From the NCBI RefSeq assembly GCF_009498295.1, contig NZ_CP040813.1, forward strand, positions 2,611,001 to 2,675,000: a stretch of DNA of 64,000 nucleotides. The letters are read 5' to 3'. Origin of the DNA: Oceanihabitans sp. IOP_32 (lineage in GTDB: Bacteria > Bacteroidota > Bacteroidia > Flavobacteriales > Flavobacteriaceae). A program made the translations under genes and the position numbers. The notes beneath the pieces were generated by a model. That model worked only from the letters and a program-made list of their open reading frames with translations, ran no database searches and had not been told where the DNA came from. Position 1 is the first letter of the stretch, and every line of letters starts with the position of its first letter. This document shows positions 1-64,000 of the stretch, piece by piece.

Positions 1-886
1 CCAGATAAATACCGTCATAAAAACCTGGAAGTGTCACTCTACCATTATCATCTTTTAAACTGCCTAATAATTTTGCTGTATGAAATACTGGATTTGGAGC
101 AAAATTTCCGTATTGCCCACTATGCAAAGGGTAGCGCGGACCAAAAACTTTGAGAGTAGCTCTCGCTATACCTCGAGCACCATAGGTTAAGGTAGGTAAA
201 TTACTTAAATGGCGTGTACCATCCATAATTAATATCATATTCGCCTGTAGCAGTTCTTTATTGTTTAATACGGCATTGGCTAAGTGAGGAGATCCCAATT
301 CCTCTTGAAAATCCATGATAACTTTAATATTATATTCAGGGTCTATTTTTTTATCTCTTAGTATTTCTAAAGCCGAAATAAATGCTACCGTTGGTCCTTT
401 AGAGTCTGACGATGAGCGTGCAAACAGTCTCCAATCTGGATTAAATTCGTCTTTAAGCGGGTTAAAATTTATAATCTGCCATTTGTTTAATCCAGTCTTT
501 TCCTTGTAAACGGGTTTAAAAGGGTCTTCTTGATCCCAAGCAGAAGCGTCGGCAGGGAGTCCGTCTATTTGTAAATAAAATAAAATAGTTTTAGCCTTTT
601 TATTAATTATTTTTTCAGCAAATAATAATGGAGCTCCTGGTGTTGAAATTACTTTCACATCAAAATCTAAATTATTAAAAACCATTTCACACCATTTTAA
701 ATTATTTGCTATTTCCTCTGGGAAATGACCATCGTTAGGTATTTTTAAAAACGACTCTAGGTTAGATAAGGCTTCAGGAAATTTTTGTTGTGCATAATCC
801 ATGATTTTGGCTTTAGATAAGCTTTGTCCATACGATACCGTAACTAAAAAAAATAGTATTAATATGTTAAAATATTTACTTTTCAT
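1..886 (-). CDS. M20 family metallopeptidase, 3' part beyond the window edge
   Basis: The first 295 codons of a secreted peptidase of the M20 (ArgE/DapE/carboxypeptidase) family. The ATG is at 886, followed by a signal peptide of about 20 residues ending in VSYGQ. Family landmarks seen are LQIDGLP with a WDQEDPF segment after it, RSSSDSKGP, and DFQEELGSPHL with the Glu pair that serves as general base and metal ligand. The family normally has His at the position of Gln in LQIDG (a zinc ligand), and SDDKG where this protein has SDSKG. Function would be trimming of peptides in the periplasm. The reading continues past position 1, so the dimerisation domain and C-terminus may lie partly or wholly outside. 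It is divergent from susC. Family assignment is firm; activity is uncertain because of the Gln. Confidence 0.85.
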   Translation of the reverse strand, partial: MKSKYFNILILFFLVTVSYGQSLSKAKIMDYAQQKFPEALSNLESFLKIPNDGHFPEEIANNLKWCEMVFNNLDFDVKVISTPGAPLLFAEKIINKKAKTILFYLQIDGLPADASAWDQEDPFKPVYKEKTGLNKWQIINFNPLKDEFNPDWRLFARSSSDSKGPTVAFISALEILRDKKIDPEYNIKVIMDFQEELGSPHLANAVLNNKELLQANMILIMDGTRHLSNLPTLTYGARGIARATLKVFGPRYPLHSGQYGNFAPNPVFHTAKLLGSLKDDNGRVTLPGFYDGIYL

Positions 887-1422
887 GGAATTGTTTAATG
901 GATTTTAATCAGAATTTACACCTAAATAACAAAATACGGTTAACAGATTTTGTGTGATATTGATGGTATTCAGACAAAGTTATTCTCCTGATATTGTGAG
1001 GGTTTACAGTATTTTTTAAGGTTGTAGTTTTGTTTCGTTATTTGTTAAATTTTTCACAATTTAGCAATTTTTATTTAACAACCTATTTATATGATAGCAT
1101 TTTTTTTAGAAATACTGTTAAAAATATTGTTCTTTAGATAGTTTTAATATTTCAAAAAAAGCTGGTTTGATTGTTAAAAAACAACTCTATTTAGAGATTT
1201 GTTTGCATGTCGGATTCTTAAGTTTCGCTGTTAAAATAAAATACGAGATGAAAATGAATGATTTTTGAATAAGGTAATACAAGGAGTGTTATGCATGCCC
1301 ATTGTCCCGAATTAATCTATGCTAAGGTTTTAATTATGTTAGCTGGGTTATTTGCGTTCTCTAGTACACGAACAAGATTTTTTTTGTAAATTTAAACGGA
1401 AGCTAATCTTAAAAATATTTTT
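887..1422. other. Intergenic region between divergent peptidase and susC
   Basis: This 536-bp AT-rich stretch separates the M20 peptidase (minus) from susC (plus). It must hold both promoters, but no box close to TAnnTTTG stood out, and no open frame, RNA gene or strong hairpin was recognised. Confidence 0.5.
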
Positions 1423-4400
1423 ATGAAACAAATAACCAAAAAGCACCTTGGTGCTAAGTCGCTAAAACAGGTTTTTGTCCTGTTGGTAATCATTACTTTT
1501 GGGTTTAGTATGCATGGTCAAACAACTTATGCATTTAAAGGAAAAGTAACCGATAATAGTGGTGTTCCCGTCGCTGGTGCTACGGTTCAAATTAAAAACA
1601 CAAATCAAGGTGTGGTCACGGACTTTGATGGCAACTATGATTTGAAAGCGAATATAGAATCAGGCAACTATACACTGGTTTTTAGATCTCTAGGTTTAAC
1701 AACTCAAGAAGTTGAGGTTGCTTTGGGGGCAGAGAAAGAAGTAGTTAATAATGTTGTTATGACTACCGATATTTTAGGATTAGATCAAGTGGTTATCACC
1801 GGGGTTGGAGCATTAACACAAAAAAAACAACTAGGTAACACCATTTCAAGTGTAACGGGTTTGGAAATTGCCCAATCTGGATCAGTAGATATTACAGGAG
1901 GGCTTTCGGGAAAACTTGCAGGAATTCAAGTGACACAAAACTCTGGAGATCCGGCAGCAGGTATTAGTGTGCGATTAAGAAGTGCGAGTACGGTTAACGG
2001 AAGTTCCGATCCGCTTTATATTATCGATGGTGTTATTGTTAACAATAACTCGGTTGATGTTTTAGGTACAACAAGTGTGGTTCAAAATAGATTGTCTGAT
2101 ATTAGTCCTCAAGATATCGACAGAATTGAAGTTATAAAAGGCGCTGCAGCTGCAGCAATATATGGGTCGCGTGCCAGTAATGGTGTGGTTCAGATTTTTA
2201 CAAAGAAAGGGAAATTGGGGAAGCCCGTCGTTACCATGTCCAGCAGTTTGAATTTTAATTTTTTACGGAAAAAACGCGCTTTTAATGAAGAGCCTTTTGA
2301 TTGGGTTTCTACAGATATTGCCGTGCTCGATAAGGTGCCAGCCACAAGGTATGATTATCAGGATATGGTGTTCGAAAATTCATTAGGAACCGATAATTAT
2401 GTTTCAGTATCTGGCGGAAAAGAGGATACTAACTATTTTGCTTCGTTTTCTTACCTGAAAAATAATGGCATTTTAAAAAGTACTAACTTTGAAAGACAAG
2501 GCGGAAGAGTTAGAATTAATCAAGAATTTAATGATTGGATATCGGCATCCTTAGGCACTTATTTTTCAACTAGTACAAGTCAAGATCAGCCAAATGGGGG
2601 TTATGTCGCTGGGGTATTACCAACGATTCTATTTACCAATAACACCATCGATCCTCGTCAAGATGCAGATGGAAATTATCCAACAATGACCTTTTATCCA
2701 AATATCTTAGAATACATTAATAACTTCGACTTTAATCAGAAAAATAATAGAACTATAAGTGATCTGCAAATTAATTTAAAACCTTTAGATGGACTTAAGG
2801 TTAATTATACACTAGGTTACGATAATTCTGAGTCTACTGGAAATACTTATGTTCCTATAGGTACCACTACTGTGGAGTTAGGTACAGCAAGTACCACAAC
2901 CATAAGTACTAAACAGTTTAATAGTGATTTAAATGCCTCTTTTAATAAGGATATTAGTGATGCCGTAAAATCTACAACAACTGCAGGCTTTAGTTGGCAA
3001 TCGGATAAATCGCAGTTTCGTTCAATTTCTGGAACAGGATTGGCACTAGGAGTAAAAACAACAAATGGAGCGGCTTCAATAGCGACAAACGAAGTTAGAA
3101 GCGAGCGCAGTTTCTGGGGAGGTTTTTTACAGCAAACTTTTGGTATTAGCGGTAAGCTTTTTCTTACTGGCGCTATTCGTTTAGATGGTTCTTCTGTATT
3201 TGGAGCAGACGAAAGAAATCAATTTTACCCAAAAGCAAGTATGTCTTATTTAATTTCAAACGAGAATTTTTGGGAAAACAGCTTAGGCAATGTGTTTAAT
3301 AGCTTTAAGTTAAGAGGTGCTTGGGGTCAAGCAGGTAATTTAACTGCCATAGGACCTTTTGATCGATTATCGAATTACGCAGCTATAAGTATTGATGGGA
3401 CCTCTGGATTAATTGCTCCAACACGATTAGGTAATGCCGATTTAAAACCCGAAAGACAGGCCGAATTAGAATTTGGTATTGATATGGGTTTATTTGATAA
3501 CAGGATTGGAGTTGAACTTACCTATTATAAGCAAGACATAGAAGATCTTTTATTGGCCAGAACATTATCGCCATCAACAGGTTTTGGGTCGCGAGTAGAA
3601 AATATAGGAACGATGACTAATAAAGGTTTTGAGGCTTTAATTACCGCAACCCCAATTCAATCAAATAACTTTAGTTGGACCGTTACAGGAACGTATTCTT
3701 CCAATAAAAACGAGGTGAATAATATTGAGGGTGAGCAATTTGGTATTGGTAATTTCGGTTTTTCTGTTGCCAAAAACGGACAGCCTTTAGGGGTTTTCTA
3801 CCAAGGTTTCTATGCCAGGAATCCCGACGGAAGTCTTTTGTTAACTCCCAACGGGCTACCTCAAAGGGAAAAAGGGTCGTTTGATGCCAATGGGAATGCC
3901 GTTCCAGAACGCGATGCTTCTGGGCAACCTAGTGGAGTTAATTTAAGTAAGGTTATAGGAGATCCAAATCCGGACTTTATCGCTTCATTAATTAATGAGC
4001 TTAAGTATAAGAATTTCTCTTTCAGAATGCAGCTTGATGCTGTGCAAGGTGTTGATATTTTAAGTTGGGATACTCGTATGTTCTATCGCTTTGGTGGAGG
4101 TCCCGCTACTGGTAGTGAATTAAGAGGAGAAAGCGTAAGAGGTACTGGTGCCGCCAAGTTTGGTATAGCAGAATCTTATATTGAAGATGGATCTTATGTT
4201 AAACTTCGTGAAGTATCAGCTTCATACATGTTAAAAAATCCTCTGGAAGGGGTGAGTAGTGTGAAGTTTACTTTAACAGGTCGGAATTTATTTTCAATTG
4301 ATAATTTCTCGGGTTACGACCCAGAAGTAAATATGGATGGTCAAAGTAATGGTGCTAGAGGTGGTGTTATGGGCTTGGTGCCTATACCTCTTGTGGTGAA

Positions 4401-4425
4401 ATTTGGTTTAGTAGCTGTTTTTTAA
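1423..4425 (+). CDS. SusC/RagA family TonB-linked outer membrane protein
   Basis: Outer-membrane TonB-dependent transporter of the SusC/RagA class, 1000 residues, a usual length. A signal peptide (about residues 1-33) is followed by a carboxypeptidase-regulatory-like beta-sandwich (about 36-120, GKVTDNSGVPVAGATV and DFDGNYDL), then the TonB plug (about 130-245, ending YGSRASNGVVQIFTKKG), then a beta-barrel running to the C-terminal Phe. It works with the SusD-like lipoprotein 27 bp downstream to import an oligomeric nutrient. No glycoside hydrolase, protease, sulfatase or anti-sigma factor accompanies the pair, so the substrate cannot be read from context. A peptide or small glycan is possible given the M20 peptidase upstream and the NamZ-like gene downstream. 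Confidence 0.95.
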   Translation: MKQITKKHLGAKSLKQVFVLLVIITFGFSMHGQTTYAFKGKVTDNSGVPVAGATVQIKNTNQGVVTDFDGNYDLKANIESGNYTLVFRSLGLTTQEVEVALGAEKEVVNNVVMTTDILGLDQVVITGVGALTQKKQLGNTISSVTGLEIAQSGSVDITGGLSGKLAGIQVTQNSGDPAAGISVRLRSASTVNGSSDPLYIIDGVIVNNNSVDVLGTTSVVQNRLSDISPQDIDRIEVIKGAAAAAIYGSRASNGVVQIFTKKGKLGKPVVTMSSSLNFNFLRKKRAFNEEPFDWVSTDIAVLDKVPATRYDYQDMVFENSLGTDNYVSVSGGKEDTNYFASFSYLKNNGILKSTNFERQGGRVRINQEFNDWISASLGTYFSTSTSQDQPNGGYVAGVLPTILFTNNTIDPRQDADGNYPTMTFYPNILEYINNFDFNQKNNRTISDLQINLKPLDGLKVNYTLGYDNSESTGNTYVPIGTTTVELGTASTTTISTKQFNSDLNASFNKDISDAVKSTTTAGFSWQSDKSQFRSISGTGLALGVKTTNGAASIATNEVRSERSFWGGFLQQTFGISGKLFLTGAIRLDGSSVFGADERNQFYPKASMSYLISNENFWENSLGNVFNSFKLRGAWGQAGNLTAIGPFDRLSNYAAISIDGTSGLIAPTRLGNADLKPERQAELEFGIDMGLFDNRIGVELTYYKQDIEDLLLARTLSPSTGFGSRVENIGTMTNKGFEALITATPIQSNNFSWTVTGTYSSNKNEVNNIEGEQFGIGNFGFSVAKNGQPLGVFYQGFYARNPDGSLLLTPNGLPQREKGSFDANGNAVPERDASGQPSGVNLSKVIGDPNPDFIASLINELKYKNFSFRMQLDAVQGVDILSWDTRMFYRFGGGPATGSELRGESVRGTGAAKFGIAESYIEDGSYVKLREVSASYMLKNPLEGVSSVKFTLTGRNLFSIDNFSGYDPEVNMDGQSNGARGGVMGLVPIPLVVKFGLVAVF

Positions 4426-4452
4426 ATATTAAATATTAAAACATAGTATAAA

Positions 4453-5796
4453 ATGAAAAATATAAAAATATATACAATTATAGGTGTCTTTTTAATGAGT
4501 TGTACTTTGCTTACGGCTTGCGATACCGATTTTGAAAATCCAAATAACCCTACAGAAGATGTTGTTTTGGGTACTAAAGATGGGCTTTTTGCGCTGGCGA
4601 CAGGAATTAGACAATATTATTCTGTGTTTGCCTTAAGACAAATAATAGAAGCACCTGGAATTACAACCAGAGAATTAGGGGTAACCAATACGTTTTTAAA
4701 TATTAATGAATTAGCCAAAGGTGGTGCAGAACTACCTGCAGAAAGCGGCGGTATAACAAATCCTTGGGTAAATGTATTACGCGCTAAAGGTATGGCAGAA
4801 TCGTTAATTGCGGGAGCTAATGCCGTAGAACTTACCGAAGGCACAAAAAGCGGACTTCTGGCTTATGGCAATCTGTTTAAAGCCATGTCGCTAGGGTATT
4901 TAATAGACATGTTTGAAGAAGTGCCCATAAATAATGCTCTAGATGGGGCTGCTCCTTTTAGTGATCGGGCTTCGGTTTTAGCGGAGTGTATTTCATTACT
5001 AACGAATGCTAGAGATGGTATGCTTGTTCCTATTTCAGACGAATTTCAATCTACAGTATTGTGGGCAGATTTTAGCTTAATGAAAACAGTAAATGCATTT
5101 CTTGCGCGTTATCATTTAATTGCGGGTAATTATAATGAAGCCATTGCCGCTGCAAATGCAGTCATAAATTCTAGCGATATCACGACCTCTATGTGGGTTT
5201 ATGATGCTAATAACCAAAATCCTATTTGGAATCGCACAGTTAATTCGGCAGATTTAAATCCTCAAACCAATTTTGGTTTGCTAGGAAATTATATTCCAGA
5301 AGCTGGAGACGGTCGAATCGATTTTTATTTAGGCGCCGATGCAGGTTCGGCAAATGCAGATGCTGGAGGTCAGCCCCTAAGTGAGATGCTTGGCTTTTTC
5401 AGCACAAACACATCACCTATTCCTATTTATCTTCCAGGAGAAATGCTGTTGATTAAAGCAGAGGCCTATGCAAGACTAGATCAATTAAATGAAGCTGTAA
5501 CAGCTTTGAATTTAGTAAGACAGAAAAATAATGATCCTCTGGGAGTTAACGCTAATCTTTTAGCTTGGGCTGGAGATGCCACTAATAAAAATGCTGTTTT
5601 AGAAGAGATATATAAAAACAGATGTATAGAGCTTTTTTTAACAGGATTAAGATTTGGCGACAGTAAAAGATTTCATCCAGACTTTGCAGTACCTTCTGCA
5701 GCTAATACTACAAACGAAAGGAATAGAAATTATTACCCTTATCCATCAATTGAGCGCGAAAACAACCCGAATACACCAGCAGATCCTTTAATTTAA
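4453..5796 (+). CDS. SusD/RagB family nutrient-binding lipoprotein
   Basis: Cell-surface lipoprotein partner of the preceding SusC-like transporter. The N-terminus has a lipoprotein signal with lipobox LTAC, giving a mature Cys at residue 23. The body has the helical TPR-like pattern of the family (LAYGNLFKAMSLGYLIDMFEEVP; YNEAIAAANAVI; GEMLLIKAEAYARLDQLNEAVTALN) and the C-terminal EEIYKNRCIELFLTGLRFGDSKRF block near the end. At 447 residues it is shorter than many family members (often 480-550), which suggests a small ligand-binding insert. The start is the ATG 27 bp after susC, so the two are co-transcribed. Assignment is firm; ligand unknown. Confidence 0.93.
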   Translation: MKNIKIYTIIGVFLMSCTLLTACDTDFENPNNPTEDVVLGTKDGLFALATGIRQYYSVFALRQIIEAPGITTRELGVTNTFLNINELAKGGAELPAESGGITNPWVNVLRAKGMAESLIAGANAVELTEGTKSGLLAYGNLFKAMSLGYLIDMFEEVPINNALDGAAPFSDRASVLAECISLLTNARDGMLVPISDEFQSTVLWADFSLMKTVNAFLARYHLIAGNYNEAIAAANAVINSSDITTSMWVYDANNQNPIWNRTVNSADLNPQTNFGLLGNYIPEAGDGRIDFYLGADAGSANADAGGQPLSEMLGFFSTNTSPIPIYLPGEMLLIKAEAYARLDQLNEAVTALNLVRQKNNDPLGVNANLLAWAGDATNKNAVLEEIYKNRCIELFLTGLRFGDSKRFHPDFAVPSAANTTNERNRNYYPYPSIERENNPNTPADPLI

Positions 5797-5923
5797 AACG
5801 AGTGGCTTGATGCTGCTTTTTAAATTTAAGGTGGTGAAAAAATGTAATACCTATAGTAAGTTGTAATTTGCTTCTAATTGGCGAAAATTGATTTTTTTTA
5901 ATTGAATATAATATCGTGAAGCT

Positions 5924-7108
5924 ATGAAAGTGTTAACAGGTTTAGATGTTTTGATTAACGATAAGGAGCTTCAAAGTAAATTTAGCGGAAATGTCGCGTT
6001 GTTATGTCACAATGCGTCTATCGATGCTAATTTTACACAGGCAGCAGTAAAATTTAAAGAAATTTTTGGCTCCAGATTTATTAAAATGTTTGGGCCACAA
6101 CATGGTTTTTCAACAGATGTTCAAGATAACATGGTGGAAACAGATCATTACGTGCATCCGTTTTTTAAAATACCTGTTTATTCTCTTTACTCAGAAACCC
6201 GCATTCCTACAGACGAGATGCTTGAAGGTATTGATCACTTCTTTGTAGACTTACAAGATGTGGGTTGTAGAGTATATACTTATATCTATACTCTTACTTT
6301 GTTGCTTGAAAAATGTGGAACAAAAGACATTCAAATTATTGTACTCGATCGTCCTAATCCAATTAATGGCATTGATGTTGAAGGTAATATTACAGAATCA
6401 AAATTTAAATCATTTGTGGGCAGACATCCCATTCCATTACGTCATGGCATGACTATCGGGGAAGTGGGACTAATGCACCAAAACTTGTGGGCTAAAACTA
6501 AAGTAAACTTCGAGGTTGTAAAAATGGAGAATTGGGAGAGAGCGATGTTTTTCGAAGATACTAAATTGCCTTGGATCTTGCCCTCTCCAAATCTTGCAAG
6601 AGCAGAAAGCACGATGACGTTTTCGGCTACGGTTTTTTTAGAAGGAACGCTTTTAAGTGAGGGCAGGGGAACCTCCCAGCCATTAGAAATCGTGGGGCAT
6701 CCAAAAATAGAACCCTATTCATTATACGAAAATCATTTACTTGAGATTATAAAAAAATCGAAACTCGAGGGCTTTGTTTTAAGGCCAATAACATTTCTTC
6801 CAACCTTTCAAAAACATGCCAATATGGTTTGTGGTGGTTTTCAAATTCACGTAACAAATAAATCTAGATTTAAACCCTGGCGTACAGGTCAACTTATTTT
6901 GCGAGAATTATATCATGTTTTAGGAGAGGATTTTAAATGGAAGCAACCACCTTATGAGTATAACCATACACAAATGCCCATTGATATTATAAATGGTACA
7001 GATAAATTAAGGCATTGGATTGAAAATAATGAACCACTAGAAATACTTGAATCTTTTGAAAGTTTAGACGACTATAAAGAGCAATTGAATGCAATAAAGA
7101 TTTATTAG
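5924..7108 (+). CDS. NamZ-like (DUF1343) protein, probably cytoplasmic
   Basis: Member of the DUF1343 family, whose characterised members (NamZ of Bacillus and Tannerella) are exo-beta-N-acetylmuramidases acting on peptidoglycan fragments. Family blocks seen: MFGPQHGFSTDVQDNM (about 55-70), FVDLQDVGCRVYTYIYTL (about 107-125), VLDRPNPINGIDVEGN and GMTIGEVGLM. There is no signal peptide, so it would act inside the cell, perhaps in muropeptide recycling. The motif GPEHGF, whose Glu was proposed as the catalytic acid in the Bacillus enzyme, reads GPQHGF here (Gln59). This may therefore be a different-activity or inactive branch. It lies 127 bp after susD and may be co-transcribed with it. Confidence 0.85.
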   Translation: MKVLTGLDVLINDKELQSKFSGNVALLCHNASIDANFTQAAVKFKEIFGSRFIKMFGPQHGFSTDVQDNMVETDHYVHPFFKIPVYSLYSETRIPTDEMLEGIDHFFVDLQDVGCRVYTYIYTLTLLLEKCGTKDIQIIVLDRPNPINGIDVEGNITESKFKSFVGRHPIPLRHGMTIGEVGLMHQNLWAKTKVNFEVVKMENWERAMFFEDTKLPWILPSPNLARAESTMTFSATVFLEGTLLSEGRGTSQPLEIVGHPKIEPYSLYENHLLEIIKKSKLEGFVLRPITFLPTFQKHANMVCGGFQIHVTNKSRFKPWRTGQLILRELYHVLGEDFKWKQPPYEYNHTQMPIDIINGTDKLRHWIENNEPLEILESFESLDDYKEQLNAIKIY

Positions 7109-7294
7109 GCGTGTTTTTTCGTAAATTATGCACGCTACACGTTTAAATTATAATTTGAAATCTTTTCTAAGCACAGGTCTATTAAATCGAACTGATAAGG
7201 ATTATAATCAAGAAGTATTTGGCGTAGTATATCTTCGGCAAATCTTAGCTTAATTTTTTAAAACAATAAAAAGTAAAGAAGAGTTTATCAATAA

Positions 7295-8977
<1,683 letters not shown>

Positions 8978-9043
8978 AATTGGATAGCTTTTTGTAAAGT
9001 AAATGCAGTTCACTCTTTTTCTTAAAAGAGAAACTTTAAAAAT

Positions 9044-10939
9044 ATGGAAGAAAAAAAATTAGACAAGAATTCGATTATAGGTTTTATACTTATTTTCGGA
9101 ATAATGATGTTTTGGCTTTGGCAGAACAGCCCAACCCCAGAAGAATTAGAGGCCCAAGAAAAAGCTAAGCAAGAACAAGTCGAAGCCCAAAAAAAGGCAG
9201 AAATACCACAGCAAACAAAAGTAATAACAGCACAAGAAACTAACGCTGTTACAATTTCAGATTCTTTAAAATTAATTAACCTACAAAACAAATTAGGGGC
9301 TTTTGCTTATTCTGGTGTAAATGCAACAGATGAAGAAACCCTGGTAGAAAGTGATTTATTAGCCATAAAATTTAATAATAAAGGCGGGTATGTTTCTGAA
9401 ATTAAACTGAAGGAATTTGTTAATTACGACTCGATTCCTATCTTTTTAATAAAAGATAATAATGCAGTTTTTAATATAAATTTTGCTACTCAAGACAGTA
9501 GAATCCTTAATACAAAAGATTTGTATTTTGAACCTTCCGTTACTAAAAAAGGCGAGGTTACTTTAGTTTCAATGAAGCTTAAAGTTTCTGAAACCAAGTT
9601 TTTGGAATACCTCTACGAAATAAAAGAAGGGGATTATATGATGAGGTTTACAGTGCGCTCTCAGGGCTTAAGCAATGTTATAAACAGCGCTCAAGATGTG
9701 AACTTAAACTGGAATTTAAAAGCCTATCGCAATGCTAAAAGTGTAACTTACGAGAATAGATATACCGAGCTCGTTTTTGAGTATGAAGACGGTAAAGATG
9801 ATTATTTAGGTCAGCAGGACAGCACCGAAGATACGGCTAACGATGTGACGTATGTTGCCTTTAAACAACATTTTTTCACCTCTATACTATTGGCAGATAC
9901 CCCTTTTAAAACGGGGAAATTTAGAAGTGAAAATCTGGTTCAAGATGAGGAGATCGATACCGTTTATACCAAGGCGTTTTCTACGACATTACCTCTAGAA
10001 CTTACTGCGGGCGAAATTAATAAATCGATGGATTGGTATTACGGCCCAAGCGATTATAAAATACTTAATGACTATGGTAGAAATTTAGACGAAATTATTC
10101 CATTAGGTTGGGGTATTTTTGGATGGATTAATCGTTACCTATTTATACCATTGTTTTCGATGTTGGGCGGTTACATGCCTTATGGAATTGCCATTATTGT
10201 TATGACGGTTTTAATCAAGCTATTAATGTCTTTTGTGCAATATAAGCAGTTTTTATCTCAAGCCAAACTTAAGATTTTAAAACCAGAATTGGATGCTATT
10301 CGAGAAAAACACAAAAACAATAAGGCTAAAGCTCAACAAGAAACTTTAGCATTGCAAACCAAAGCAGGGGCGAGTCCTATGGCAGGTTGTTTGCCGGCTT
10401 TAGTCCAGTTACCTGTATTTTATGCCTTATTCCAATTTTTTCCGTCGGCATTCGATTTGAGACAGAAATCGTTCCTTTGGGTAGAAGACTTATCATCTTA
10501 CGATACGATCGCTGAGTTACCGTTTCATATTCCATTTTATGGAGATCACGTAAGTCTGTTTCCTATTTTGGCATCTATTGCTATTTTCTTTTATATGCGC
10601 TTAACTACGGGGCAGCAAATGGCATCGCAACCAACTCAAGAAGGTATGCCAGATATGGCTAAAATGATGAAGTATATGATGTACTTCTCTCCAATATTAA
10701 TGTTGTTTTTCTTTAATAACTATGCCTCAGGTTTAAGTTTATACTATTTTATTTCTAATTTAATTAGTATTGGTATTATACTAGTCATTAAGAATTATAT
10801 TCTTGATGAAGATAAAATACATGCACAGATTCAAGTGAATAAAAAGAAACCTAAAAAACAAGGTCGTTTTCAGAAAAAAATGGCCGAGATGATGGAGGAA
10901 GCCGAAAGGCAAAAGCAATTGCAACAAAAAAGAAAATAA
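9044..10939 (+). CDS. yidC: Membrane protein insertase YidC
   Basis: Inner-membrane insertase/foldase working with the Sec translocon and alone. One transmembrane helix at about residues 10-27 anchors the protein. A large periplasmic beta-domain follows (about 60-350). Then comes the conserved insertase core (about 365-585): GWGIFGWINRYLFIPLFSMLG, the cytoplasmic hairpin KPELDAIREKHKNN, SPMAGCLPALVQLPVFYALFQFF and the last helices. The C-terminus is rich in Lys/Arg/Gln, typical for ribosome contact. At 631 residues it has the Bacteroidetes length. It is co-directional with pyrG and ends before a strong terminator at 10987-11027. Confidence 0.97.
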   Translation: MEEKKLDKNSIIGFILIFGIMMFWLWQNSPTPEELEAQEKAKQEQVEAQKKAEIPQQTKVITAQETNAVTISDSLKLINLQNKLGAFAYSGVNATDEETLVESDLLAIKFNNKGGYVSEIKLKEFVNYDSIPIFLIKDNNAVFNINFATQDSRILNTKDLYFEPSVTKKGEVTLVSMKLKVSETKFLEYLYEIKEGDYMMRFTVRSQGLSNVINSAQDVNLNWNLKAYRNAKSVTYENRYTELVFEYEDGKDDYLGQQDSTEDTANDVTYVAFKQHFFTSILLADTPFKTGKFRSENLVQDEEIDTVYTKAFSTTLPLELTAGEINKSMDWYYGPSDYKILNDYGRNLDEIIPLGWGIFGWINRYLFIPLFSMLGGYMPYGIAIIVMTVLIKLLMSFVQYKQFLSQAKLKILKPELDAIREKHKNNKAKAQQETLALQTKAGASPMAGCLPALVQLPVFYALFQFFPSAFDLRQKSFLWVEDLSSYDTIAELPFHIPFYGDHVSLFPILASIAIFFYMRLTTGQQMASQPTQEGMPDMAKMMKYMMYFSPILMLFFFNNYASGLSLYYFISNLISIGIILVIKNYILDEDKIHAQIQVNKKKPKKQGRFQKKMAEMMEEAERQKQLQQKRK

Positions 10940-10986
10940 TGCACGACGCTTTGCATTGTTTCCTTAAAGTTTAGCGCCAAATTTCA

Positions 10987-11027
10987 AAAAGAAAAGCTGT
11001 CCAATATAGTGGGCAGCTTTTCTTTTT
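10987..11027 (+). terminator. Intrinsic terminator of the pyrG-yidC transcript
   Basis: Stem GAAAAGCTG paired with CAGCTTTTC around a short loop, followed by a T-run, 48 bp after the yidC stop. The flanking A-run and T-run extend the stem. Confidence 0.85.
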
Positions 11028-11180
11028 TAATTTAAATTGAATTTATGGAGGGAATTAAGAGGTAGTTATTCTTTAAGTTTTGAATGATAAATCTAATTTT
11101 TAGAATCTTATAATATGTAGTCTTACAAAATCTTAGCCAAATGTTTTAGATTTTCATGAAACGAATAGTAGAATTCGATT

Positions 11181-11210
11181 TTGCAATACAACATTTCAAA
11201 ATTAAATTGG
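11181..11210 (-). repeat. Partial copy of the TATACCAAT interspersed palindrome
   Basis: On the minus strand this reads CCAATTTAATTTTGAAATG followed by TTGTATTGCAA, matching the copies at 36847-36890, 50309-50345 and 59401-59444. It lacks the outer tips. Confidence 0.6.
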
Positions 11211-11296
11211 AAGAAGTGATTTTCTGAACTGTACTTATTGAATAGAATAATTTTCATTACCAAAGGCATCTTAACTTTGCTTAATGACTAACCAAA

Positions 11297-11338
11297 AAAG
11301 AAGGGGTCTAAAAATTACTTTTTAGACGACCTTCTTTC
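11297..11338. terminator. Bidirectional terminator-like hairpin
   Basis: Two-part stem AAGAAGG + TCTAAAAA, loop TTAC, then TTTTTAGA + CCTTCTT, flanked by A-runs and T-runs on both sides. It lies in the gap between convergent yidC and the fasciclin gene. It could stop the fasciclin transcript (minus) and any yidC read-through. Confidence 0.65.
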
Positions 11339-11421
11339 TTTCTCATAGACAATTTCTTTTCAAGTGTCTACAATCTAACAAACAAACTAAATCGTTTAAT
11401 TTTGATTTTAAGTAGTGGTGT

Positions 11422-11510
11422 GCAACTTTAAAAGCGAATAATTGGTTATACAATTTTTAAATAAACATTAACAGCAAAATGTTTAAATTGTATGTTCCTT
11501 TTAAAGTTGC
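11422..11510. repeat. Long imperfect inverted repeat
   Basis: The outer arms GCAACTTTAAAAG and CTTTTAAAGTTGC are perfect. The inner segments TATACAATTT and AAATTGTATG, and AAACATT and AATGTTT, are also complementary. The whole 89 bp can fold into one long bulged hairpin. It lies just downstream of the fasciclin gene. With 11027-11296, where only the partial repeat copy was seen, this accounts for the 617-bp gap after yidC. Confidence 0.6.
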
Positions 11511-11556
11511 GTATTTTACCACTTTGTATTTGCTGTTTTTTTTTTGATATGACGTT

Positions 11557-12546
11557 TTATGGCTGAGTTGGCAATAAAACGGTATCAATCACGTGTATGA
11601 CGCCATTGCTAGCTTGAACATCTACAGCTGTAATACCAATACCAGTATTTCCTGCGCCATCTGTCATATCTGCTATGTTCCCATTGGTTCCCGGAAGGGT
11701 TATGGTAACACTATCCCCTTGTAAGGTTGCTGCAGTGGTGTCTCCGTTTGGTGTTAAATCTGCCGATCTTACATTTGCTTCACCAATTACATGATGCAAT
11801 AAAACTTGTGTTAAAACAGGCTCTGCAGGTACAGCGGCTAATTTTGCAAAGGCATCATTAGTTGGTGCAAATACGGTAAACGGAGCCGGAGCAGTATCAA
11901 ACGGCGTTGACAGCGTAGCCACAAAATCTGTTGCAGGAGTTAAAGTTGTTAAGGCTGAAACTAAAGTCGAAAAATTAGGATCTGCCGTTGCAAAAGTTAC
12001 CACCGTTGGTAGTCCAATTACTTTATCTACAATATGAATAACTCCATTTCTAGCTTCAATATCTGGTGTATCGACGGTTGAAATTCCATTAAATACAACC
12101 CCAGAACTTGTGTTAAAATACAAACTTAAATTGCTTTCTCCAGGACCTGCCGCGTTTGTACTAGTATAACCAGCACCAGCCGCTATTAAGTCTGAAGCCA
12201 TTGTTTTACCAGTAATCACGTGATTTAATAGTATTTGAGTTAAAACGGCAGCAGGAACATCGGCTAAAGTTGCAAAGTTATTATCGTCTAAGAAAGCTGC
12301 AAAAGCTTCATCTGTTGGTGCTAAAACCGTAAAAGGTCCCGTTCCAGATAAAACGGACACTAAGTCCCCATCTGCAGCTTGCAGAGCGGCTACCAAATTA
12401 CTTAAAGTGGGGGAGCCTTGAGCTAGTTCTACAATATTTTTCGTTTGAGGAACTTGGATTGGATTGTCATCATCATCACATGAGAATGCAAAGACTGTAA
12501 TAACTGCGAGTAATACTACTTTTTTTAATGCTGTTAAAGTTTTCAT
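11557..12546 (-). CDS. Fasciclin (FAS1) domain lipoprotein with two FAS1 repeats
   Basis: Predicted lipoprotein: signal peptide ending FAFSC (lipid Cys at residue 23), then an Asp-rich linker DDDDN that is common in surface lipoproteins of this phylum. Two FAS1 domains follow, at about 38-175 and 182-327. Each has the H1 block (TVLAPTDEAFAAFL; TVFAPTNDAFAKL) and the H2-like end (NGVIHIVDKVIGLP; NGVIHVIDTVLLP). FAS1 domains mediate adhesion or extracellular matrix contacts, so a cell-surface adhesive role is inferred. It is a single gene between convergent yidC and divergent mnmA. Family is certain, partner unknown. Confidence 0.92.
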   Translation of the reverse strand: MKTLTALKKVVLLAVITVFAFSCDDDDNPIQVPQTKNIVELAQGSPTLSNLVAALQAADGDLVSVLSGTGPFTVLAPTDEAFAAFLDDNNFATLADVPAAVLTQILLNHVITGKTMASDLIAAGAGYTSTNAAGPGESNLSLYFNTSSGVVFNGISTVDTPDIEARNGVIHIVDKVIGLPTVVTFATADPNFSTLVSALTTLTPATDFVATLSTPFDTAPAPFTVFAPTNDAFAKLAAVPAEPVLTQVLLHHVIGEANVRSADLTPNGDTTAATLQGDSVTITLPGTNGNIADMTDGAGNTGIGITAVDVQASNGVIHVIDTVLLPTQP

Positions 12547-12701
12547 TTTGAGTCTGTTTTAAATTATTAACGAAGTAAACACATAAAAAAAAATGTCAAA
12601 AACCTAATTTTTGTTTAATTTTAACATAAAAAAGTTAAACAAAATTGTTTTCACATTTCTTAAGTACGCTTTATAATAGAGTGATTATTTTTATTTATCG
12701 C

Positions 12702-12709
12702 TATCTTTG
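12702..12709 (+). promoter_or_regulatory. Predicted -7 box of mnmA promoter
   Basis: TATCTTTG matches TAnnTTTG exactly, 18 bp before the mnmA ATG at 12727. Confidence 0.6.
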
Positions 12710-12726
12710 CACCCAATTTTAGATAT

Positions 12727-13914
12727 ATGAAACGAGTAATAATTGGACTTTCAGGAGGTGTAGATTCTAGTGTTGCTGCTTACTTATTAAAAGAGCAAGG
12801 TTATGAGGTAATTGGATTGTTTATGAAAAATTGGCATGACGACTCCGTTACCATATCAAATGAATGTCCGTGGTTAGACGATAGCAATGATGCGATGTTG
12901 GTTGCTGAAAAATTAGGGATTCCTTTTCAAACGGTCGATTTAAGTGAGCAGTATAAAACGCGTATTGTCGATTATATGTTTAACGAATATAAAAAAGGTC
13001 GAACCCCAAACCCTGACGTGCTATGTAATAGAGAGATTAAGTTTGATGTTTTTATGGACATTGCCTTAGAATTGGGAGCAGACTACGTGGCTACAGGTCA
13101 CTATTGTAGGAGAGGCACTCTAGAGAAAGATGGAAAAGATATTTATCAACTGTTAGCTGGAGTAGATGAAAATAAAGATCAATCGTATTTTTTATGTCAA
13201 TTATCACAACAGCAATTGGCAAAATCGTTATTTCCTATTGGTGAATTAACAAAACCTCAAGTTAGAGCCATTGCTACTACATTAGATTTAATTACTGCAG
13301 AGAAAAAAGATTCTCAAGGTTTATGTTTTATAGGAAAAGTAAAATTGCCAGATTTTTTACAGCAGCAATTAAAGCCAAAAGAAGGTGTTATAATTGAGAT
13401 TTCAAAAGAGCATGAAATATATAACGAAACGCTTCCAAAATTTCTTAGTCAAGAAGATAAATTGGAACATTTATCTAGAAAAGTTACGTATGCCAAACAC
13501 GACGGCAAAATAGTGGGTAAACACCAAGGAGCACATTATTTTACTAAAGGCCAGCGTAAAGGGCTTGGTGTTGGTGGCACAGTAGAGCCTTTATTTGTTA
13601 TAGATACGGATGTGGAGCACAATATTATTTACACTGGACAAGGTAAAAATCATCCAGGTTTATATAAAAAAGCGTTGTTTGTTACTAACGAGGAATTGCA
13701 TTGGGTTCGTGAAGATTTGGCTTTAGAGGTTGGTGAGTCTATGCCTGTCATGGCAAGAATTCGATATCGCCAAGCCTTGCAAAAAGCAACATTGCATAAA
13801 GTAGATCATGGGTTATATGTGGAATTCGATGACCTACAATCTGCCATTACCGAAGGTCAATTTGTGGCATGGTATATAAATGATGAGCTCATGGGTTCTG
13901 GTGTGATCTCATAA
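12727..13914 (+). CDS. mnmA: tRNA-specific 2-thiouridylase MnmA
   Basis: Adds sulfur to C2 of the wobble uridine (U34) of Lys, Glu and Gln tRNAs using ATP and a persulfide relay. Seen are the PP-loop [10 protein letters not shown] (residues 9-18), the first catalytic Cys100 in [12 protein letters not shown], and the second Cys200 in SQGLCFIGK, which form the persulfide/disulfide pair. [11 protein letters not shown] marks the start of the central beta domain. At 395 residues it is slightly longer than the enterobacterial enzyme (about 370), a usual Bacteroidetes size. It has its own promoter at 12702-12709 and stands alone. Confidence 0.96.
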
Positions 13915-14058
13915 TATTTTATTAAATTATTATGTTCGCAAAAAAGGCTTTTCTAAAAAAAGATAAAAAATTATTTTGAAGGCGTTTCAAATTTTTAACA
14001 ATTAAGATAGTTGGCTAAATTAAACTATATTAGTGTGCTACAATTAACCTAGCTTTAA

Positions 14059-15015
14059 ATGTCGAATCGAATTACGCAATTATTTAATATTAAGTATCCA
14101 ATCATTCAGGCTGGAATGATTTGGAACAGTGGATGGCGACTTGCTTCGGCAGCGAGTAACGCTGGAATTTTGGGACTTATTGGGGCAGGGAGTATGTATC
14201 CAGAAGTTTTACGTGAGCATATTCAAAAATGTAAGCAGGCCACCAATAAACCTTTTGGTGTTAATGTGCCTATGCTGTATCCCAACATTCAAGAAATTAT
14301 GGATATTATAGTCGAGGAGGGTGTCTCCATTGTGTTTACCTCTGCTGGAAATCCTAAAACATGGACGTCTTGGTTACAAAACAGTGGGGTTACAGTTGTA
14401 CATGTGGTGAGCAGTGTAAAGTTCGCCTTAAAGGCCCAAGAAGCAGGTGTCGATGCGGTTGTAGCTGAGGGGTTTGAGGCTGGCGGACATAATGGTCGAG
14501 ATGAAACTACCACGTTAACTCTTATTCCTATGGTTAAAGAGCAGATTAACATTCCTTTAATTGCTGCTGGTGGTATTGCCACAGGTCAAGCGATGCTTGC
14601 TGCTATGGTTTTAGGAGCCCACGGAGTTCAGGTTGGTAGCCGTTTTGTGGCTAGTAAAGAAAGTTCAGCTCATAATAATTTTAAACAAGTTGTTGTCGAG
14701 GCAAAAGAAGGTGATACCCAATTAACGTTAAAAGAATTAGCACCTGTAAGATTAATTAAAAATAAGTTTTATAACGATATTCAGGAATTGTACAAAACAG
14801 CTCCAACTCCAGAACAACTTAAAGAACTTTTAGGCAGAGCACGAGCAAAGCGCGGCATGTTTGAAGGCGATTTAGAAGAAGGTGAGCTTGAAATCGGTCA
14901 AATATCAGGCTTAATTCACGATATAAAACCTGTAGCTCGAATTGTAAAAGATATGCTAAAAGAGTTTCAAGAAGCCAAGCAAAATATCTTAAACATAGAA
15001 GACTACTACTTTTAG
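14059..15015 (+). CDS. FMN-dependent nitronate monooxygenase / FabK-like oxidoreductase
   Basis: TIM-barrel flavoprotein of the NPD (nitropropane dioxygenase) family. Landmarks are YPIIQAGMIW near the N-terminus (FMN site), AEGFEAGGHNGRDE (about 140-153), which contains the conserved His, and phosphate-binding PLIAAGGIATGQ followed by LGAHGVQVGSRFVAS. The family includes nitronate monooxygenases, which detoxify alkyl nitronates, and the enoyl-ACP reductase FabK. At 318 residues it fits both, and the sequence alone does not separate them. There is no fatty acid synthesis gene nearby, which slightly favours the nitronate branch. It stands between mnmA and the MATE gene without an obvious operon link. 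Confidence 0.85.
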   Translation: MSNRITQLFNIKYPIIQAGMIWNSGWRLASAASNAGILGLIGAGSMYPEVLREHIQKCKQATNKPFGVNVPMLYPNIQEIMDIIVEEGVSIVFTSAGNPKTWTSWLQNSGVTVVHVVSSVKFALKAQEAGVDAVVAEGFEAGGHNGRDETTTLTLIPMVKEQINIPLIAAGGIATGQAMLAAMVLGAHGVQVGSRFVASKESSAHNNFKQVVVEAKEGDTQLTLKELAPVRLIKNKFYNDIQELYKTAPTPEQLKELLGRARAKRGMFEGDLEEGELEIGQISGLIHDIKPVARIVKDMLKEFQEAKQNILNIEDYYF

Positions 15016-15164
15016 GGTTTAAGAATGTCTTATTATTCAGAGTTTCTTATTTAAGCGCCTGTCTATTAGTTCTTTATGTTTTGTTTTTAGCCATTTCCAC
15101 TTGGGCTAAGCATCAACCTTAAATAAATTCAGAAGATAAAGTTTAAAAAACTAATACTAAAGTT

Positions 15165-15172
15165 TACTTTTG
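15165..15172 (+). promoter_or_regulatory. Predicted -7 box of the MATE exporter gene
   Basis: TACTTTTG matches TAnnTTTG and ends only 4 bp before the ATG at 15177, so the transcript would be nearly leaderless. Confidence 0.55.
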
Positions 15173-15176
15173 CGCC

Positions 15177-16550
15177 ATGCAAATAAGAGATTACACCAAA
15201 GAGTTTAAATATAACTGGAAATTAGCAGCTCCAGTTATGCTTGGTATGTTGGGGCACACTTTAGTGAGTTTAGTCGATAATATTATGGTTGGACAGCTGG
15301 GTACTGCAGAACTTGCCGCGGTATCTCTGGGCAATAGTTTTATGTTTATTGCCATGTCTTTAGGGATTGGTTTTTCTACGGCCATTACACCTTTGGTAGC
15401 TGAGGCAGATGCCGAAAATGATTTTGCAAAAGGTAAATCGGCATTTAAACACGGTTTGTTTTTATGTACCGTAATGGGCGTTGTTTTATTTATTGTGGTC
15501 TTTTTTGCAAAACCTCTTATGTATTCTATGAAACAGCCCGTTGAAGTGGTAGAACTGGCTATTCCGTATTTAGATTTAGTGGCCTTTTCGTTAATACCTT
15601 TAATTGGTTTTCAGGCTTTTAAGCAGTTTAGTGATGGCTTATCTTTTACTAAATACCCGATGTATGCTAATGTTATTGCAAATTTAATAAACATACTTTT
15701 AAACTATATTTTAATTTTTGGAAAATTCGGATTTCCAGAGTTGGGTATTATTGGAGCGGCTTACGGTACCCTAATTTCCAGATTTATAATGGTGTGGTAT
15801 TTATGGTACATCTTAAGAACAAAGAAAAAGTCGAAAGACTATGTTACCAATATTAAGTTTTTTGTGCTCAGTAAGTCTATGTTTAAAAAAATTATAAACC
15901 TTGGTATTCCTAGCGCCATGCAAATGTTTTTTGAAGTTGCTATTTTTACTGCTGCCATTTGGTTGAGTGGCATACTGGGCAAAAATCCTTTGGCTGCAAA
16001 CCAAATTGCGTTAAACATGTCTTCCATGGCCTTTATGGTTGGTAGCGGTTTAAGCGTTGCTTGTATGATTAGAGTGGCTAATCAAAAAGGATTTAAAAAT
16101 TATACAGAACTGAGACGAATTGCCTTTTCTTTCTTTTTTATGGGAACCTTATTAGCCATTTGTTTTGCTATTATTTTCTTTGTTTTTAATGAACAGCTAC
16201 CTATGTTGTATTTAGATCTTGACGACGCAGAAAACTTTGCCGATAATACCGAAGTAATTGCCATTGCCTCTAAATTATTGATAGCAGCTGCTATTTTTCA
16301 AATAAGCGATACAATACAAATACTAGTATTGGGCGCTTTACGCGGATTACAAGATGTTAAAGTACCAACCATTATTACTTTTATATCTTATTGGTTAATT
16401 GGTTTTCCTATATGTTGGATTTTGGGAAAAGAAGAGGTTTATGGTAGTTTTGGCATATGGATTGGACTTATTGTAGGGCTAACCATAACATCTATTTTAT
16501 TATCTTTTCGATTTAACTATTTAACTAAAAAATTAATTAGAATTAGTTAA
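15177..16550 (+). CDS. MATE family multidrug/sodium antiporter
   Basis: Inner-membrane exporter of the NorM/DinF type, 457 residues with about twelve transmembrane helices. The N-terminal repeat has LVDNIMVGQLGTAELAAVSLGNS, a classic MATE segment; the second repeat has GIPSAMQMFFEVAIFTAAIWLSGILG with AANQIALN. Such proteins expel cationic drugs or metabolites in exchange for Na+ or H+. The chosen ATG follows the promoter box by 4 bp, and no upstream in-frame start is plausible. It is monocistronic. Confidence 0.93.
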   Translation: MQIRDYTKEFKYNWKLAAPVMLGMLGHTLVSLVDNIMVGQLGTAELAAVSLGNSFMFIAMSLGIGFSTAITPLVAEADAENDFAKGKSAFKHGLFLCTVMGVVLFIVVFFAKPLMYSMKQPVEVVELAIPYLDLVAFSLIPLIGFQAFKQFSDGLSFTKYPMYANVIANLINILLNYILIFGKFGFPELGIIGAAYGTLISRFIMVWYLWYILRTKKKSKDYVTNIKFFVLSKSMFKKIINLGIPSAMQMFFEVAIFTAAIWLSGILGKNPLAANQIALNMSSMAFMVGSGLSVACMIRVANQKGFKNYTELRRIAFSFFFMGTLLAICFAIIFFVFNEQLPMLYLDLDDAENFADNTEVIAIASKLLIAAAIFQISDTIQILVLGALRGLQDVKVPTIITFISYWLIGFPICWILGKEEVYGSFGIWIGLIVGLTITSILLSFRFNYLTKKLIRIS

Positions 16551-16944
16551 AAGTGTCCAATTACAAGTTTGCAAGAACTTTAAAACACAACGGGTTTGGT
16601 GGGCTATTTAAAGATTTATCCCATTTACAAATTGAACTAAAACTATGAGAATTTTTACTGAAAGACATCAAATAATAGAGGTGCTACCGTGTGTTGGAGC
16701 AATTATAGATAAGCCTGACAGATTGAAGTGTTTAAGGTCTTTTAATTTTGAATTAGGTGATTAGTTAACCCCGCAATCTAATTGTTAGCGGTTTATTATT
16801 GAGTATGTAAAAGAGAATTATAAAATGGTTTTAAGTAATTTAAGAAATGAGACTATTGAACTTTTGGCTATTTTTGCATCTGTAGCTTACTAATTTAAAA
16901 TATTTATGGTGTGTAACAAGCACTTTTAATTAAAATACGTATAC
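16551..16944 (+). other. Intergenic region with no recognised gene
   Basis: This 394-bp stretch contains only a 39-codon open frame from an ATG at about 16644 (reading MRIFTERHQIIEVLPCVG at its start), which I do not recognise and which may be a gene fragment. No hairpin, repeat or RNA was identified. Confidence 0.4.
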
Positions 16945-17172
16945 ATGACACTTCCAAAATTTATACTTGGCGACAATACCGAGTTTCCAAATGCTATTTA
17001 TGTAATTCACACAGAGTTTCCTAGATTTATTATTAATCTTGAAGATGACGAAGTTGAATGGTTTGAAGATTTTGATGCCGAAGATGAAAAAGAGCTCGAA
17101 ACCGAAACTGCAAATGCTATAAAATTGGCTACCGAGTTCTACGATAATGAGGTTGCCAAATACGAAGAATAA
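16945..17172 (+). CDS. Small acidic conserved hypothetical protein
   Basis: A 75-residue protein, very rich in Asp and Glu (about a third of the residues), with an N-terminal half of beta character (KFILGDNTEFPNAIYVIHTEFPRFIINL) and an acidic helical tail. No signal peptide, membrane segment or catalytic motif. It resembles small hypothetical proteins annotated in many flavobacteria, but I know of no function. Codon use fits the neighbours, and the frame is uninterrupted, so it is likely real. It precedes the PAP2 gene by 120 bp. Confidence 0.7.
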   Translation: MTLPKFILGDNTEFPNAIYVIHTEFPRFIINLEDDEVEWFEDFDAEDEKELETETANAIKLATEFYDNEVAKYEE

Positions 17173-17292
17173 TAGCGTAGGCATACTGTGGCATTCTTTT
17201 TTTAATTGAAGCGTAAAACAAAATAGCCTTCCAACTCCGCTTAAGACAAGCCGTAATTCCAAGACTTTTGGATAAGATTAAAAGACACAAAA

Positions 17293-17862
17293 ATGATTGA
17301 TAAACTTTTAGAATACGACACCAGCCTCTTCTTATTTTTAAATAATTTAGGAACCGAGCCTTGGGATAATTTTTGGTTAATTGTTACACACAAGCTCACT
17401 TTTGCTCCTTTGTATGCTTTTTTGTTGTATCTCTTATATAAAAAATTTGGAGCTAAAGCGCTCGTGGTTTTTATCATAATAATTACTTTAATGATAACCT
17501 TTACCGATCAAATCACTAATGTTTTTAAACGGGGTTTTGAGCGGCCAAGACCTTGTGGAGAGGCAGATTTAATCGATCAAATGCGTTTTATAGCCGTACG
17601 CTGTGGTAAGTATGGATTCTTTTCTGGGCACTCGTCAAACTCGATGGCAGCTGCCGTATTTGCTGGTTTAACCTTAAGGCCTTACTATAGAAATCTTATT
17701 TTTATTTTGTTGTTTTGGAGTGCTATTGTGGCTTACAGTAGAATTTATGTGGGAGTACACTATCCTTTAGATATTGTTTGCGGATTAACTTTTGGAGCTA
17801 TTTCGGGATTTGTGTTTTACAAATTGGCACAATATATTTTGCATCGATTTGTAAACAATTAG
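17293..17862 (+). CDS. PAP2 family membrane phosphatase
   Basis: Integral membrane phosphatase of the type 2 phosphatidic acid phosphatase family, which acts on lipid phosphates or undecaprenyl diphosphate. All three signature motifs are present: KRGFERPRP (C1), FSGHSSN (C2, with the acid/base His) and SRIYVGVHYPLD (C3, nucleophile His and supporting Asp). About five or six transmembrane helices fit in 189 residues. C55-PP recycling or phosphatidylglycerophosphate dephosphorylation are the likeliest roles; the sequence does not choose. Its stop codon overlaps that of convergent meaB by 4 bp. Confidence 0.92.
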   Translation: MIDKLLEYDTSLFLFLNNLGTEPWDNFWLIVTHKLTFAPLYAFLLYLLYKKFGAKALVVFIIIITLMITFTDQITNVFKRGFERPRPCGEADLIDQMRFIAVRCGKYGFFSGHSSNSMAAAVFAGLTLRPYYRNLIFILLFWSAIVAYSRIYVGVHYPLDIVCGLTFGAISGFVFYKLAQYILHRFVNN

Positions 17863-18935
17863 TGTGCGAGCTTTAATAAATAATGCGCTGCAGCAAACGG
17901 TGTTGTTTTATTGTGTTCTATTAACTCTAGTTGTATTTCTAGCTCTTTTGCAATCTCAGGTTTGTTAAAAAAATCGAACTTTAATTGGTCTTCTATGGTT
18001 TGAATAAGCCAAAACTTATTTTGTTCGTTTCTATTTGTGTTGAAGTAATTATTTCGGGTAGTCAATTCTACGTAGTCCATAATAATTTGCCATATAGCTT
18101 CAATACCTTCATTGTTTAAAGCGCTACATAAGGTGACTTTGGGCTGCCATTTCGATTTTTTTTGAGGGTAGAGGTGGAGCGCTCTTTTAAAATTTTCTTG
18201 TGCGATTTTGGCTTGTTTTAGATTGTCGCCATCGGCCTTATTAATCGCAATGGTGTCTGCCATTTCTATAATACCGCGTTTCATGCCTTGTAGTTCGTCT
18301 CCCGCCCCTGCTAACTTTAGTAACAAGAAAAAATCTACCATGCTGTGTACAGTAGTCTCACTTTGCCCAACACCAACGGTTTCGATAATAATTACATCAA
18401 AACCAGCAGCCTCACATAAAATAATGCTTTCTCTAGTTTTCCTGGCAACCCCACCGAGTGATTTTCCAGAGGCCGACGGCCGTATATAAGCATTCGTGTC
18501 TTTAACCAAAGCTTCCATTCTAGTTTTGTCACCTAAAATACTACCTTTTGTAAGTGAGCTGCTCGGGTCTATGGCAAGAACGGCAACACGTTTTCCAAGA
18601 CCTGTTAAATGCTTACCAAAGGTTTCGATAAAGGTGCTCTTACCAACACCAGGAACACCAGTAATACCAATTCTTATAGATTTATTAGCGTAAGGAAGGC
18701 ACTGTTTTATAATGCTGTGGGCAATAGGGTAATGCTTTGTATTCTCACTTTCTACCAAAGTGATGGCTCTACTTAGTGCCGTTATGTCTTTTTGTAAGAT
18801 CGATGATACTAAAGTGTCGGGGTTGATTTTAGTGCTGCGTTTCTTCTTTAGGTTTCTTATAGAAGTCTGATTGGTTATTTCTGATTGTGAAACCCCATTA
18901 TTTTCTTTTGTAGATGTTTTTTTTTCTTTTCCCAC
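17859..18935 (-). CDS. meaB: MeaB/ArgK-type GTPase, methylmalonyl-CoA mutase chaperone
   Basis: G3E-family GTPase that protects and reloads adenosylcobalamin-dependent methylmalonyl-CoA mutase. Seen: P-loop GVPGVGKST (93-101), DPSSSLTKGSILGDKTRM, the RPSASGKSLGGVARKT switch region, ETVGVGQSE and the NKADGDN guanine-specificity motif. Length 358 is slightly above the usual 320-335 because of a Lys-rich N-terminal extension of about 40 residues. The start is GTG; no ATG is available near the conserved part. It follows the DUF2911 gene by 13 bp, so both are probably one transcript. A cobalamin adenosyltransferase lies 5 kb away (23942), consistent with a B12-dependent mutase elsewhere in the genome. 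Confidence 0.93.
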   Translation of the reverse strand: MGKEKKTSTKENNGVSQSEITNQTSIRNLKKKRSTKINPDTLVSSILQKDITALSRAITLVESENTKHYPIAHSIIKQCLPYANKSIRIGITGVPGVGKSTFIETFGKHLTGLGKRVAVLAIDPSSSLTKGSILGDKTRMEALVKDTNAYIRPSASGKSLGGVARKTRESIILCEAAGFDVIIIETVGVGQSETTVHSMVDFFLLLKLAGAGDELQGMKRGIIEMADTIAINKADGDNLKQAKIAQENFKRALHLYPQKKSKWQPKVTLCSALNNEGIEAIWQIIMDYVELTTRNNYFNTNRNEQNKFWLIQTIEDQLKFDFFNKPEIAKELEIQLELIEHNKTTPFAAAHYLLKLAH

Positions 18936-18948
18936 GGGTTACTATCTT

Positions 18949-19503
18949 CTATTTAAGCGGAACAGAAACCTTTACATCATCCCACGCCATGGTTAAAAAT
19001 AATTTATCTGTAGAATTATCAAAGGCTATAGTAAATTGTTCTACGGTGGTGTTTAGTTTTTCAACAGGAACATCCACATTTAAGACATCGTAATTAGGAT
19101 CCCAATAGGGTTTCATCTCGTTTGTAACTCCCCAAGGGTACTGTTTAGAATTAAAAATTATGGTCCAAATGCTGTCTTTAGGAACGGTCCAAAGGGTATA
19201 TTTTCCTTTTGGCAATGGCATGCCGTTTATATCGAGTGTTTTATTGGTTTCGAAGGTGGTTGCTTCGTTTGCACCTGTTCTCCAGACTTGGTTAAAAGGC
19301 ACTAAAGCTCCAAAAATTTCACGTCCTTTTTTTGAGGGTCTGTTGTAAAAAACCTTTAATTTTAAATCATTTAGTTTAAATTCTACCGTGTCTTTTGGAC
19401 TTAAACGTTTTGAGAAAATATTTTCTACAAAATAATTATAAGAAAATAAAGCTATAGCTATAAATAGTAATAAGAGTAATAGGCGTTTTAAAAAGGTGTT
19501 CAT
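18949..19503 (-). CDS. DUF2911 domain protein, membrane-anchored
   Basis: 184 residues with an N-terminal hydrophobic helix (about 5-25) and an extracytoplasmic domain matching DUF2911: VFYNRPSKKGREIFGALVPFNQVWRTGANEATTFE, then LPKGKYTLWTVP and WTIIFNSKQYPWG. DUF2911 proteins are frequent in Bacteroidetes and have no established function. It is 13 bp upstream of meaB and transcribed with it. Family assignment is good; role unknown. Confidence 0.85.
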   Translation of the reverse strand: MNTFLKRLLLLLLFIAIALFSYNYFVENIFSKRLSPKDTVEFKLNDLKLKVFYNRPSKKGREIFGALVPFNQVWRTGANEATTFETNKTLDINGMPLPKGKYTLWTVPKDSIWTIIFNSKQYPWGVTNEMKPYWDPNYDVLNVDVPVEKLNTTVEQFTIAFDNSTDKLFLTMAWDDVKVSVPLK

Positions 19504-19597
19504 AAACGTGATGGTATTAAAGTATAAAGATACTTTAAATAATAATGATTAATAAAATTGAAACGTAGATTTATTTTGCTTTGTTGTAGGCTTATAA

Positions 19598-19626
19598 AAA
19601 ATCCCAATAGTGATTATTGGGATTTT
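19598..19626 (-). terminator. Intrinsic terminator downstream of secA
   Basis: Perfect 12-bp stem AAAATCCCAATA / TATTGGGATTTT with a 5-base loop; on the minus strand it is followed by a U-run. It lies 126 bp after the secA stop. Confidence 0.8.
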
Positions 19627-19751
19627 GAAAATTAGATTCATTTTAGGTGATGAGTTTTTGCTGTTGCCGTAATGTGTTTGTGGTATTTCACGATGAATTT
19701 CATGAGATTACCTGGATTCAACTGGTTTTAAGAACATCTAATTGCAGTATT

Positions 19752-22700
19752 TTAGTCCTCAACCAAAACCCATTCGCCTTTTGTAATTAAAGGTTCGGCT
19801 TGCTTGTATTTAAGAGTCTTGTTTTCCCCGCTCATAACATGTTTGATGGTAACCCGATCGTTACGACCAATTTTTGGTCGGTCGCGCACAATAGTTTCAA
19901 CAACCTCTGGTTGGCGTTGGGTATTTCCAGCTGCTCTGTTTTGTGCAGAACGTTCATCAAGATTAGGAATTTCGTCTTTTTGAGTACTTAAATTTTCACG
20001 TTTTCGCGCTTTTGCTTCCTGAATAGTATCTTGAGTCTCTTGAGGTAATTCACCTTTAAATAAGAAAGAGATGACATCTTTATTGACTTGGTCTATCATG
20101 GCTTTAAACAATTCGAAGGCCTCAAACTTATAAATGAGCAAGGGATCTTTTTGCTCGTGAACAGCCAATTGAACAGATTGTTTAAGCTCGTCCATTTTTC
20201 GTAAATGGGTTTTCCAAGCATCGTCAATAATAGCCAGTGTAATGTTCTTTTCAAAATCGGTTACTAATTGTTTTCCGCCAGATTCATAAGCTTTTTCAAG
20301 ATCGGTAACAACATTTAAAGTCTTTACACCATCGGTAAAGGGTACCACGATACGCTTAAATTTATCGCGTTGTGTTTCATATACATTTTTAATTACAGGG
20401 AAAGCAATATCGGCATTTCGCTCCATTTTTTCCTTATAGAAACTAAAAGCAGATTGGTATATTTTCGAGGTTATTTCTTGAGCAGATAGTTTAGCAAATT
20501 CTTCTTCAGAAATAGGCGAGCTCATAGAGAAGTATCGAATCAATTCAAACTCAAAATTCTTATAGTCGTTCGCACCTTTGTTAGTTTCCACAACACCTTC
20601 AGAAGTGTCAAAAATCATATTCGCTAAATCCACGCGCAAACGTTCGCCATTAAGGGCATTATAACGGCGTTTGTACACCACTTCACGTTGGGCGTTCATA
20701 ACATCATCGTACTCCAGTAATCGCTTACGCACCCCAAAGTTATTTTCTTCAACTTTTTTCTGAGCACGCTCAATAGATTTTGAAATCATGGAATGCTGAA
20801 TTACTTCGCCTTCCTTTAATCCCATGCGATCCATCATTTTTGCGATACGTTCGCTACCAAATAAGCGCATTAAATTGTCTTCTAGCGATACGTAAAACTG
20901 CGAGCTACCCACATCACCTTGACGACCAGCACGTCCACGCAACTGTCTATCTACACGACGCGAATCGTGACGCTCTGTACCCACGATGGCTAAACCCCCA
21001 GCGGCTTTCACCTCGTCTGATAATTTAATATCGGTACCACGACCAGCCATATTTGTGGCAATAGTTACCTGTCCTGGTTTGCCAGCCTGATCGACAATTT
21101 CGGCTTCTTTTTTATGTTGTTTCGCATTTAATACATTGTGCGGTATTTTACGAAGGCTTAACATTTTGCCCAGTAGCTCACTTATCTCTACCGAGGTTGT
21201 ACCTATTAGCACCGGACGACCCGCTTGAGACAATTTGGTAACATCTTCAATAACAGCGTTGTATTTTTCGCGCTTTGTTTTATAAACTAAATCTTCTTTG
21301 TCGTCTCGAGCTATGGGTTTATTGGTTGGTATCTCAACAACATCTAATTTGTAAATCTCCCAAAACTCTCCAGCTTCTGTAACTGCAGTACCCGTCATAC
21401 CCGCTAATTTGCGGTACATTCTAAAGTAATTTTGAAGGGTAACCGTGGCAAAAGTTTGGGTGGCGTCTTCAATTTTTACGTTTTCTTTGGCTTCAATGGC
21501 TTGATGAAGGCCGTCTGAATAGCGACGACCATCCATAATACGACCAGTTTGTTCATCGACAATCATGACCTTATTATCCATAACCACATACTGGGTGTCT
21601 TTTTCAAATAAAGCGTAGGCTTTTAGGAGTTGATTTAGGGTATGGATACGCTCGGATTTTACACCAAATTCCTTAAATAACTCTTCTTTAAGGGTGGCTT
21701 CTTCTTCTGCCGAGAGCCCTTGAGCTTCAATTTTGCCAATTTCAACACCAATTTCTGGCATGATAAAAAAGTCTGGATTATCGGCTCCAGAGATGTATTC
21801 AATACCTTTGTCTGTTAATTCTATCTGATTATTTTTCTCTTCAATAACGTAGTATAAGTCGGCATCAACCTTTGGCATTTCGCGGTTGTTGTCCTGCATA
21901 TAAAAATTCTCTGTTTTTTGAAGCAATTGCTTAATGCCTTCTTCAGATAGAAATTTAATGAGTGCTTTGTTTTTAGGAATACCACGATACACTTGTAATA
22001 ATTTAAAACCACCTTCTTTAGTATCGCCAGCCGAAATTAGTTTTTTAGCTTCGGCTAGTACGCCAGTTAAGTATTTTTGTTGCACCGAAACAATATCATC
22101 TACCTTAGGTTTTAACTCGTTAAATTCATGACGTTCTCCTTGCGGTATAGGTCCTGAAATAATTAATGGCGTACGTGCATCATCAATTAAAACCGAGTCG
22201 ACCTCATCTACAATGGCGTAATGGTGCGGGCGTTGCACCAAGTCGTCTGGAGAGTGTGCCATATTATCACGTAAGTAATCGAAACCAAATTCGTTATTTG
22301 TACCGTAAGTAATATCGGCGTTGTAGGCTTTTTTTCTAGCATCGGAGTTTGGTTGATGGTAATCTACACAATCTACACTTAAGCCGTGAAACTCGAAAAT
22401 TGGCGCCATCCAAGCGCTATCACGTTTGGCTAAATAATCGTTAACGGTAACCAAGTGAACGCCACGTCCTGCTAAAGCATTTAAATAAACTGGCAAGGTT
22501 GCTACTAGGGTTTTACCTTCACCAGTTTGCATTTCGGCAATTTTACCTTGGTGCATGGCAACTCCACCAATTAGCTGTACGTCGTAATGCACCATATCCC
22601 AAGTAATTGGTTTTCCTGCGGCATCCCAAGAGTTAGACCAGATGGCTTTCGTGTCGTCTAAAGTTACATAGGTTTTGTCGCCAGATAAGCCTCTGTCAAA

Positions 22701-23105
22701 TTCGTTTGCAGTCACCGTAATACTGGTATTGTTTTTAAAACGTTTAGCTGTTTCTTTCACTACAGCAAAGGCTTCAGGCAGTATATCGTTTAAAGTTTTT
22801 TCTACGGCGAGGTAGGCTTCGTCTTCAATTTTATCAATTTCTAAATAAATATCTTCACGTTTATCAATATCCTCAGTAGCTTGAGCCTCTTTTAAAAGGG
22901 CTTCTTTTTTCTCGTAAAAAGGTTGACGCGTTTCGGATATTATAGCTTTAAATTCGGCTGTTTTTTCTCTTAATTGGTCGTGAGATAGAGCTTCTAAAGC
23001 TTTTTCAAAAGTCTTAACTTTTTCTACAATAGGCATTAACGCTTTCACGTCTTGTTTCGATTTGTCTCCAACAAATACTTTTAATACAGAATTTAAAAAA
23101 CTCAT
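19752..23105 (-). CDS. secA: Preprotein translocase ATPase SecA
   Basis: Motor ATPase that drives proteins through SecYEG. Walker A is in MQTGEGKTLVATLP, Walker B in VDEVDSVLIDDARTPL, then the preprotein cross-linking domain, IGTTSVEISE, NMAGRGTDIKL and the arginine finger region QLRGRAGRQGD. At 1117 residues it is much longer than the E. coli protein (901) through insertions characteristic of Bacteroidetes SecA. One such insertion falls in the nucleotide-binding region after GPIPQGERHEFNELK. The C-terminus ends in a TIKHVMSGENKTLKYKQAEP segment and lacks the Cys-rich zinc/SecB-binding tail. Transcribed alone, with a terminator at 19598-19626. Confidence 0.97.
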   Translation of the reverse strand: MSFLNSVLKVFVGDKSKQDVKALMPIVEKVKTFEKALEALSHDQLREKTAEFKAIISETRQPFYEKKEALLKEAQATEDIDKREDIYLEIDKIEDEAYLAVEKTLNDILPEAFAVVKETAKRFKNNTSITVTANEFDRGLSGDKTYVTLDDTKAIWSNSWDAAGKPITWDMVHYDVQLIGGVAMHQGKIAEMQTGEGKTLVATLPVYLNALAGRGVHLVTVNDYLAKRDSAWMAPIFEFHGLSVDCVDYHQPNSDARKKAYNADITYGTNNEFGFDYLRDNMAHSPDDLVQRPHHYAIVDEVDSVLIDDARTPLIISGPIPQGERHEFNELKPKVDDIVSVQQKYLTGVLAEAKKLISAGDTKEGGFKLLQVYRGIPKNKALIKFLSEEGIKQLLQKTENFYMQDNNREMPKVDADLYYVIEEKNNQIELTDKGIEYISGADNPDFFIMPEIGVEIGKIEAQGLSAEEEATLKEELFKEFGVKSERIHTLNQLLKAYALFEKDTQYVVMDNKVMIVDEQTGRIMDGRRYSDGLHQAIEAKENVKIEDATQTFATVTLQNYFRMYRKLAGMTGTAVTEAGEFWEIYKLDVVEIPTNKPIARDDKEDLVYKTKREKYNAVIEDVTKLSQAGRPVLIGTTSVEISELLGKMLSLRKIPHNVLNAKQHKKEAEIVDQAGKPGQVTIATNMAGRGTDIKLSDEVKAAGGLAIVGTERHDSRRVDRQLRGRAGRQGDVGSSQFYVSLEDNLMRLFGSERIAKMMDRMGLKEGEVIQHSMISKSIERAQKKVEENNFGVRKRLLEYDDVMNAQREVVYKRRYNALNGERLRVDLANMIFDTSEGVVETNKGANDYKNFEFELIRYFSMSSPISEEEFAKLSAQEITSKIYQSAFSFYKEKMERNADIAFPVIKNVYETQRDKFKRIVVPFTDGVKTLNVVTDLEKAYESGGKQLVTDFEKNITLAIIDDAWKTHLRKMDELKQSVQLAVHEQKDPLLIYKFEAFELFKAMIDQVNKDVISFLFKGELPQETQDTIQEAKARKRENLSTQKDEIPNLDERSAQNRAAGNTQRQPEVVETIVRDRPKIGRNDRVTIKHVMSGENKTLKYKQAEPLITKGEWVLVED

Positions 23106-23332
23106 GTGTATATATTTTATGTTTTTATTCTAAATGTTTTTATTAGCTATAAATGACTAAATACTTTTAAAAAAGTAGTGACTGTTATGAGTTGAAAAAA
23201 CAGTAGATAAGGTCTTTATCTTAAGTGAATTATACTAATTATAAAACATCTAGCGGTTTATATTTTATTTTTCTATTCTCGAAAAGCACTCAAAGATACA
23301 TTATGTTATGATTTTATAAAGATATAGACCGA

Positions 23333-23359
23333 AAAAAAAGCCTCAAATTGAGGCTTTTT
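23333..23359 (-). terminator. Intrinsic terminator of the DUF2795 gene
   Basis: Stem AAAAAAGCCTCAA / TTGAGGCTTTTT with a minimal loop and A/T runs on both sides, 13 bp after the DUF2795 stop on the minus strand. Confidence 0.85.
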
Positions 23360-23371
23360 AACTTTTTATTA

Positions 23372-23593
23372 TTAATATTCGTCCTCGTTCCAGAGGTAAT
23401 CTTCATCGGTTGGATAGTCAGACCAGATTTCTTCAATCGAATCATACGAGTCGCCTTCGTCTTCAATAGACTGCAAGTTTTCAACAACTTCCAACGGTGC
23501 ACCAGTTCTAATAGCGTAATCTATCAATTCGTCTTTGGTAGCGGGCCACGGTGCATCACTTAAATACGATGCTAATTCTAAAGTCCAATACAT
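23372..23593 (-). CDS. DUF2795 small acidic protein
   Basis: 73 residues. The block PATKDELIDYAIRTGAPLEVVENLQSI fits DUF2795, a short helical domain; the C-terminal half is very acidic and Trp/Tyr rich (IEEIWSDYPTDEDYLWNEDEY). No function is established for the family. It has its own predicted promoter at 23616-23623 and its own terminator at 23333-23359, both good signs of a real small gene. Confidence 0.85.
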   Translation of the reverse strand: MYWTLELASYLSDAPWPATKDELIDYAIRTGAPLEVVENLQSIEDEGDSYDSIEEIWSDYPTDEDYLWNEDEY

Positions 23594-23615
23594 GTTTTAT
23601 GCGTTTTAATTTTTG

Positions 23616-23623
23616 CAAAAATA
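23616..23623 (-). promoter_or_regulatory. Predicted -7 box of the DUF2795 gene
   Basis: On the minus strand TATTTTTG matches TAnnTTTG, 22 bp before the ATG at 23593. Confidence 0.55.
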
Positions 23624-23757
23624 AAATTTTAGTTTATATGGGCAAGTAAAAAACAGATTATTTATTTTTTATTTTTCGAAAGTTATTTTTTACAAGTTTT
23701 AAATCGGTTCGTTTTTACTGTGTTGCATAAATATTTGCAATATTTTTATTCTTTTTT

Positions 23758-23841
23758 AGGGTGTTACCACAAGGGTCGGGCTTTCCGTTGCTAGTCCTCG
23801 CTCGTGCCTCGCTGTGGGCTTTTCTCTGCAATCCCTAACAC
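23758..23841. repeat. GC-rich interspersed-type element
   Basis: An 84-bp block far richer in G+C than the surrounding AT-rich spacer: AGGGTGTTACCAC at the left, then GGGTCGGGCTTTCC, a CTCGCTCGTGCCTCGCTG core, and CAATCCCTAACAC at the right, with the tips partly inverted (GGGTGTTA / CCCTAACAC). It resembles dispersed repeats that I have seen in flavobacterial intergenic DNA. It occupies the centre of the 348-bp gap 23594-23941, which otherwise shows nothing. Confidence 0.55.
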
Positions 23842-23941
23842 AAATGGCATCTTATCAACTAATTTGGTCTTACTGTTAAAAAACGCAATATTTAAACAAG
23901 ATGGTGTAAAAAGCACCAGAGCTTTTTAAACTGTATTTAGT

Positions 23942-24514
23942 TTAAGTTTTTTCTGGAATCCATTTAATTTCATTAGCTTCTAAATCGAATGCCAATTTTC
24001 TGGCTAGGACAAAAAGATAATCCGAGAGACGGTTTAAATACGTTAAGGCATTGGGTTCAAAAGGTTCATACTCGTATAATGCGGTTGCAATACGTTCTGC
24101 TCGGCGACATACACAACGCGCAATGTGGCAAAACGATACGGTTTGATGGCCTCCTGGTAGCACAAAATTCGTCATAGGTGGTAGTTCATCATTCATGGCG
24201 TCCATTTCTTGCTCTAAACGTTCGATATTAGCCAAGGATATTTTTTCGATATTTAAGCGTTCTTTGCCACTTTTTAGAACGGCTTTTTCAGGATCGGTTG
24301 CTAAAATGGCGCCAATAGTAAACAATCTATCTTGAATATGCATTAACAAGTTTTTATAGTGCGCATTAATGTCTTGATCGCGAATTAAACCTAAGTGCGA
24401 GTTTAATTCATCTACCGTTCCATAGCTTTCAATACGTATATGGTGTTTTGGTACGCGCGTACCGCCAAATAATGAAGTGGTGCCATTATCGCCTGTTCGA
24501 GTGTATATTTTCAT
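23942..24514 (-). CDS. PduO-type ATP:cob(I)alamin adenosyltransferase
   Basis: Makes adenosylcobalamin from cob(I)alamin and ATP. The N-terminal ATP loop TRTGDNGTTSLFGGTRVPK (5-23), the YGTVDELNSHLGL helix and the CVCRRAERIATAL block with NRLSDYLFVLARKL near the C-terminus are those of the PduO family. Length 190 is standard. The start ATG at 24514 follows a promoter box by 5 bp. Together with meaB it indicates an adenosylcobalamin-dependent enzyme, probably methylmalonyl-CoA mutase, outside the window. No cobalamin riboswitch is visible upstream. Confidence 0.94.
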   Translation of the reverse strand: MKIYTRTGDNGTTSLFGGTRVPKHHIRIESYGTVDELNSHLGLIRDQDINAHYKNLLMHIQDRLFTIGAILATDPEKAVLKSGKERLNIEKISLANIERLEQEMDAMNDELPPMTNFVLPGGHQTVSFCHIARCVCRRAERIATALYEYEPFEPNALTYLNRLSDYLFVLARKLAFDLEANEIKWIPEKT

Positions 24515-24519
24515 GTTTT

Positions 24520-24527
24520 CAAAGTTA
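24520..24527 (-). promoter_or_regulatory. Predicted -7 box of the adenosyltransferase gene
   Basis: On the minus strand TAACTTTG matches TAnnTTTG and ends 5 bp before the ATG, implying a nearly leaderless mRNA. Confidence 0.55.
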
Positions 24528-24589
24528 TATAATTTCTAGCAAAGTTTGGCGCGCTTGTCCTGATGTTTTTTTGTGTTACTGCGTAAATA

Positions 24590-25918
24590 AATCTCAAACC
24601 ATAGTCGTAAGCCATTCGTGAAAATTAGTGAAATTCGTGTCCAAAACAATTCCAAAAAAAAGCTATAAACCCATTTTAGTAATTTCAATTTCTAAAGGTA
24701 GTTAAGAACTATGAGATGTCTCAATCGTACTTCATTTCGACATGACAAATACGCATTGTTATAATTCGTGAAAATTCGAGAAATTCGTGTCCAAAACAAT
24801 TCCAAAAAAAAGCTATAAACCCATTTTAGTAATTTCAATTTCTAAAGGTAGTTAAGAACTATGAGATGTCTCAATCGTACTTCATTTCGACATGACAAAT
24901 ACGCATTGGTATAATTCGTGAAAATTCGAGAAATTCGTGTCCAAAACAATTCTCTTATAATTCCAATAAGCAATCATATAACATTTAAACCTCTGCGAAT
25001 CTCTGTGAACACTCTGAGAATCTCCGTGGAATAATTACTCGCCAAGGCGCAAAGGCGCAAAGTTTTAAAATTGGTATCAAAATAATTTTTAAGATATTGT
25101 AATCCTTCATAAAACCGCTGTGAAAGCTTGTATAATAGTTTCAATTTCTAAAGGCAGTTAAGAACTATGAGATGTCTCAATCGTACCTCATTTCGACATG
25201 ACAAATACGCATTGGTATAATTCGTGAAAATTCGAGAAATTCGTGTCCAAAACAATTCTCTTATAATTCCAATAAGCAATCTTATCACATTCAAACCTCT
25301 GCGAATCTCTGTGTAAACTCCGTGAATCTCCGTGGAATAATTACTCGCCAAGGCGCAAAGTTTTAAAATTGGTGTCAAAATAATTTTTAAGATATTGTAA
25401 TCCTTCATAAAACCGCTTTGAAAGCTTGTAAAATAGTTTCTATTTCTAAATGCAGTTAAGAACTATGAGATGTCTTAATCGTACCTCATTTCGACATGAC
25501 AAATACGCATTGGTATAATTTGTAAAATTCGAGAAATTTGTGTTCAAAACAATTCTCTTATAATTCCAATAAACAATGATATAACATTCAAACCTCTGCG
25601 AATCTCTGTGTAAACTCCGTGAATCTCCGTGGAATAATTACTCGCAAAGGCGCAAAGTTTTAAAATTGGTGTCAAAATAATTTTTAAGATATTGTAATCC
25701 TTCATAAAACCGTTGTGAAAGCTTGTAAAATAGTTTCAATTTCTAAAGGCAGTTAAGAACTATGAGATGTCTTAATCGTACCTCATTTCGACATGACAAA
25801 TATGCATTGGTATAATTTGTGAAAATTCGAGAAATTTGTGTTCAAAACAATTCTATTATAATTACAATAAGCAATCATATAACATTTAAACCTCTACGAA
25901 TCTCTGTGGAATAACCCC
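24590..25918. repeat. Compound tandem repeat array, five units
   Basis: The segment beginning GTTAAGAACTATGAGATGTC recurs at 24701, 24851, 25159, 25455 and 25752. The first two copies are 150 bp apart and nearly identical. The next intervals are 308, 296 and 297 bp, because longer units carry extra modules: a CTCTGCGAATCTCTGTG / CTCCGTGGAATAATTACTCG block, a CAAGGCGCAAAG block (duplicated in one unit), and a GATATTGTAATCCTTCATAA block. A third module, ATTCGTGAAAATTCGAGAAA followed by TTCGTGTCC, occurs in every unit. No open frame runs through the array. It fills the gap between the adenosyltransferase and the methyltransferase genes. Confidence 0.9.
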
Positions 25919-26659
25919 TCAAACCCGAATAGTAAAATGCTCTTTAGCCTGCTCTTTTCTGAAAAAGACAAATCCCCAGAAAAAAGTATCGATAGTTACC
26001 TTAACTTTTGGATGTTGTTTTATGATTTCCCAAGCTTCTCGCATTTCCTTATTAGCATATATATTAGTAATAATAAAAACAGAATCGTTATGTGCTGTTT
26101 GGAAAAGGGTTTTAAAGTCGTTTAAAATGTTATTTTTATAAGGATTGTTGTTAAAGAAAATAAAATCGAACTGCTGTGAAGCTAATTTGGTAGCGAGGGC
26201 ATCTAGATTCCCCGTGATTACATCGATATGGTCTAGATTGTTTTTTTTAAAATGGGCTCTTATAAATTGAGATGCAGTGGCACAGGTTTCTAGCGTAGTA
26301 ATGTGTGCTTTTGGGTTTCCTAAATAAATAGCTTGAGTCGCAATACCACTTGATGTACCAACTTCTAGTACCGATTTAAATTTAAAATAGTTTGCAATTC
26401 GGTATAACAGTTTGGTTCTTTTGTAGCTTAGATGTGCATTCTTTAATGTTTGAGCGATAGGGTATTGTTTGTTTTTTAACACAAGATTACGATTGGGAAA
26501 AAGTGTTTTCTTGTAGTTTGCTATATTTTTATAGGCGGGATAATTGGTGTTGTTGTAAAAACACTGAGTCACCAAGCTGTACACAAAAGGGGAGTGCACA
26601 CCATGTTGATTGGTGCTTTTTAATAAAAACTTGATATATTGGGTACTTGGGTAGCTCAT
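25919..26659 (-). CDS. Class I SAM-dependent methyltransferase
   Basis: 246 residues from the ATG at 26659 (MSYPSTQYIKFLLK). A longer reading from a TTG at 26731 would add an unlikely hydrophobic leader. HGVHSPFVYSLVTQCFY marks a Bacteroidetes family of methyltransferases. The SAM-binding motif I is VLEVGTSSGIATQAIYLG, with the acidic end of strand 2 in ITTLETC and motif III near DFIFFNNNPYK. Fold resembles O-methyltransferases; substrate unknown. It is transcribed from the 299-bp spacer 26660-26958, where nothing else is seen. Confidence 0.85.
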   Translation of the reverse strand: MSYPSTQYIKFLLKSTNQHGVHSPFVYSLVTQCFYNNTNYPAYKNIANYKKTLFPNRNLVLKNKQYPIAQTLKNAHLSYKRTKLLYRIANYFKFKSVLEVGTSSGIATQAIYLGNPKAHITTLETCATASQFIRAHFKKNNLDHIDVITGNLDALATKLASQQFDFIFFNNNPYKNNILNDFKTLFQTAHNDSVFIITNIYANKEMREAWEIIKQHPKVKVTIDTFFWGFVFFRKEQAKEHFTIRV

Positions 26660-26958
26660 TTTATGTCCATAAAGAATTATAAGATAGAGATGCATAACAA
26701 TTTGAAAGCCATATGCCAGATTGGTCTCCAATTTGTTTTCTGTAGGTCAATGTGTAACATTTTTATAACATGTTGTTTAGTAAATGACAGGTATTTAGAG
26801 AACGAATACAAACGCATTCTTGTCAAGGCCTTATGTTTTGTATGTTAGTTTTTTTCGCTTAAACCTGATAGTTGTTAGCACTCTAAATTAATTTTTATCA
26901 TGTGCTTATAATATTTTTAATAAAACGTTGTGACTTGAGCTCTTTGCTAGAAAATAAA

Positions 26959-28821
26959 CTAGTCTTCTAATTTAGAAGATAACTCAAACCAGCGCTCTTC
27001 CTTAGCTTCAATAGTTTCAATAATTATTTGGAGTTCTTGAGACAGCGTGTTAATCTCATCTTGAGATAAATTTGGATTGTTAAATTTGTTTTCTAGTTCT
27101 TTTTTATCAAAAGTCAAGGATTTTATTTTGCTTTCAATATTATTGAGTTCTTTTTCTTCATTGTAAGACAATTTTTTGGTCTCATTTTGTTTCCAATCGC
27201 TTTTGTTTTTTTTCTCTTCAGTAACTTTTGGTGTTAGGGGCTGACTGTCTTCATAAATTCGATAATCGGTGTAATTACCTGGGAAATCTTCAACAATCCC
27301 TTCACCTTTAAAAACAAAAAGATGGTCGACCACTTTATCCATAAAGTACCTATCGTGAGATACCACAATAACACAACCCGGAAAATCTAATAAGAAACTT
27401 TCAAGTACGTTAAGCGTTACGATATCTAAATCGTTTGTGGGCTCATCGAGGATTAAAAAGTTGGGATTTTGTATTAAAACCGTGCATAAATACAAGCGCT
27501 TGCGTTCACCACCACTTAGTTTTTCTACAAAGTCGTATTGCTTTTTTCGGCTAAACAAAAAGCGTTCTAAAAGTTGTTGAGCACTAATCTGCCGTCCTTT
27601 TTTAAGCGGAATATAATCACCAAACTCTCTAATAACATCAATAACCTTTTGCTCGGGTTTAATGGTTATTCCATCTTGGGTATAATACCCAAACTTTACC
27701 GTTTCTCCTTTTGTGATTTTACCAGAATCTGGAGGTATGGTTTGCGTTAAAATATTTAAAAACGTGGTTTTCCCAGTACCATTTTTACCAATAATACCAA
27801 CACGTTCGCCTTTTTCGAAGTTGTATTCAAATTGATCGAGAATCACTTTATCTTTAAAGGCTTTAGAAACCTTATGGAACTCTAAGATTTTAGTGCCTAA
27901 GCGTTCCATATTTAATTCTAATTGAACCTCGTGCTCCTTCCTGCGTTGATGCGCACGGTGTTTTATATCGGCAAAGTCATCAATTCTAGATTTCGATTTT
28001 GTGGTTCGCGCTTTGGGTTGGCGGCGCATCCAATTTAATTCTTTTTTGTAAAGCTGCTTGGCTTTTCCGGTTTCGATCGTTTCTTGTTCGATCCTAGCGT
28101 CTCTTTTTTCTAAATAATAGGAGTAATTGCCTTTGTAACTGTATAGTTTACCTTCGTCTAATTCTATAATTTCATTACACACGCGCTCTAAAAAATAACG
28201 ATCGTGAGTAACCATAAACAAGGTGATATTTTCTTTGGCAAAAAAGGCCTCTAACCACTCGATCATTTCTAAATCTAAATGGTTGGTAGGCTCGTCTAAA
28301 ATTAACAAATCGGGTTTATTAATAAGAGCAATGGCTAAAGCGAGCCGTTTTTTCTGTCCGCCAGAAAGTATATTTACCTTTTGATTTATATTTTTTAATT
28401 TAAGCTTAAAAAGAATTTGATTGTATAGCGTTTCGAAGTCCCAAGCTTGATGGCGCTCCATGGCATCAAAAGCGCTTTGATAGGCCTCGGAATCGTCTGG
28501 GTTTAAAAGGGCTTTCTCATAATTAGAAATCACTTTTAAAATGGGGTTATCACTTGTTAAAATGGTTTCTTCAATGGTTAAGGTGTCATCAAATTTAGGT
28601 TCTTGCGAGAGGAATGCCACCTCTATGTCCTTCCTGTAAATAATATGGCCAGAATCGGGTTGGTCATCACCCGCAAGGATATTTAAAATGGAGGTTTTTC
28701 CAGTTCCATTTTTAGCAACAAAAGCAATTTTTTGATCTTTATGGATACTAAAAGATAGGTTCTCGAAAAGCGTAAGCTCTCCGTAAGATTTCGATATGTT
28801 TTCTACAGTTAAATAATTCAA
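26959..28821 (-). CDS. ABC-F family ATPase (Uup-like)
   Basis: Two fused ABC domains without membrane segments: first P-loop AKNGTGKTS with LSGGQKKRLALA signature, second P-loop GKNGTGKTT with LSGGERKRLYLC, each followed by LDEPTNHLDLE / LDEPTNDLDIV. A C-terminal coiled coil (about 530-620) contains many Lys/Glu. ABC-F proteins act on the ribosome; this layout is like Uup. There is no ATG at the N-terminus. TTG at 28821 gives MNYLTVENISKSYGEL, the start I expect for this family. A TTG at 28851 is also open but overlaps the U-tract of the upstream terminator, so I prefer 28821. Confidence 0.9.
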   Translation of the reverse strand: MNYLTVENISKSYGELTLFENLSFSIHKDQKIAFVAKNGTGKTSILNILAGDDQPDSGHIIYRKDIEVAFLSQEPKFDDTLTIEETILTSDNPILKVISNYEKALLNPDDSEAYQSAFDAMERHQAWDFETLYNQILFKLKLKNINQKVNILSGGQKKRLALAIALINKPDLLILDEPTNHLDLEMIEWLEAFFAKENITLFMVTHDRYFLERVCNEIIELDEGKLYSYKGNYSYYLEKRDARIEQETIETGKAKQLYKKELNWMRRQPKARTTKSKSRIDDFADIKHRAHQRRKEHEVQLELNMERLGTKILEFHKVSKAFKDKVILDQFEYNFEKGERVGIIGKNGTGKTTFLNILTQTIPPDSGKITKGETVKFGYYTQDGITIKPEQKVIDVIREFGDYIPLKKGRQISAQQLLERFLFSRKKQYDFVEKLSGGERKRLYLCTVLIQNPNFLILDEPTNDLDIVTLNVLESFLLDFPGCVIVVSHDRYFMDKVVDHLFVFKGEGIVEDFPGNYTDYRIYEDSQPLTPKVTEEKKNKSDWKQNETKKLSYNEEKELNNIESKIKSLTFDKKELENKFNNPNLSQDEINTLSQELQIIIETIEAKEERWFELSSKLED

Positions 28822-28854
28822 ATTAGATGTTTTTTTACAAATAACGGACAAAAA

Positions 28855-28884
28855 ACCATAACAACTTGTTTTCGGGTTATGGTT
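28855..28884 (-). terminator. Terminator between the Lnb-like and ABC-F genes
   Basis: AACCATAAC and GTTATGGTT form a perfect 9-bp stem; on the minus strand a run of Ts follows. It ends the transcript of the gene at 28903-30084 and lies only about 30 bp before the ABC-F start. Confidence 0.7.
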
Positions 28885-28902
28885 CGAATTTTAAAATTGT
28901 AA

Positions 28903-30084
28903 TTATGGATGAGTTTTATGTTTATTAAAGTGTTTTATCAAATAGAGGTATCGAATAAATAAGGCGATTAAAAACGGTATTAATCCTATGGCAAATACTT
29001 GCACACCAATAAGCCAATGTAAAGTGAGTAGGCAGAGTAAAATAATTAATAGTTTTAAGTATTTAATAAACCATTGTGGTGTTTTCTGTTTTAAAAGTTG
29101 AGGTATCATGAATAAATTAAGAGCAAATGCCCAAAGTAAATTATAGTTTTGATGTGTTCCGGTGTGATCGGTAGCAAACCAAAGCAATAAAACAAGTACA
29201 CCTGTAATACCCGTAAAAACAAATAGAGCAACATCTAACCATTGGGTTTGTTTTTTAGCTAAATGGTCTTTGTAAGTGATGTATAAGATGAAAAAGCCGA
29301 GAATGCCGAAAACAAATAACGGACTTAATATAAAAGCTCCAGAACTGGGGTTGTTTTTTTGTTTGTATAGCGTTCTACTTTCTTGAACTAGGGGTTCTTT
29401 ATTGTTTTTAAAAGTGGCATTTTCAAAAAAAACATAAATGTTTTCGGGTAAAAACATATGTTCTTCCGGTGTTGCTTTTCTGTCTATTACAGACCCTAAT
29501 GCTAAATCGATACCTAAGCTTCCCCAGGAGTTTTTGTTGAGGTTATCGTGAATTAGGTTGCGAAAGGTTTTTTGTTTAAAGTTTTCTGGTGTATTAAAAA
29601 TAATACGGTCATTTGATGCTATAATGGCAACATCTCTAATTTTGGTTGCACAATTATCAAAAAAGAATTCATACAAATAGGCTCTGTTTTCTGGTTTGTA
29701 ATTTTCGCTTAAAAAGTTGAAAAGCTTTTGTTTTTCAACTTGCGAAAAATTTAAATCTTGTTCTTTAATCGTTCGGTCAAAGTAGGTGTAAGCCGCAAGG
29801 AATCTATCAAAATTATCTTTGCTAATTAAATAGTTAAGTTGGCCTTTGGCGAATTTTAAGTAAAAATTTGGAGTGTTAAAATTATATTCTCCATAACCAA
29901 AAACCAAATCTATGTTGTTTACAGTGTCTTGAATCCTGAAAGCGCTATGGCCAAAGGCGTCGTTTAATGAGCTGCCGGGGCCAACAGTAAGCACACTAAC
30001 TTTGGCTTGATTCGACAGAACAGGTTGTGCTAATAAAACTTTTGTAAATACAATAAAAAATAAAAAAAATACTGTTTTTTTCAT
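28903..30084 (-). CDS. DUF4105/Lnb-type protein, probable lipoprotein N-acyltransferase
   Basis: Signal peptide (1-19) followed by a periplasmic domain of the DUF4105 (Lnb N-terminal) family: LTVGPGSSLNDAFGHSAFRI with His46, and YLYEFFFDNCATKIRD with Cys145, the expected catalytic pair of a papain/NlpC-like fold. The C-terminal part (about 250-385) has four or five transmembrane helices. DUF4105 proteins of Bacteroides were reported as the lipoprotein N-acyltransferase Lnb, which replaces Lnt in this phylum; that function is inferred here. 393 residues. A candidate promoter lies at 30267-30274. Confidence 0.8.
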   Translation of the reverse strand: MKKTVFFLFFIVFTKVLLAQPVLSNQAKVSVLTVGPGSSLNDAFGHSAFRIQDTVNNIDLVFGYGEYNFNTPNFYLKFAKGQLNYLISKDNFDRFLAAYTYFDRTIKEQDLNFSQVEKQKLFNFLSENYKPENRAYLYEFFFDNCATKIRDVAIIASNDRIIFNTPENFKQKTFRNLIHDNLNKNSWGSLGIDLALGSVIDRKATPEEHMFLPENIYVFFENATFKNNKEPLVQESRTLYKQKNNPSSGAFILSPLFVFGILGFFILYITYKDHLAKKQTQWLDVALFVFTGITGVLVLLLWFATDHTGTHQNYNLLWAFALNLFMIPQLLKQKTPQWFIKYLKLLIILLCLLTLHWLIGVQVFAIGLIPFLIALFIRYLYLIKHFNKHKTHP

Positions 30085-30266
30085 TTGTTGTTTGGGTTTC
30101 TAGGCTGTTGTTTTTAAATTATGCTGGTTCTTAAAAATGCAAAATCCGAGAAATTAAGTAGGGAGTAACCATTTAAATATCACTGGATTGAATTTGTGTT
30201 TTAAGGCGAATTAAAACCGATTTGTCTAAGCGATTCATACACCGTTTTTTTATTTCGATAACCTTG

Positions 30267-30274
30267 CAAAAGTA
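30267..30274 (-). promoter_or_regulatory. Candidate -7 box in the spacer upstream of the Lnb-like gene
   Basis: Minus-strand TACTTTTG matches TAnnTTTG, 183 bp before the ATG at 30084, implying a long leader. It is the only strong signal in the 468-bp divergent gap 30085-30552. Confidence 0.35.
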
Positions 30275-30552
30275 AGATAATTGTAGTTGACAAGATTAAT
30301 AAAGCCATTTAAAAATGTTGTTGAGTTTTAGAGTTCGTTAAGAAAGAGAATAATCTTAATCATTTTGGTTTTAGAATTTAGTGAATTATCAATTTTAGGG
30401 CATTTAATTGTTAAAATGAAGGTTTATTTTATTGGAATTTCTTTCAATTTGGTTAAAAAATCGTCTAATAATTGGTAAAATGAGGACATTATAGTTTCAA
30501 CTTTGTTTTAAACCAAAATACTTTGTTTATTTACAGCACTAAATATAATTTA

Positions 30553-31299
30553 ATGAAACAATATATTCCCAATGCGTTAACCTTGTTAAATTTATTTTGT
30601 GGTAGCGTTGCTGTAATTTTTGCAGTCAATGACAATTTTGTAGCGACGGCATTGTTTGTTTTTTTGGGTGTTTTTTTTGATTTTTTTGATGGCTTTGCAG
30701 CTAGAAAATTGAATATTCAAAGCGAATTGGGCGTGCAGTTAGATTCTCTAGCCGATATGGTAACTAGCGGATTGGTGCCCGGGATAATCATGTATAAGTT
30801 GTTAAATCTGTCTGGATTTAACTTGAGTTGCTTTACAATGGGTTTAACATCAGAACATGTTCTTAGTTCTTCTGAAATATCAGTTTTACCGCTTATTGGT
30901 TTGTTTGTTACATTAGCCTCCGCCTATCGATTAGCCAAGTTTAATATAGATACCGAACAGCAAAACTTTTTTAAAGGACTACCAACACCTGCAAATACGT
31001 TATTAATTGTTTCGCTTCCTTTGATTTTAGAGTTTCAAAATAACAACCTAATCAATACTATTATATTAAATCAATGGTTTTTAGTTGCCCTTACGGCTTT
31101 TAGTTGTTGGATATTAAATTCCAATATCAAATTATTTGCCTTAAAGTTTAAAGACTGGAGTTTTAAAAATAATGCCATTCGATATATTTTTATAATACTG
31201 TGTATTGTACTGTTAATTTTATTGCAATTTGCTGCGATTCCCATGGTTATTCTCTTGTATATTGCTATGTCGGTCGTAGATAATATAAGCTCAAAATAG
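30553..31299 (+). CDS. pssA: CDP-diacylglycerol-serine O-phosphatidyltransferase
   Basis: Makes phosphatidylserine, the precursor of phosphatidylethanolamine, in the inner membrane. The CDP-alcohol phosphotransferase motif is complete: DGFAARKLNIQSELGVQLDSLAD fits DGxxAR-x8-GxxxD-xxxD. Several transmembrane helices span 248 residues. The start is the ATG at 30553 (MKQYIPNALTLLNLFCG). An in-frame TTG ten codons earlier adds nothing conserved. The DUF808 gene begins 6 bp after the stop, so the two form an operon. Confidence 0.95.
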   Translation: MKQYIPNALTLLNLFCGSVAVIFAVNDNFVATALFVFLGVFFDFFDGFAARKLNIQSELGVQLDSLADMVTSGLVPGIIMYKLLNLSGFNLSCFTMGLTSEHVLSSSEISVLPLIGLFVTLASAYRLAKFNIDTEQQNFFKGLPTPANTLLIVSLPLILEFQNNNLINTIILNQWFLVALTAFSCWILNSNIKLFALKFKDWSFKNNAIRYIFIILCIVLLILLQFAAIPMVILLYIAMSVVDNISSK

Positions 31300-31305
31300 A
31301 AGGTC

Positions 31306-32181
31306 ATGGCATCAGGTTTTTTTGCTTTGTTCGACGATATTGCTGTTTTAATGGACGACGTGGTGGCTATGAGCAAGATAAGCACCAAAAAAACCGCAGG
31401 GATATTAGGCGACGATTTGGCTGTAAATGCCGAAAAGGCTACAGGCTTTGTTTCAGCAAGAGAATTACCTGTTTTATGGGAAATTACAAAGGGCTCGTTT
31501 CTTAATAAAGTTATTATACTACCTGTCGCCTTTTTACTTAGTGCTTTTCTCCCTTGGGCAATTACGCTAGTTTTAATTCTGGGTGCGGTGTATTTAGCTT
31601 ACGAGGGGGCAGAAAAAATTATCGACTACGTTGTTTCAAACAAACCAGCTCCTGTTAAAGTTATAGATAAAGCTATTTCTAAGGAGCTTATATTAGAAAA
31701 TGAGAAAGCCAAAATTAAGTCTGCCATTCTTACAGATTTTATATTATCTGTCGAAATTGTAATTATTGCTTTAGGCACTGTTTTAGATCGACCTTTATAT
31801 TTTCAGGTGATGGTAGTTTCAATCGTTGCTATGGTGGCCACTGTGGGAGTTTATGGAACGGTAGCACTTATTGTTAGAATGGACGATTTTGGTTACAGAC
31901 TCATAAAAATGAGTGGGAATAAAAAAAGCATTTCAAAATTTGTTGGAAATCTTTTAATTAAAGCATTGCCAAAAATTGTTAAAAGTCTATCTCTAATTGG
32001 CACCATCGCATTGCTTTTAGTGTCGGGAGGTATTATAACGCATAATATAAAAGGGTTTCATGATTTTTTAGAAATAATGCCCTCTTTTTTAAGAGATTTT
32101 TTAGTTGGTTTATTGGTTGGTTTGATAGCAGTTGTGGTCTTTAAAGTTTTCAAGGCTATTTTTGCTAAACGAAATAAATGA
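31306..32181 (+). CDS. DUF808 family inner membrane protein (YedI-like)
   Basis: 291 residues. The start MASGFFALFDDIAVLMDDVVAMSKISTKKTAGILGDDLAVNAEKATG is the highly conserved N-terminus of the DUF808 family, followed by WEITKGSFLNK and about four transmembrane helices. The family is widespread in Gram-negatives and its function is not established. It shares a transcript with pssA. Confidence 0.9.
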   Translation: MASGFFALFDDIAVLMDDVVAMSKISTKKTAGILGDDLAVNAEKATGFVSARELPVLWEITKGSFLNKVIILPVAFLLSAFLPWAITLVLILGAVYLAYEGAEKIIDYVVSNKPAPVKVIDKAISKELILENEKAKIKSAILTDFILSVEIVIIALGTVLDRPLYFQVMVVSIVAMVATVGVYGTVALIVRMDDFGYRLIKMSGNKKSISKFVGNLLIKALPKIVKSLSLIGTIALLLVSGGIITHNIKGFHDFLEIMPSFLRDFLVGLLVGLIAVVVFKVFKAIFAKRNK

Positions 32182-32632
32182 TAATTCTATTTTTTATTTG
32201 TTGTAAAATGAATAAAGAATACGGGCTAAATAGGGTGACTTTTAATATTTGAAATAAGAATATAAATGACGTTGTGATTTTTTAAAAAGTTTGCTTTTTT
32301 TTGTTCGTAAAAAGGCTTTTCAAAGCACATTAATACCTTGTTTAATATGGGATTAAGACTTTGTTTTAGAGATTAAAAATTTCTTTGAAAAAAACTTTAA
32401 AAAAACACAAAACGGTGTGATGTATATTATATATATTATGTATATTTACGCCCGTAGAATACAAAATAATATCAGGTTGGGATTTTTAATTTATAACCTT
32501 AATTATTACAAGTGAAAATAACATAATAAATCAGGATGTCAATTTTATATTTTCATCCATTTTTTAAATCTAAAAATAATCTCTCGATTTGAAATTAAAA
32601 CCATTTAAATCGAGTTAAAAAAGAAATTATAA
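32182..32632 (+). other. Leader/promoter region of the ureEFGD operon
   Basis: 451 bp with no open frame. A possible promoter is the TATATTTACG segment near 32444-32453 (loose match to TAnnTTTG), which gives a leader of about 180 nt. An 11-bp stem (CTCGATTTGAA / TTTAAATCGAG, one G-T pair, 32583-32614) lies 18 bp before the ureE ATG. No remnant of ureA, ureB or ureC was found. Confidence 0.5.
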
Positions 32633-33145
32633 ATGAGGATTATATCAGAAATTATTGGCAATGCAAAAGGTAAGGATTTGTCTGATAAAAAAGTGGTTCA
32701 TTTCGATTTAGAATGGTTTGAGACCACAAGAAAAGTATTACGAAAAACGGGAAGTGATGGACAAGAAATTGCTTTGCGTATTTTAAAAGAAAATTTTAGA
32801 ATAAAGCACAACGATATATTCTTTGAAGACGACAATGAAATTATTGTAGCTAATGTGTTACCGGCCGATGCGGTAGTTTTACAACCCCAAACCATGTTAG
32901 AGATGGGTACCGTTTGCTACGAAATAGGCAATCAGCACATCCCAATTTTTATTGAGGATAACGAGGTTATTATTCCTTACGAAGACCCTATTTTTAATCT
33001 TCTAAATAAATCAGGTTACAAGCCTATAAAAGGAAAAAGAATTTTCGAAAATATGCTTAAAGCAACTCCAGAACACACCTTAACAAATGATACCTTAATA
33101 GACATGGATAGTCTATTTAGTAAAGTTTTATCCAATAAAAACTAA
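32633..33145 (+). CDS. ureE: Urease accessory protein UreE
   Basis: Nickel metallochaperone that delivers Ni to the urease activation complex. 170 residues. The N-terminal peptide-binding half has FDLEWFETTRKVLRKTGSDG; the metal-binding half has CYEIGNQHIPIFIEDNEVIIPYEDP, with His102 at the position of the dimer-interface nickel ligand (GNRH in Klebsiella). There is no His-rich C-terminal tail, so it is not a nickel-storage type. First gene of ureE-ureF-ureG-ureD; ureF begins 5 bp after its stop. Confidence 0.9.
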   Translation: MRIISEIIGNAKGKDLSDKKVVHFDLEWFETTRKVLRKTGSDGQEIALRILKENFRIKHNDIFFEDDNEIIVANVLPADAVVLQPQTMLEMGTVCYEIGNQHIPIFIEDNEVIIPYEDPIFNLLNKSGYKPIKGKRIFENMLKATPEHTLTNDTLIDMDSLFSKVLSNKN

Positions 33146-33150
33146 AATAT

Positions 33151-33840
33151 ATGAAAACAGATGCTCTTTTGAGTTTACTACACGTTGCAGACCCTAATTT
33201 ACCAATTGGTGGTTATTCGCATTCTAATGGTCTAGAGACCTATGTTCAAAATGATATGGTAACTGACAAGGAAAGTGCCTTAGAATTTTTACAAAATATG
33301 CTTCATAATAATATTTTGCATAACGATGCTGCTTATGTGAAATTGGTTTATGATGCTATGCAAGCTAAGGATTTTAAGAAAGTTATGACACTAGACGCTG
33401 GATTAACAGCACTTAAAAGTCCGAGAGAAATTAGAGAAGGAAGCCATAAGTTAGGAGCGAGATTGCTTAAAATTTTCAAAACCAAAAATAATCATCCAGA
33501 TTTATTAAAATTAGATAAGTATTTATCTGAAAACAAAGAGGTTGGTAATTATGCAATTGTTTATGGTGTTGTTTGTTTTGCCAGCAACATTTCGTTAAAG
33601 GAAGCCTTATCGGCATTTTATTTTTCTACTGCTGCTGGTATGATTACAAACGCAGTAAAATTAGTGCCTTTAGGTCAATTACAAGGTCAAGAAATTTTAT
33701 TTACCATTCAAGAAGGTATTGGCGAGTTGGTAGATAAAACATTAAATCTAGATGAAAGCCTAATTGGTATAGCAAATGTTGGTTTTGATTTAAGATCAAT
33801 GCAACACGAAAAGCTGCACTCAAGATTGTACATGAGCTAA
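33151..33840 (+). CDS. ureF: Urease accessory protein UreF
   Basis: Helical scaffold that with UreD and UreG loads nickel into apo-urease. DPNLPIGGYSHSNGLETYVQ near the N-terminus is the family hallmark (PxGGFSHSxGLE), and the C-terminal region NVGFDLRSMQHEKLHSRLYMS matches the conserved end (MxHExLxxRLFxS). 229 residues, standard. Thirty-seven bases separate it from ureG. Confidence 0.93.
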   Translation: MKTDALLSLLHVADPNLPIGGYSHSNGLETYVQNDMVTDKESALEFLQNMLHNNILHNDAAYVKLVYDAMQAKDFKKVMTLDAGLTALKSPREIREGSHKLGARLLKIFKTKNNHPDLLKLDKYLSENKEVGNYAIVYGVVCFASNISLKEALSAFYFSTAAGMITNAVKLVPLGQLQGQEILFTIQEGIGELVDKTLNLDESLIGIANVGFDLRSMQHEKLHSRLYMS

Positions 33841-33877
33841 ACTAACATTATTATATAACTAAGAAATAATATCAGAA

Positions 33878-34510
33878 ATGAGAAAATACGTAAAAATTGG
33901 AGTCTCTGGTCCGGTAGGATCAGGTAAAACAGCCTTGATAGAAACCCTATCAAGAAAAATGGCTAAAGATTATTACATAACAGTAATTACTAACGATGTT
34001 TACACCCGTGAAGATGAGAAATTCTTACAGCAAAACAGTCTTTTAGATGCAGATAGAATTGTTGGTGTAGAAACAGGTGGTTGTCCTCATACGGCCATTC
34101 GTGAAGACGCTAGTATGAATTTAGAAGCCGTAGATGAGTTGGCAGAAAGACATCCAGACATGGAGCTTTTATTTGTAGAAAGTGGTGGTGATAACCTGTC
34201 TGTAACTTTTAGTCCAGAATTGGTCGATTTAACAATTTTTGTTACAAGTACAGCTGCTGGTGAAGATATTCCTAGAAAAGGTGGACCAGGTAATACAAGA
34301 TCTGATTTGTTATTAATTAATAAATTCGATTTAGCACCTTATGTTGGTGTAGATTTAGATAATATGAAGCGTGATGCCCTTGTAATGCGTAAAGGAAAAC
34401 CTTTTGTGTTTACAAACTTAAAAACTGGTGAAGGCGTTGATGCTGTTATTGGTTGGATTAAAAAATATGCGCTTTTAGAAGACGTTGAAGAACCTGCAAC
34501 AATTAAATAA
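33878..34510 (+). CDS. ureG: Urease accessory GTPase UreG
   Basis: SIMIBI GTPase powering nickel insertion. P-loop GPVGSGKT at residues 11-18, Cys-Pro-His nickel motif at 69-71 ([14 protein letters not shown]), [17 protein letters not shown], and the guanine-specificity [10 protein letters not shown]. 210 residues. All functional residues are intact, so the maturation machinery looks active. The stop is 1 bp before the ureD ATG. Confidence 0.96.
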
Positions 34511-34511
34511 T

Positions 34512-35330
34512 ATGGATAGGACAAATAAAAGACTTAGTGAGTTTAAATTATCCACAGAGATAGTTGATGGGTTTCACCGTTTAAAAGATCAATACTTCAC
34601 TGTACCTTTTGGGTTATTGAGGTTTCATAAAAGATCGCATAATGACCCTTGGCAGCAATACATGATGAGAAGTTCATCGCCAGGAATTTTAAATAATGAT
34701 TTTTATGATTATCAGATATCTGTAGCTAAAGACACCACTCTTGGCTTGGAAACACAAGCCTATCAGCGTATTTACACCATGCATGATGGGGGTAAAGCTG
34801 AGCAAGAAGTGCAAATTAATGTTGAAGAAAATGGTTTTTTACATTTTATTCCGCATCCTTTAGTGCCTCATAGAAATTCTAATTACGAAGCAAAGAACAC
34901 CATACATTTAAAAGAATCATCAAAACTTATTTGGGGTGAGGTGATTACTTGCGGAAGAAAAGAACACGGTGAGATTTTTGAGTTTAAAAAATTATTGACC
35001 CACACAGAGATTTTTGTTGAAGATCAATTAATTTTTAACGATAAAGTATTGTTCGAGCCTGCTAAACTTGATGTAAATTCAATGGGACAACTTGAAGGAT
35101 ATACACATCAAGCTACTTTATTCTATTACAACAAAGGTGCCGATTTAGAGGCGCTTTATGATATGCTTTTAGAATTTACTGAAGGTGAGGACAACGTAGA
35201 ATACGGTATGAGTACAACACTTTTAGATGCCGCAGTATTTAGACTTGTTGGTCAAAGTGGTGAGCAGCTATATAAAATTATCAAGAAAATTGAAGCTAAA
35301 ATACTAAAAGCTGAAATAGAACAATATTAA
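34512..35330 (+). CDS. ureD: Urease accessory protein UreD
   Basis: Beta-helical scaffold (UreD/UreH) that docks on apo-urease. Seen: KRSHNDPWQQYMMRSSSPGILNNDFYDYQI, QAYQRIYTM, LHFIPHPLVPHRNSNYEAKNTIHL and WGEVITCGRKEHGEIFEF, all characteristic of the family. 272 residues from the ATG at 34512, immediately after ureG; an upstream TTG at 34485 is less likely because it would overlap ureG. It is followed by two terminators. Confidence 0.93.
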   Translation: MDRTNKRLSEFKLSTEIVDGFHRLKDQYFTVPFGLLRFHKRSHNDPWQQYMMRSSSPGILNNDFYDYQISVAKDTTLGLETQAYQRIYTMHDGGKAEQEVQINVEENGFLHFIPHPLVPHRNSNYEAKNTIHLKESSKLIWGEVITCGRKEHGEIFEFKKLLTHTEIFVEDQLIFNDKVLFEPAKLDVNSMGQLEGYTHQATLFYYNKGADLEALYDMLLEFTEGEDNVEYGMSTTLLDAAVFRLVGQSGEQLYKIIKKIEAKILKAEIEQY

Positions 35331-35350
35331 TTTTGTAGTTATCACAAATA

Positions 35351-35396
35351 AAAATGAGGTCTGTATCATGGTATGTGCATGATATCCTCTCATTTT
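35351..35396 (+). terminator. First terminator of the ureEFGD operon
   Basis: AAAATGAG pairs with CTCATTTT, with an inner ATCATG / CATGAT stem, 21 bp after ureD. Confidence 0.7.
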
Positions 35397-35431
35397 AAAT
35401 CGAATAATTTAGAAGAATAATTTTGATTTTT

Positions 35432-35473
35432 AAAAAAGTGGAATGCCTTTAGTGGTAATTCCACTTTTTTTTT
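35432..35473 (+). terminator. Second terminator downstream of ureD
   Basis: AAAAAAGTGGAAT / ATTCCACTTTTTT stem followed by a run of Ts. Together with the first terminator it isolates the operon from 35710. The rest of the 379-bp gap shows nothing else. Confidence 0.8.
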
Positions 35474-35709
35474 CGAAGTCACTTGAAATAACTTCTTATT
35501 ATCTCGTCTTTAATAGTTGTTTTTTGGTTTAGATTTGTACTTTTTTAATATTTTTACTTACTAAGAAAGCAAGCTAAAAATGAACTGGAATTTATGCTTC
35601 TCTAGGGGGAATATATTTTGCTTTCGAAAATACGGCATGGCATTAAGATGTACAATCATCTTTTTTAAACTGTGAGATGTTAAATAAAAATCTATAAAAG
35701 CTAAAAATA

Positions 35710-36594
35710 ATGCTGACAAAAACTTTAAATCTAAGTGAAAAAGTATTCGATAAGTTAAGAGATGCTTACGAAAATCGAACGACTAATAAATACATTAGTT
35801 TCTTTTTAGTGATCCTTTTTTTATCGACCGCTTTTATGGGATTTTTGGTAAATTATGGTATTCTAGATTTAGGTGTTTTAAATACCTATTTAGCAAATCC
35901 ATTATTTTCTATTGAAGTGCCTTTCGTGGCTTTATTGATGTTTGAGATTTTCAGCTTAATTTTCGTAATACCCAAATCGGTTTCAAAATCTGTTGGGAAA
36001 CAGCTCGAATTACTTTCATTAATATTTATTAGAGGCGCCTTTAAAGAGTTTAGTCATATTAAAAATGTAAACCTAAGTGATTTAAATTTTGCCAACGCGC
36101 CAGAACCCATCTGGAATATGGTTTTTTATGCTTTCGGATCACTAATAATTTTTATTTTGTTGGGTTTTACCAACAGAATGCGAAAGCATACGCCTTTTGA
36201 AAATGCAGACGGCGATGCGCATACCTTCTATCAATCTAAAAAGCTATTGTCTATCTTTCTGATTATCGCTTTTATATTTATTATTATTGAAGATTTTGTT
36301 GTACTGATTACTACGGGATCCTATCAACCCTCATTTCAAACCTTTTATACTATGCTTATTTTTAGCGATATTTTAATACTTTTGATAGCTCTGCGGTACA
36401 GCATGGATTACTACAGGATTTTTAGGTATTCTGCGTTTGTAGTCGCAACTATTTTTATAAGGTTGGCATTATCTGTAGAGCCTTTTTACAATGTTCTTAT
36501 CGGTATTTTTACAGCGGTTTTTGTAATGCTATTAACCTTGGTTTATAATTATTTTTTAAATCGGGAATCTAAAGAAACTAAAATGAGTTCTTAA
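35710..36594 (+). CDS. Seven-helix membrane protein of unknown function
   Basis: 294 residues with seven predicted transmembrane helices (around 30-52, 65-88, 135-155, 178-200, 208-230, 235-255 and 260-285) and a short charged C-terminus. The soluble loop around RMRKHTPFENADGDAHTFYQSKK is the only hydrophilic segment of note. I do not recognise the family. It lies after the two terminators of the urease accessory operon, so a link to urea or nickel transport is not supported. Confidence 0.75.
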   Translation: MLTKTLNLSEKVFDKLRDAYENRTTNKYISFFLVILFLSTAFMGFLVNYGILDLGVLNTYLANPLFSIEVPFVALLMFEIFSLIFVIPKSVSKSVGKQLELLSLIFIRGAFKEFSHIKNVNLSDLNFANAPEPIWNMVFYAFGSLIIFILLGFTNRMRKHTPFENADGDAHTFYQSKKLLSIFLIIAFIFIIIEDFVVLITTGSYQPSFQTFYTMLIFSDILILLIALRYSMDYYRIFRYSAFVVATIFIRLALSVEPFYNVLIGIFTAVFVMLLTLVYNYFLNRESKETKMSS

Positions 36595-36846
36595 AATCAT
36601 CAAGAATGTAACGGGGCTGTCGTACTCGATATCTAATCGTTAAAAAGCAGGTTAAGATTAGTTTTAATCCCTTGTTTTAGCGTGTTTCTTGGAAAGCTAA
36701 CCAAAAATTGAATAGATGTGGTGGCTTACCAAATAATCAGAGTGGTGATTGAGGGAGTTTTGCCGAAATAATTCAGGTTTAATAATGAGTAAATTCTAGT
36801 AAATGCTGATTGTTTTCGTGTTGTTACACCCCAGAATTTAAGCCGT

Positions 36847-36890
36847 TATACCAATTTAATTTTGAAATGTTGCATTGTTAATTTGGTGTA
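36847..36890. repeat. Copy of the TATACCAAT interspersed palindrome
   Basis: TATACCAATTTAATTTTGA at the left and TTAATTTGGTGTA at the right; tips are inverted repeats. The other copies are at 11181, 50309 and 59401. It lies in the 400-bp gap 36595-36994, which also holds the terminator at 36934-36971. Confidence 0.7.
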
Positions 36891-36933
36891 AAATGGTCTG
36901 TCATTTCAAAATCAAAACATTAAGAATACTAAT

Positions 36934-36971
36934 AAAATTGATGTGCCATTTTAAAATGACACATCAATTTT
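36934..36971 (-). terminator. Intrinsic terminator of the OFA transporter gene
   Basis: Near-perfect 38-bp palindrome (AAAATTGATGTG / CACATCAATTTT outer arms and CATTTT / AAAATG inner arms), 23 bp after the stop at 36995. Confidence 0.85.
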
Positions 36972-36994
36972 ACTGGGGTATTAAAAAAAACGAA

Positions 36995-38161
36995 TTACAC
37001 GTTTCTTTTTAGAGTTCTGTATTGATTAAGAAATAGTAGACTACCAGCGAGACTCATTAAACTCGCTAGAATAACGGCATAGTAAAACGTTCCTGAAAGG
37101 TCGTAAAGATAACCACCTGCAATAGGGCCTGTAATTCCGGCGATACCGTAGCCTATAAATACGTACGGATAAATTGTGCCCATTTTTTGTACACCAAACT
37201 CCTGAGCGGTTTCTTTGGCGAAAAGCACTAGATTTCCTCCAAAACCAAAACCTATAAGGACGGCAATAACAAGGTATGAATTATCTGATAATGGAAAAAG
37301 GTTAAGTGAAATAATCGCTGCACCTTGAAATAATAGCGCAAAGAATATACTTAAATTTGCGCCTATATGGTCGCTTACGAAGCCCCAAAAAACCCTTCCA
37401 AAAAAGTTTGCTATTGAAAATAAACCAACACCCACTAGAAGATTATGGTTCGAGATGGCGTGTTGCGCACCAAGAACTTTTAAGCTTCCAATAATAAGTA
37501 AACCACCAAAGCATCCCAAAAATAAGCCAATAAATAGTTTTTTGAAAATTATAGAATTTATAAAATCTGATACTCTAGCAGGTGCTTCGGTTTTTTCCGA
37601 AGCGCTTATAGCTTGATAAATAAGATTTGAAAAAACTAATATGAGCAAACCGTAAGCGATGCCAATAATTTTTAGTAATTCTAAAACATTATTTCCATCA
37701 TTTAAAATCTTTTCTGCTAAGATAGACATAAGCACTGCGCCTAATCCAAAACCTGCAGCCGCTACACCAGTAATGAGTCCCTTTTTTTTGGGAAACCATT
37801 GCACGGGAGCGGTCAGTGCAACCCAATACCCAAAAGCTGTTGCCATTCCGGCTAAGACACCAATGCCCATAAGAATAAAAATGAAATTCCCTTGCGAGTA
37901 ACTTGCTGTAACAAAGCCCAAACAGAATAGTAGGCCTGCTATATAGCCAATATATTTGTACTTAATTTTTTCTCCTAGTTTACCTACAAAAATCATGGTT
38001 ACGGCGAATACACCAGTTAGCGTACCGAATATTATTTGGGACTGGCTTCCAGAGAAGCCAAAGTTTTCAATTAGTTCTGATGCTATAATACTCCATGCAT
38101 AAGCACTACCTATACAGAGCATAATAATGAATGAGGCGGCTAAGGTTAAATATTTTTTCAT
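36995..38161 (-). CDS. MFS transporter of the oxalate:formate antiporter (OFA) family
   Basis: 388 residues with twelve predicted transmembrane helices. The start MKKYLTLAASFIIMLCIGSAYAWSIIASELIENFGFS and the segment GYWVALTAPVQWFPKKKGLITGVAAAGFGLGAVLMS (helices 4-5) match the OFA group, which includes OxlT and many monocarboxylate carriers. Substrate cannot be assigned; pyruvate, lactate or another small carboxylate is plausible. No oxalate or formate metabolism genes are nearby. Single gene with its own promoter at 38178-38185 and terminator. Confidence 0.88.
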   Translation of the reverse strand: MKKYLTLAASFIIMLCIGSAYAWSIIASELIENFGFSGSQSQIIFGTLTGVFAVTMIFVGKLGEKIKYKYIGYIAGLLFCLGFVTASYSQGNFIFILMGIGVLAGMATAFGYWVALTAPVQWFPKKKGLITGVAAAGFGLGAVLMSILAEKILNDGNNVLELLKIIGIAYGLLILVFSNLIYQAISASEKTEAPARVSDFINSIIFKKLFIGLFLGCFGGLLIIGSLKVLGAQHAISNHNLLVGVGLFSIANFFGRVFWGFVSDHIGANLSIFFALLFQGAAIISLNLFPLSDNSYLVIAVLIGFGFGGNLVLFAKETAQEFGVQKMGTIYPYVFIGYGIAGITGPIAGGYLYDLSGTFYYAVILASLMSLAGSLLFLNQYRTLKRNV

Positions 38162-38177
38162 TTTTTAAAGGTTTTGC

Positions 38178-38185
38178 CAAAAATA
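38178..38185 (-). promoter_or_regulatory. Predicted -7 box of the OFA transporter gene
   Basis: Minus-strand TATTTTTG matches TAnnTTTG, 16 bp before the ATG at 38161. The remainder of the 490-bp divergent gap 38162-38651 shows no gene or strong structure. Confidence 0.55.
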
Positions 38186-38651
38186 CGGTAACGCTTAAAA
38201 TTAATTTTACAGTTTTAATTTGTTCATTACTAGTAAGTTTATAAGCTCCCCACACTTGGCGATTTAGTCTGCAAATATATATTTATTCTTTTTTTACGAT
38301 GTATAAATTAAATATTTTTTTAAAAGACTGTTTTTAAGATGATGTACACTTTTGCTATTTCATACCTGCGAACGTGCTCAAAAATATTTCGTTTAATCCT
38401 TAATATAGGAGTTCTAGATGTGTTGATCTGTTGTTTTGAGGATGACATTTTTGCATGCTTCACCGGGCAGCCATTAAAATAATAATCAATATTACTTAAG
38501 ATGAAGTCTTCTTATAAATACTGTTATTTGTTTAAAAGCCATCCCAAAGCAGATTCAGTTACCAAGGTAATTAACTTGTTTTTAACAATTTTAGACCTTT
38601 AAAAACAGCTCAAAATTCAATACTTTTATAGCTTATTCAAAACAACTTAAA

Positions 38652-40799
38652 ATGAAGAAAATAGTCCTTACAATTTTTGCCTTTATTATTTCAATATCAT
38701 CAGCAATGGCTAATGAAGGCATGTGGTTTTTAATGCATATAGAGCGCTTAAATCATCGTGATATGCAAGCCATGGGTTTACAATTAACCCCAGAAGAAAT
38801 TTACAGCATTAATAACCACAGTTTAAAAGATGGTATAGTACAGTTTAATGGCGGTTGTACTGCTAGTATCATTTCAGATAGTGGCTTGGTGTTAACAAAT
38901 CATCATTGCGGCTACTCTGCTATTGCAGAACTCTCTACAGCAGAACAAAATCATTTAAAGAATGGTTTTTGGGCAAGTACTTTGGAAGAAGAAATGAAGC
39001 CAGAGAGTCTTTATGTTCGATTTTTTGTGAGAATGGACGATGTTTCCGAGCGTATTTTATCTCTAGTGAATGATGCGATGAGTGAAAAAGAACGCGAAGC
39101 CATCATAAACAAAGAAATTGCTAAAATCGAACAAGAAAATAACGAAGGTGGTAAATACACCGTATCGGTACGTCCGTTTTATCAAGGTAATGAGTATTAC
39201 TACTTCGTGTATCAAGATTATAAAGATGTGCGCTTAGTAGGAACACCAGCCGAAAGCGTTGGAAAATTTGGAGGCGACACCGATAATTGGGAATGGCCTA
39301 GACATACTGGTGACTTTGCGTTGTTTAGAGTTTATGCCGATCAAGATGGAGAACCAGCCGATTATTCACCAGATAACATCCCTTTAAAGGCTAAATATCA
39401 CCTTCCCGTTAATATCGATGGGGTAAAAGAAAACGATTTTGCAATGATTTTAGGCTATCCAGGCAGAACAAACCGTTGGATGCCCGCTCAAGGTGTGGAG
39501 CAGAATGTAAAATATGCTTATCCAGCTTGGGTTGAAGGCTCTAAACTAAGTATGGATATCATGAAAAAGTACATGGATAAGGATGAGTCGGTGAACTTGA
39601 TGTATGCATCGTCTTACGCTGGTATCGCAAACTATTGGAAAAATAGAGGTGGAATGATTGAAGCCCTAACACAGCATAAAACAGTTGAAAAAAAGCGTAA
39701 AACTGAAGCTAAATTTAAAAAATGGGCCAGTAAAAAAGCAAATAGAGCGACCTATGGAAATGTAATTGAGAACATTAATAATTACTATAGCTTGACTAAC
39801 GAAAAAGCAAAACAGCGCAATTATTTATTGGGTATGTTACGATCTAGCAAGTTTGCGGTACTACCATATAGATTGGGGTCTTCATTAAAACAGTATGCCA
39901 ATGCTAATGATGCCGAACGAGAAAATCTTTTACCGCGAATTCAAGATTTGATAGAAAAATCTTATAAGGATTTTCACTTACCTTTAGAAGAGGAGATTTT
40001 GGCAAAGCAACTCGGGTTATTAGCCACAAAATCCAATTATCCGCTACCCGAAATGGTTTCCGTAATCGGGCAAAAAAACAATAATGATTTTGCAGAATAT
40101 GTAAACTCAAGTTTTAAAGAAAGTATGTTTACTTCCAAAGAAAAAGTAAATACTTTTTTAGAAAACCCAAATGCAGATGTTTTAGCAGAAGATCCGTTGT
40201 ATGTACTTTCTACGCAATTACTTAATAAATATAGAGAAAGTCCTGAGTTTTTAGAGCAGCCCGAAAACGATTTTAGAGCATCTTACAGATTATTAGTTCG
40301 TGGATTACGCGAATCGGGATTAAGCAATATTCGCTATCCAGATGCGAACTCTACTTTGCGTTTATCTTACGGAAAAGTTAGAGCCTTACCAGCAGATAGC
40401 AGAAACGATGCTAATGCTAATTACTACACGACATTTAAAGGGATGATTAATAAGTATAAGCCTAATGATAGTGAGTTCGATTTGGAGCAAAAAATGTTAG
40501 ATAGCTACGAAAACAAGGATTTTGGACCTTATGCGAACGAATACGGACAGCTCTCTATAAACTTTTTAACCGATAACGATATTACGGGAGGTAATTCTGG
40601 TTCGCCTGTAATTAATGGCAATGGTGAAGTTATAGGCTTAGCTTTTGATGGTAATATTGAGGCCATGGCTGGCGATGTTATTTTTGATGCTGAGTTGCAA
40701 CGTACCATTAACGTCGATATTAGATATGTACTCTGGTTAATAGATAAATATGCGAATGCTAAACACATTGTTGACGAGCTTACCATTATCGATAACTAG
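38652..40799 (+). CDS. S46 family dipeptidyl peptidase, DPP7 type
   Basis: Secreted serine exopeptidase releasing dipeptides from oligopeptides in the periplasm. Signal peptide ends SAMA-NEGMW (residue 20/21). Catalytic His85 is in TNHHCGYSAI, the Asp region in FGGDTDNWEWPRHTGDFALFRVYAD, and nucleophile Ser649 in GGNSGSPV. The residue 18 positions after the Ser, which sets P1 preference (Arg in DPP11, Gly in DPP7), is Gly667 in AFDGN, so a DPP7-like preference for hydrophobic P1 residues is inferred. 715 residues, standard. It is monocistronic and followed by two strong terminators. Confidence 0.95.
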   Translation: MKKIVLTIFAFIISISSAMANEGMWFLMHIERLNHRDMQAMGLQLTPEEIYSINNHSLKDGIVQFNGGCTASIISDSGLVLTNHHCGYSAIAELSTAEQNHLKNGFWASTLEEEMKPESLYVRFFVRMDDVSERILSLVNDAMSEKEREAIINKEIAKIEQENNEGGKYTVSVRPFYQGNEYYYFVYQDYKDVRLVGTPAESVGKFGGDTDNWEWPRHTGDFALFRVYADQDGEPADYSPDNIPLKAKYHLPVNIDGVKENDFAMILGYPGRTNRWMPAQGVEQNVKYAYPAWVEGSKLSMDIMKKYMDKDESVNLMYASSYAGIANYWKNRGGMIEALTQHKTVEKKRKTEAKFKKWASKKANRATYGNVIENINNYYSLTNEKAKQRNYLLGMLRSSKFAVLPYRLGSSLKQYANANDAERENLLPRIQDLIEKSYKDFHLPLEEEILAKQLGLLATKSNYPLPEMVSVIGQKNNNDFAEYVNSSFKESMFTSKEKVNTFLENPNADVLAEDPLYVLSTQLLNKYRESPEFLEQPENDFRASYRLLVRGLRESGLSNIRYPDANSTLRLSYGKVRALPADSRNDANANYYTTFKGMINKYKPNDSEFDLEQKMLDSYENKDFGPYANEYGQLSINFLTDNDITGGNSGSPVINGNGEVIGLAFDGNIEAMAGDVIFDAELQRTINVDIRYVLWLIDKYANAKHIVDELTIIDN

Positions 40800-40823
40800 T
40801 TTTAAGACACCATATAACACTTA

Positions 40824-40858
40824 AAAAAAAGCGATCTGAAATTCAGGTCGCTTTTTTT
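40824..40858 (+). terminator. Intrinsic terminator of the DPP7 gene
   Basis: AAAAAAAGCGA-CTGA / TCAG-TCGCTTTTTTT stem with a T-run, 24 bp after the stop. Confidence 0.9.
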
Positions 40859-40903
40859 ATGACCTACTATTTTGGGAAATAATTTCCATAAAAAGAACAT
40901 CAT

Positions 40904-40939
40904 AATACCCCTGTAAACTAATCAATTTACAGGGGTATT
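40904..40939. terminator. Second terminator-like hairpin
   Basis: Perfect 14-bp stem AATACCCCTGTAAA / TTTACAGGGGTATT with an 8-base loop. From here to the palindrome at 41370 nothing was recognised. Confidence 0.6.
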
Positions 40940-41369
40940 TATTAAAATATTACGCTATAAAATTCTATTCTAACTAGTCTTCTTATTGTACTAGAATAAA
41001 GAGGGCTCATAAATCACTAAAAATGGGGATTGTAAACCTTACCATATACCATAACAGATTAGTAATCGTGCTCTAAGAATATAAGTTAATCAACCTCTTA
41101 CTTCTATGGTTTCAGGACCTTGGTTTTAGTGGCTTACCATATATACTTAAACGTCTATATTTTTCTTAAAGAAGACAGGGGTAAGGTTTAAGGGAGTTCG
41201 TATTACTTTCAATAGTGCCTCTATTTTTTTAATAAGCGCTCGATTTTATTCAATATTTGTAATTCTACTTTATTTATTTCACCAAAGACTTGAGCGAAGG
41301 CTTCGGCAGTGCGTAAAATTTTAGATTTACCACTTAAAATTGTTAACATTATTATAAAGTCTATTTAGC

Positions 41370-41412
41370 TGACCTAGGTCATTTCCAGGACTTTAGTTTA
41401 ATTCTAATTTAG
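41370..41412 (+). promoter_or_regulatory. Operator O1 and -7 box of the Hsp20 gene
   Basis: Perfect palindrome TGACCTAGGTCA at 41370-41381 and -7-like box TAATTTAG at 41405-41412; centres are 33 bp apart. This places a Crp/Fnr-type dimer near -41, the class II activation position. The ATG is at 41449. Confidence 0.75.
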
Positions 41413-41448
41413 CAATAAATAAATTGTTTAACTTAATACTATAAAATT

Positions 41449-41883
41449 ATGTCACTAGTAAAATTTAGAAGAAGACCTTTTGGAACTCTTATCCCATCAG
41501 ATATTTTTGAGACCAGTAATCTTCTTAGAAACGAGCTTTGGAATACGCAATTAAATGAACCAGCTCTAAACATTAAAGAGACTGATAAAGCTTTTGAAGT
41601 GGAATTGGCAGCACCTGGGTTCTCTAAAAAAGATTTTGAAGTTACCATTGATGAAGGTTGCTTAAATATTTCTGCAGAGAACACGCATTCTGAAGAGGAG
41701 AAAGAAGAAAATTACATGCGAAAAGAATTCAGTTACAATTCTTTTGAAAAAAGTTTACAGCTTCCAGACTCTGTAAAAGAAGAAGACATTAAAGCGAAGT
41801 ATCAAGATGGTATATTGCGTTTTAACCTCACTAAAAAAGAACCGTCTAAACAGCAAAAACCAAAAAAAATTGAAATTGCTTAG
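41449..41883 (+). CDS. Hsp20/alpha-crystallin small heat shock protein
   Basis: ATP-independent holdase. 144 residues; the alpha-crystallin domain spans about 36-135, with FEVELAAPGFSKKDFEVTIDEGCLNISAE, FNRSFxLP-like EFSYNSFEKSLQLPDSV and AKYQDGILRFNLTKKE. The C-terminal IEI anchors oligomers. It is the first gene of the stress island and carries operator O1 68 bp upstream. A long-stem terminator separates it from the P-type ATPase. Confidence 0.95.
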   Translation: MSLVKFRRRPFGTLIPSDIFETSNLLRNELWNTQLNEPALNIKETDKAFEVELAAPGFSKKDFEVTIDEGCLNISAENTHSEEEKEENYMRKEFSYNSFEKSLQLPDSVKEEDIKAKYQDGILRFNLTKKEPSKQQKPKKIEIA

Positions 41884-41910
41884 TTCTTGAAATTTAGTTT
41901 TTTAGCACCG

Positions 41911-41958
41911 CCCTCTTAGCCTAAACTTTTAACTTAAGTTTGTGCTAAGAGGGTTTTT
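41911..41958 (+). terminator. Intrinsic terminator after the Hsp20 gene
   Basis: CCCTCTTAGC / GCTAAGAGGG outer stem with AAACTT / AAGTTT inner stem and a following T-run. Partial read-through would supply the ATPase gene, whose own promoter was not seen. Confidence 0.85.
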
Positions 41959-42011
41959 AATTCTATTCGTTTTAAGCTTGTTATCCGTTAAAAATCCAAA
42001 TTCATACAAAT

Positions 42012-44657
42012 ATGTTAGAGCCTTTTTCTAGTTCCATAAAATCTATTGTAAAGTCCTTAAACAGTAACATTAATAATGGTTTAACCGAAAGTGAGGTAAA
42101 GCAACGCATAAAAAAATATGGTAAAAATGAAATAGCTGTTAAACGATCTAAATCTACCTGGAAAATTTTTATCGACCAATGTAACGATCCAATCATATTT
42201 ATTCTCGCTGTAGCAGCCGTTCTTACCTTCCTTTTTAATGATGATCTGCCAGAGACCATTGCCATAGTTACCGTTATACTCATTACTATAACGATTGGTT
42301 TTATCATGGAATTACAGGGTATTCGTTCTCTTGAAGCCCTTCGTGAAATGGGTTTTACTGAGAGCAGGGTTTTGCGCGATGGAAAAATTAAAACCGTAAA
42401 ATCTACACTATTAGTACCTGGAGATATTGTTTTAATAGAGGCAGGAGATGTTGTTTCTGCAGATGCTAGACTCATTTCAGTCGAAAATTTAGCCGTTAAA
42501 GAAGCATCTTTAACAGGAGAAAGTGACACCGTATATAAGGAGGTGCTTCCACTGTCTGAACAGACCATATTATCCGATAGAAAAAATATGGTATTCAAGG
42601 GAACCGCTATAGAGCAAGGTTCTGCTAAAGCAATAATTGTTTACACAGGACAAAATACTCAACTTGGTAAAATTCAGCAAATGGGAAGTACTGTTGAAGA
42701 ACAACACACACCCTTAGAAAAAAAACTGAACATATTAAGCAAACGTCTTATTTACATTACATTATTTTTTGCAATCCTCATTATTTTTACGGGCTATTTA
42801 AGAGGATTAGACATGCTCTTGATTATAGAAACAGCAGTCGCATTAGCGGTAGCTGCAATACCAGAAGGGCTTCCTGTTATTGCAACTATTGCTTTGGCAA
42901 GAGGTATGATGAAACTCTCTAAGCGACAAGTTATTATTAAAAAAATGGAGGCTGTTGAAGCCTTGGGAGCTACAAATATTATCTGTACAGATAAAACAGG
43001 CACGCTTACCGAAGATAAAATGCAAGTACACACACTAGCTCTTGAAGGAGAAACTTTAAGCGAGATTCATAATAAAGACCATACTTACTTTCAGCAGATA
43101 GAAAATTCGAAAGCTTTTAATGCTATGCTAACCACTGGTGTTTTGTGCAACAATGTTATTCTAAATGCTGAAGAAAGGCGAGGCGATAGTATTGAATTAG
43201 CGCTCATTCAATTTGCTGAAAAATTACACTTTAATCCAAAATTAATAAAAGATAAGAATTCTGAAGTATTAGAGATACCTTTTAATACGACTAGTAAACT
43301 AATGGCAACAGTAAATACCACAGAAAATGGTTTTACAGTTTACGTAAAAGGTGCTTTTGAAAGTGTGATAAATTATTGCGATACTCTTATTAAAGATGGA
43401 ACAACTCAGGCGTTTAAAAACAAAAAACAATGGCATGATCGTGTTAATAATATGGCTTCTCAAGGCTTAAGAGTTTTGGCTTTTGCTTATAAAAATCATG
43501 ATGTCATACCAAATAAAGAGAAAGTGTTATCGCAGCTAACCTTTATTGGCGTTATTGGGTTTCTAGATCCAGCTAGAGAAGATGTAAAAAAGACCATAAA
43601 GGTGTATAAAGAAGCAGGCATAAAAGTGGTAATGATGACTGGGGATCATCCCGGAACGGCAAAAAAAATTGCTGAAGAAATAGGTTTATTATCTCAAACT
43701 TCAGATTCAAGAAGTATTATACACGGAAAAGACTTAGAATTTGAAACCGAGGCAAACCATACCATAGAAACAAAATTATTAGACGCTTCCGTTTTTGCAA
43801 GAGTGACACCAGAGCAAAAATTAAAACTCGTTTCTCTCTATCAAGCCAATAATAATATTGTAGGGATGTTTGGCGATGGTATTAACGATATTCCTGCACT
43901 ACGAAAAGCAGATATTGGCATTGCAATGGGTGTTAGGGGCACACAAGCCGCAAGAGAGGTAGCAGATGTTATTCTTAAAAACGACAAATTCACCACTATG
44001 GAATTGGCCATAAAGCAGGGGCGAGCTATTTTTGATCATATAAGGCAATTTGTGGTGTATTTACTTTCTTGCAATCTGGCAGAAGTCGTGTCGGTGGGTT
44101 TAGCCGCATTACTGGCTTTGCCTGCTCCACTTTTACCCTTACAAATTTTATTTCTAAACTTAATTACCGATATCTTCCCAGCTTTGGCATTGGGCATGGG
44201 AAAAGGCGAAGCCAATATAATGAAACGTCCACCTCGAGCAGCAAACGAACCTATTTTGTCTGCAAAACGATGGAAATCTACTATTGTCTTTGGGCTTTGT
44301 ATTACTACTGCGGTTTTAGGAATTACCGCCTATGCGCACTTCGTACTGCAGTTATCGGCTAAAATTATAAATAACATGGCCTTCTATACCTTGGTTTTAG
44401 CACAACTGTTAAACGTATTTAATATGGCAGAAAATAAGGTGTCGTTTTTTAATAATGAGATTATAAAAAACCCTTGGGTTTGGTCGGCTATTATGCTATC
44501 CTTATTTATTACAGTTGGAGCCTATTATATTCCACCTGTTGCAAAGGCTCTTTTTTTAACCAGTTTATCACTAGAACAAATAGGCTGGATTGTTGTTTTT
44601 GCTTTAGGATCGTTAGTTTTATCTCAGCTATTTAAGCGTTTAGGCTATACGTTTTAA
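42012..44657 (+). CDS. Cation-translocating P-type ATPase, probable Ca2+ exporter (type IIA)
   Basis: Ten-helix P-type pump, 881 residues. N-terminal cation-ATPase domain (about 1-60); actuator motif LTGESD; M4 PEGLP (AIPEGLPVIATIALARGM); phosphorylation motif DKTGTLTED with Asp327; MMTGDHPGTAKKIAEEIG; hinge GDGINDIPALRKADIGIAMG; M6 LFLNLITDIFPALALGMG. PEGLP in M4 and N..TD in M6 are those of Ca2+ pumps (SERCA/PMR1), so Ca2+ or Mn2+ export is likely. Similar pumps occur beside Hsp20 and universal-stress genes in other bacterial hypoxia or stress clusters. It follows the Hsp20 gene by 128 bp. Confidence 0.92.
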   Translation: MLEPFSSSIKSIVKSLNSNINNGLTESEVKQRIKKYGKNEIAVKRSKSTWKIFIDQCNDPIIFILAVAAVLTFLFNDDLPETIAIVTVILITITIGFIMELQGIRSLEALREMGFTESRVLRDGKIKTVKSTLLVPGDIVLIEAGDVVSADARLISVENLAVKEASLTGESDTVYKEVLPLSEQTILSDRKNMVFKGTAIEQGSAKAIIVYTGQNTQLGKIQQMGSTVEEQHTPLEKKLNILSKRLIYITLFFAILIIFTGYLRGLDMLLIIETAVALAVAAIPEGLPVIATIALARGMMKLSKRQVIIKKMEAVEALGATNIICTDKTGTLTEDKMQVHTLALEGETLSEIHNKDHTYFQQIENSKAFNAMLTTGVLCNNVILNAEERRGDSIELALIQFAEKLHFNPKLIKDKNSEVLEIPFNTTSKLMATVNTTENGFTVYVKGAFESVINYCDTLIKDGTTQAFKNKKQWHDRVNNMASQGLRVLAFAYKNHDVIPNKEKVLSQLTFIGVIGFLDPAREDVKKTIKVYKEAGIKVVMMTGDHPGTAKKIAEEIGLLSQTSDSRSIIHGKDLEFETEANHTIETKLLDASVFARVTPEQKLKLVSLYQANNNIVGMFGDGINDIPALRKADIGIAMGVRGTQAAREVADVILKNDKFTTMELAIKQGRAIFDHIRQFVVYLLSCNLAEVVSVGLAALLALPAPLLPLQILFLNLITDIFPALALGMGKGEANIMKRPPRAANEPILSAKRWKSTIVFGLCITTAVLGITAYAHFVLQLSAKIINNMAFYTLVLAQLLNVFNMAENKVSFFNNEIIKNPWVWSAIMLSLFITVGAYYIPPVAKALFLTSLSLEQIGWIVVFALGSLVLSQLFKRLGYTF

Positions 44658-44884
44658 TAGCAATTAGGATATGTAGCATTTGTATTAAGAAATTGAATTG
44701 TTATGGAGATTAAATTTAGATGCACTAGACTTAGGATGTAAGACTAAAACACTTGTGATAATGGATCTTTTTTGGGATTAATCGATGTATCGAATTTTCA
44801 TCAATCGAGAGTCTTAGGTTCTTTCGTCCTAAGTCAAATTCAAAAAAAAATTTCTAACTAAAGAAATAATGTAGAACTAGATTT

Positions 44885-47188
44885 TTAATTCGTTTTAGTT
44901 GCATTTTTAATCTTTACATCTGTTAATTTTAAAGACGTACTCATTTTTGGTTTTTGAAGTTGAATTAATTTTCCTGATGAAACAGCTTTTTGTTGCTCCA
45001 TAATTATGCGCCCCATCAAATAACAAATTGTAGATTCTGCACCTTGGTTTAAGTTTGCATTGGTTTCCTCTAAACCATCATAGCACCCACCAGTTAACGG
45101 ATTATACATAATTTGATTTAAATGATTTTCACCTAAAAACCAGTTAAATGCCGTTTGCATCATCGTTTTATACATGGGATCTTTAAAAGTTTTATAAAAA
45201 AGATCTAAAGTCTGTATGGTGTACGAAACGTCAATAGGTTGTTCGCCATATTTATTTGGTTGCGTATCTTTTTTATACCACCCTTGGTTAGAAATTACTT
45301 TAAAATGCCCATTTACAAACATTTTGGATAGCAGAAAGTCAAAAGATTCTAAAGCCACTCTTTTATAAGATTCTTTAGTTGTTACCAAATAACTATAAAG
45401 CATCGCTTCTGGAAGAACACTATTGGCATAAGTTAAATAGTTTTCAAACCATTTCCAATTTTTCATAGCATGGACATCGTAATTTGTAATAAGATTTTTT
45501 GATAGTTTTTCAATAATTAGTATTGCTTTGTTGTCTTGTGTTGCAGTATTGTATAAATACAATCCTTTTATTACAAAACCAATAGCTCTGGGAGACAGTA
45601 TGTTTTGCATCCATTTTAAGCTTTCTAAAAAAGACAATCTAGCTCTATTAACCATAGTTTTTGGCAAATCATCTTTTAGGGAAATAACGGTTCCCAAAGC
45701 CCAAATTGCTCGCGCATTCGAATCTTCCAGATTTACATAATCATTTTTTATATGGGCGTTATTGTGCTTATCCACATAATTAATAAAAGTGCCAGAATCT
45801 GTCTGGCAACGCTCTATAAAAGACAGATAGGTATCTATATAAAATAAGTTTCCAGCGTTTTTAAAGTGTTTATAATGCATGCACATAGTAATAAGTGCGC
45901 GTGCGTTATCATCCAGAGTATATCCAGAATTAATATCTGGCTCCGATATTTTACTAAACTGTATCATGCCCAACTCGTTAGTCATATTTTTTAAATGATC
46001 TAGTTTTATTGGTGGATAATTGTATGTTATTTTAAACGACTTATCTATAATCCTTTTATAGAAATTAACTTGTTTTAAAGCCACATTTTCCCAAGATGTT
46101 GCTCTGGTCTTTTCAAAGGCAGCGAGAGCCATAGAGTTACGCAATTTGTCATCAGAAAGCAATTTTTCTATTCCCTGTGCCATTTGTTTGGAGTTCTCAA
46201 TATCAACCAGTATGCCTTCATGAGGTGATAGTACTTCATTGGTATGCGGAATTGCTGTTGCCACTATAGGGCAGGCACAACTCATAGCATAAGCAAACGT
46301 GCCACTTACAGCTTGATTACCATCTTTTGAAGTGAATAAATAAACATCTGTTGCTTTTAAATAGTCTAAAAGCTCATCTATTTCTAAATAGCGATTTATA
46401 AAGTCGACATGATTTTCTAGATTGAGTTCTTCAACAAGTGTTTCTAGAGAATCTCTATAGTTATCTTCATTATTTTTTATGGTGTGGGGATGTGTTTTTC
46501 CTAAAATTAAATATAAAACATTAGGAGTGTGTTTAATAATTTTTGGCATAGCTTTTAGTGCCGTTTCAATACTTTTTCCAGAACTTAAAAGACCAAAGGT
46601 TGATAAAACCGTACGGTGTTCTAAACTAAATTTGCGCTTAGCTGTTTGTGTTGTTTCATAATTAACACCATGAGTGCCGTGTGGGATGTAGGCTATCGTA
46701 TTTTCATTAATGCCATAATCTTTCATCAATATCTTTTTAGATTGCTGCGTCATAACAATAACAGAATTGCTATAAGAGATTAATAGTTTAACAAAAGCCC
46801 TTAATTTTTTGTCAGGATTTGGAATAATGCTATGAAAAGTAAAAGTTATAGGCTTTTCTAGTACATCAAGAAAATCTAAAATATAGTTACCATAAGTGCC
46901 GCCAAACAAGCCAAACTCATGTTGTATGTGTACCAATTTTATAGTGTCGTCATCATTTATTTCTCTGGCAATCCTACTATAATCTTCTTTTAGCTTAGGA
47001 TGTATGGTAAAGCGTGCATTTAGATTTGGTTCTGTTCTTTCTGAAATATCACAAATTTCGCAAGTTAAGGTCTCGCCAAACACATTGGTTATAGCAGAAA
47101 TAGTATCTTGAGTGTAGGTAGCGATGCCACATTGCGTTGGCGGAAATGTGGATAAAAATAGTATTTTGGGTAACGTATTTAAGGTCAT
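44885..47188 (-). CDS. GT4-type glycosyltransferase with C-terminal helical toroid domain
   Basis: 767 residues. The N-terminal part (about 1-390) is a GT-B glycosyltransferase of family 4 type: FLSTFPPTQCGIATYTQD, HIQHEFGLFGGTYGNY, LSTFGLLSSGKSIETALKAMP, and the donor-site block GNQAVSGTFAYAMSCACPIVATAIP. The C-terminal part (about 400-735) is an all-helical toroid-like domain: SGYTLDDNARALITMCMHY, EDSNARAIWALG and LNQGAESTICYLMGRI. It follows the GH130 gene by 2 bp, in the transcript controlled by operator O2. Together they probably build or turn over a mannose-containing intracellular glycan; this is inference. Confidence 0.85.
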   Translation of the reverse strand: MTLNTLPKILFLSTFPPTQCGIATYTQDTISAITNVFGETLTCEICDISERTEPNLNARFTIHPKLKEDYSRIAREINDDDTIKLVHIQHEFGLFGGTYGNYILDFLDVLEKPITFTFHSIIPNPDKKLRAFVKLLISYSNSVIVMTQQSKKILMKDYGINENTIAYIPHGTHGVNYETTQTAKRKFSLEHRTVLSTFGLLSSGKSIETALKAMPKIIKHTPNVLYLILGKTHPHTIKNNEDNYRDSLETLVEELNLENHVDFINRYLEIDELLDYLKATDVYLFTSKDGNQAVSGTFAYAMSCACPIVATAIPHTNEVLSPHEGILVDIENSKQMAQGIEKLLSDDKLRNSMALAAFEKTRATSWENVALKQVNFYKRIIDKSFKITYNYPPIKLDHLKNMTNELGMIQFSKISEPDINSGYTLDDNARALITMCMHYKHFKNAGNLFYIDTYLSFIERCQTDSGTFINYVDKHNNAHIKNDYVNLEDSNARAIWALGTVISLKDDLPKTMVNRARLSFLESLKWMQNILSPRAIGFVIKGLYLYNTATQDNKAILIIEKLSKNLITNYDVHAMKNWKWFENYLTYANSVLPEAMLYSYLVTTKESYKRVALESFDFLLSKMFVNGHFKVISNQGWYKKDTQPNKYGEQPIDVSYTIQTLDLFYKTFKDPMYKTMMQTAFNWFLGENHLNQIMYNPLTGGCYDGLEETNANLNQGAESTICYLMGRIIMEQQKAVSSGKLIQLQKPKMSTSLKLTDVKIKNATKTN

Positions 47189-47190
47189 GA

Positions 47191-48228
47191 TTATAAATTT
47201 TTTAGTGCGCTTAATAGTGAGTTAATATTAACTGATGCTACTGCCACACAACAATCTGCAGCGCCATAATAGATATAAAGCTCGTCGTTAAAAAGAGCTG
47301 TTCCTGTTGGGAAAACCACATTATTTACATAGCCTTCAATTTCATAGGGCTCTGTAGGAGAAAATAGTGGTTTTTTAAGTCTGCCAATCACTTTTGTGGG
47401 ATCATGCAAATCCAATAAAGCTGCCGAAGCGTGGTATATTAATTTCTTAGAATTACTCTGTACGCTGTGATATATAAATAACCAACCACTATCGGTCTCA
47501 ATCGGCGGACAACCACCTCCAATATGGCTAGTTTCGTGCATATATTCTGATTGTAATACAATGTGTTGGCTTAAATCTGAAATATAGGCTTCCCAAAATT
47601 CTTCGGTCAACTCAGAAGGATCATTAAAATAAAGGATTTGAATAGAGGGAAAAAGTCTATGTAAAACCGCGAATTTTCCGTTTATTTTCTTCGGAAAAAA
47701 AATAATGTTCTTATCCCACACATATATTTTACCCAGCATTAATCGTTGAAGCTTATAGCGCCCAAAAAGATCATAGAATAAGGAGTGAAGAATACTAATT
47801 TTATCATAATTATGTTTTATAAGTTCTGAGTATTCTTCAAAAGTAAACCTGGGCGTAATAATGCCTTGTCGTTCAAATGTTTTTAAATCTTTTGAAGTTG
47901 CGTAGGCACCAAATACATTAATCCCATCGTAGGCAGCATAAGAGAGGTAATAAGTATCGTCTATTTTGGTAATTCTAGGGTCTTCAACACCTTGAAATTC
48001 TTCTGGAATCTCAGGAAAAAACAGAGGTTCTTTACAACGCGCGACTACTTTTAAAGGACCTGCTAGTTTACAATATCCTATTGTGGAAAAGTTACCATCC
48101 CGTACAGCACGATAAAACATATGTACTGTGTTTCGTTCTTGCATGACTGCGGGATTAAAAACGCCTAAATTTTCAAAACTGTTGTTGGTTTTGTCGAGAA
48201 TAACCCCGTGTTTGGTCACTAATTCCAT
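47191..48228 (-). CDS. GH130 family beta-mannoside phosphorylase or mannosidase
   Basis: Five-bladed beta-propeller enzyme of family GH130. Blade motifs: LGVFNPAVMQERNTVHMFYRAV, the acid-bearing GVEDPRIT, HIGGGCPPIETDSGWLFIYHS and NVVFPTGTALFNDELYIYYGAADCCVAVA. Family members phosphorolyse or hydrolyse beta-1,4- or beta-1,2-mannosides. 345 residues, no signal peptide, so the substrate is intracellular. First gene of the operon with the GT4 gene, transcribed from the O2 promoter, divergent from the erythromycin-esterase fusion. An alternative is a role in making the polymer, since phosphorylases are reversible. Confidence 0.9.
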   Translation of the reverse strand: MELVTKHGVILDKTNNSFENLGVFNPAVMQERNTVHMFYRAVRDGNFSTIGYCKLAGPLKVVARCKEPLFFPEIPEEFQGVEDPRITKIDDTYYLSYAAYDGINVFGAYATSKDLKTFERQGIITPRFTFEEYSELIKHNYDKISILHSLFYDLFGRYKLQRLMLGKIYVWDKNIIFFPKKINGKFAVLHRLFPSIQILYFNDPSELTEEFWEAYISDLSQHIVLQSEYMHETSHIGGGCPPIETDSGWLFIYHSVQSNSKKLIYHASAALLDLHDPTKVIGRLKKPLFSPTEPYEIEGYVNNVVFPTGTALFNDELYIYYGAADCCVAVASVNINSLLSALKNL

Positions 48229-48241
48229 AGTTTGTTTTTGT

Positions 48242-48284
48242 CTAAATTAAGGGTATTTAAAGCCCAACAAAATGACCTGAGTCA
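48242..48284 (-). promoter_or_regulatory. Operator O2 and -7 box of the GH130-GT4 operon
   Basis: TGACCTGAGTCA at 48273-48284 (TGAC-N4-GTCA) and, on the minus strand, TAATTTAG at 48242-48249, identical to the Hsp20 box. Centre-to-centre distance is exactly 33 bp. Confidence 0.72.
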
Positions 48285-48297
48285 TTCTACTATCGAG

Positions 48298-48340
48298 TGA
48301 CCTAGGTCATTTGATTCCCAATAGATCTACAGTATATTTA
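48298..48340 (+). promoter_or_regulatory. Operator O3 and -7 box of the erythromycin-esterase fusion gene
   Basis: Perfect TGACCTAGGTCA at 48298-48309 and TATATTTA at 48333-48340, centres 33 bp apart. It lies 25 bp from O2, so one intergenic region carries two divergent, similarly built promoters. Confidence 0.74.
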
Positions 48341-48365
48341 TTGGTCTATTTTAAACATAAGAAAG

Positions 48366-50309
48366 ATGAAAGATATTAGCATAGCTGAGCAACTAATGGA
48401 TAAAGGCATAAGAAACACATTACTTATAAAAGCCTTCCAAGATATTCCAAAAGCCTTTATTTTATCTGAAAATCTGCACCCTTATTTTTATGAAAACATT
48501 AGTATTGAAAAAGCCATAAAAAAAACAGAGCCTAGAGTTATTGTTATAGCCAAAATGTTAGAGCAATTGCAAGTTAAAAAAGAAGAGCGTATTCTAATTA
48601 TAGGTGTAGATTCTGTTTATATTTTGGCTGCACTTTCTAAAATATATAAAGAGGTTTATGCCATTGAAACTAACGAAACATATTCAAAATGGGCCTTAGA
48701 AGTTTTAAAAAATTCAGAAATTACCAATGTACATATAAAAACAGGGAAACTTGAAAATGGATGGGACGCAGAAGCCCCATTTAATGCTATTTTAAGTGCT
48801 TTAGAATTCGAAGAAATCCCAGATACCCTAAAGCAACAATTAAAAATAGGCGCTAAGTTATTGTCGCCAGTGGGACCTGATTGGGCTCATGTTATGCTAG
48901 AAACTATTGAGCGAATCTCTGAAAACGAATATGAGACTAAAGCCTTGCGAGATAATTATTTCATTCCAAAACCAAAGGTAATTCCAGAAGTAGGAACCGA
49001 AATCTACCCCGAAAATGAAATTATAGACGAAATTGGAATGAGTTCCATCCCTTTTAAAACAATTAAAACTTTTCCAATTGAAGGCTTGTTAGAGCGCATT
49101 GGCGATGCCAAAGTGGTATTGTTAGGTGAGGCTTCGCACGGCACTTCAGAGTTTTATGCGATGCGGCAAGAAATTACCAAAGCACTTATAGAAAAAAAAG
49201 GATTCAACCTTGTTTGTGCAGAAGCAGATTGGTCTGATGCAGAGCAAATTAACAATTATGTAAGAGGCCAACATACAGCGCAGGATTGGATGCCTTTTTC
49301 ACGTTTCCCAGAATGGATGTGGAAAAATAAAGACGTTTTAAATTTTGTAGAATGGCAAAAGAAATACAATACCAAACACCATAATAGTGTCGGATTTTAT
49401 GGGCTGGATTTATACGGTTTAGAAAACTCCATTGATTTGGTGATTAAATATTTACAGGATATTGATCCGGACTTGGCAACATTAGCAAAATTGCGTTATT
49501 CTAGTATGATGCCTTATATGTCAAATCCCACATTATATGGAAAACTAGTAACCAGTAATAAATTGCAAAGTTGCGAAAAAGAAGTGCTAAAAATGCTGTT
49601 TGATTTGTTGAAAAATAAAAGTAAACTCAATCATTCTCAAGCCTACTTTAACGCCTACCAAAATGCCACAGTTGTGGTTAATGCAGAGCGGTATTATAAA
49701 GCCATGTATTACGGTAGCGCAGAATCTTGGAATTTACGAGATTTTCATATGTTTAGCACCTTAAAATCTTTATTGTCTTATCATGGCAAAGACTCTAAAG
49801 CGGTTGTTTGGGCGCACAATTCCCATATTGGTAATGCCTTGGCAACCGAAATGTATGCTCGAGGCGAAATAAATATAGGTCATTTATGCAAGGAGCATTT
49901 TGGTTCTAAATCTTATAATATTGGTTTTGGAACACATACAGGAACTGTGGCTGCGGCCAAAAACTGGGACGAAACCATGCAAGTGATGCCTGTAAATAAT
50001 TCTTTACCAGAAAGCTATGAGTATTTGTGCCACAAAACAAACGTTCCTAATTTTACACTGCCCTTACGAGCAGAACATTCAGAAAAAAATTTAAGAGTAT
50101 TTTTAAGTACACCTAGACTACAACGTGCAATTGGTGTGGTGTATAGGCCTGAAACAGAATTGAATAGTCATTATTTTAGAACCGCCTTACCTTCTCAATT
50201 TGACGAGTATATTTGGTTTAATAAAACAAAAGCCATTACCCCTCTTATAACCAAAACGGAAAAGACTAAACTTGGAAGTCCGCATCCTTTTGGGTTAATT
50301 GATAGGTAA
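48366..50309 (+). CDS. Fusion of degenerate PCMT-like domain and erythromycin esterase-like domain
   Basis: 647 residues. Residues 1-210 match protein-L-isoaspartate methyltransferase in overall order (IKAFQDIPKAFIL, YAIETNETYSKWALEVL, GWDAEAPFNAILSA, LKQQLKIGAKLLSPVGP). However, the SAM-binding loop, normally EIGTGSGY, reads IIGVDSVY (79-85) and lacks its glycines, so methylation activity is doubtful. Residues about 230-640 are an erythromycin esterase-like domain: LLGEASHGTSEFY with Glu255 and His258, CAEADWSDAEQINNYVRG and WAHNSHIGNA. Proteins with this esterase-like domain occur in bacterial stress clusters, where the natural substrate is unknown. Operator O3 lies 57 bp upstream. Confidence 0.85.
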   Translation: MKDISIAEQLMDKGIRNTLLIKAFQDIPKAFILSENLHPYFYENISIEKAIKKTEPRVIVIAKMLEQLQVKKEERILIIGVDSVYILAALSKIYKEVYAIETNETYSKWALEVLKNSEITNVHIKTGKLENGWDAEAPFNAILSALEFEEIPDTLKQQLKIGAKLLSPVGPDWAHVMLETIERISENEYETKALRDNYFIPKPKVIPEVGTEIYPENEIIDEIGMSSIPFKTIKTFPIEGLLERIGDAKVVLLGEASHGTSEFYAMRQEITKALIEKKGFNLVCAEADWSDAEQINNYVRGQHTAQDWMPFSRFPEWMWKNKDVLNFVEWQKKYNTKHHNSVGFYGLDLYGLENSIDLVIKYLQDIDPDLATLAKLRYSSMMPYMSNPTLYGKLVTSNKLQSCEKEVLKMLFDLLKNKSKLNHSQAYFNAYQNATVVVNAERYYKAMYYGSAESWNLRDFHMFSTLKSLLSYHGKDSKAVVWAHNSHIGNALATEMYARGEINIGHLCKEHFGSKSYNIGFGTHTGTVAAAKNWDETMQVMPVNNSLPESYEYLCHKTNVPNFTLPLRAEHSEKNLRVFLSTPRLQRAIGVVYRPETELNSHYFRTALPSQFDEYIWFNKTKAITPLITKTEKTKLGSPHPFGLIDR

Positions 50310-50574
50310 TACCAATTTAGTTTTGAAATGTCGTATTATTAATTTAAATTATTTTTTGTTCAGATGAGATAGAAATCGCCGATTCACGAACTCGTTATTT
50401 TACTATAATATGGGCGTGAGCTGAAATCAAAGCATAGCCTGAGTTATGGTTTTGTTTTATACCGAAATATGGGCGAAAAAGAACTGCGAAGCACATCACG
50501 AACACCTAATTTATAACATAGAAAAATGTGAGTAAACAAATTATATGCGGCATGACATGGCTAATTTGGTATAA
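50309..50574. repeat. Long form of the TATACCAAT element (265 bp, MITE-like)
   Basis: Left tip ATACCAATTTAG (50309-50320) and right tip CTAATTTGGTAT (50561-50572) are perfect inverted repeats. The left 37 bp match the short copies at 36847 and 59401; the interior has no open frame. It fills half of the 502-bp gap after the esterase fusion. In the remaining stretch, 50575-50811, nothing was recognised. Confidence 0.6.
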
Positions 50575-50811
50575 AACCAATTCCTATGCTTTTAGTATCA
50601 AACTAAAGAAAACCCTGCAATTGGATTGCAGTTCGTTTAGTTTATATAAACTTTTTAAGGGCATGATATCACTCGAACAGCCCGCTAAATAAGAGATGAT
50701 AAGTTTTATAATAATAAGATTCCTCTTCATACCTTACTTAGTGAGATAAAGCATTAACTCAAAAGAATGTTATTATTTTCTAAAACCTACCTATGGACTA
50801 GAAATCTACAG

Positions 50812-51432
50812 TTACTTGTTTAATAAGAATTTAACTTCTGTATCGTTAACTTGATCGAAGTTTTTATAAAATTGGCCAACAGACTGAAAATTACTTGGGG
50901 CTGAAAGACAGATAACCTCATCAATAAAGGATAAGTTTTTCAGCTTTTGCAAAGTGCTTTTTGGAGATACAGGAATAGCAACCACAATTTTTTCAGGCTG
51001 TTCTTTGTACAACATTTCTATGGTAGACATCATGGTGTTACCTGTAGCAATCCCATCGTCTACAATAATTAAAATCTTATCTTTTAGTACAAGAGGTGAT
51101 TTTTCACCATAATATTCTTGGTAGCGTTTTTTGAGTAGGGCTCTAATTTTTTCGGTTTCTTCCGCAACATAGCTTTTAGAAACTTGGGAAGCAGCATCGC
51201 TTAAAATCTGGGTTTTTAAGGTTACTGCACCAATGGCAAATTCTTTATGCATTGGATGCCCTATTTTCTTAGAAAGCACCACCTCTAAAGGTAAATTTAG
51301 CTCTTTTGCAATAACATAGCCTAAAGGTACACCACCTCTAGGAATGGCTAAAATTACAGCGTTCTTGTCTTTGTAAGTTTTTAGTTTTTCTGCTAACAAA
51401 TTAGCGGCTTCCATTCTATCTTTAAATACCAT
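50812..51432 (-). CDS. Phosphoribosyltransferase-fold protein
   Basis: 206 residues with a type I PRTase fold: AIPRGGVPLGYVIAKELNLPLEVVLSKKIGHP and the PRPP-binding loop ILIIVDDGIATGNTMMSTIEML. This subfamily is usually found in stress clusters with dienelactone-type hydrolases and erythromycin esterases, and its substrate is not known. Third gene of the YceI-hydrolase-PRTase operon, 8 bp after the hydrolase, so under operator O4. Confidence 0.9.
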   Translation of the reverse strand: MVFKDRMEAANLLAEKLKTYKDKNAVILAIPRGGVPLGYVIAKELNLPLEVVLSKKIGHPMHKEFAIGAVTLKTQILSDAASQVSKSYVAEETEKIRALLKKRYQEYYGEKSPLVLKDKILIIVDDGIATGNTMMSTIEMLYKEQPEKIVVAIPVSPKSTLQKLKNLSFIDEVICLSAPSNFQSVGQFYKNFDQVNDTEVKFLLNK

Positions 51433-51440
51433 GATTTTTA

Positions 51441-52073
51441 TTATTTTAAATAGTTATTAAACCAATCGCAGGTTAATTTTGCTACTATTTCTAACTTTCC
51501 TGGTTCGGAAAATAAGTGAGAAGCACCTTCGACAATTTCAATTTTTTTAATACCAGAAAGTTCGTCGTATGCTTTTTTGTTTAAATCAATAACAACGCCA
51601 TCATTACCGCCAACAATTAAAAGTGTTGGAATGTTTATTTCATCTAAAACCAGTGCTGCCAAATCTGGTCTGCCACCTCGAGAAACAATAGCTTTTATTT
51701 TAGTGTTTAAAGCAGGTGTTGCCATTAATGCAGAGGCAGCACCAGTACTTGCACCAAAAAAACCAATAGGCACATTTTGCATTTCTTTTTGTTTATAAAG
51801 CCATTGGGTAGCTGCAACTAATCTTTCAGCAAGTAAATGGATGTTAAACCTGTTTTTATACACGCTGTCTTCAGTTTCTGTTAATAAATCGAATAATAAA
51901 GATGAGAATCCTTCTTTTAAAAGAAAATCTGCAACATAGTTATTTCTACTACTCAGGTGACTGCTGCCACTGCCGTGAGAGAAAATAACTAGACCTTTTT
52001 GTTTTTCGGCGATACGTAATCGTCCCTTTAAGCTTACGTTTTTTATAGGAATATTAACTGCTTTGTAATTCAT
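51441..52073 (-). CDS. Alpha/beta hydrolase (dienelactone hydrolase-like)
   Basis: 210 residues. VIFSHGSGSSHLSSRN supplies the oxyanion region, nucleophile elbow GASTG (IGFFGASTGAASALMA), acid Asp in LLIVGGNDGVV and catalytic His in VEGASHLFSEPG. Substrate unknown. It is the middle gene of the operon, 15 bp after the YceI-like gene. Hydrolase plus PRTase pairs (sometimes fused) recur in stress regulons of other bacteria, which suggests a shared reaction. Confidence 0.9.
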   Translation of the reverse strand: MNYKAVNIPIKNVSLKGRLRIAEKQKGLVIFSHGSGSSHLSSRNNYVADFLLKEGFSSLLFDLLTETEDSVYKNRFNIHLLAERLVAATQWLYKQKEMQNVPIGFFGASTGAASALMATPALNTKIKAIVSRGGRPDLAALVLDEINIPTLLIVGGNDGVVIDLNKKAYDELSGIKKIEIVEGASHLFSEPGKLEIVAKLTCDWFNNYLK

Positions 52074-52088
52074 TTTATTCGTATAGGG

Positions 52089-52745
52089 TTAAGGTTTTAT
52101 GGGTATTTTTATAACCACATCCACATCTGGCCAAAGTTTAGACACGCCATCTTCACCTTTATAAAGTTCGTAACAGTCTGTATTTAGCATTGTAAGGGCT
52201 TCTTCGCCTTTAAAATCTATTAAATTTATGTTAGTAAAAAGTCTAATCATATTATGTTTACTAATGGTATCGTTTAGTATTGAATATGTAAATGGAATTC
52301 TCTTGGAAATACTATTCATTTTTAATCTAAAAACACCTTCACCTTCTTTCGCTTTTAAAATAGTACCTACAATTTCTGAAGTATTAAAGGCTTCAAAAAA
52401 ACAGTGAAACAATTTAAAATCTCGTATTGGATGTTTAGAGTTTACAGATGCAGTTGGTATGGATAGTGTCGATTTATTCAATATTTTTTCAACCGTACCA
52501 GAAGTGCTTTTTGCTTCAAACGTACATGAATCAAAACTGCCTTGAACAGCTACTTTATTGGTAAACTTATAGGCTGTCCATTCAACGGATAGGCCTAATG
52601 TATCTAAATTATACGGCTTAGATTTTGAAACTTGGTTTTTAACAGAGATCTTATTTGATGTTTTTTCAACTGAATCCTTACAAGAACTCAATAAAAAAAG
52701 TAGCATCCAGTAAAAAGCATGTTTAAAATAATATTTCATTGGCAT
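52089..52745 (-). CDS. YceI-like domain lipoprotein
   Basis: Lipoprotein signal with lipobox LSSC, followed by a YceI-like lipocalin-type beta-barrel (VEWTAYKFTNKVAVQGSFDSCTFEAKSTSGTVEKILNKSTLSIPTASVNSKH). YceI proteins bind isoprenoids and respond to stress or low pH; the ligand here is unknown. Two starts are open: ATG 52745 (MPMKYY) and ATG 52739 (MKYYFK), the second being more like a normal signal peptide. First gene of the operon; promoter box TAAGTTTG and operator O4 lie immediately upstream. Confidence 0.85.
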   Translation of the reverse strand: MPMKYYFKHAFYWMLLFLLSSCKDSVEKTSNKISVKNQVSKSKPYNLDTLGLSVEWTAYKFTNKVAVQGSFDSCTFEAKSTSGTVEKILNKSTLSIPTASVNSKHPIRDFKLFHCFFEAFNTSEIVGTILKAKEGEGVFRLKMNSISKRIPFTYSILNDTISKHNMIRLFTNINLIDFKGEEALTMLNTDCYELYKGEDGVSKLWPDVDVVIKIPIKP

Positions 52746-52759
52746 TTCGAGTTAATTTT

Positions 52760-52802
52760 CAAACTTAATGAGTAATTAGGTGATTACAAATGACTTGGGT
52801 CA
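52760..52802 (-). promoter_or_regulatory. Operator O4 and -7 box of the YceI-hydrolase-PRTase operon
   Basis: TGACTTGGGTCA at 52791-52802 (TGAC-N4-GTCA) and, on the minus strand, TAAGTTTG at 52760-52767, an exact TAnnTTTG match. Centres are 33 bp apart. On the plus side, towards the MscS gene, only TAATTTCG at 52845-52852 is seen, 52 bp from the operator centre. Confidence 0.75.
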
Positions 52803-52856
52803 GCTAAACTGATTAATATCATTTGAATTGAAAACTAACTAGATTAATTTCGGCTA

Positions 52857-53900
52857 ATGGAAACCATGTTATCTAAATTAGGCGTTACCGATTTTTGGCT
52901 ACAAATCGCAATAACCTTTGCGGTCTGTATCTTTCTGGGTTTACTTGTTAAATGGCTAGTGTTTTTTGTTTTAAGGACTTTTAATAAAAAAAAACCAACC
53001 GTTTTAAAATCTCAATTATTAAAACACTTAGAAACACCAGCTAAATTTCTGTTGCCTATTTTATTTATATACAGCGCTTTTAGCATATTTGATATAGGGG
53101 TCTTTTGGCGCAAATTTATTGAAGCTTTAATTATTCTTAATATTTCTTGGATATTGGTTGAAACCTTAAAAGCCATAGAAGAAATTGTAAAACAAAAGTT
53201 TGTAGCCAGCAATACGCATAAAGCTAAAGAGCGTAAGGCCATTACCCAAATGCGATTTTTAAAGAGTGTCTCTATAGCGGTTATTACGACCTTAGCTATG
53301 GCTACAATTTTATGGAATATCCCAACGGTAAAAACCATTGGTACCACCATACTCACTTCTGCTGGTATAATTGGTATAATTGCCGGTATTGCTGCTCAAA
53401 AATCTATTGCAAACCTTATTACTGGAATGCAAATAGCATTTACACAGCCTATAAAAATCGATGACGAAGTTGTTATTGAAGGCGAATTTGGCACTGTAGA
53501 AGACATCACCCTTACTTATGTGGTGGTAAAAACTTGGGATTGGCGGCGTTTGGTATTACCCTTAAACTATTTTAACGATCATCCTTTTATTAACAGAAGC
53601 TTTACTTCAGCCGAATTAATCGGGACTGTTTTTTTGTACTTAGATTATACATTTCCTGTTAATGCGCTACGAGAAAAATATATGATTATGATTGAAAAAA
53701 ATAAATTATGGGACAAAAAAATAGCCCAACTTTTAGTGACTAATACCAATGCTAGTAGTGTAGAAATAAGAGTGAGCTTTAGTGCAAAAAATGCCGACCA
53801 TGTTTGGGATTTAAGCTGCCAAATTAGAGAGCAACTTATAGCATTTATACAAGAGGAATTCCCAGAATCGCTACCAAAATTACGAACCAGAGCGAGTTGA
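52857..53900 (+). CDS. MscS-type mechanosensitive channel
   Basis: 347 residues. Three or more N-terminal helices, then the pore helix and beta domain of the MscS family: SAGIIGIIAGIAAQKSIANLITGMQIAFTQPIKIDDEVVIEGEFGTVEDITLTYVVVKTWDWRRLVLPLNYF. It opens under membrane tension to release solutes on osmotic downshift. The gene ends 4 bp into the possible TTG extension of the kinase and heads the operon MscS-kinase-regulator-AI-2E. Divergent from the YceI operon across operator O4. Confidence 0.92.
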   Translation: METMLSKLGVTDFWLQIAITFAVCIFLGLLVKWLVFFVLRTFNKKKPTVLKSQLLKHLETPAKFLLPILFIYSAFSIFDIGVFWRKFIEALIILNISWILVETLKAIEEIVKQKFVASNTHKAKERKAITQMRFLKSVSIAVITTLAMATILWNIPTVKTIGTTILTSAGIIGIIAGIAAQKSIANLITGMQIAFTQPIKIDDEVVIEGEFGTVEDITLTYVVVKTWDWRRLVLPLNYFNDHPFINRSFTSAELIGTVFLYLDYTFPVNALREKYMIMIEKNKLWDKKIAQLLVTNTNASSVEIRVSFSAKNADHVWDLSCQIREQLIAFIQEEFPESLPKLRTRAS

Positions 53901-53938
53901 AATTAAAAACGTTTAAAACCACTAAATACGGTATTTTA

Positions 53939-56900
53939 ATGAGTGATAAACTAAAAAATGAAGCCCTTTTTCAAAGTCTGTTTCAATTAACTACAGAAGC
54001 AATTTTAGTGGCAGATCTTAACGCTGTTATTTTAATGGCTAACCCTTCTTGTGAAAATTTGTTTAATTATAGTCCAGATGCATTAACAGGCGAAAATTTA
54101 GACATTCTTTTATCTAAAAAATCTATAGCACAACTTAAAAAGTATTTGGGTAATCCTGGAAAAACACGGGCTAATAATGTTCTCGATGTATTCGGAATTA
54201 AAAAAGAGGGAACAGCATTTAGCTTAAATGCTAGGTTGGGCACTACAAGACTTAAGGGTGAAAATTTAACAATAATTTTTTTAAAAGATGTAAGCCATAA
54301 AATTGAGAACCTTCTAAAAACGAAGCAAATTCATAATAAGTTATTAGAGAATAATCATAAATTCGACGCTTTAGTTAATAATGTAAATGGCATTTTGTTT
54401 CGTTGTGAAAACAATCGAGATTACACCATGCACTATATCAGCAAAGGCTGCTTAGAACTTACAGGATATCCCTTCGAAGATTTTAAAAACAAAACCATAA
54501 ATTTTGGTCAGCTCATTGTAGAAGCAGATCGCAATATGGTCTGGGAACACATTCAAACAGCTGTAAAACAGAGAATACCTTATAATTTTGAGTGCCGTAT
54601 TCGGCATAAAAATGGCGATATAAAATATATTTGGAAAAAAGGAGCAGCCCTTTATAACAGTCAAAATAAAGTTATCGCTCTAGAAGGTTTTATAACAGAT
54701 ATAACGACATACAAAGAACAAGAATTGGCCTTAAAAGCTAACGAAGCTAAAATGAAAGCCCTGTTAGAAGTTATGCCAGATATGATGTTTATACAAGATC
54801 TTCAAGGGAATTATATAGACTATTATACCGACACTCAAGATAAATTATTTATGCCACCCAACAAATTTATAGGTATGAATATGAGTAAAGTACTACCTCC
54901 AGATATATATCAAATAATTAAAACCTCTCACAATAAGGTTATAGAAACTGGAAAAATGCAAGTGGCTCAATATAGCGTTCAAGGTGAAAAAAATATAGAA
55001 TACTATGAGGCTCGTGTGGTGCTTATGAATAACCACAAGCTTTTAACTATTGTTAGAGATATAACAGAAAAAAAAGTAAAGGATTCTCAACTTAAAATAA
55101 AAAATAATGCGCTAGCATCTGCAAGTAATGGTATTCTTATTGTCGATGCAAAAAAACCAAATATGCCCATAATTTATTGTAACGCTGCTTTTGAAAAAAC
55201 AACTGGTTATAAACAGGAAGAAATATACGGTAGAAATTGTAATTTTTTGCAAGACGATGACAGGGACCAAAAAGCCATAAGTATTATGAAGCACGCCATC
55301 TTACATGGTGAAAATTGTAACGTGGTGTTACGTAATTACAAAAAAGATGGCACGCTTTTCTGGAACGAAATTACGATTACACCTGTGCTTGATAATCAGA
55401 ACCAGTTAACGCATTTTATTGCCGTACAAAACGATGTTACTAACAAGGTTAAAGCAGAAGATTTAAAAGATAAAAAACAACTAATCTTAGAGTTAATAGC
55501 ACAAAACAAACCTTTAAAAACCATTGTTAAAAAAATTATTAATACGGCAGAAACACATATTAAAGATTGTTTTGGCTCTATTTCTTTATTAAATAAGAAC
55601 ACTAAAACATTACACTTTTTGGCCGCACCAAACTTACCAAAAGCATTCTACAATTATGCTAATAATATGGCTATTGGTGCTAATGCAGGCTCATGTGGTA
55701 CGGCGGCATATTTAAAAAAAGAAGTTATAGTCGCTAATATAGAAACCCATATGCTTTGGGAAGATTATAAAGACATGGCTTTAAAGAATGGCTTAAAAGC
55801 CTGTTGGGCATTTCCAATAATGTCTTCCACCAAAGCGGTACTTGGCGTGTTTAGTATTTATAGTCTTTTGGCAAGGCAGCCATCTACAGCTGAAAAAGAA
55901 ATGCTTCTAGATATGAGCTATCTAGCCAGTATTGCCATAGAAAATCACAATAATAAAATAGAACTACAACAAAGTAAAAAACAACAAGAAATCTATACCC
56001 TTAATTTAGAGGATAAAGTACAAAAGCGCACACAAGAAGTAATGGCAACCGTACAAGAATTGGTTACCGTTAATATGGATTTAGAAGACCAAATACGTAT
56101 TACAAAAAAGGCTGAGAATGAAGCGCTTTTAAGAAAAAATATTATCTCGGCAGTAGCAAAAAATTTCCCTAAAGGCTTTATTGCCGTGGTAAACAAAAAA
56201 TTTCAACTCGTTTTAGCAGAAGGAGAAGCATTAGAGCAATTAGGCCTAAAACCTCACATTTTTAAAGGAATGACCATCGATGATCTTTCTATTTTCTCTG
56301 AAGAACGGAAATCACGAATAATGAACGATATTAAGAAAACACTCTCTAAAACCCATCTCTCTTTTGAAATTGAATACAAAAACAGGTACTTCTCTGTAAA
56401 TACAGCCCCGTTATATGGTGATAATAATCAAATATCTCATGCCTTAATGGTGTATACCGAGGTTACAAGACAAAAAGAAATTGAGTTTACCATGCAAAAA
56501 GCCTTAAAGAAAGAGCAAGAATTAAACGAACTAAAATCGCGATTTATATCTATGGCATCCCATGAGTTTAGAACGCCTTTAAGTGCTATTCTTACCTCTG
56601 CAATATTAATAGCTAAGCAAAATGAACCAGGAAAAGAGAAGAAACGAGAAAAGTACGTAACTCAAATAGAAAATAATGTAAAACACCTTGTAAATGTGTT
56701 AAACGACTTTCTTTCATTAAGTAAAATTGGAGAAGGAGAGGTTAAGCCAACATTAAAACGTATCGACCTAGTTTCTTTTTCAAAATTAATAATTAAAGAG
56801 ATTAAACCAACTTTAAAAAACGGACAAACAATAAGTTTAACGACTAATAATAAAGCCGTCACTTTAGGTTCAGATGAAAAACTATTACGGCATATAATTA

Positions 56901-57214
56901 TCAATTTGTTGTCTAATGCCTCAAAATATTCAGATGAAAAAAGCCATATAGATTTTATAATATCTATAAGCGAAAATCAGGTCATTATTCAAATTACAGA
57001 TCAAGGTATAGGTATTCCGAAAGAGGAACAACAACATTTATTTACACGGTTTTTTCGAGCTAAAAACGCTGCCAATATTGAAGGCACAGGGTTGGGTTTA
57101 AATATCGTAAAAAGTTATACCGAATTATTAGGCGGCACAATCGCTTTTAAAAGTAGTTTAAATAAAGGATCAACGTTTAAGATTGAATTCCCGATGCTTA
57201 AGGAGACGCAATAA
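53939..57214 (+). CDS. Hybrid-sensing histidine kinase with PAS, LOV and GAF domains
   Basis: 1091 residues, cytoplasmic, no membrane helix. Order: PAS (about 7-120), PAS (138-262), PAS (265-385), LOV-type PAS (388-505), GAF (510-680), coiled coil (680-735), PAS (735-845), HisKA (His875 in SMASHEFRTPLSAI) and HATPase (IINLLSNASKYS, DQGIGIP, GTGLGLNIV). The fourth PAS has GRNCNFLQ with Cys434 and Gln438, Asn466, Asn476 and Gln497, the spacing of phototropin LOV2. I chose the ATG at 53939; a TTG at 53897 overlaps the MscS gene. No receiver domain of its own; the regulator 49 bp downstream is the likely partner. Confidence 0.93.
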   Translation: MSDKLKNEALFQSLFQLTTEAILVADLNAVILMANPSCENLFNYSPDALTGENLDILLSKKSIAQLKKYLGNPGKTRANNVLDVFGIKKEGTAFSLNARLGTTRLKGENLTIIFLKDVSHKIENLLKTKQIHNKLLENNHKFDALVNNVNGILFRCENNRDYTMHYISKGCLELTGYPFEDFKNKTINFGQLIVEADRNMVWEHIQTAVKQRIPYNFECRIRHKNGDIKYIWKKGAALYNSQNKVIALEGFITDITTYKEQELALKANEAKMKALLEVMPDMMFIQDLQGNYIDYYTDTQDKLFMPPNKFIGMNMSKVLPPDIYQIIKTSHNKVIETGKMQVAQYSVQGEKNIEYYEARVVLMNNHKLLTIVRDITEKKVKDSQLKIKNNALASASNGILIVDAKKPNMPIIYCNAAFEKTTGYKQEEIYGRNCNFLQDDDRDQKAISIMKHAILHGENCNVVLRNYKKDGTLFWNEITITPVLDNQNQLTHFIAVQNDVTNKVKAEDLKDKKQLILELIAQNKPLKTIVKKIINTAETHIKDCFGSISLLNKNTKTLHFLAAPNLPKAFYNYANNMAIGANAGSCGTAAYLKKEVIVANIETHMLWEDYKDMALKNGLKACWAFPIMSSTKAVLGVFSIYSLLARQPSTAEKEMLLDMSYLASIAIENHNNKIELQQSKKQQEIYTLNLEDKVQKRTQEVMATVQELVTVNMDLEDQIRITKKAENEALLRKNIISAVAKNFPKGFIAVVNKKFQLVLAEGEALEQLGLKPHIFKGMTIDDLSIFSEERKSRIMNDIKKTLSKTHLSFEIEYKNRYFSVNTAPLYGDNNQISHALMVYTEVTRQKEIEFTMQKALKKEQELNELKSRFISMASHEFRTPLSAILTSAILIAKQNEPGKEKKREKYVTQIENNVKHLVNVLNDFLSLSKIGEGEVKPTLKRIDLVSFSKLIIKEIKPTLKNGQTISLTTNNKAVTLGSDEKLLRHIIINLLSNASKYSDEKSHIDFIISISENQVIIQITDQGIGIPKEEQQHLFTRFFRAKNAANIEGTGLGLNIVKSYTELLGGTIAFKSSLNKGSTFKIEFPMLKETQ

Positions 57215-57266
57215 GAAATAAAACAACAATACTTCCAAGGGCTTGGGATAAACAAAATAATTTGTG

Positions 57267-58337
57267 ATGAAAAAAGTACTGATAATTGAAGACAATGATG
57301 ATGTTCGCGAAAACACTGCCGATATTCTTGAGCTTGCAAATTATGCCGTAAATACTGCTCAAAATGGTAAAGCTGGTGTAGAAAAGGCTATAGAACTGCT
57401 TCCTGATGTGATTATTTGCGATATTATGATGCCAGAACTCGATGGTTATGAAGTTTTACAAGAATTAAATAAACATTCGAAAACCGCTAGCATTCCTTTT
57501 ATTTTTTTAACGGCAAAAACAGACAAATCGGACGTGCGAAAAGGGATGAATTTGGGAGCAGACGATTATTTAACCAAACCCTTTACAGAAAACGAATTGT
57601 TAGACGCTTTAAACAGCCGTTTAAAAAAACATGATTTTTTAAAAAGAGAATATTCTCAAACCATAGAGGGGGTTTCTCAGTTTATTGAAGCGGCCTCTAA
57701 TTATTTAAATATAGACCATTTGTCTAAAAAATATGTGCCACAAAAATTTAAAAAAAAGACGATACTTTTTAGAGAGGGAAATACCGCAAATGCCTTATAT
57801 TATATACAAAGTGGTACAGTAAAGACTTATAAAACCACAGAAAAAGGGAAAGAATTTATAACCGGCTTGTTTAGTGCAGGCCATTTTGTGGGGCAATTAT
57901 CATTGTTGTCGGATTACGGAAGTTATATAGAATCTGCGGCAACCCTCGATGATGTCGAACTTTACGAAATACCAAAATCAGATTTTACAAGCCTAATTCA
58001 AACCAATAAAGATGTTGCTAACAAGTTTGTGAGTCTCATTTCTAATACTTTGGTAGATGTGCAAAAACACATGGTGAATGTGGCGTATGCTTCAGTTAGG
58101 CAGCGTGCTGCAAAAGCGCTGTTGGATATTCATAATAAGCGCATTTTGCTCAATAACGAAGCCGTAGGTATAAGCATAACAAGAGAAGATTTTGCTTGTC
58201 TTATTGGTACAGCCACAGAAACTGCTATAAGAATGTTAACCGAATTTAAAGAAGAAGGTTTAATATCTATTGGTAGTGCTAGAAAAATAATAATTGAGGA
58301 TATAGAGACGCTTGAGAATTTGGCTTTATTCGGATAA
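57267..58337 (+). CDS. Response regulator with receiver domain fused to Crp/Fnr domain
   Basis: 356 residues. Receiver domain (1-122) with acidic pocket IIEDNDD, phospho-acceptor Asp52 in ICDIMMPELDGYE, Thr in FLTAKTD and Lys in TKPF. A cyclic-nucleotide-binding-type domain (about 150-270, FREGNTANALYYIQSGTVKTY, AGHFVGQLSLL) and a winged helix-turn-helix (304-333, ITREDFACLIGTATETAIRML) follow. The recognition helix has TETAIR where CRP has RETVGR. No Cys cluster or haem ligand is apparent. The start is ATG 57267 (a GTG one codon earlier is less likely). It is the best candidate to bind the TGACCTAGGTCA operators of the island. Confidence 0.92.
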   Translation: MKKVLIIEDNDDVRENTADILELANYAVNTAQNGKAGVEKAIELLPDVIICDIMMPELDGYEVLQELNKHSKTASIPFIFLTAKTDKSDVRKGMNLGADDYLTKPFTENELLDALNSRLKKHDFLKREYSQTIEGVSQFIEAASNYLNIDHLSKKYVPQKFKKKTILFREGNTANALYYIQSGTVKTYKTTEKGKEFITGLFSAGHFVGQLSLLSDYGSYIESAATLDDVELYEIPKSDFTSLIQTNKDVANKFVSLISNTLVDVQKHMVNVAYASVRQRAAKALLDIHNKRILLNNEAVGISITREDFACLIGTATETAIRMLTEFKEEGLISIGSARKIIIEDIETLENLALFG

Positions 58338-58351
58338 CACTAATTTTTTTT

Positions 58352-59359
58352 ATGACACATATTAAACCTAAAATAATCCGTCAGATTTTTGTGTTATTAT
58401 TAATAATACTCACGGGCAGTTTAATTTTTATCGAAATAAGACCTTACTTAACTGGGGTTTTAGGCGCGCTTACATTTTATATTTTGCTAAGAAATTTAAT
58501 GAAAAAGTTGACGTCTAATTACAAATGGAAACGGTCGTTGGCAGCGATAACGCTATTGCTTGGTTCTTTTGTTATTATACTAATTCCGCTGGGTGGTTTT
58601 GGATTAATTTTAGGAAACAAAATCTCAGACGTCGCTCGCAATAGTGCCAAGGTTATTCATGCTCTTAAAGACCTTATTGAAAATTTAGAAACCAAAATAG
58701 GGGTCGATATTAATGCTCAAATCGACACCCAAGCGGTGACCACTTTTTTATCAGGACGTTTACAAAATGTGGCAGGTAGCACCTTTAATATGTTTATAGC
58801 CATAGGTTTAATGTATTTTATATTATACTTTATGCTTATAAACCGTGAAAAAATAAGACAATCTTTCACAGATTATATTCCAATGAGCGCAAAGAATATA
58901 GACGATATTGGTAGGGAAGTGCAGTCTATGGTCAAATCTAACGCAATAGGTATTCCGTTAGTTGCCTTAGCTCAAGGGATAGTGGCGCTTATCGGATTTA
59001 TAATTTTTAGTATCGAAGACCCCATTTTTTGGTTTGCTATTACAACCATTGGCTCATTAATTCCCTTTGTTGGTATATCGATTGGTATTGTACCTGTTTT
59101 TTTACTCACTTTATCTCAAGGCGACACTTTTCAAGCTTGGGGTATTTTAATTTACGGCACGGCCATAGTTGGCGCTACCGATAATCTTTTAAGGTTATAT
59201 ATACTTAAAAAGATAGATAATGTACATCCGCTAATTACACTTATTGGGGTGCTTGTTGGTGTTCCCTTATTTGGATTTATTGGCGTAATATTCGGGCCTT
59301 TATTAGTTAGTGTTTTTATCGTATTACTTAAAATTTACAAAGCAGAATATGGTAATTAA
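58352..59359 (+). CDS. AI-2E family (PerM-like) membrane protein
   Basis: 335 residues, about seven or eight transmembrane helices, with a soluble segment of about 70 residues between helices 3 and 4 (ISDVARNSAKVIHALKDLIENLETKIGVDINAQ). GIPLVALAQGIVALIGFIIFSIEDPIFWFAITTIGSLIPFVG is the conserved core of the AI-2E/UPF0118 family, which contains PerM-type exporters and Na+/H+ antiporters. The substrate is unknown. It starts 14 bp after the regulator and closes the operon; no terminator is apparent. Confidence 0.9.
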   Translation: MTHIKPKIIRQIFVLLLIILTGSLIFIEIRPYLTGVLGALTFYILLRNLMKKLTSNYKWKRSLAAITLLLGSFVIILIPLGGFGLILGNKISDVARNSAKVIHALKDLIENLETKIGVDINAQIDTQAVTTFLSGRLQNVAGSTFNMFIAIGLMYFILYFMLINREKIRQSFTDYIPMSAKNIDDIGREVQSMVKSNAIGIPLVALAQGIVALIGFIIFSIEDPIFWFAITTIGSLIPFVGISIGIVPVFLLTLSQGDTFQAWGILIYGTAIVGATDNLLRLYILKKIDNVHPLITLIGVLVGVPLFGFIGVIFGPLLVSVFIVLLKIYKAEYGN

Positions 59360-59400
59360 TTTATAAATTATTCGAAGATTATGTCTTTAAGTTTACACTG

Positions 59401-59444
59401 TTATACCAATATAGTTTTGAATTGTCGTTTTGTTAATTTGGTAT
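59401..59444. repeat. Copy of the TATACCAAT interspersed palindrome
   Basis: TTATACCAATATAG ... TTAATTTGGTATG, a 44-bp short form with inverted tips, 41 bp after the AI-2E stop. Confidence 0.7.
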
Positions 59445-59632
59445 GAGATTCCCTTGGGGAGGCCGAACTCATTTTTACTATTTTAGGTGGGCAGAACATA
59501 GAATTTTGGGTTTTAACCCGAAAAGGTTAAAATGAAGTCTACCGAATACTTTAATGACCCTGCCCAAAGAATAGTTGTTTATAAAACCCTCTGTTTAAAT
59601 CAGTAATCTGACATCTATTGGTGCACCGTTAC

Positions 59633-59880
59633 TAATGTTTTTAAATCACTAGTGTCCGATTAAAAATATTATAATGCTGTCCATCCTTTTAAAATTAAGA
59701 ACTTTGCACGTTTTTTAAAATGTCACCTTGCTTATTTGAAATAATTATTAAGATTTAAAGGAACTATTTTGTTAATTTAAAGTACTTCTGTTTATCAGTA
59801 AGTTAGAATCAAGTCTTGGTTCTTATGTCTATTAGCGAAGCGGTCTTATGTCTTTTGTCGGACATTAATGTTTTTAAATT
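59633..59880. repeat. Element with TARTGTCCGA tips, possible IS remnant
   Basis: TAGTGTCCGA at 59650-59659 and TCGGACATTA at 59859-59868 (inverse of TAATGTCCGA) bound 219 bp. The 14-bp direct repeat TAATGTTTTTAAAT flanks it at 59633-59646 and 59867-59880. No transposase frame lies inside. Confidence 0.45.
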
Positions 59881-60037
59881 TTATCTGAATAAAAAATAGA
59901 TCAAATTCAGGGCTTAACTTTTAATAACTACTGTAGTGTATTTTGATTAAAAATGAATTATTAAGAGCTTCTCAATCACAGAACTTGTTGGTTTGTTTTC
60001 GCGAGAATAACAATAGTATTAACAATAATAATACAAA

Positions 60038-60072
60038 AGACCTCTCAGGTTTTTAACACACCTGAGAGGTCT
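60038..60072. repeat. Perfect hairpin AGACCTCTCAGGT
   Basis: 13-bp perfect stem AGACCTCTCAGGT / ACCTGAGAGGTCT with a 9-base loop and no T-run. With the two elements above it is all that was found in the 942-bp gap 59360-60301. Confidence 0.6.
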
Positions 60073-60301
60073 GAGTAATGCTTAAGATTTAAGATGATTA
60101 AAACATGGTGTATGATTTAAAAATTTATGGCAATCTAAAGGTATTGTTTTAAGACTATTTTAGATTTAAACAAAAACCACCAACCTCGTATTTACTTTAA
60201 AGGAAAGCAAAAATCGCTATGGCTTGAACAAAATAACAATTTGAGCTAAACTCCAATAAACGTTTTTTTACATGTGAAAGGGCCAAAATGTAATCTAGAA
60301 A

Positions 60302-60631
60302 CTATTTTTGAAATTGCGCATTTTTCTTTTTGAGATCTTCTAGCTTAGCTTCCAGAGAGGTAATAATATCTTCTGCTTTATAGCTCATGCTAGAAATGGT
60401 CTCATCTAGTTTTTTATCAAAATCCTCTTTTTTTTCGTTTGCAGATCTGGTAAGTTCGTCTTTAGCTTGTTTTAATCTATCAGAAATTTCCTGTGTAGTA
60501 TCTGTTACCGTATGTTTTATTTTATTTCTAGTTTCACTCCCTTTGTTTGGCGCAAATAAAATACCTAGTCCAGATCCAATGGCTGCGCCTGCTAAAAATG
60601 ATACAAATAAATTTCCTTTATTGTTTTCCAT
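60302..60631 (-). CDS. YtxH domain small stress protein
   Basis: 109 residues. An N-terminal glycine-rich transmembrane segment (LFVSFLAGAAIGSGLGILFAPNKGSETR) is the YtxH hallmark; the remainder is a charged amphipathic coil (about 35-105). YtxH proteins are general stress proteins of unknown role. A degenerate operator (O5) and box lie upstream on the minus strand. Confidence 0.9.
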   Translation of the reverse strand: MENNKGNLFVSFLAGAAIGSGLGILFAPNKGSETRNKIKHTVTDTTQEISDRLKQAKDELTRSANEKKEDFDKKLDETISSMSYKAEDIITSLEAKLEDLKKKNAQFQK

Positions 60632-60668
60632 GGTATTAATTATTTAAGTTAAAAATATTTTATTAGCG

Positions 60669-60711
60669 TAAAGATACCGAGAGATTTTACGTTTTAAAAT
60701 GATGTAGATCA
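60669..60711 (-). promoter_or_regulatory. Degenerate operator O5 and -7 box of the YtxH gene
   Basis: TGATGTAGATCA at 60700-60711 (TGAT-N4-ATCA) and minus-strand TATCTTTA at 60669-60676, centres 33 bp apart. One base per half-site departs from the TGAC form. Confidence 0.5.
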
Positions 60712-60760
60712 GTTGGTCTTGGTTTGTTATTTTTTTTATTATGCAAAGTACTTTTATGTT

Positions 60761-60813
60761 TGACCTAGGTCATTTACAATGTTTATGGATTGGATTATCT
60801 TGGATTACATTTG
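60761..60813 (+). promoter_or_regulatory. Operator O6 and -7 box candidates of the gene at 60837
   Basis: Perfect TGACCTAGGTCA at 60761-60772. At 33 bp centre distance lies TATCTTGG (60796-60803); an exact TAnnTTTG match, TACATTTG, lies at 60806-60813, centre distance 43 bp. The ATG is at 60837. Confidence 0.65.
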
Positions 60814-60836
60814 ATTTTTTAATAATTTTTTAAACC

Positions 60837-61331
60837 ATGCCAACCAGTCAAAATACAAAGCGAAAACAAGTTTATCTTAATAGTTTTAAAAGCCTTTCTC
60901 AATTAGAGAGCGCTGTAAAACGTTTAAAAAAAGATTATACCGACGACTTTCAGATTTCAATTCTTGGAAAAGTTGCCCAATTTTGTAACGATAAAAACTT
61001 GGTGGTGTTAAAAGATATCTCTGTTTTAAAGACCTATTGGAAAGATTTGATGGGTACTAAGAAATTTGGAGACTTCTATAGCCCCGAAATAGGATATGTT
61101 TTTATTGTAGGGTCTTTAGTACCCACGTTTCTTCATAAAATAAACGGAAAACCTTTGGCGGCACTTTCTTCTGGATCTTACGGAATTTTTCGGGGCATTG
61201 GCTTATCGGAAACTCAAGCAGCGTCTTATATGGAACTATTAAATACTGGTCATTATTTATTAATTTTAAGAGGATTTGAAGCTACTATACAAGAATTAAA
61301 AAAATACAGTAGTACTATCGAAAATTCTTAA
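60837..61331 (+). CDS. YflT/general stress protein 17M-like protein, divergent
   Basis: 164 residues, soluble. YLNSFKSLSQLESAVKRLKKDYTDDFQISILGKV looks like the N-terminus of YflT-like general stress proteins (sequence element followed by a helix and strand), and GIGLSETQAASYMELLNTGHYLLILRG like their C-terminal half. The middle (VLKTYWKDLMGTKKFGDFYSPEIGYVFIVGSLV) is not recognised. Function unknown; operator O6 upstream makes a stress role likely. The 286-bp spacer to the next gene shows no gene. Confidence 0.55.
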   Translation: MPTSQNTKRKQVYLNSFKSLSQLESAVKRLKKDYTDDFQISILGKVAQFCNDKNLVVLKDISVLKTYWKDLMGTKKFGDFYSPEIGYVFIVGSLVPTFLHKINGKPLAALSSGSYGIFRGIGLSETQAASYMELLNTGHYLLILRGFEATIQELKKYSSTIENS

Positions 61332-61617
61332 TTTTAAACGATTAAACCTGAGGTCTTGATAAAATTAATTTTAAAAAAAATCTTGTAAACAACGGCTTTT
61401 GTGGTCGTGTATTATTTTAGGTTGTCAATTAGCTTATCAAATCTACTATCCAAACCAACACTAAAATCTGTTGTTATAGATTTTTCATTTAAAAACAGGC
61501 TAAAAATGCTTGCAGACTCGCGAATTTTGAGCTTCTTCCATGGTTGTTTTTCAGGGTTTTAATCGTTTTATATCGCGAATGAAAATCCATACCATAAATA
61601 TTGTTGTGATTTCTGCT

Positions 61618-62766
61618 TTATTTTTCAATTATCCATTCAGATTTGATGTTTAAACTGTCATTTGAGATTACCCTAACGATGGCATTGTATGTATATGCAG
61701 ACACCCAATCTTTGCCTCGCATAGGTTGCCAACATTTTTTTGGTTCGAACTTTATTAAAATGTTCTCATTTTCCTTTTTTACAGTATATTCTCCACCAAT
61801 AATGCCCTCAATATTATCGACGCCAAGACTAAATTTACCGTTTACTTCTGTATTATTTTTCATTGCTGATATTAAAGGGAAAGATGGTGAAAAACGGTAG
61901 GTAGATTTATGGTTGTTTGCATTATATGTGATTGATTTTATTTCTTGAAAGCCGGAATTGTCAAAGAGTTCATAGACAATATCATCAGTTTTATGCTCAA
62001 TTTTAAAGTTAGCATTTCGTTCTTCATTCCAAAAAAACGCTAAAGGATTTAATGAGTAAACCACTTTAAAGCACTTTTCACCCTCTACTTTTATTGGAAC
62101 TTTTGTAATCTGCATTGGTTTATCGTCTATCTTAAAATCAATTTCTGTGTTTTCAATAGGAATAAAACCAGCATTACTCAAGAATATAAACGGAAACCTT
62201 TTAACTTCATTCAAGTCGGCACCTATTGTAGCAAGAAATGCATATCGCTTTAAAGTTGTCTGATTTTCTTTTAACTTAATTTTTATGTGTTCGCCTGTTT
62301 TAATCTTAACATCAAAAGTAACAGCTAAGCCTTGTTTAGTATCCTCAAAAGTGAAATCAAAATCTTGAGTCTCTGCTATTACCCAGTCAAAATTGGGTTT
62401 TAAATACTTCTTATCGAGTGTTACATCAGGATTGATGTAGTTTTCAACTTTCCCATTGTGATAAAAGACAACAACAAATGCACCTTTTTTATCTTTTTGA
62501 ACAACCAATTCTACCGTTTTAATTGTTGGGTGGTTATTGATATGAATAAGTATGAGTTTTCCAAAGTCTGTATGTCCAAAATTAAATGGACTAATAAAAA
62601 TCTTTTCTGCATTAGTATCATAAATATCAGACGAGGTTATGCCTTGGTTTAAATACGTATTTGTATCCACAGCACTGGACTCTAATTCAATATTACATCC
62701 TGTAAAGCTTATAATTATAGAAATAAGGATTGGTATTAGTAATTTAGAGTTTTTCATAATCGTCAT
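61618..62766 (-). CDS. Hypothetical lipoprotein
   Basis: 382 residues. Signal peptide with lipobox FTGC, most likely from the second Met (ATG 62757, MKNSKLLIP) though ATG 62766 is also open. The remainder is a beta-rich, Lys-rich secreted region with no motif I recognise; internal similarity was not seen. No operator and no co-transcribed partner. Confidence 0.7.
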   Translation of the reverse strand: MTIMKNSKLLIPILISIIISFTGCNIELESSAVDTNTYLNQGITSSDIYDTNAEKIFISPFNFGHTDFGKLILIHINNHPTIKTVELVVQKDKKGAFVVVFYHNGKVENYINPDVTLDKKYLKPNFDWVIAETQDFDFTFEDTKQGLAVTFDVKIKTGEHIKIKLKENQTTLKRYAFLATIGADLNEVKRFPFIFLSNAGFIPIENTEIDFKIDDKPMQITKVPIKVEGEKCFKVVYSLNPLAFFWNEERNANFKIEHKTDDIVYELFDNSGFQEIKSITYNANNHKSTYRFSPSFPLISAMKNNTEVNGKFSLGVDNIEGIIGGEYTVKKENENILIKFEPKKCWQPMRGKDWVSAYTYNAIVRVISNDSLNIKSEWIIEK

Positions 62767-62835
62767 TAATTAATCATATTCATGATGTTTGTAACTACGG
62801 GGCACAACTACGATTTATATTTTTAAAATAGCTAT

Positions 62836-62872
62836 AAAAAAAGAAACGAGAAGTTTAAACTTCTCGTTTCTT
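62836..62872 (-). terminator. Perfect palindromic terminator
   Basis: AAGAAACGAGAAGTTT / AAACTTCTCGTTTCTT, a 32-bp perfect palindrome; on the minus strand a U-run follows. It faces the predicted transcript from the promoter at 63213-63255. Confidence 0.85.
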
Positions 62873-63207
62873 GAAGCGTTTGTAGCATTTACTGCTTCTT
62901 AATTGTTTGGAGTGAACTATTTCCACACCATATAAAATTAAATTTTAGGTCTATGCTAACCGCTTCATACTAGTTACACTTGTTAAACTGCGAATAACAA
63001 ATGTTTTAAGATAGTCTGGGACGTTATTATGTCCCAGACTAAGGTTGCAAACTATTCTTTTAGTAGGATTAGGGATTACATACACTTATAAAAAGTCAAC
63101 GTAGAAACGCTTAAACCTTATTAAGAATGTTTTGCTATTTAGGGCTGGTGCTTGTTCTCACACCCAGAACCTATGTTTTTTTCAAAGAACACTAGTGTCT
63201 TTATTTA
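62836..63207 (-). ncRNA. Candidate operator-controlled small RNA, about 370 nt
   Basis: A minus-strand transcript from the promoter at 63213-63220 would run through gene-free DNA to the terminator at 62836-62872. No frame longer than a few codons starts in it. It contains a second strong hairpin, TAGTCTGGGAC / GTCCCAGACTA (63012-63041), and a weaker CTGGTG / CACCCAG pairing near 63145-63167. Existence is inferred from promoter plus terminator plus structure; no known RNA family is recognised. The window 62767-63351 holds nothing else. Confidence 0.5.
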
Positions 63208-63212
63208 TAGTG

Positions 63213-63255
63213 CTAACTTACAGTGTTTTATAGTTTTTAGAAATGACCTAGGTCA
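63213..63255 (-). promoter_or_regulatory. Operator O7 and -7 box facing a gene-free region
   Basis: Perfect TGACCTAGGTCA at 63244-63255 and minus-strand TAAGTTAG at 63213-63220, centres 33 bp apart as in the other units. On the plus side the same distance gives AAACAATT, so the promoter points left. Confidence 0.65.
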
Positions 63256-63351
63256 GTTTAAGTACTTTTTTTTACTAAAAACAATTTTTAATATAAATAA
63301 GAGCAAATTTGTCTGATGAAAAGGCTTGTTTCATCCATTTAAAGTCAGAAA

Positions 63352-63801
63352 TTATTTAAAACTATAGTTGTAAAAAAGTCTTTTAAGTTGTTTTGGTAGT
63401 TGACCTATTACGTCTTCCATTTGACCGCTACTTACATAATTGCGCAGCATTTTAAATGTAGAAAATACATCGTCTTCGGCAATTTCGTTAGAGTAAAAAT
63501 CTGCTGAAGCTGTGGTTCCACTAATAGATCTTAGTAGTTCGATAAAATCGTCCATGTTTTTCACTTTTTCCTTTTTTGTTTTTATGGTCCAGCCGTTAAC
63601 ATAAACAGCTTTTAAAAACATAGGAAGTTGTGCGATTAATTGTAGAGACTCTTCCGTGGTTATCATTTCACGTAAACCGTGAAGAACGGTACTTAAAATT
63701 CTGCCAGCTTTGTCGTAATCTCCTGTAAGACGTAATTCTTTAGCGTAGGCTTTCATGAATGTATTTCCTTCTGCTGCGTATTGATTAAAATTTAGAGCCA
63801 T
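63352..63801 (-). CDS. DUF2267 domain protein
   Basis: 149 residues. AGRILSTVLHGLREMITTEESLQLIAQLPMFLKAVYVNGW is the DUF2267 core (AxRxLxAVLxxLRxxLxxxEAxxLxAQLPxLLRxxYxxGW), and the C-terminal part repeats the GQLPKQLKRLFY element. DUF2267 proteins are small helical proteins of unknown function often seen near stress genes. It ends 97 bp from operator O7, but O7 is downstream of it and cannot drive it. Confidence 0.88.
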   Translation of the reverse strand: MALNFNQYAAEGNTFMKAYAKELRLTGDYDKAGRILSTVLHGLREMITTEESLQLIAQLPMFLKAVYVNGWTIKTKKEKVKNMDDFIELLRSISGTTASADFYSNEIAEDDVFSTFKMLRNYVSSGQMEDVIGQLPKQLKRLFYNYSFK

Positions 63802-64000
63802 GGTATATGTTTTTTAAATTAAACGTTTGTTTTAAGTGTTTTTACAAATTATTTTTAATTGGTAAACTGTTTAGAAAAGCAACTGGAAGACGAAACTTCT
63901 AGGGTCTTTATGCATTCAATTACCTGTAATAGATTAACTAACCATAAGTTCTGTAAAACGCGGTTCTAAAGCTAATTAATTGTATTAGACATACTGATTA
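63802..64000. other. Region upstream of the DUF2267 gene
   Basis: 199 bp to the window end with no open frame, palindrome or TGAC-N4-GTCA site. It must contain the DUF2267 promoter, not identified. Confidence 0.4.

Follow-up and report, generated by a model that had tools for sequence, protein, structure and literature searches.

In class II activation by E. coli CRP and FNR, a protein with a Crp-type helix-turn-helix (HTH) binds as a dimer whose site has its centre at -41.5, at a single rigid distance from the core promoter; the cAMP-contact residues of CRP lie in the motifs GELGLF and RSAW. How activators act on the Bacteroidota sigma factor has been little explored, and the promoters concerned differ from those of E. 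coli. In the general stress response of Alphaproteobacteria a LOV kinase and PhyR have a sigma-factor partner switch as their output, while mycobacterial DosR has a LuxR/NarL-type HTH and haem-sensing kinases. We analysed a 64,000-nucleotide window (the whole stretch of DNA under study) of the genome of Oceanihabitans sp. IOP_32 and consider it highly probable that eight sites within it serve an activator of the Crp/Fnr superfamily as class II operators. This activator would be a receiver-Crp protein driven by the neighbouring kinase, with an RNA of about 202 nt among its targets. The -41.5 centre, rigid spacing and Crp-type HTH of the putative binding protein are those of CRP and FNR, but the promoters carry the Bacteroidota -7 element instead of TATAAT, the operator is TGACCTAGGTCA and input would come through a receiver domain rather than cAMP or an Fe-S cluster. 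As with LOV/PhyR a LOV kinase is tied to a stress regulon, although the output here would be a DNA-binding Crp fusion. The regulator is not of the NarL/LuxR type of DosR, combining HTH_Crp_2 with a LOV-type PAS kinase. What it would share with the DosR/DevR dormancy regulon (PMC4410610) is two-component control over genes for universal stress proteins, Hsp20 and products with erythromycin-esterase and PRTase domains. The sugar regulon of Bacteroides Crp (BT4338) is likewise a Crp-family regulon of Bacteroidota with a palindromic operator (wwwTATGTTnTAnAACATAwww, at carbohydrate genes) predicted by comparative genomics, although the accessible part of that account mentions no receiver domain for BT4338 (PMC3878776). 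Among the matches listed by a literature search, none reported this motif, this RNA or regulators of this class from Bacteroidota, most subscription journals lying outside the scope of that search.

All seven 12-mer palindromes of the initial annotation were recovered at their positions, and each has, on one strand, a TAnnTTTG-like box centred exactly 33 bp from the palindrome centre (7/7), where a box is any match to TAnnTTTG at five or all six of its fixed letters. Six of the seven boxes match 5 of the 6 letters and one matches all 6, as for the Bacteroidota -7 element. The hsp20 promoter (41370..41412, +) has its operator TGACCTAGGTCA at 41370-41381 and its box TAATTTAG at 41405-41412, ahead of hsp20 (41449-41883). 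The GH130/GT4 promoter (48242..48284, -; operator 48273-48284, box TAATTTAG) precedes the genes for GH130 (47191-48228) and GT4 (44885-47188), and the promoter of a PCMT-erythromycin-esterase fusion (48298..48340, +; operator TGACCTAGGTCA, box TATATTTA) precedes a gene at 48366-50309. Further right are the 'YceI' promoter (52760..52802, -; operator 52791-52802, box TAAGTTTG), followed by 52089-52745 and then the hydrolase and PRTase genes, the YtxH promoter (60669..60711, -; operator 60700-60711, box TATCTTTA; YtxH at 60302-60631) and the 'YflT-like' promoter (60761..60803, +; operator TGACCTAGGTCA, box TATCTTGG) of a 164-aa gene at 60837-61331. The names 'YceI' and 'YflT-like' are those of the initial annotation; neither product has a Pfam match at 0.001. 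These six protein-coding promoters do point at the genes assigned to them, but the seventh (63213..63255, -; operator TGACCTAGGTCA at 63244-63255, box TAAGTTAG), previously taken to face a gene-free stretch, precedes a conserved structured RNA. The count of seven was also one too low, the window holding an eighth site (52810..52852, +) with TGATTAATATCA at 52810-52821 and the box TAATTTCG at 33 bp, which would serve the MscS-kinase-regulator-AI2E genes.

Of 686 other strand-positions in the surroundings of the seven sites, 13 carry such a box, giving a chance probability for 7/7 of ~1e-10 at one given offset, or ~5e-9 allowing 50 offsets, although the sites were picked by a reader and independent comparative data therefore weigh more. 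Across the islands of 12 related genomes 33 bp stood out with 61 boxes, whereas no other offset between 15 and 64 had more than 5, the neighbouring ones having 0 (32) and 1 (34). All 28 named Flavobacteriaceae loci contain sites, with a box at 33 bp on 168 of 422 site-strands against 13 at the next offset, and the last two box positions are T in 66% and G in 62% of 166 related sites. Together with the co-occurrence of motif and regulator described below, these peaks support the earlier proposal of a Crp/Fnr-type regulon. The single rigid offset fits an activator that touches polymerase better than it fits repressor operators, or sites of another dimeric factor, whose spacing would reflect overlap with the -33 region, and TGAC-n4-GTCA suits the half-site register of Crp/Fnr proteins. 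We accordingly regard repression or another factor as very unlikely, even with a conserved TTT following the palindrome at -35 to -33, where the operator would abut the older -33 element (-7 coordinates from the available part of PMC6847099). That same source puts the -7 element of F. johnsoniae at -12 to -5, and a palindrome centred 33 bp from it would lie at -41.5, in agreement with the class II position near -41 that had been suggested; the start site is placed by those coordinates (PMC6847099).

The 3,475,698-bp genome has four copies of exact TGACCTAGGTCA, each of them inside the island, and none of its reversed control; allowing one mismatch adds one further place (2775524), against two for the reversed control. 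The pattern TGAYn4RTCA-N23-TAnnTT has 46 matches compared with 3 for its reversal, of which 8 belong to 41370-63255, another 3 follow directly to the right of the window and 35 are elsewhere. The remark of the initial annotation that no site lies outside the island holds for exact TGACCTAGGTCA but not for the 33-bp geometry, found elsewhere with FNR-like palindromes, and the island continues beyond the window, past the extent proposed for it. The boxes, AT-rich and only loosely matched (5 or 6 of 6 letters), are of the kind that a chance arrangement in AT-rich intergenic DNA would give; that explanation has next to no probability given the island-only TGACCTAGGTCA, the 46 against 3 pattern matches, the offset peaks, with 61 boxes against at most 5 in the 12 islands, and the motif-regulator co-occurrence.

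The proposed regulator (57267..58337, +) consists of a receiver domain, a cNMP-binding fold and a Crp HTH. Matches to cNMP_binding (6.1e-22) and HTH_Crp_2 (3.9e-14) place it in the Crp/Fnr superfamily, and the receiver (Response_reg, 7.9e-31) retains CDIMMPE, the acidic pair and KPF, with a kinase gene directly upstream, as in a response regulator. Inspection of the sequence found GQLSLL and ESAA in place of the cAMP-contact motif of E. coli CRP, which speaks against a cAMP receptor but not against membership of the superfamily. The Fe-S cysteine cluster of FNR, which the superfamily does not require, is not present in the regulator, which has two cysteines only and none in an N-terminal cluster. 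The histidine kinase (53897..57214, +) comprises PAS domains, a LOV core (GRNCNFLQ), GAF, HisKA and HATPase; GRNCNFLQ agrees with the GxNCxFLQ core including the photo-adduct Cys, and the segment matches LOV structures (best 4.9e-31). An MscS-type channel (52857..53900, +) is the first gene of what, judging from spacing, is a kinase-regulator operon. The kinase lies directly upstream of the regulator in 12/12 islands, the LOV motif being kept in 8 of the 12 orthologous kinases and missing in 4.

Of the 12 genomes with a receiver-Crp orthologue 10 have the TGACCTAGGTCA motif, as do 3 of the 187 without one (p = 9e-13). Counting against the link, G056 and G054 have the orthologue but lack the exact motif, and G018, G111 and G126 show the reverse. 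In the nine other genomes 15 of 19 motif matches are no more than 35 kb from the gene for the regulator, and among 41 sources the recurrent targets are Hsp20 (24), 'YflT-like' (24), YtxH (22) and the kinase of the pair (16). The layout of palindrome and box at one fixed distance recurs in related genera, and the genes that carry it probably answer to a single regulator linked to a light-sensor-like kinase. Winogradskyella thalassocola and Maribacter arcticus are examples of cultured, non-pathogenic relatives that have the system. The receiver-Crp at 57267-58337 is, on its co-occurrence with the motif, the likely regulator of the sites. A plain 225-aa Crp (L007, C1:2526093-2526767), present in 116 of 199 genomes, was tested because its recognition helix (GTATESAIR) is nearly that of the island regulator (GTATETAIR). 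It shows no association with the motif, being present in 10 of the 13 genomes that have the motif and in 106 of the 186 that do not (p 0.24), and the motif-bearing G063, G108 and G111 lack it at E <= 1e-55. It is therefore improbable that another Crp/Fnr protein, above all this one, regulates the sites and that the receiver-Crp is merely located in the island.

We also identified a paralogous receiver-Crp (C1:533593-534636) with the domain order of the island regulator and a PAS kinase beside it. Its sites have FNR-like TGATTAATATCA palindromes, with dehydrogenases and universal stress proteins as neighbours. Because they share the 33-bp geometry, the paralogue may be what acts at part of the degenerate sites, among them 52810. 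The identical geometry, and the identity of the 52810 palindrome to two close to the sites of the paralogue (347034 and 536663), would suit a single merged regulon in which both proteins share all sites. This reading we consider as improbable as regulation by the plain Crp: exact TGACCTAGGTCA is found nowhere but in the island, the helices differ (GIAPETLIR in the paralogue), and some receiver-Crp at E <= 1e-60 occurs in 85 of 199 genomes, the motif in only 13. About half of the related sites have the half-site TGAT instead of TGAC, which makes the assignment of single degenerate sites uncertain. The downstream half-site GTCA is similarly frequent in kinase/MscS promoters (9/22) and Hsp20/YflT/YtxH promoters (37/70; p 0.46), while sites ending ATATCA make up 10/22 and 5/70 respectively (p 1.3e-4), a contrast chosen after looking and thus a hint only.

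Under the preferred reading, with the island receiver-Crp as activator, the PAS/LOV/GAF kinase would phosphorylate the adjoining regulator. A dimer of the regulator would bind TGACCTAGGTCA-like palindromes centred at -41.5 and recruit the housekeeping RNA polymerase of Bacteroidota to the TAnnTTTG-type -7 element. Genes for stress survival and the ~202-nt RNA would thereby be turned on, and probably the operon of the regulator as well. In other Bacteroidota the loci tend to have two operators in tandem, one 55 bp and one 33 bp from the box. A wider reading, which we hold only tentatively and think rather doubtful, is that marine Flavobacteriaceae possess a blue-light stress programme in which a LOV kinase signals to a receiver-Crp acting at -41.5 on a divergent sigma factor, with a dedicated, sometimes tandem, structured RNA, while related regulators of other Bacteroidota use paired dimers at -63.5 and -41.5. 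If true, this programme would correspond in function to the general stress response under LOV/PhyR and would include a new family of regulatory RNA. Confirmation of the regulon would add a conserved stress programme of a major marine bacterial group and a new family of regulatory RNA. Its natural promoters, tens in number, all share one fixed geometry, and its candidate activator has a plausible signal input. Clades with one site can be contrasted with tandem-site clades, and the RNA gene would report on the switch.

The conserved, covarying and structured RNA behind the 63244 site has predicted ends at 63006..63207 (-), giving ~202 nt with a terminator-like hairpin at its end, and is likely to be regulatory. 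A coding gene was rejected as the target, the strand holding only ORFs of 44 and 23 aa. RNAalifold retained two helices, and single-sequence folds predict a long central stem. A simple terminator scan returned 62841-62872 and missed the terminal hairpin, which we accepted because of its covariation. Rfam gave no match in the window at gathering, and an E-value search of 62780-63340 gave 11, all far below gathering. The family was first picked by eye as 11 of 30 rows sharing 5' sequence, leaving out the other 19; two antisense partial matches in L060 were dropped, and L073:2 has no upstream sequence. Matches to the RNA model lacking an upstream palindrome are L073:213, L109:11964(-), L062:18776(-) (half site only), one in G032 (L174) and a second match in G108 (L067:7219(-), L178). 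At E <= 0.001 the RNA is present in 6 of the 12 orthologue genomes and, as weak matches, in three genomes without the orthologue (G032, G120 and G160).

All seven palindromic 12-mers that the initial annotation had placed in the stress island at 41370-63255 are present, and each of the seven has on one strand a -7-like TAnnTTTG box (at least five matches to the six fixed letters) whose centre lies exactly 33 bp from that of the palindrome, as had been proposed. The surroundings of the seven sites offer 686 other strand-positions, of which 13 carry such a box, and the chance of seven out of seven at one offset is about 1e-10, or about 5e-9 allowing for 50 offsets. TGACCTAGGTCA has four copies in the 3.48-Mb one-contig genome, all within the island, while its reversed form has none in the whole genome; tolerating one mismatch adds a single place, 2775524, the reversed control at the same tolerance giving two. 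The 12-mer also occurs in two papers, on Lysobacter and on Streptococcus agalactiae.

The degenerate form TGAYn4RTCA-N23-TAnnTT recovered all seven sites and had 46 matches in the genome versus 3 for the reversed pattern. The remark that no site was noticed outside the island holds for exact TGACCTAGGTCA but not for the geometry, as 38 of the 46 matches fall beyond 41370-63255, and the count of seven is exceeded by an eighth match inside that interval at 52810-52821(+), TGATTAATATCA with TAATTTCG at 33 bp, facing genes for MscS, a kinase, a response regulator and an AI-2E transporter. Three matches shortly beyond the right end of the window (2676266, 2676328 and 2682377, the first two also overlapping a predicted ORF) face OmpA-like, dodecin and RtcB genes, so that the island continues outside the window; its right part also contains an integrase-core (rve) transposase gene (L015:3572-4411(+)). 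Of the remaining 35 matches, many of which resemble TGATTAATATCA, 11 fall between 327 and 357 kb. Another 7, between 507 and 577 kb, surround the gene for a 45 % identical receiver-Crp paralogue (C1:533593-534636). Genes behind these sites include those for a universal stress protein, glucokinase, short-chain dehydrogenases, a CMD protein and a patatin. The 33-bp geometry thus belongs to the receiver-Crp type of regulator and not only to the island. FNR-like TGATTAATATCA palindromes with this geometry were seen both near the paralogue, which lies next to genes for a PAS kinase and universal stress proteins (L006, L085), and at 327-357 kb (C1:320000-360000; L083, L084). Elsewhere in the window, a gene-poor array of imperfect repeats at 24600-25910 has spacings of 150 and approximately 298 bp and contains TGAGATGTCTCA three times.

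We examined 199 family genomes, each from another genus by the search tool's tally. The exact palindrome with TAnnTT at 33 bp was found in 13 (26 matches) and the reversed motif in none, while a regulator orthologue (at least 51 % identity, the next group being at 48 % or less) was found in 12. Motif and orthologue co-occurred in 10 genomes (p = 9e-13); two had the orthologue only (G056, G054) and three the motif only, with a single match each (G018, G111, G126). Outside our own genome, the nine genomes that combine motif and orthologue have 19 motif matches: 15 no more than 35 kb from the regulator gene, two on other contigs (G011, G037) and two elsewhere in G001. Across all 67 TGACn4GTCA sites, taken on both strands, in our island and the regulator surroundings of 11 other genomes (two contigs for G037; the G011 motif contig left out), TAnnTT boxes numbered 61 at 33 bp, one at 34, none at 32 and no more than five at each other offset in the range 15-64. 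A second set, 28 named Flavobacteriaceae loci among the best 80 relatives listed (Winogradskyella, Gelidibacter, Maribacter, Arenibacter, Polaribacter and others), overlaps the first, since L116 is by coordinates the same contig as G054; all 28 had 33-bp sites, with TAnnTT on 168 of 422 TGAYn4RTCA strands versus 13 at the next-best offset. Majority letters of 166 distinct sites read TGACCTAGGTCA followed by TTT. Of these, the search itself fixed TGA, TCA and the choice of C/T at the fourth letter and A/G at the ninth. The inner letters left free are degenerate (C 44 %, T 60 %, A 71 %, G 39 %), and the TTT is present at 89, 81 and 73 %.

The F. johnsoniae -7 element is described in PMC6847099 as T-12 A-11 T-8 T-7 T-6 G-5, with starts 4-5 nt downstream. 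These coordinates put the box centre at -8.5 and, with the 33-bp offset, the palindrome centre at -41.5, in agreement with the class II position previously suggested. The conserved TTT would fall at -35 to -33. The older -33 element, TTTG, lies close to this position and is much less evident in that study's own data (PMC6847099). Most likely, a phosphorylated receiver-Crp dimer would activate from -41.5, and the 52810 site would give autoregulation or control by the paralogue; binding, phosphorylation, direction, signal and the role of the RNA described below are what we infer beyond the sequence. The motif reported for Bacteroides Crp in a comparative study differs from the island operator (PMC3878776), and the comparison with DosR rests in part on PMC4410610.

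The regulator (57267-58337(+)) is a fusion of a receiver domain with intact phospho-acceptor motif, a cNMP-binding fold and a Crp HTH; by inspection, it has neither the cAMP-contact motif nor the Fe-S cysteines of classical members. Its recognition helix, GTATETAIR, is shared by 11 of 12 orthologues (GAAKETAIR in G054), the paralogue group having mostly forms like GIATETLIR. A plain Crp in the same genome, with helix GTATESAIR, was a real rival as the regulator, but it occurs in 116 of the 199 genomes with no link to the motif (10/13 motif genomes versus 106/186 others, p 0.24). Adjoining the plain Crp gene is a gene (L007:2222-2788(-)) for a 188-aa protein resembling a short LOV domain. LOV domains have NCRFLQ at their core, including the photo-adduct cysteine, so this protein, with NPKFLQ, lacks that cysteine. 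The receiver-Crp regulator is directly preceded by its kinase in all 12 islands. Besides PAS, GAF, HisKA and HATPase domains, the window kinase (53897-57214(+)) has a LOV core, GRNCNFLQ, in a segment matching LOV photoreceptor structures. Eight of 12 orthologous kinases share the LOV pattern, those of G108, G063, G056 and G168 lacking it, so light would be at most one input.

Genes up to 220 bp downstream of 33-bp sites were surveyed in 41 sources (13 stretches of the 12 genomes and the 28 named loci), yielding 260 genes with a median of 71 bp from palindrome centre to start codon. Families, named from Pfam except where stated, include Hsp20 (24 genes), 'YflT-like' (24), YtxH (22), patatin (17), the kinase of the regulator pair (16), universal stress proteins (14 in 11 sources), BON (12 in 8 sources), an unnamed 128-aa family (8), dodecin (7), MscS and a PPDK-N-domain protein (6 each), PCMT-esterase, CMD, an unnamed 168-aa family and an outer-membrane-factor-like family named by inspection only (5 each), WG-repeat and a P-type ATPase named by its match (4 each) and two others (3 each); 55 clusters are singletons or pairs. 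The window 'YflT-like' and 'YceI' proteins had no Pfam match at 0.001, both names being those of the initial annotation. Dodecin, a flavin-binding protein, lies behind 33-bp sites in 7 of the 41 sources, one gene with its own site being L015:1400-1603(+), and would be in keeping with a theme of flavin or light.

Behind palindrome 63244(-) the ORFs found were of 44 and 23 aa only, and the stretch had been called gene-free; it instead contains a conserved, structured non-coding RNA of approximately 202 nt (63006-63207(-), predicted ends). When the Flavobacteriaceae sources were scanned for sites lacking any ORF of at least 45 aa within 300 bp, 30 rows were returned, 11 of which had one common downstream sequence, alignable over 202-219 nt; tandem copies are present in Winogradskyella thalassocola (three) and another Winogradskyella (two). 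The window RNA folds with z = -3.87 (0/200 shuffles as stable). Pair-preserving changes on both sides affect 18 of 24 consensus pairs, 90 % of alignment cells pair versus 39-50 % with the partner slid by 1-3 columns, and none of 500 shuffles reached any of five covariation measures. One helix is a terminator-like hairpin conserved in shape while its letters change. A covariance model of the RNA matched 9 of the 199 genomes, of which 6 belong to the 12 that have a regulator orthologue; in 61 sources it made 22 matches, the 11 training sequences included. TGAn6TCA lies 45-48 nt before the RNA start in 8 of 13 examinable non-training matches (L060 twice, L068 twice, L075, L095, G120, G160; L170 and L171 repeat L068 and L075) and is absent there in five; it is exactly at -48 in six, which is informative in these outside members because it was there that the training sequences had been trimmed. 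No Rfam family fitted, and a regulatory RNA is the natural guess.

The other 52 of the best 80 relatives listed (L113, L114, L117-L166) are from Cytophagales, Saprospiraceae and others, with a few contigs labelled as other phyla. Here boxes lie most often at 55 bp (31 strands, 22 loci) or 56 bp (17), and less often at 33 (15) or 34 bp (11). A second, weaker TGAn6TCA (at least 4 of 6 letters) lies exactly 22 bp downstream, thus 33 bp from the box, on 28 of the 31 strands at 55 bp versus a background of 48/294, and on the 17 strands at 56 bp it lies at 22 bp in 11 and 23 bp in 5, although these counts are not independent as some loci are close relatives. These promoters look like tandem sites at approximately -63.5 and -41.5, in which the -41.5 position would be kept and a stronger upstream dimer added. 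Receiver-Crp relatives (40-46 % identical) are also found on plasmids of Hymenobacter, Runella and Spirosoma (records H1-H6), with a sensor kinase annotated under or beside the match in four of the six rows.
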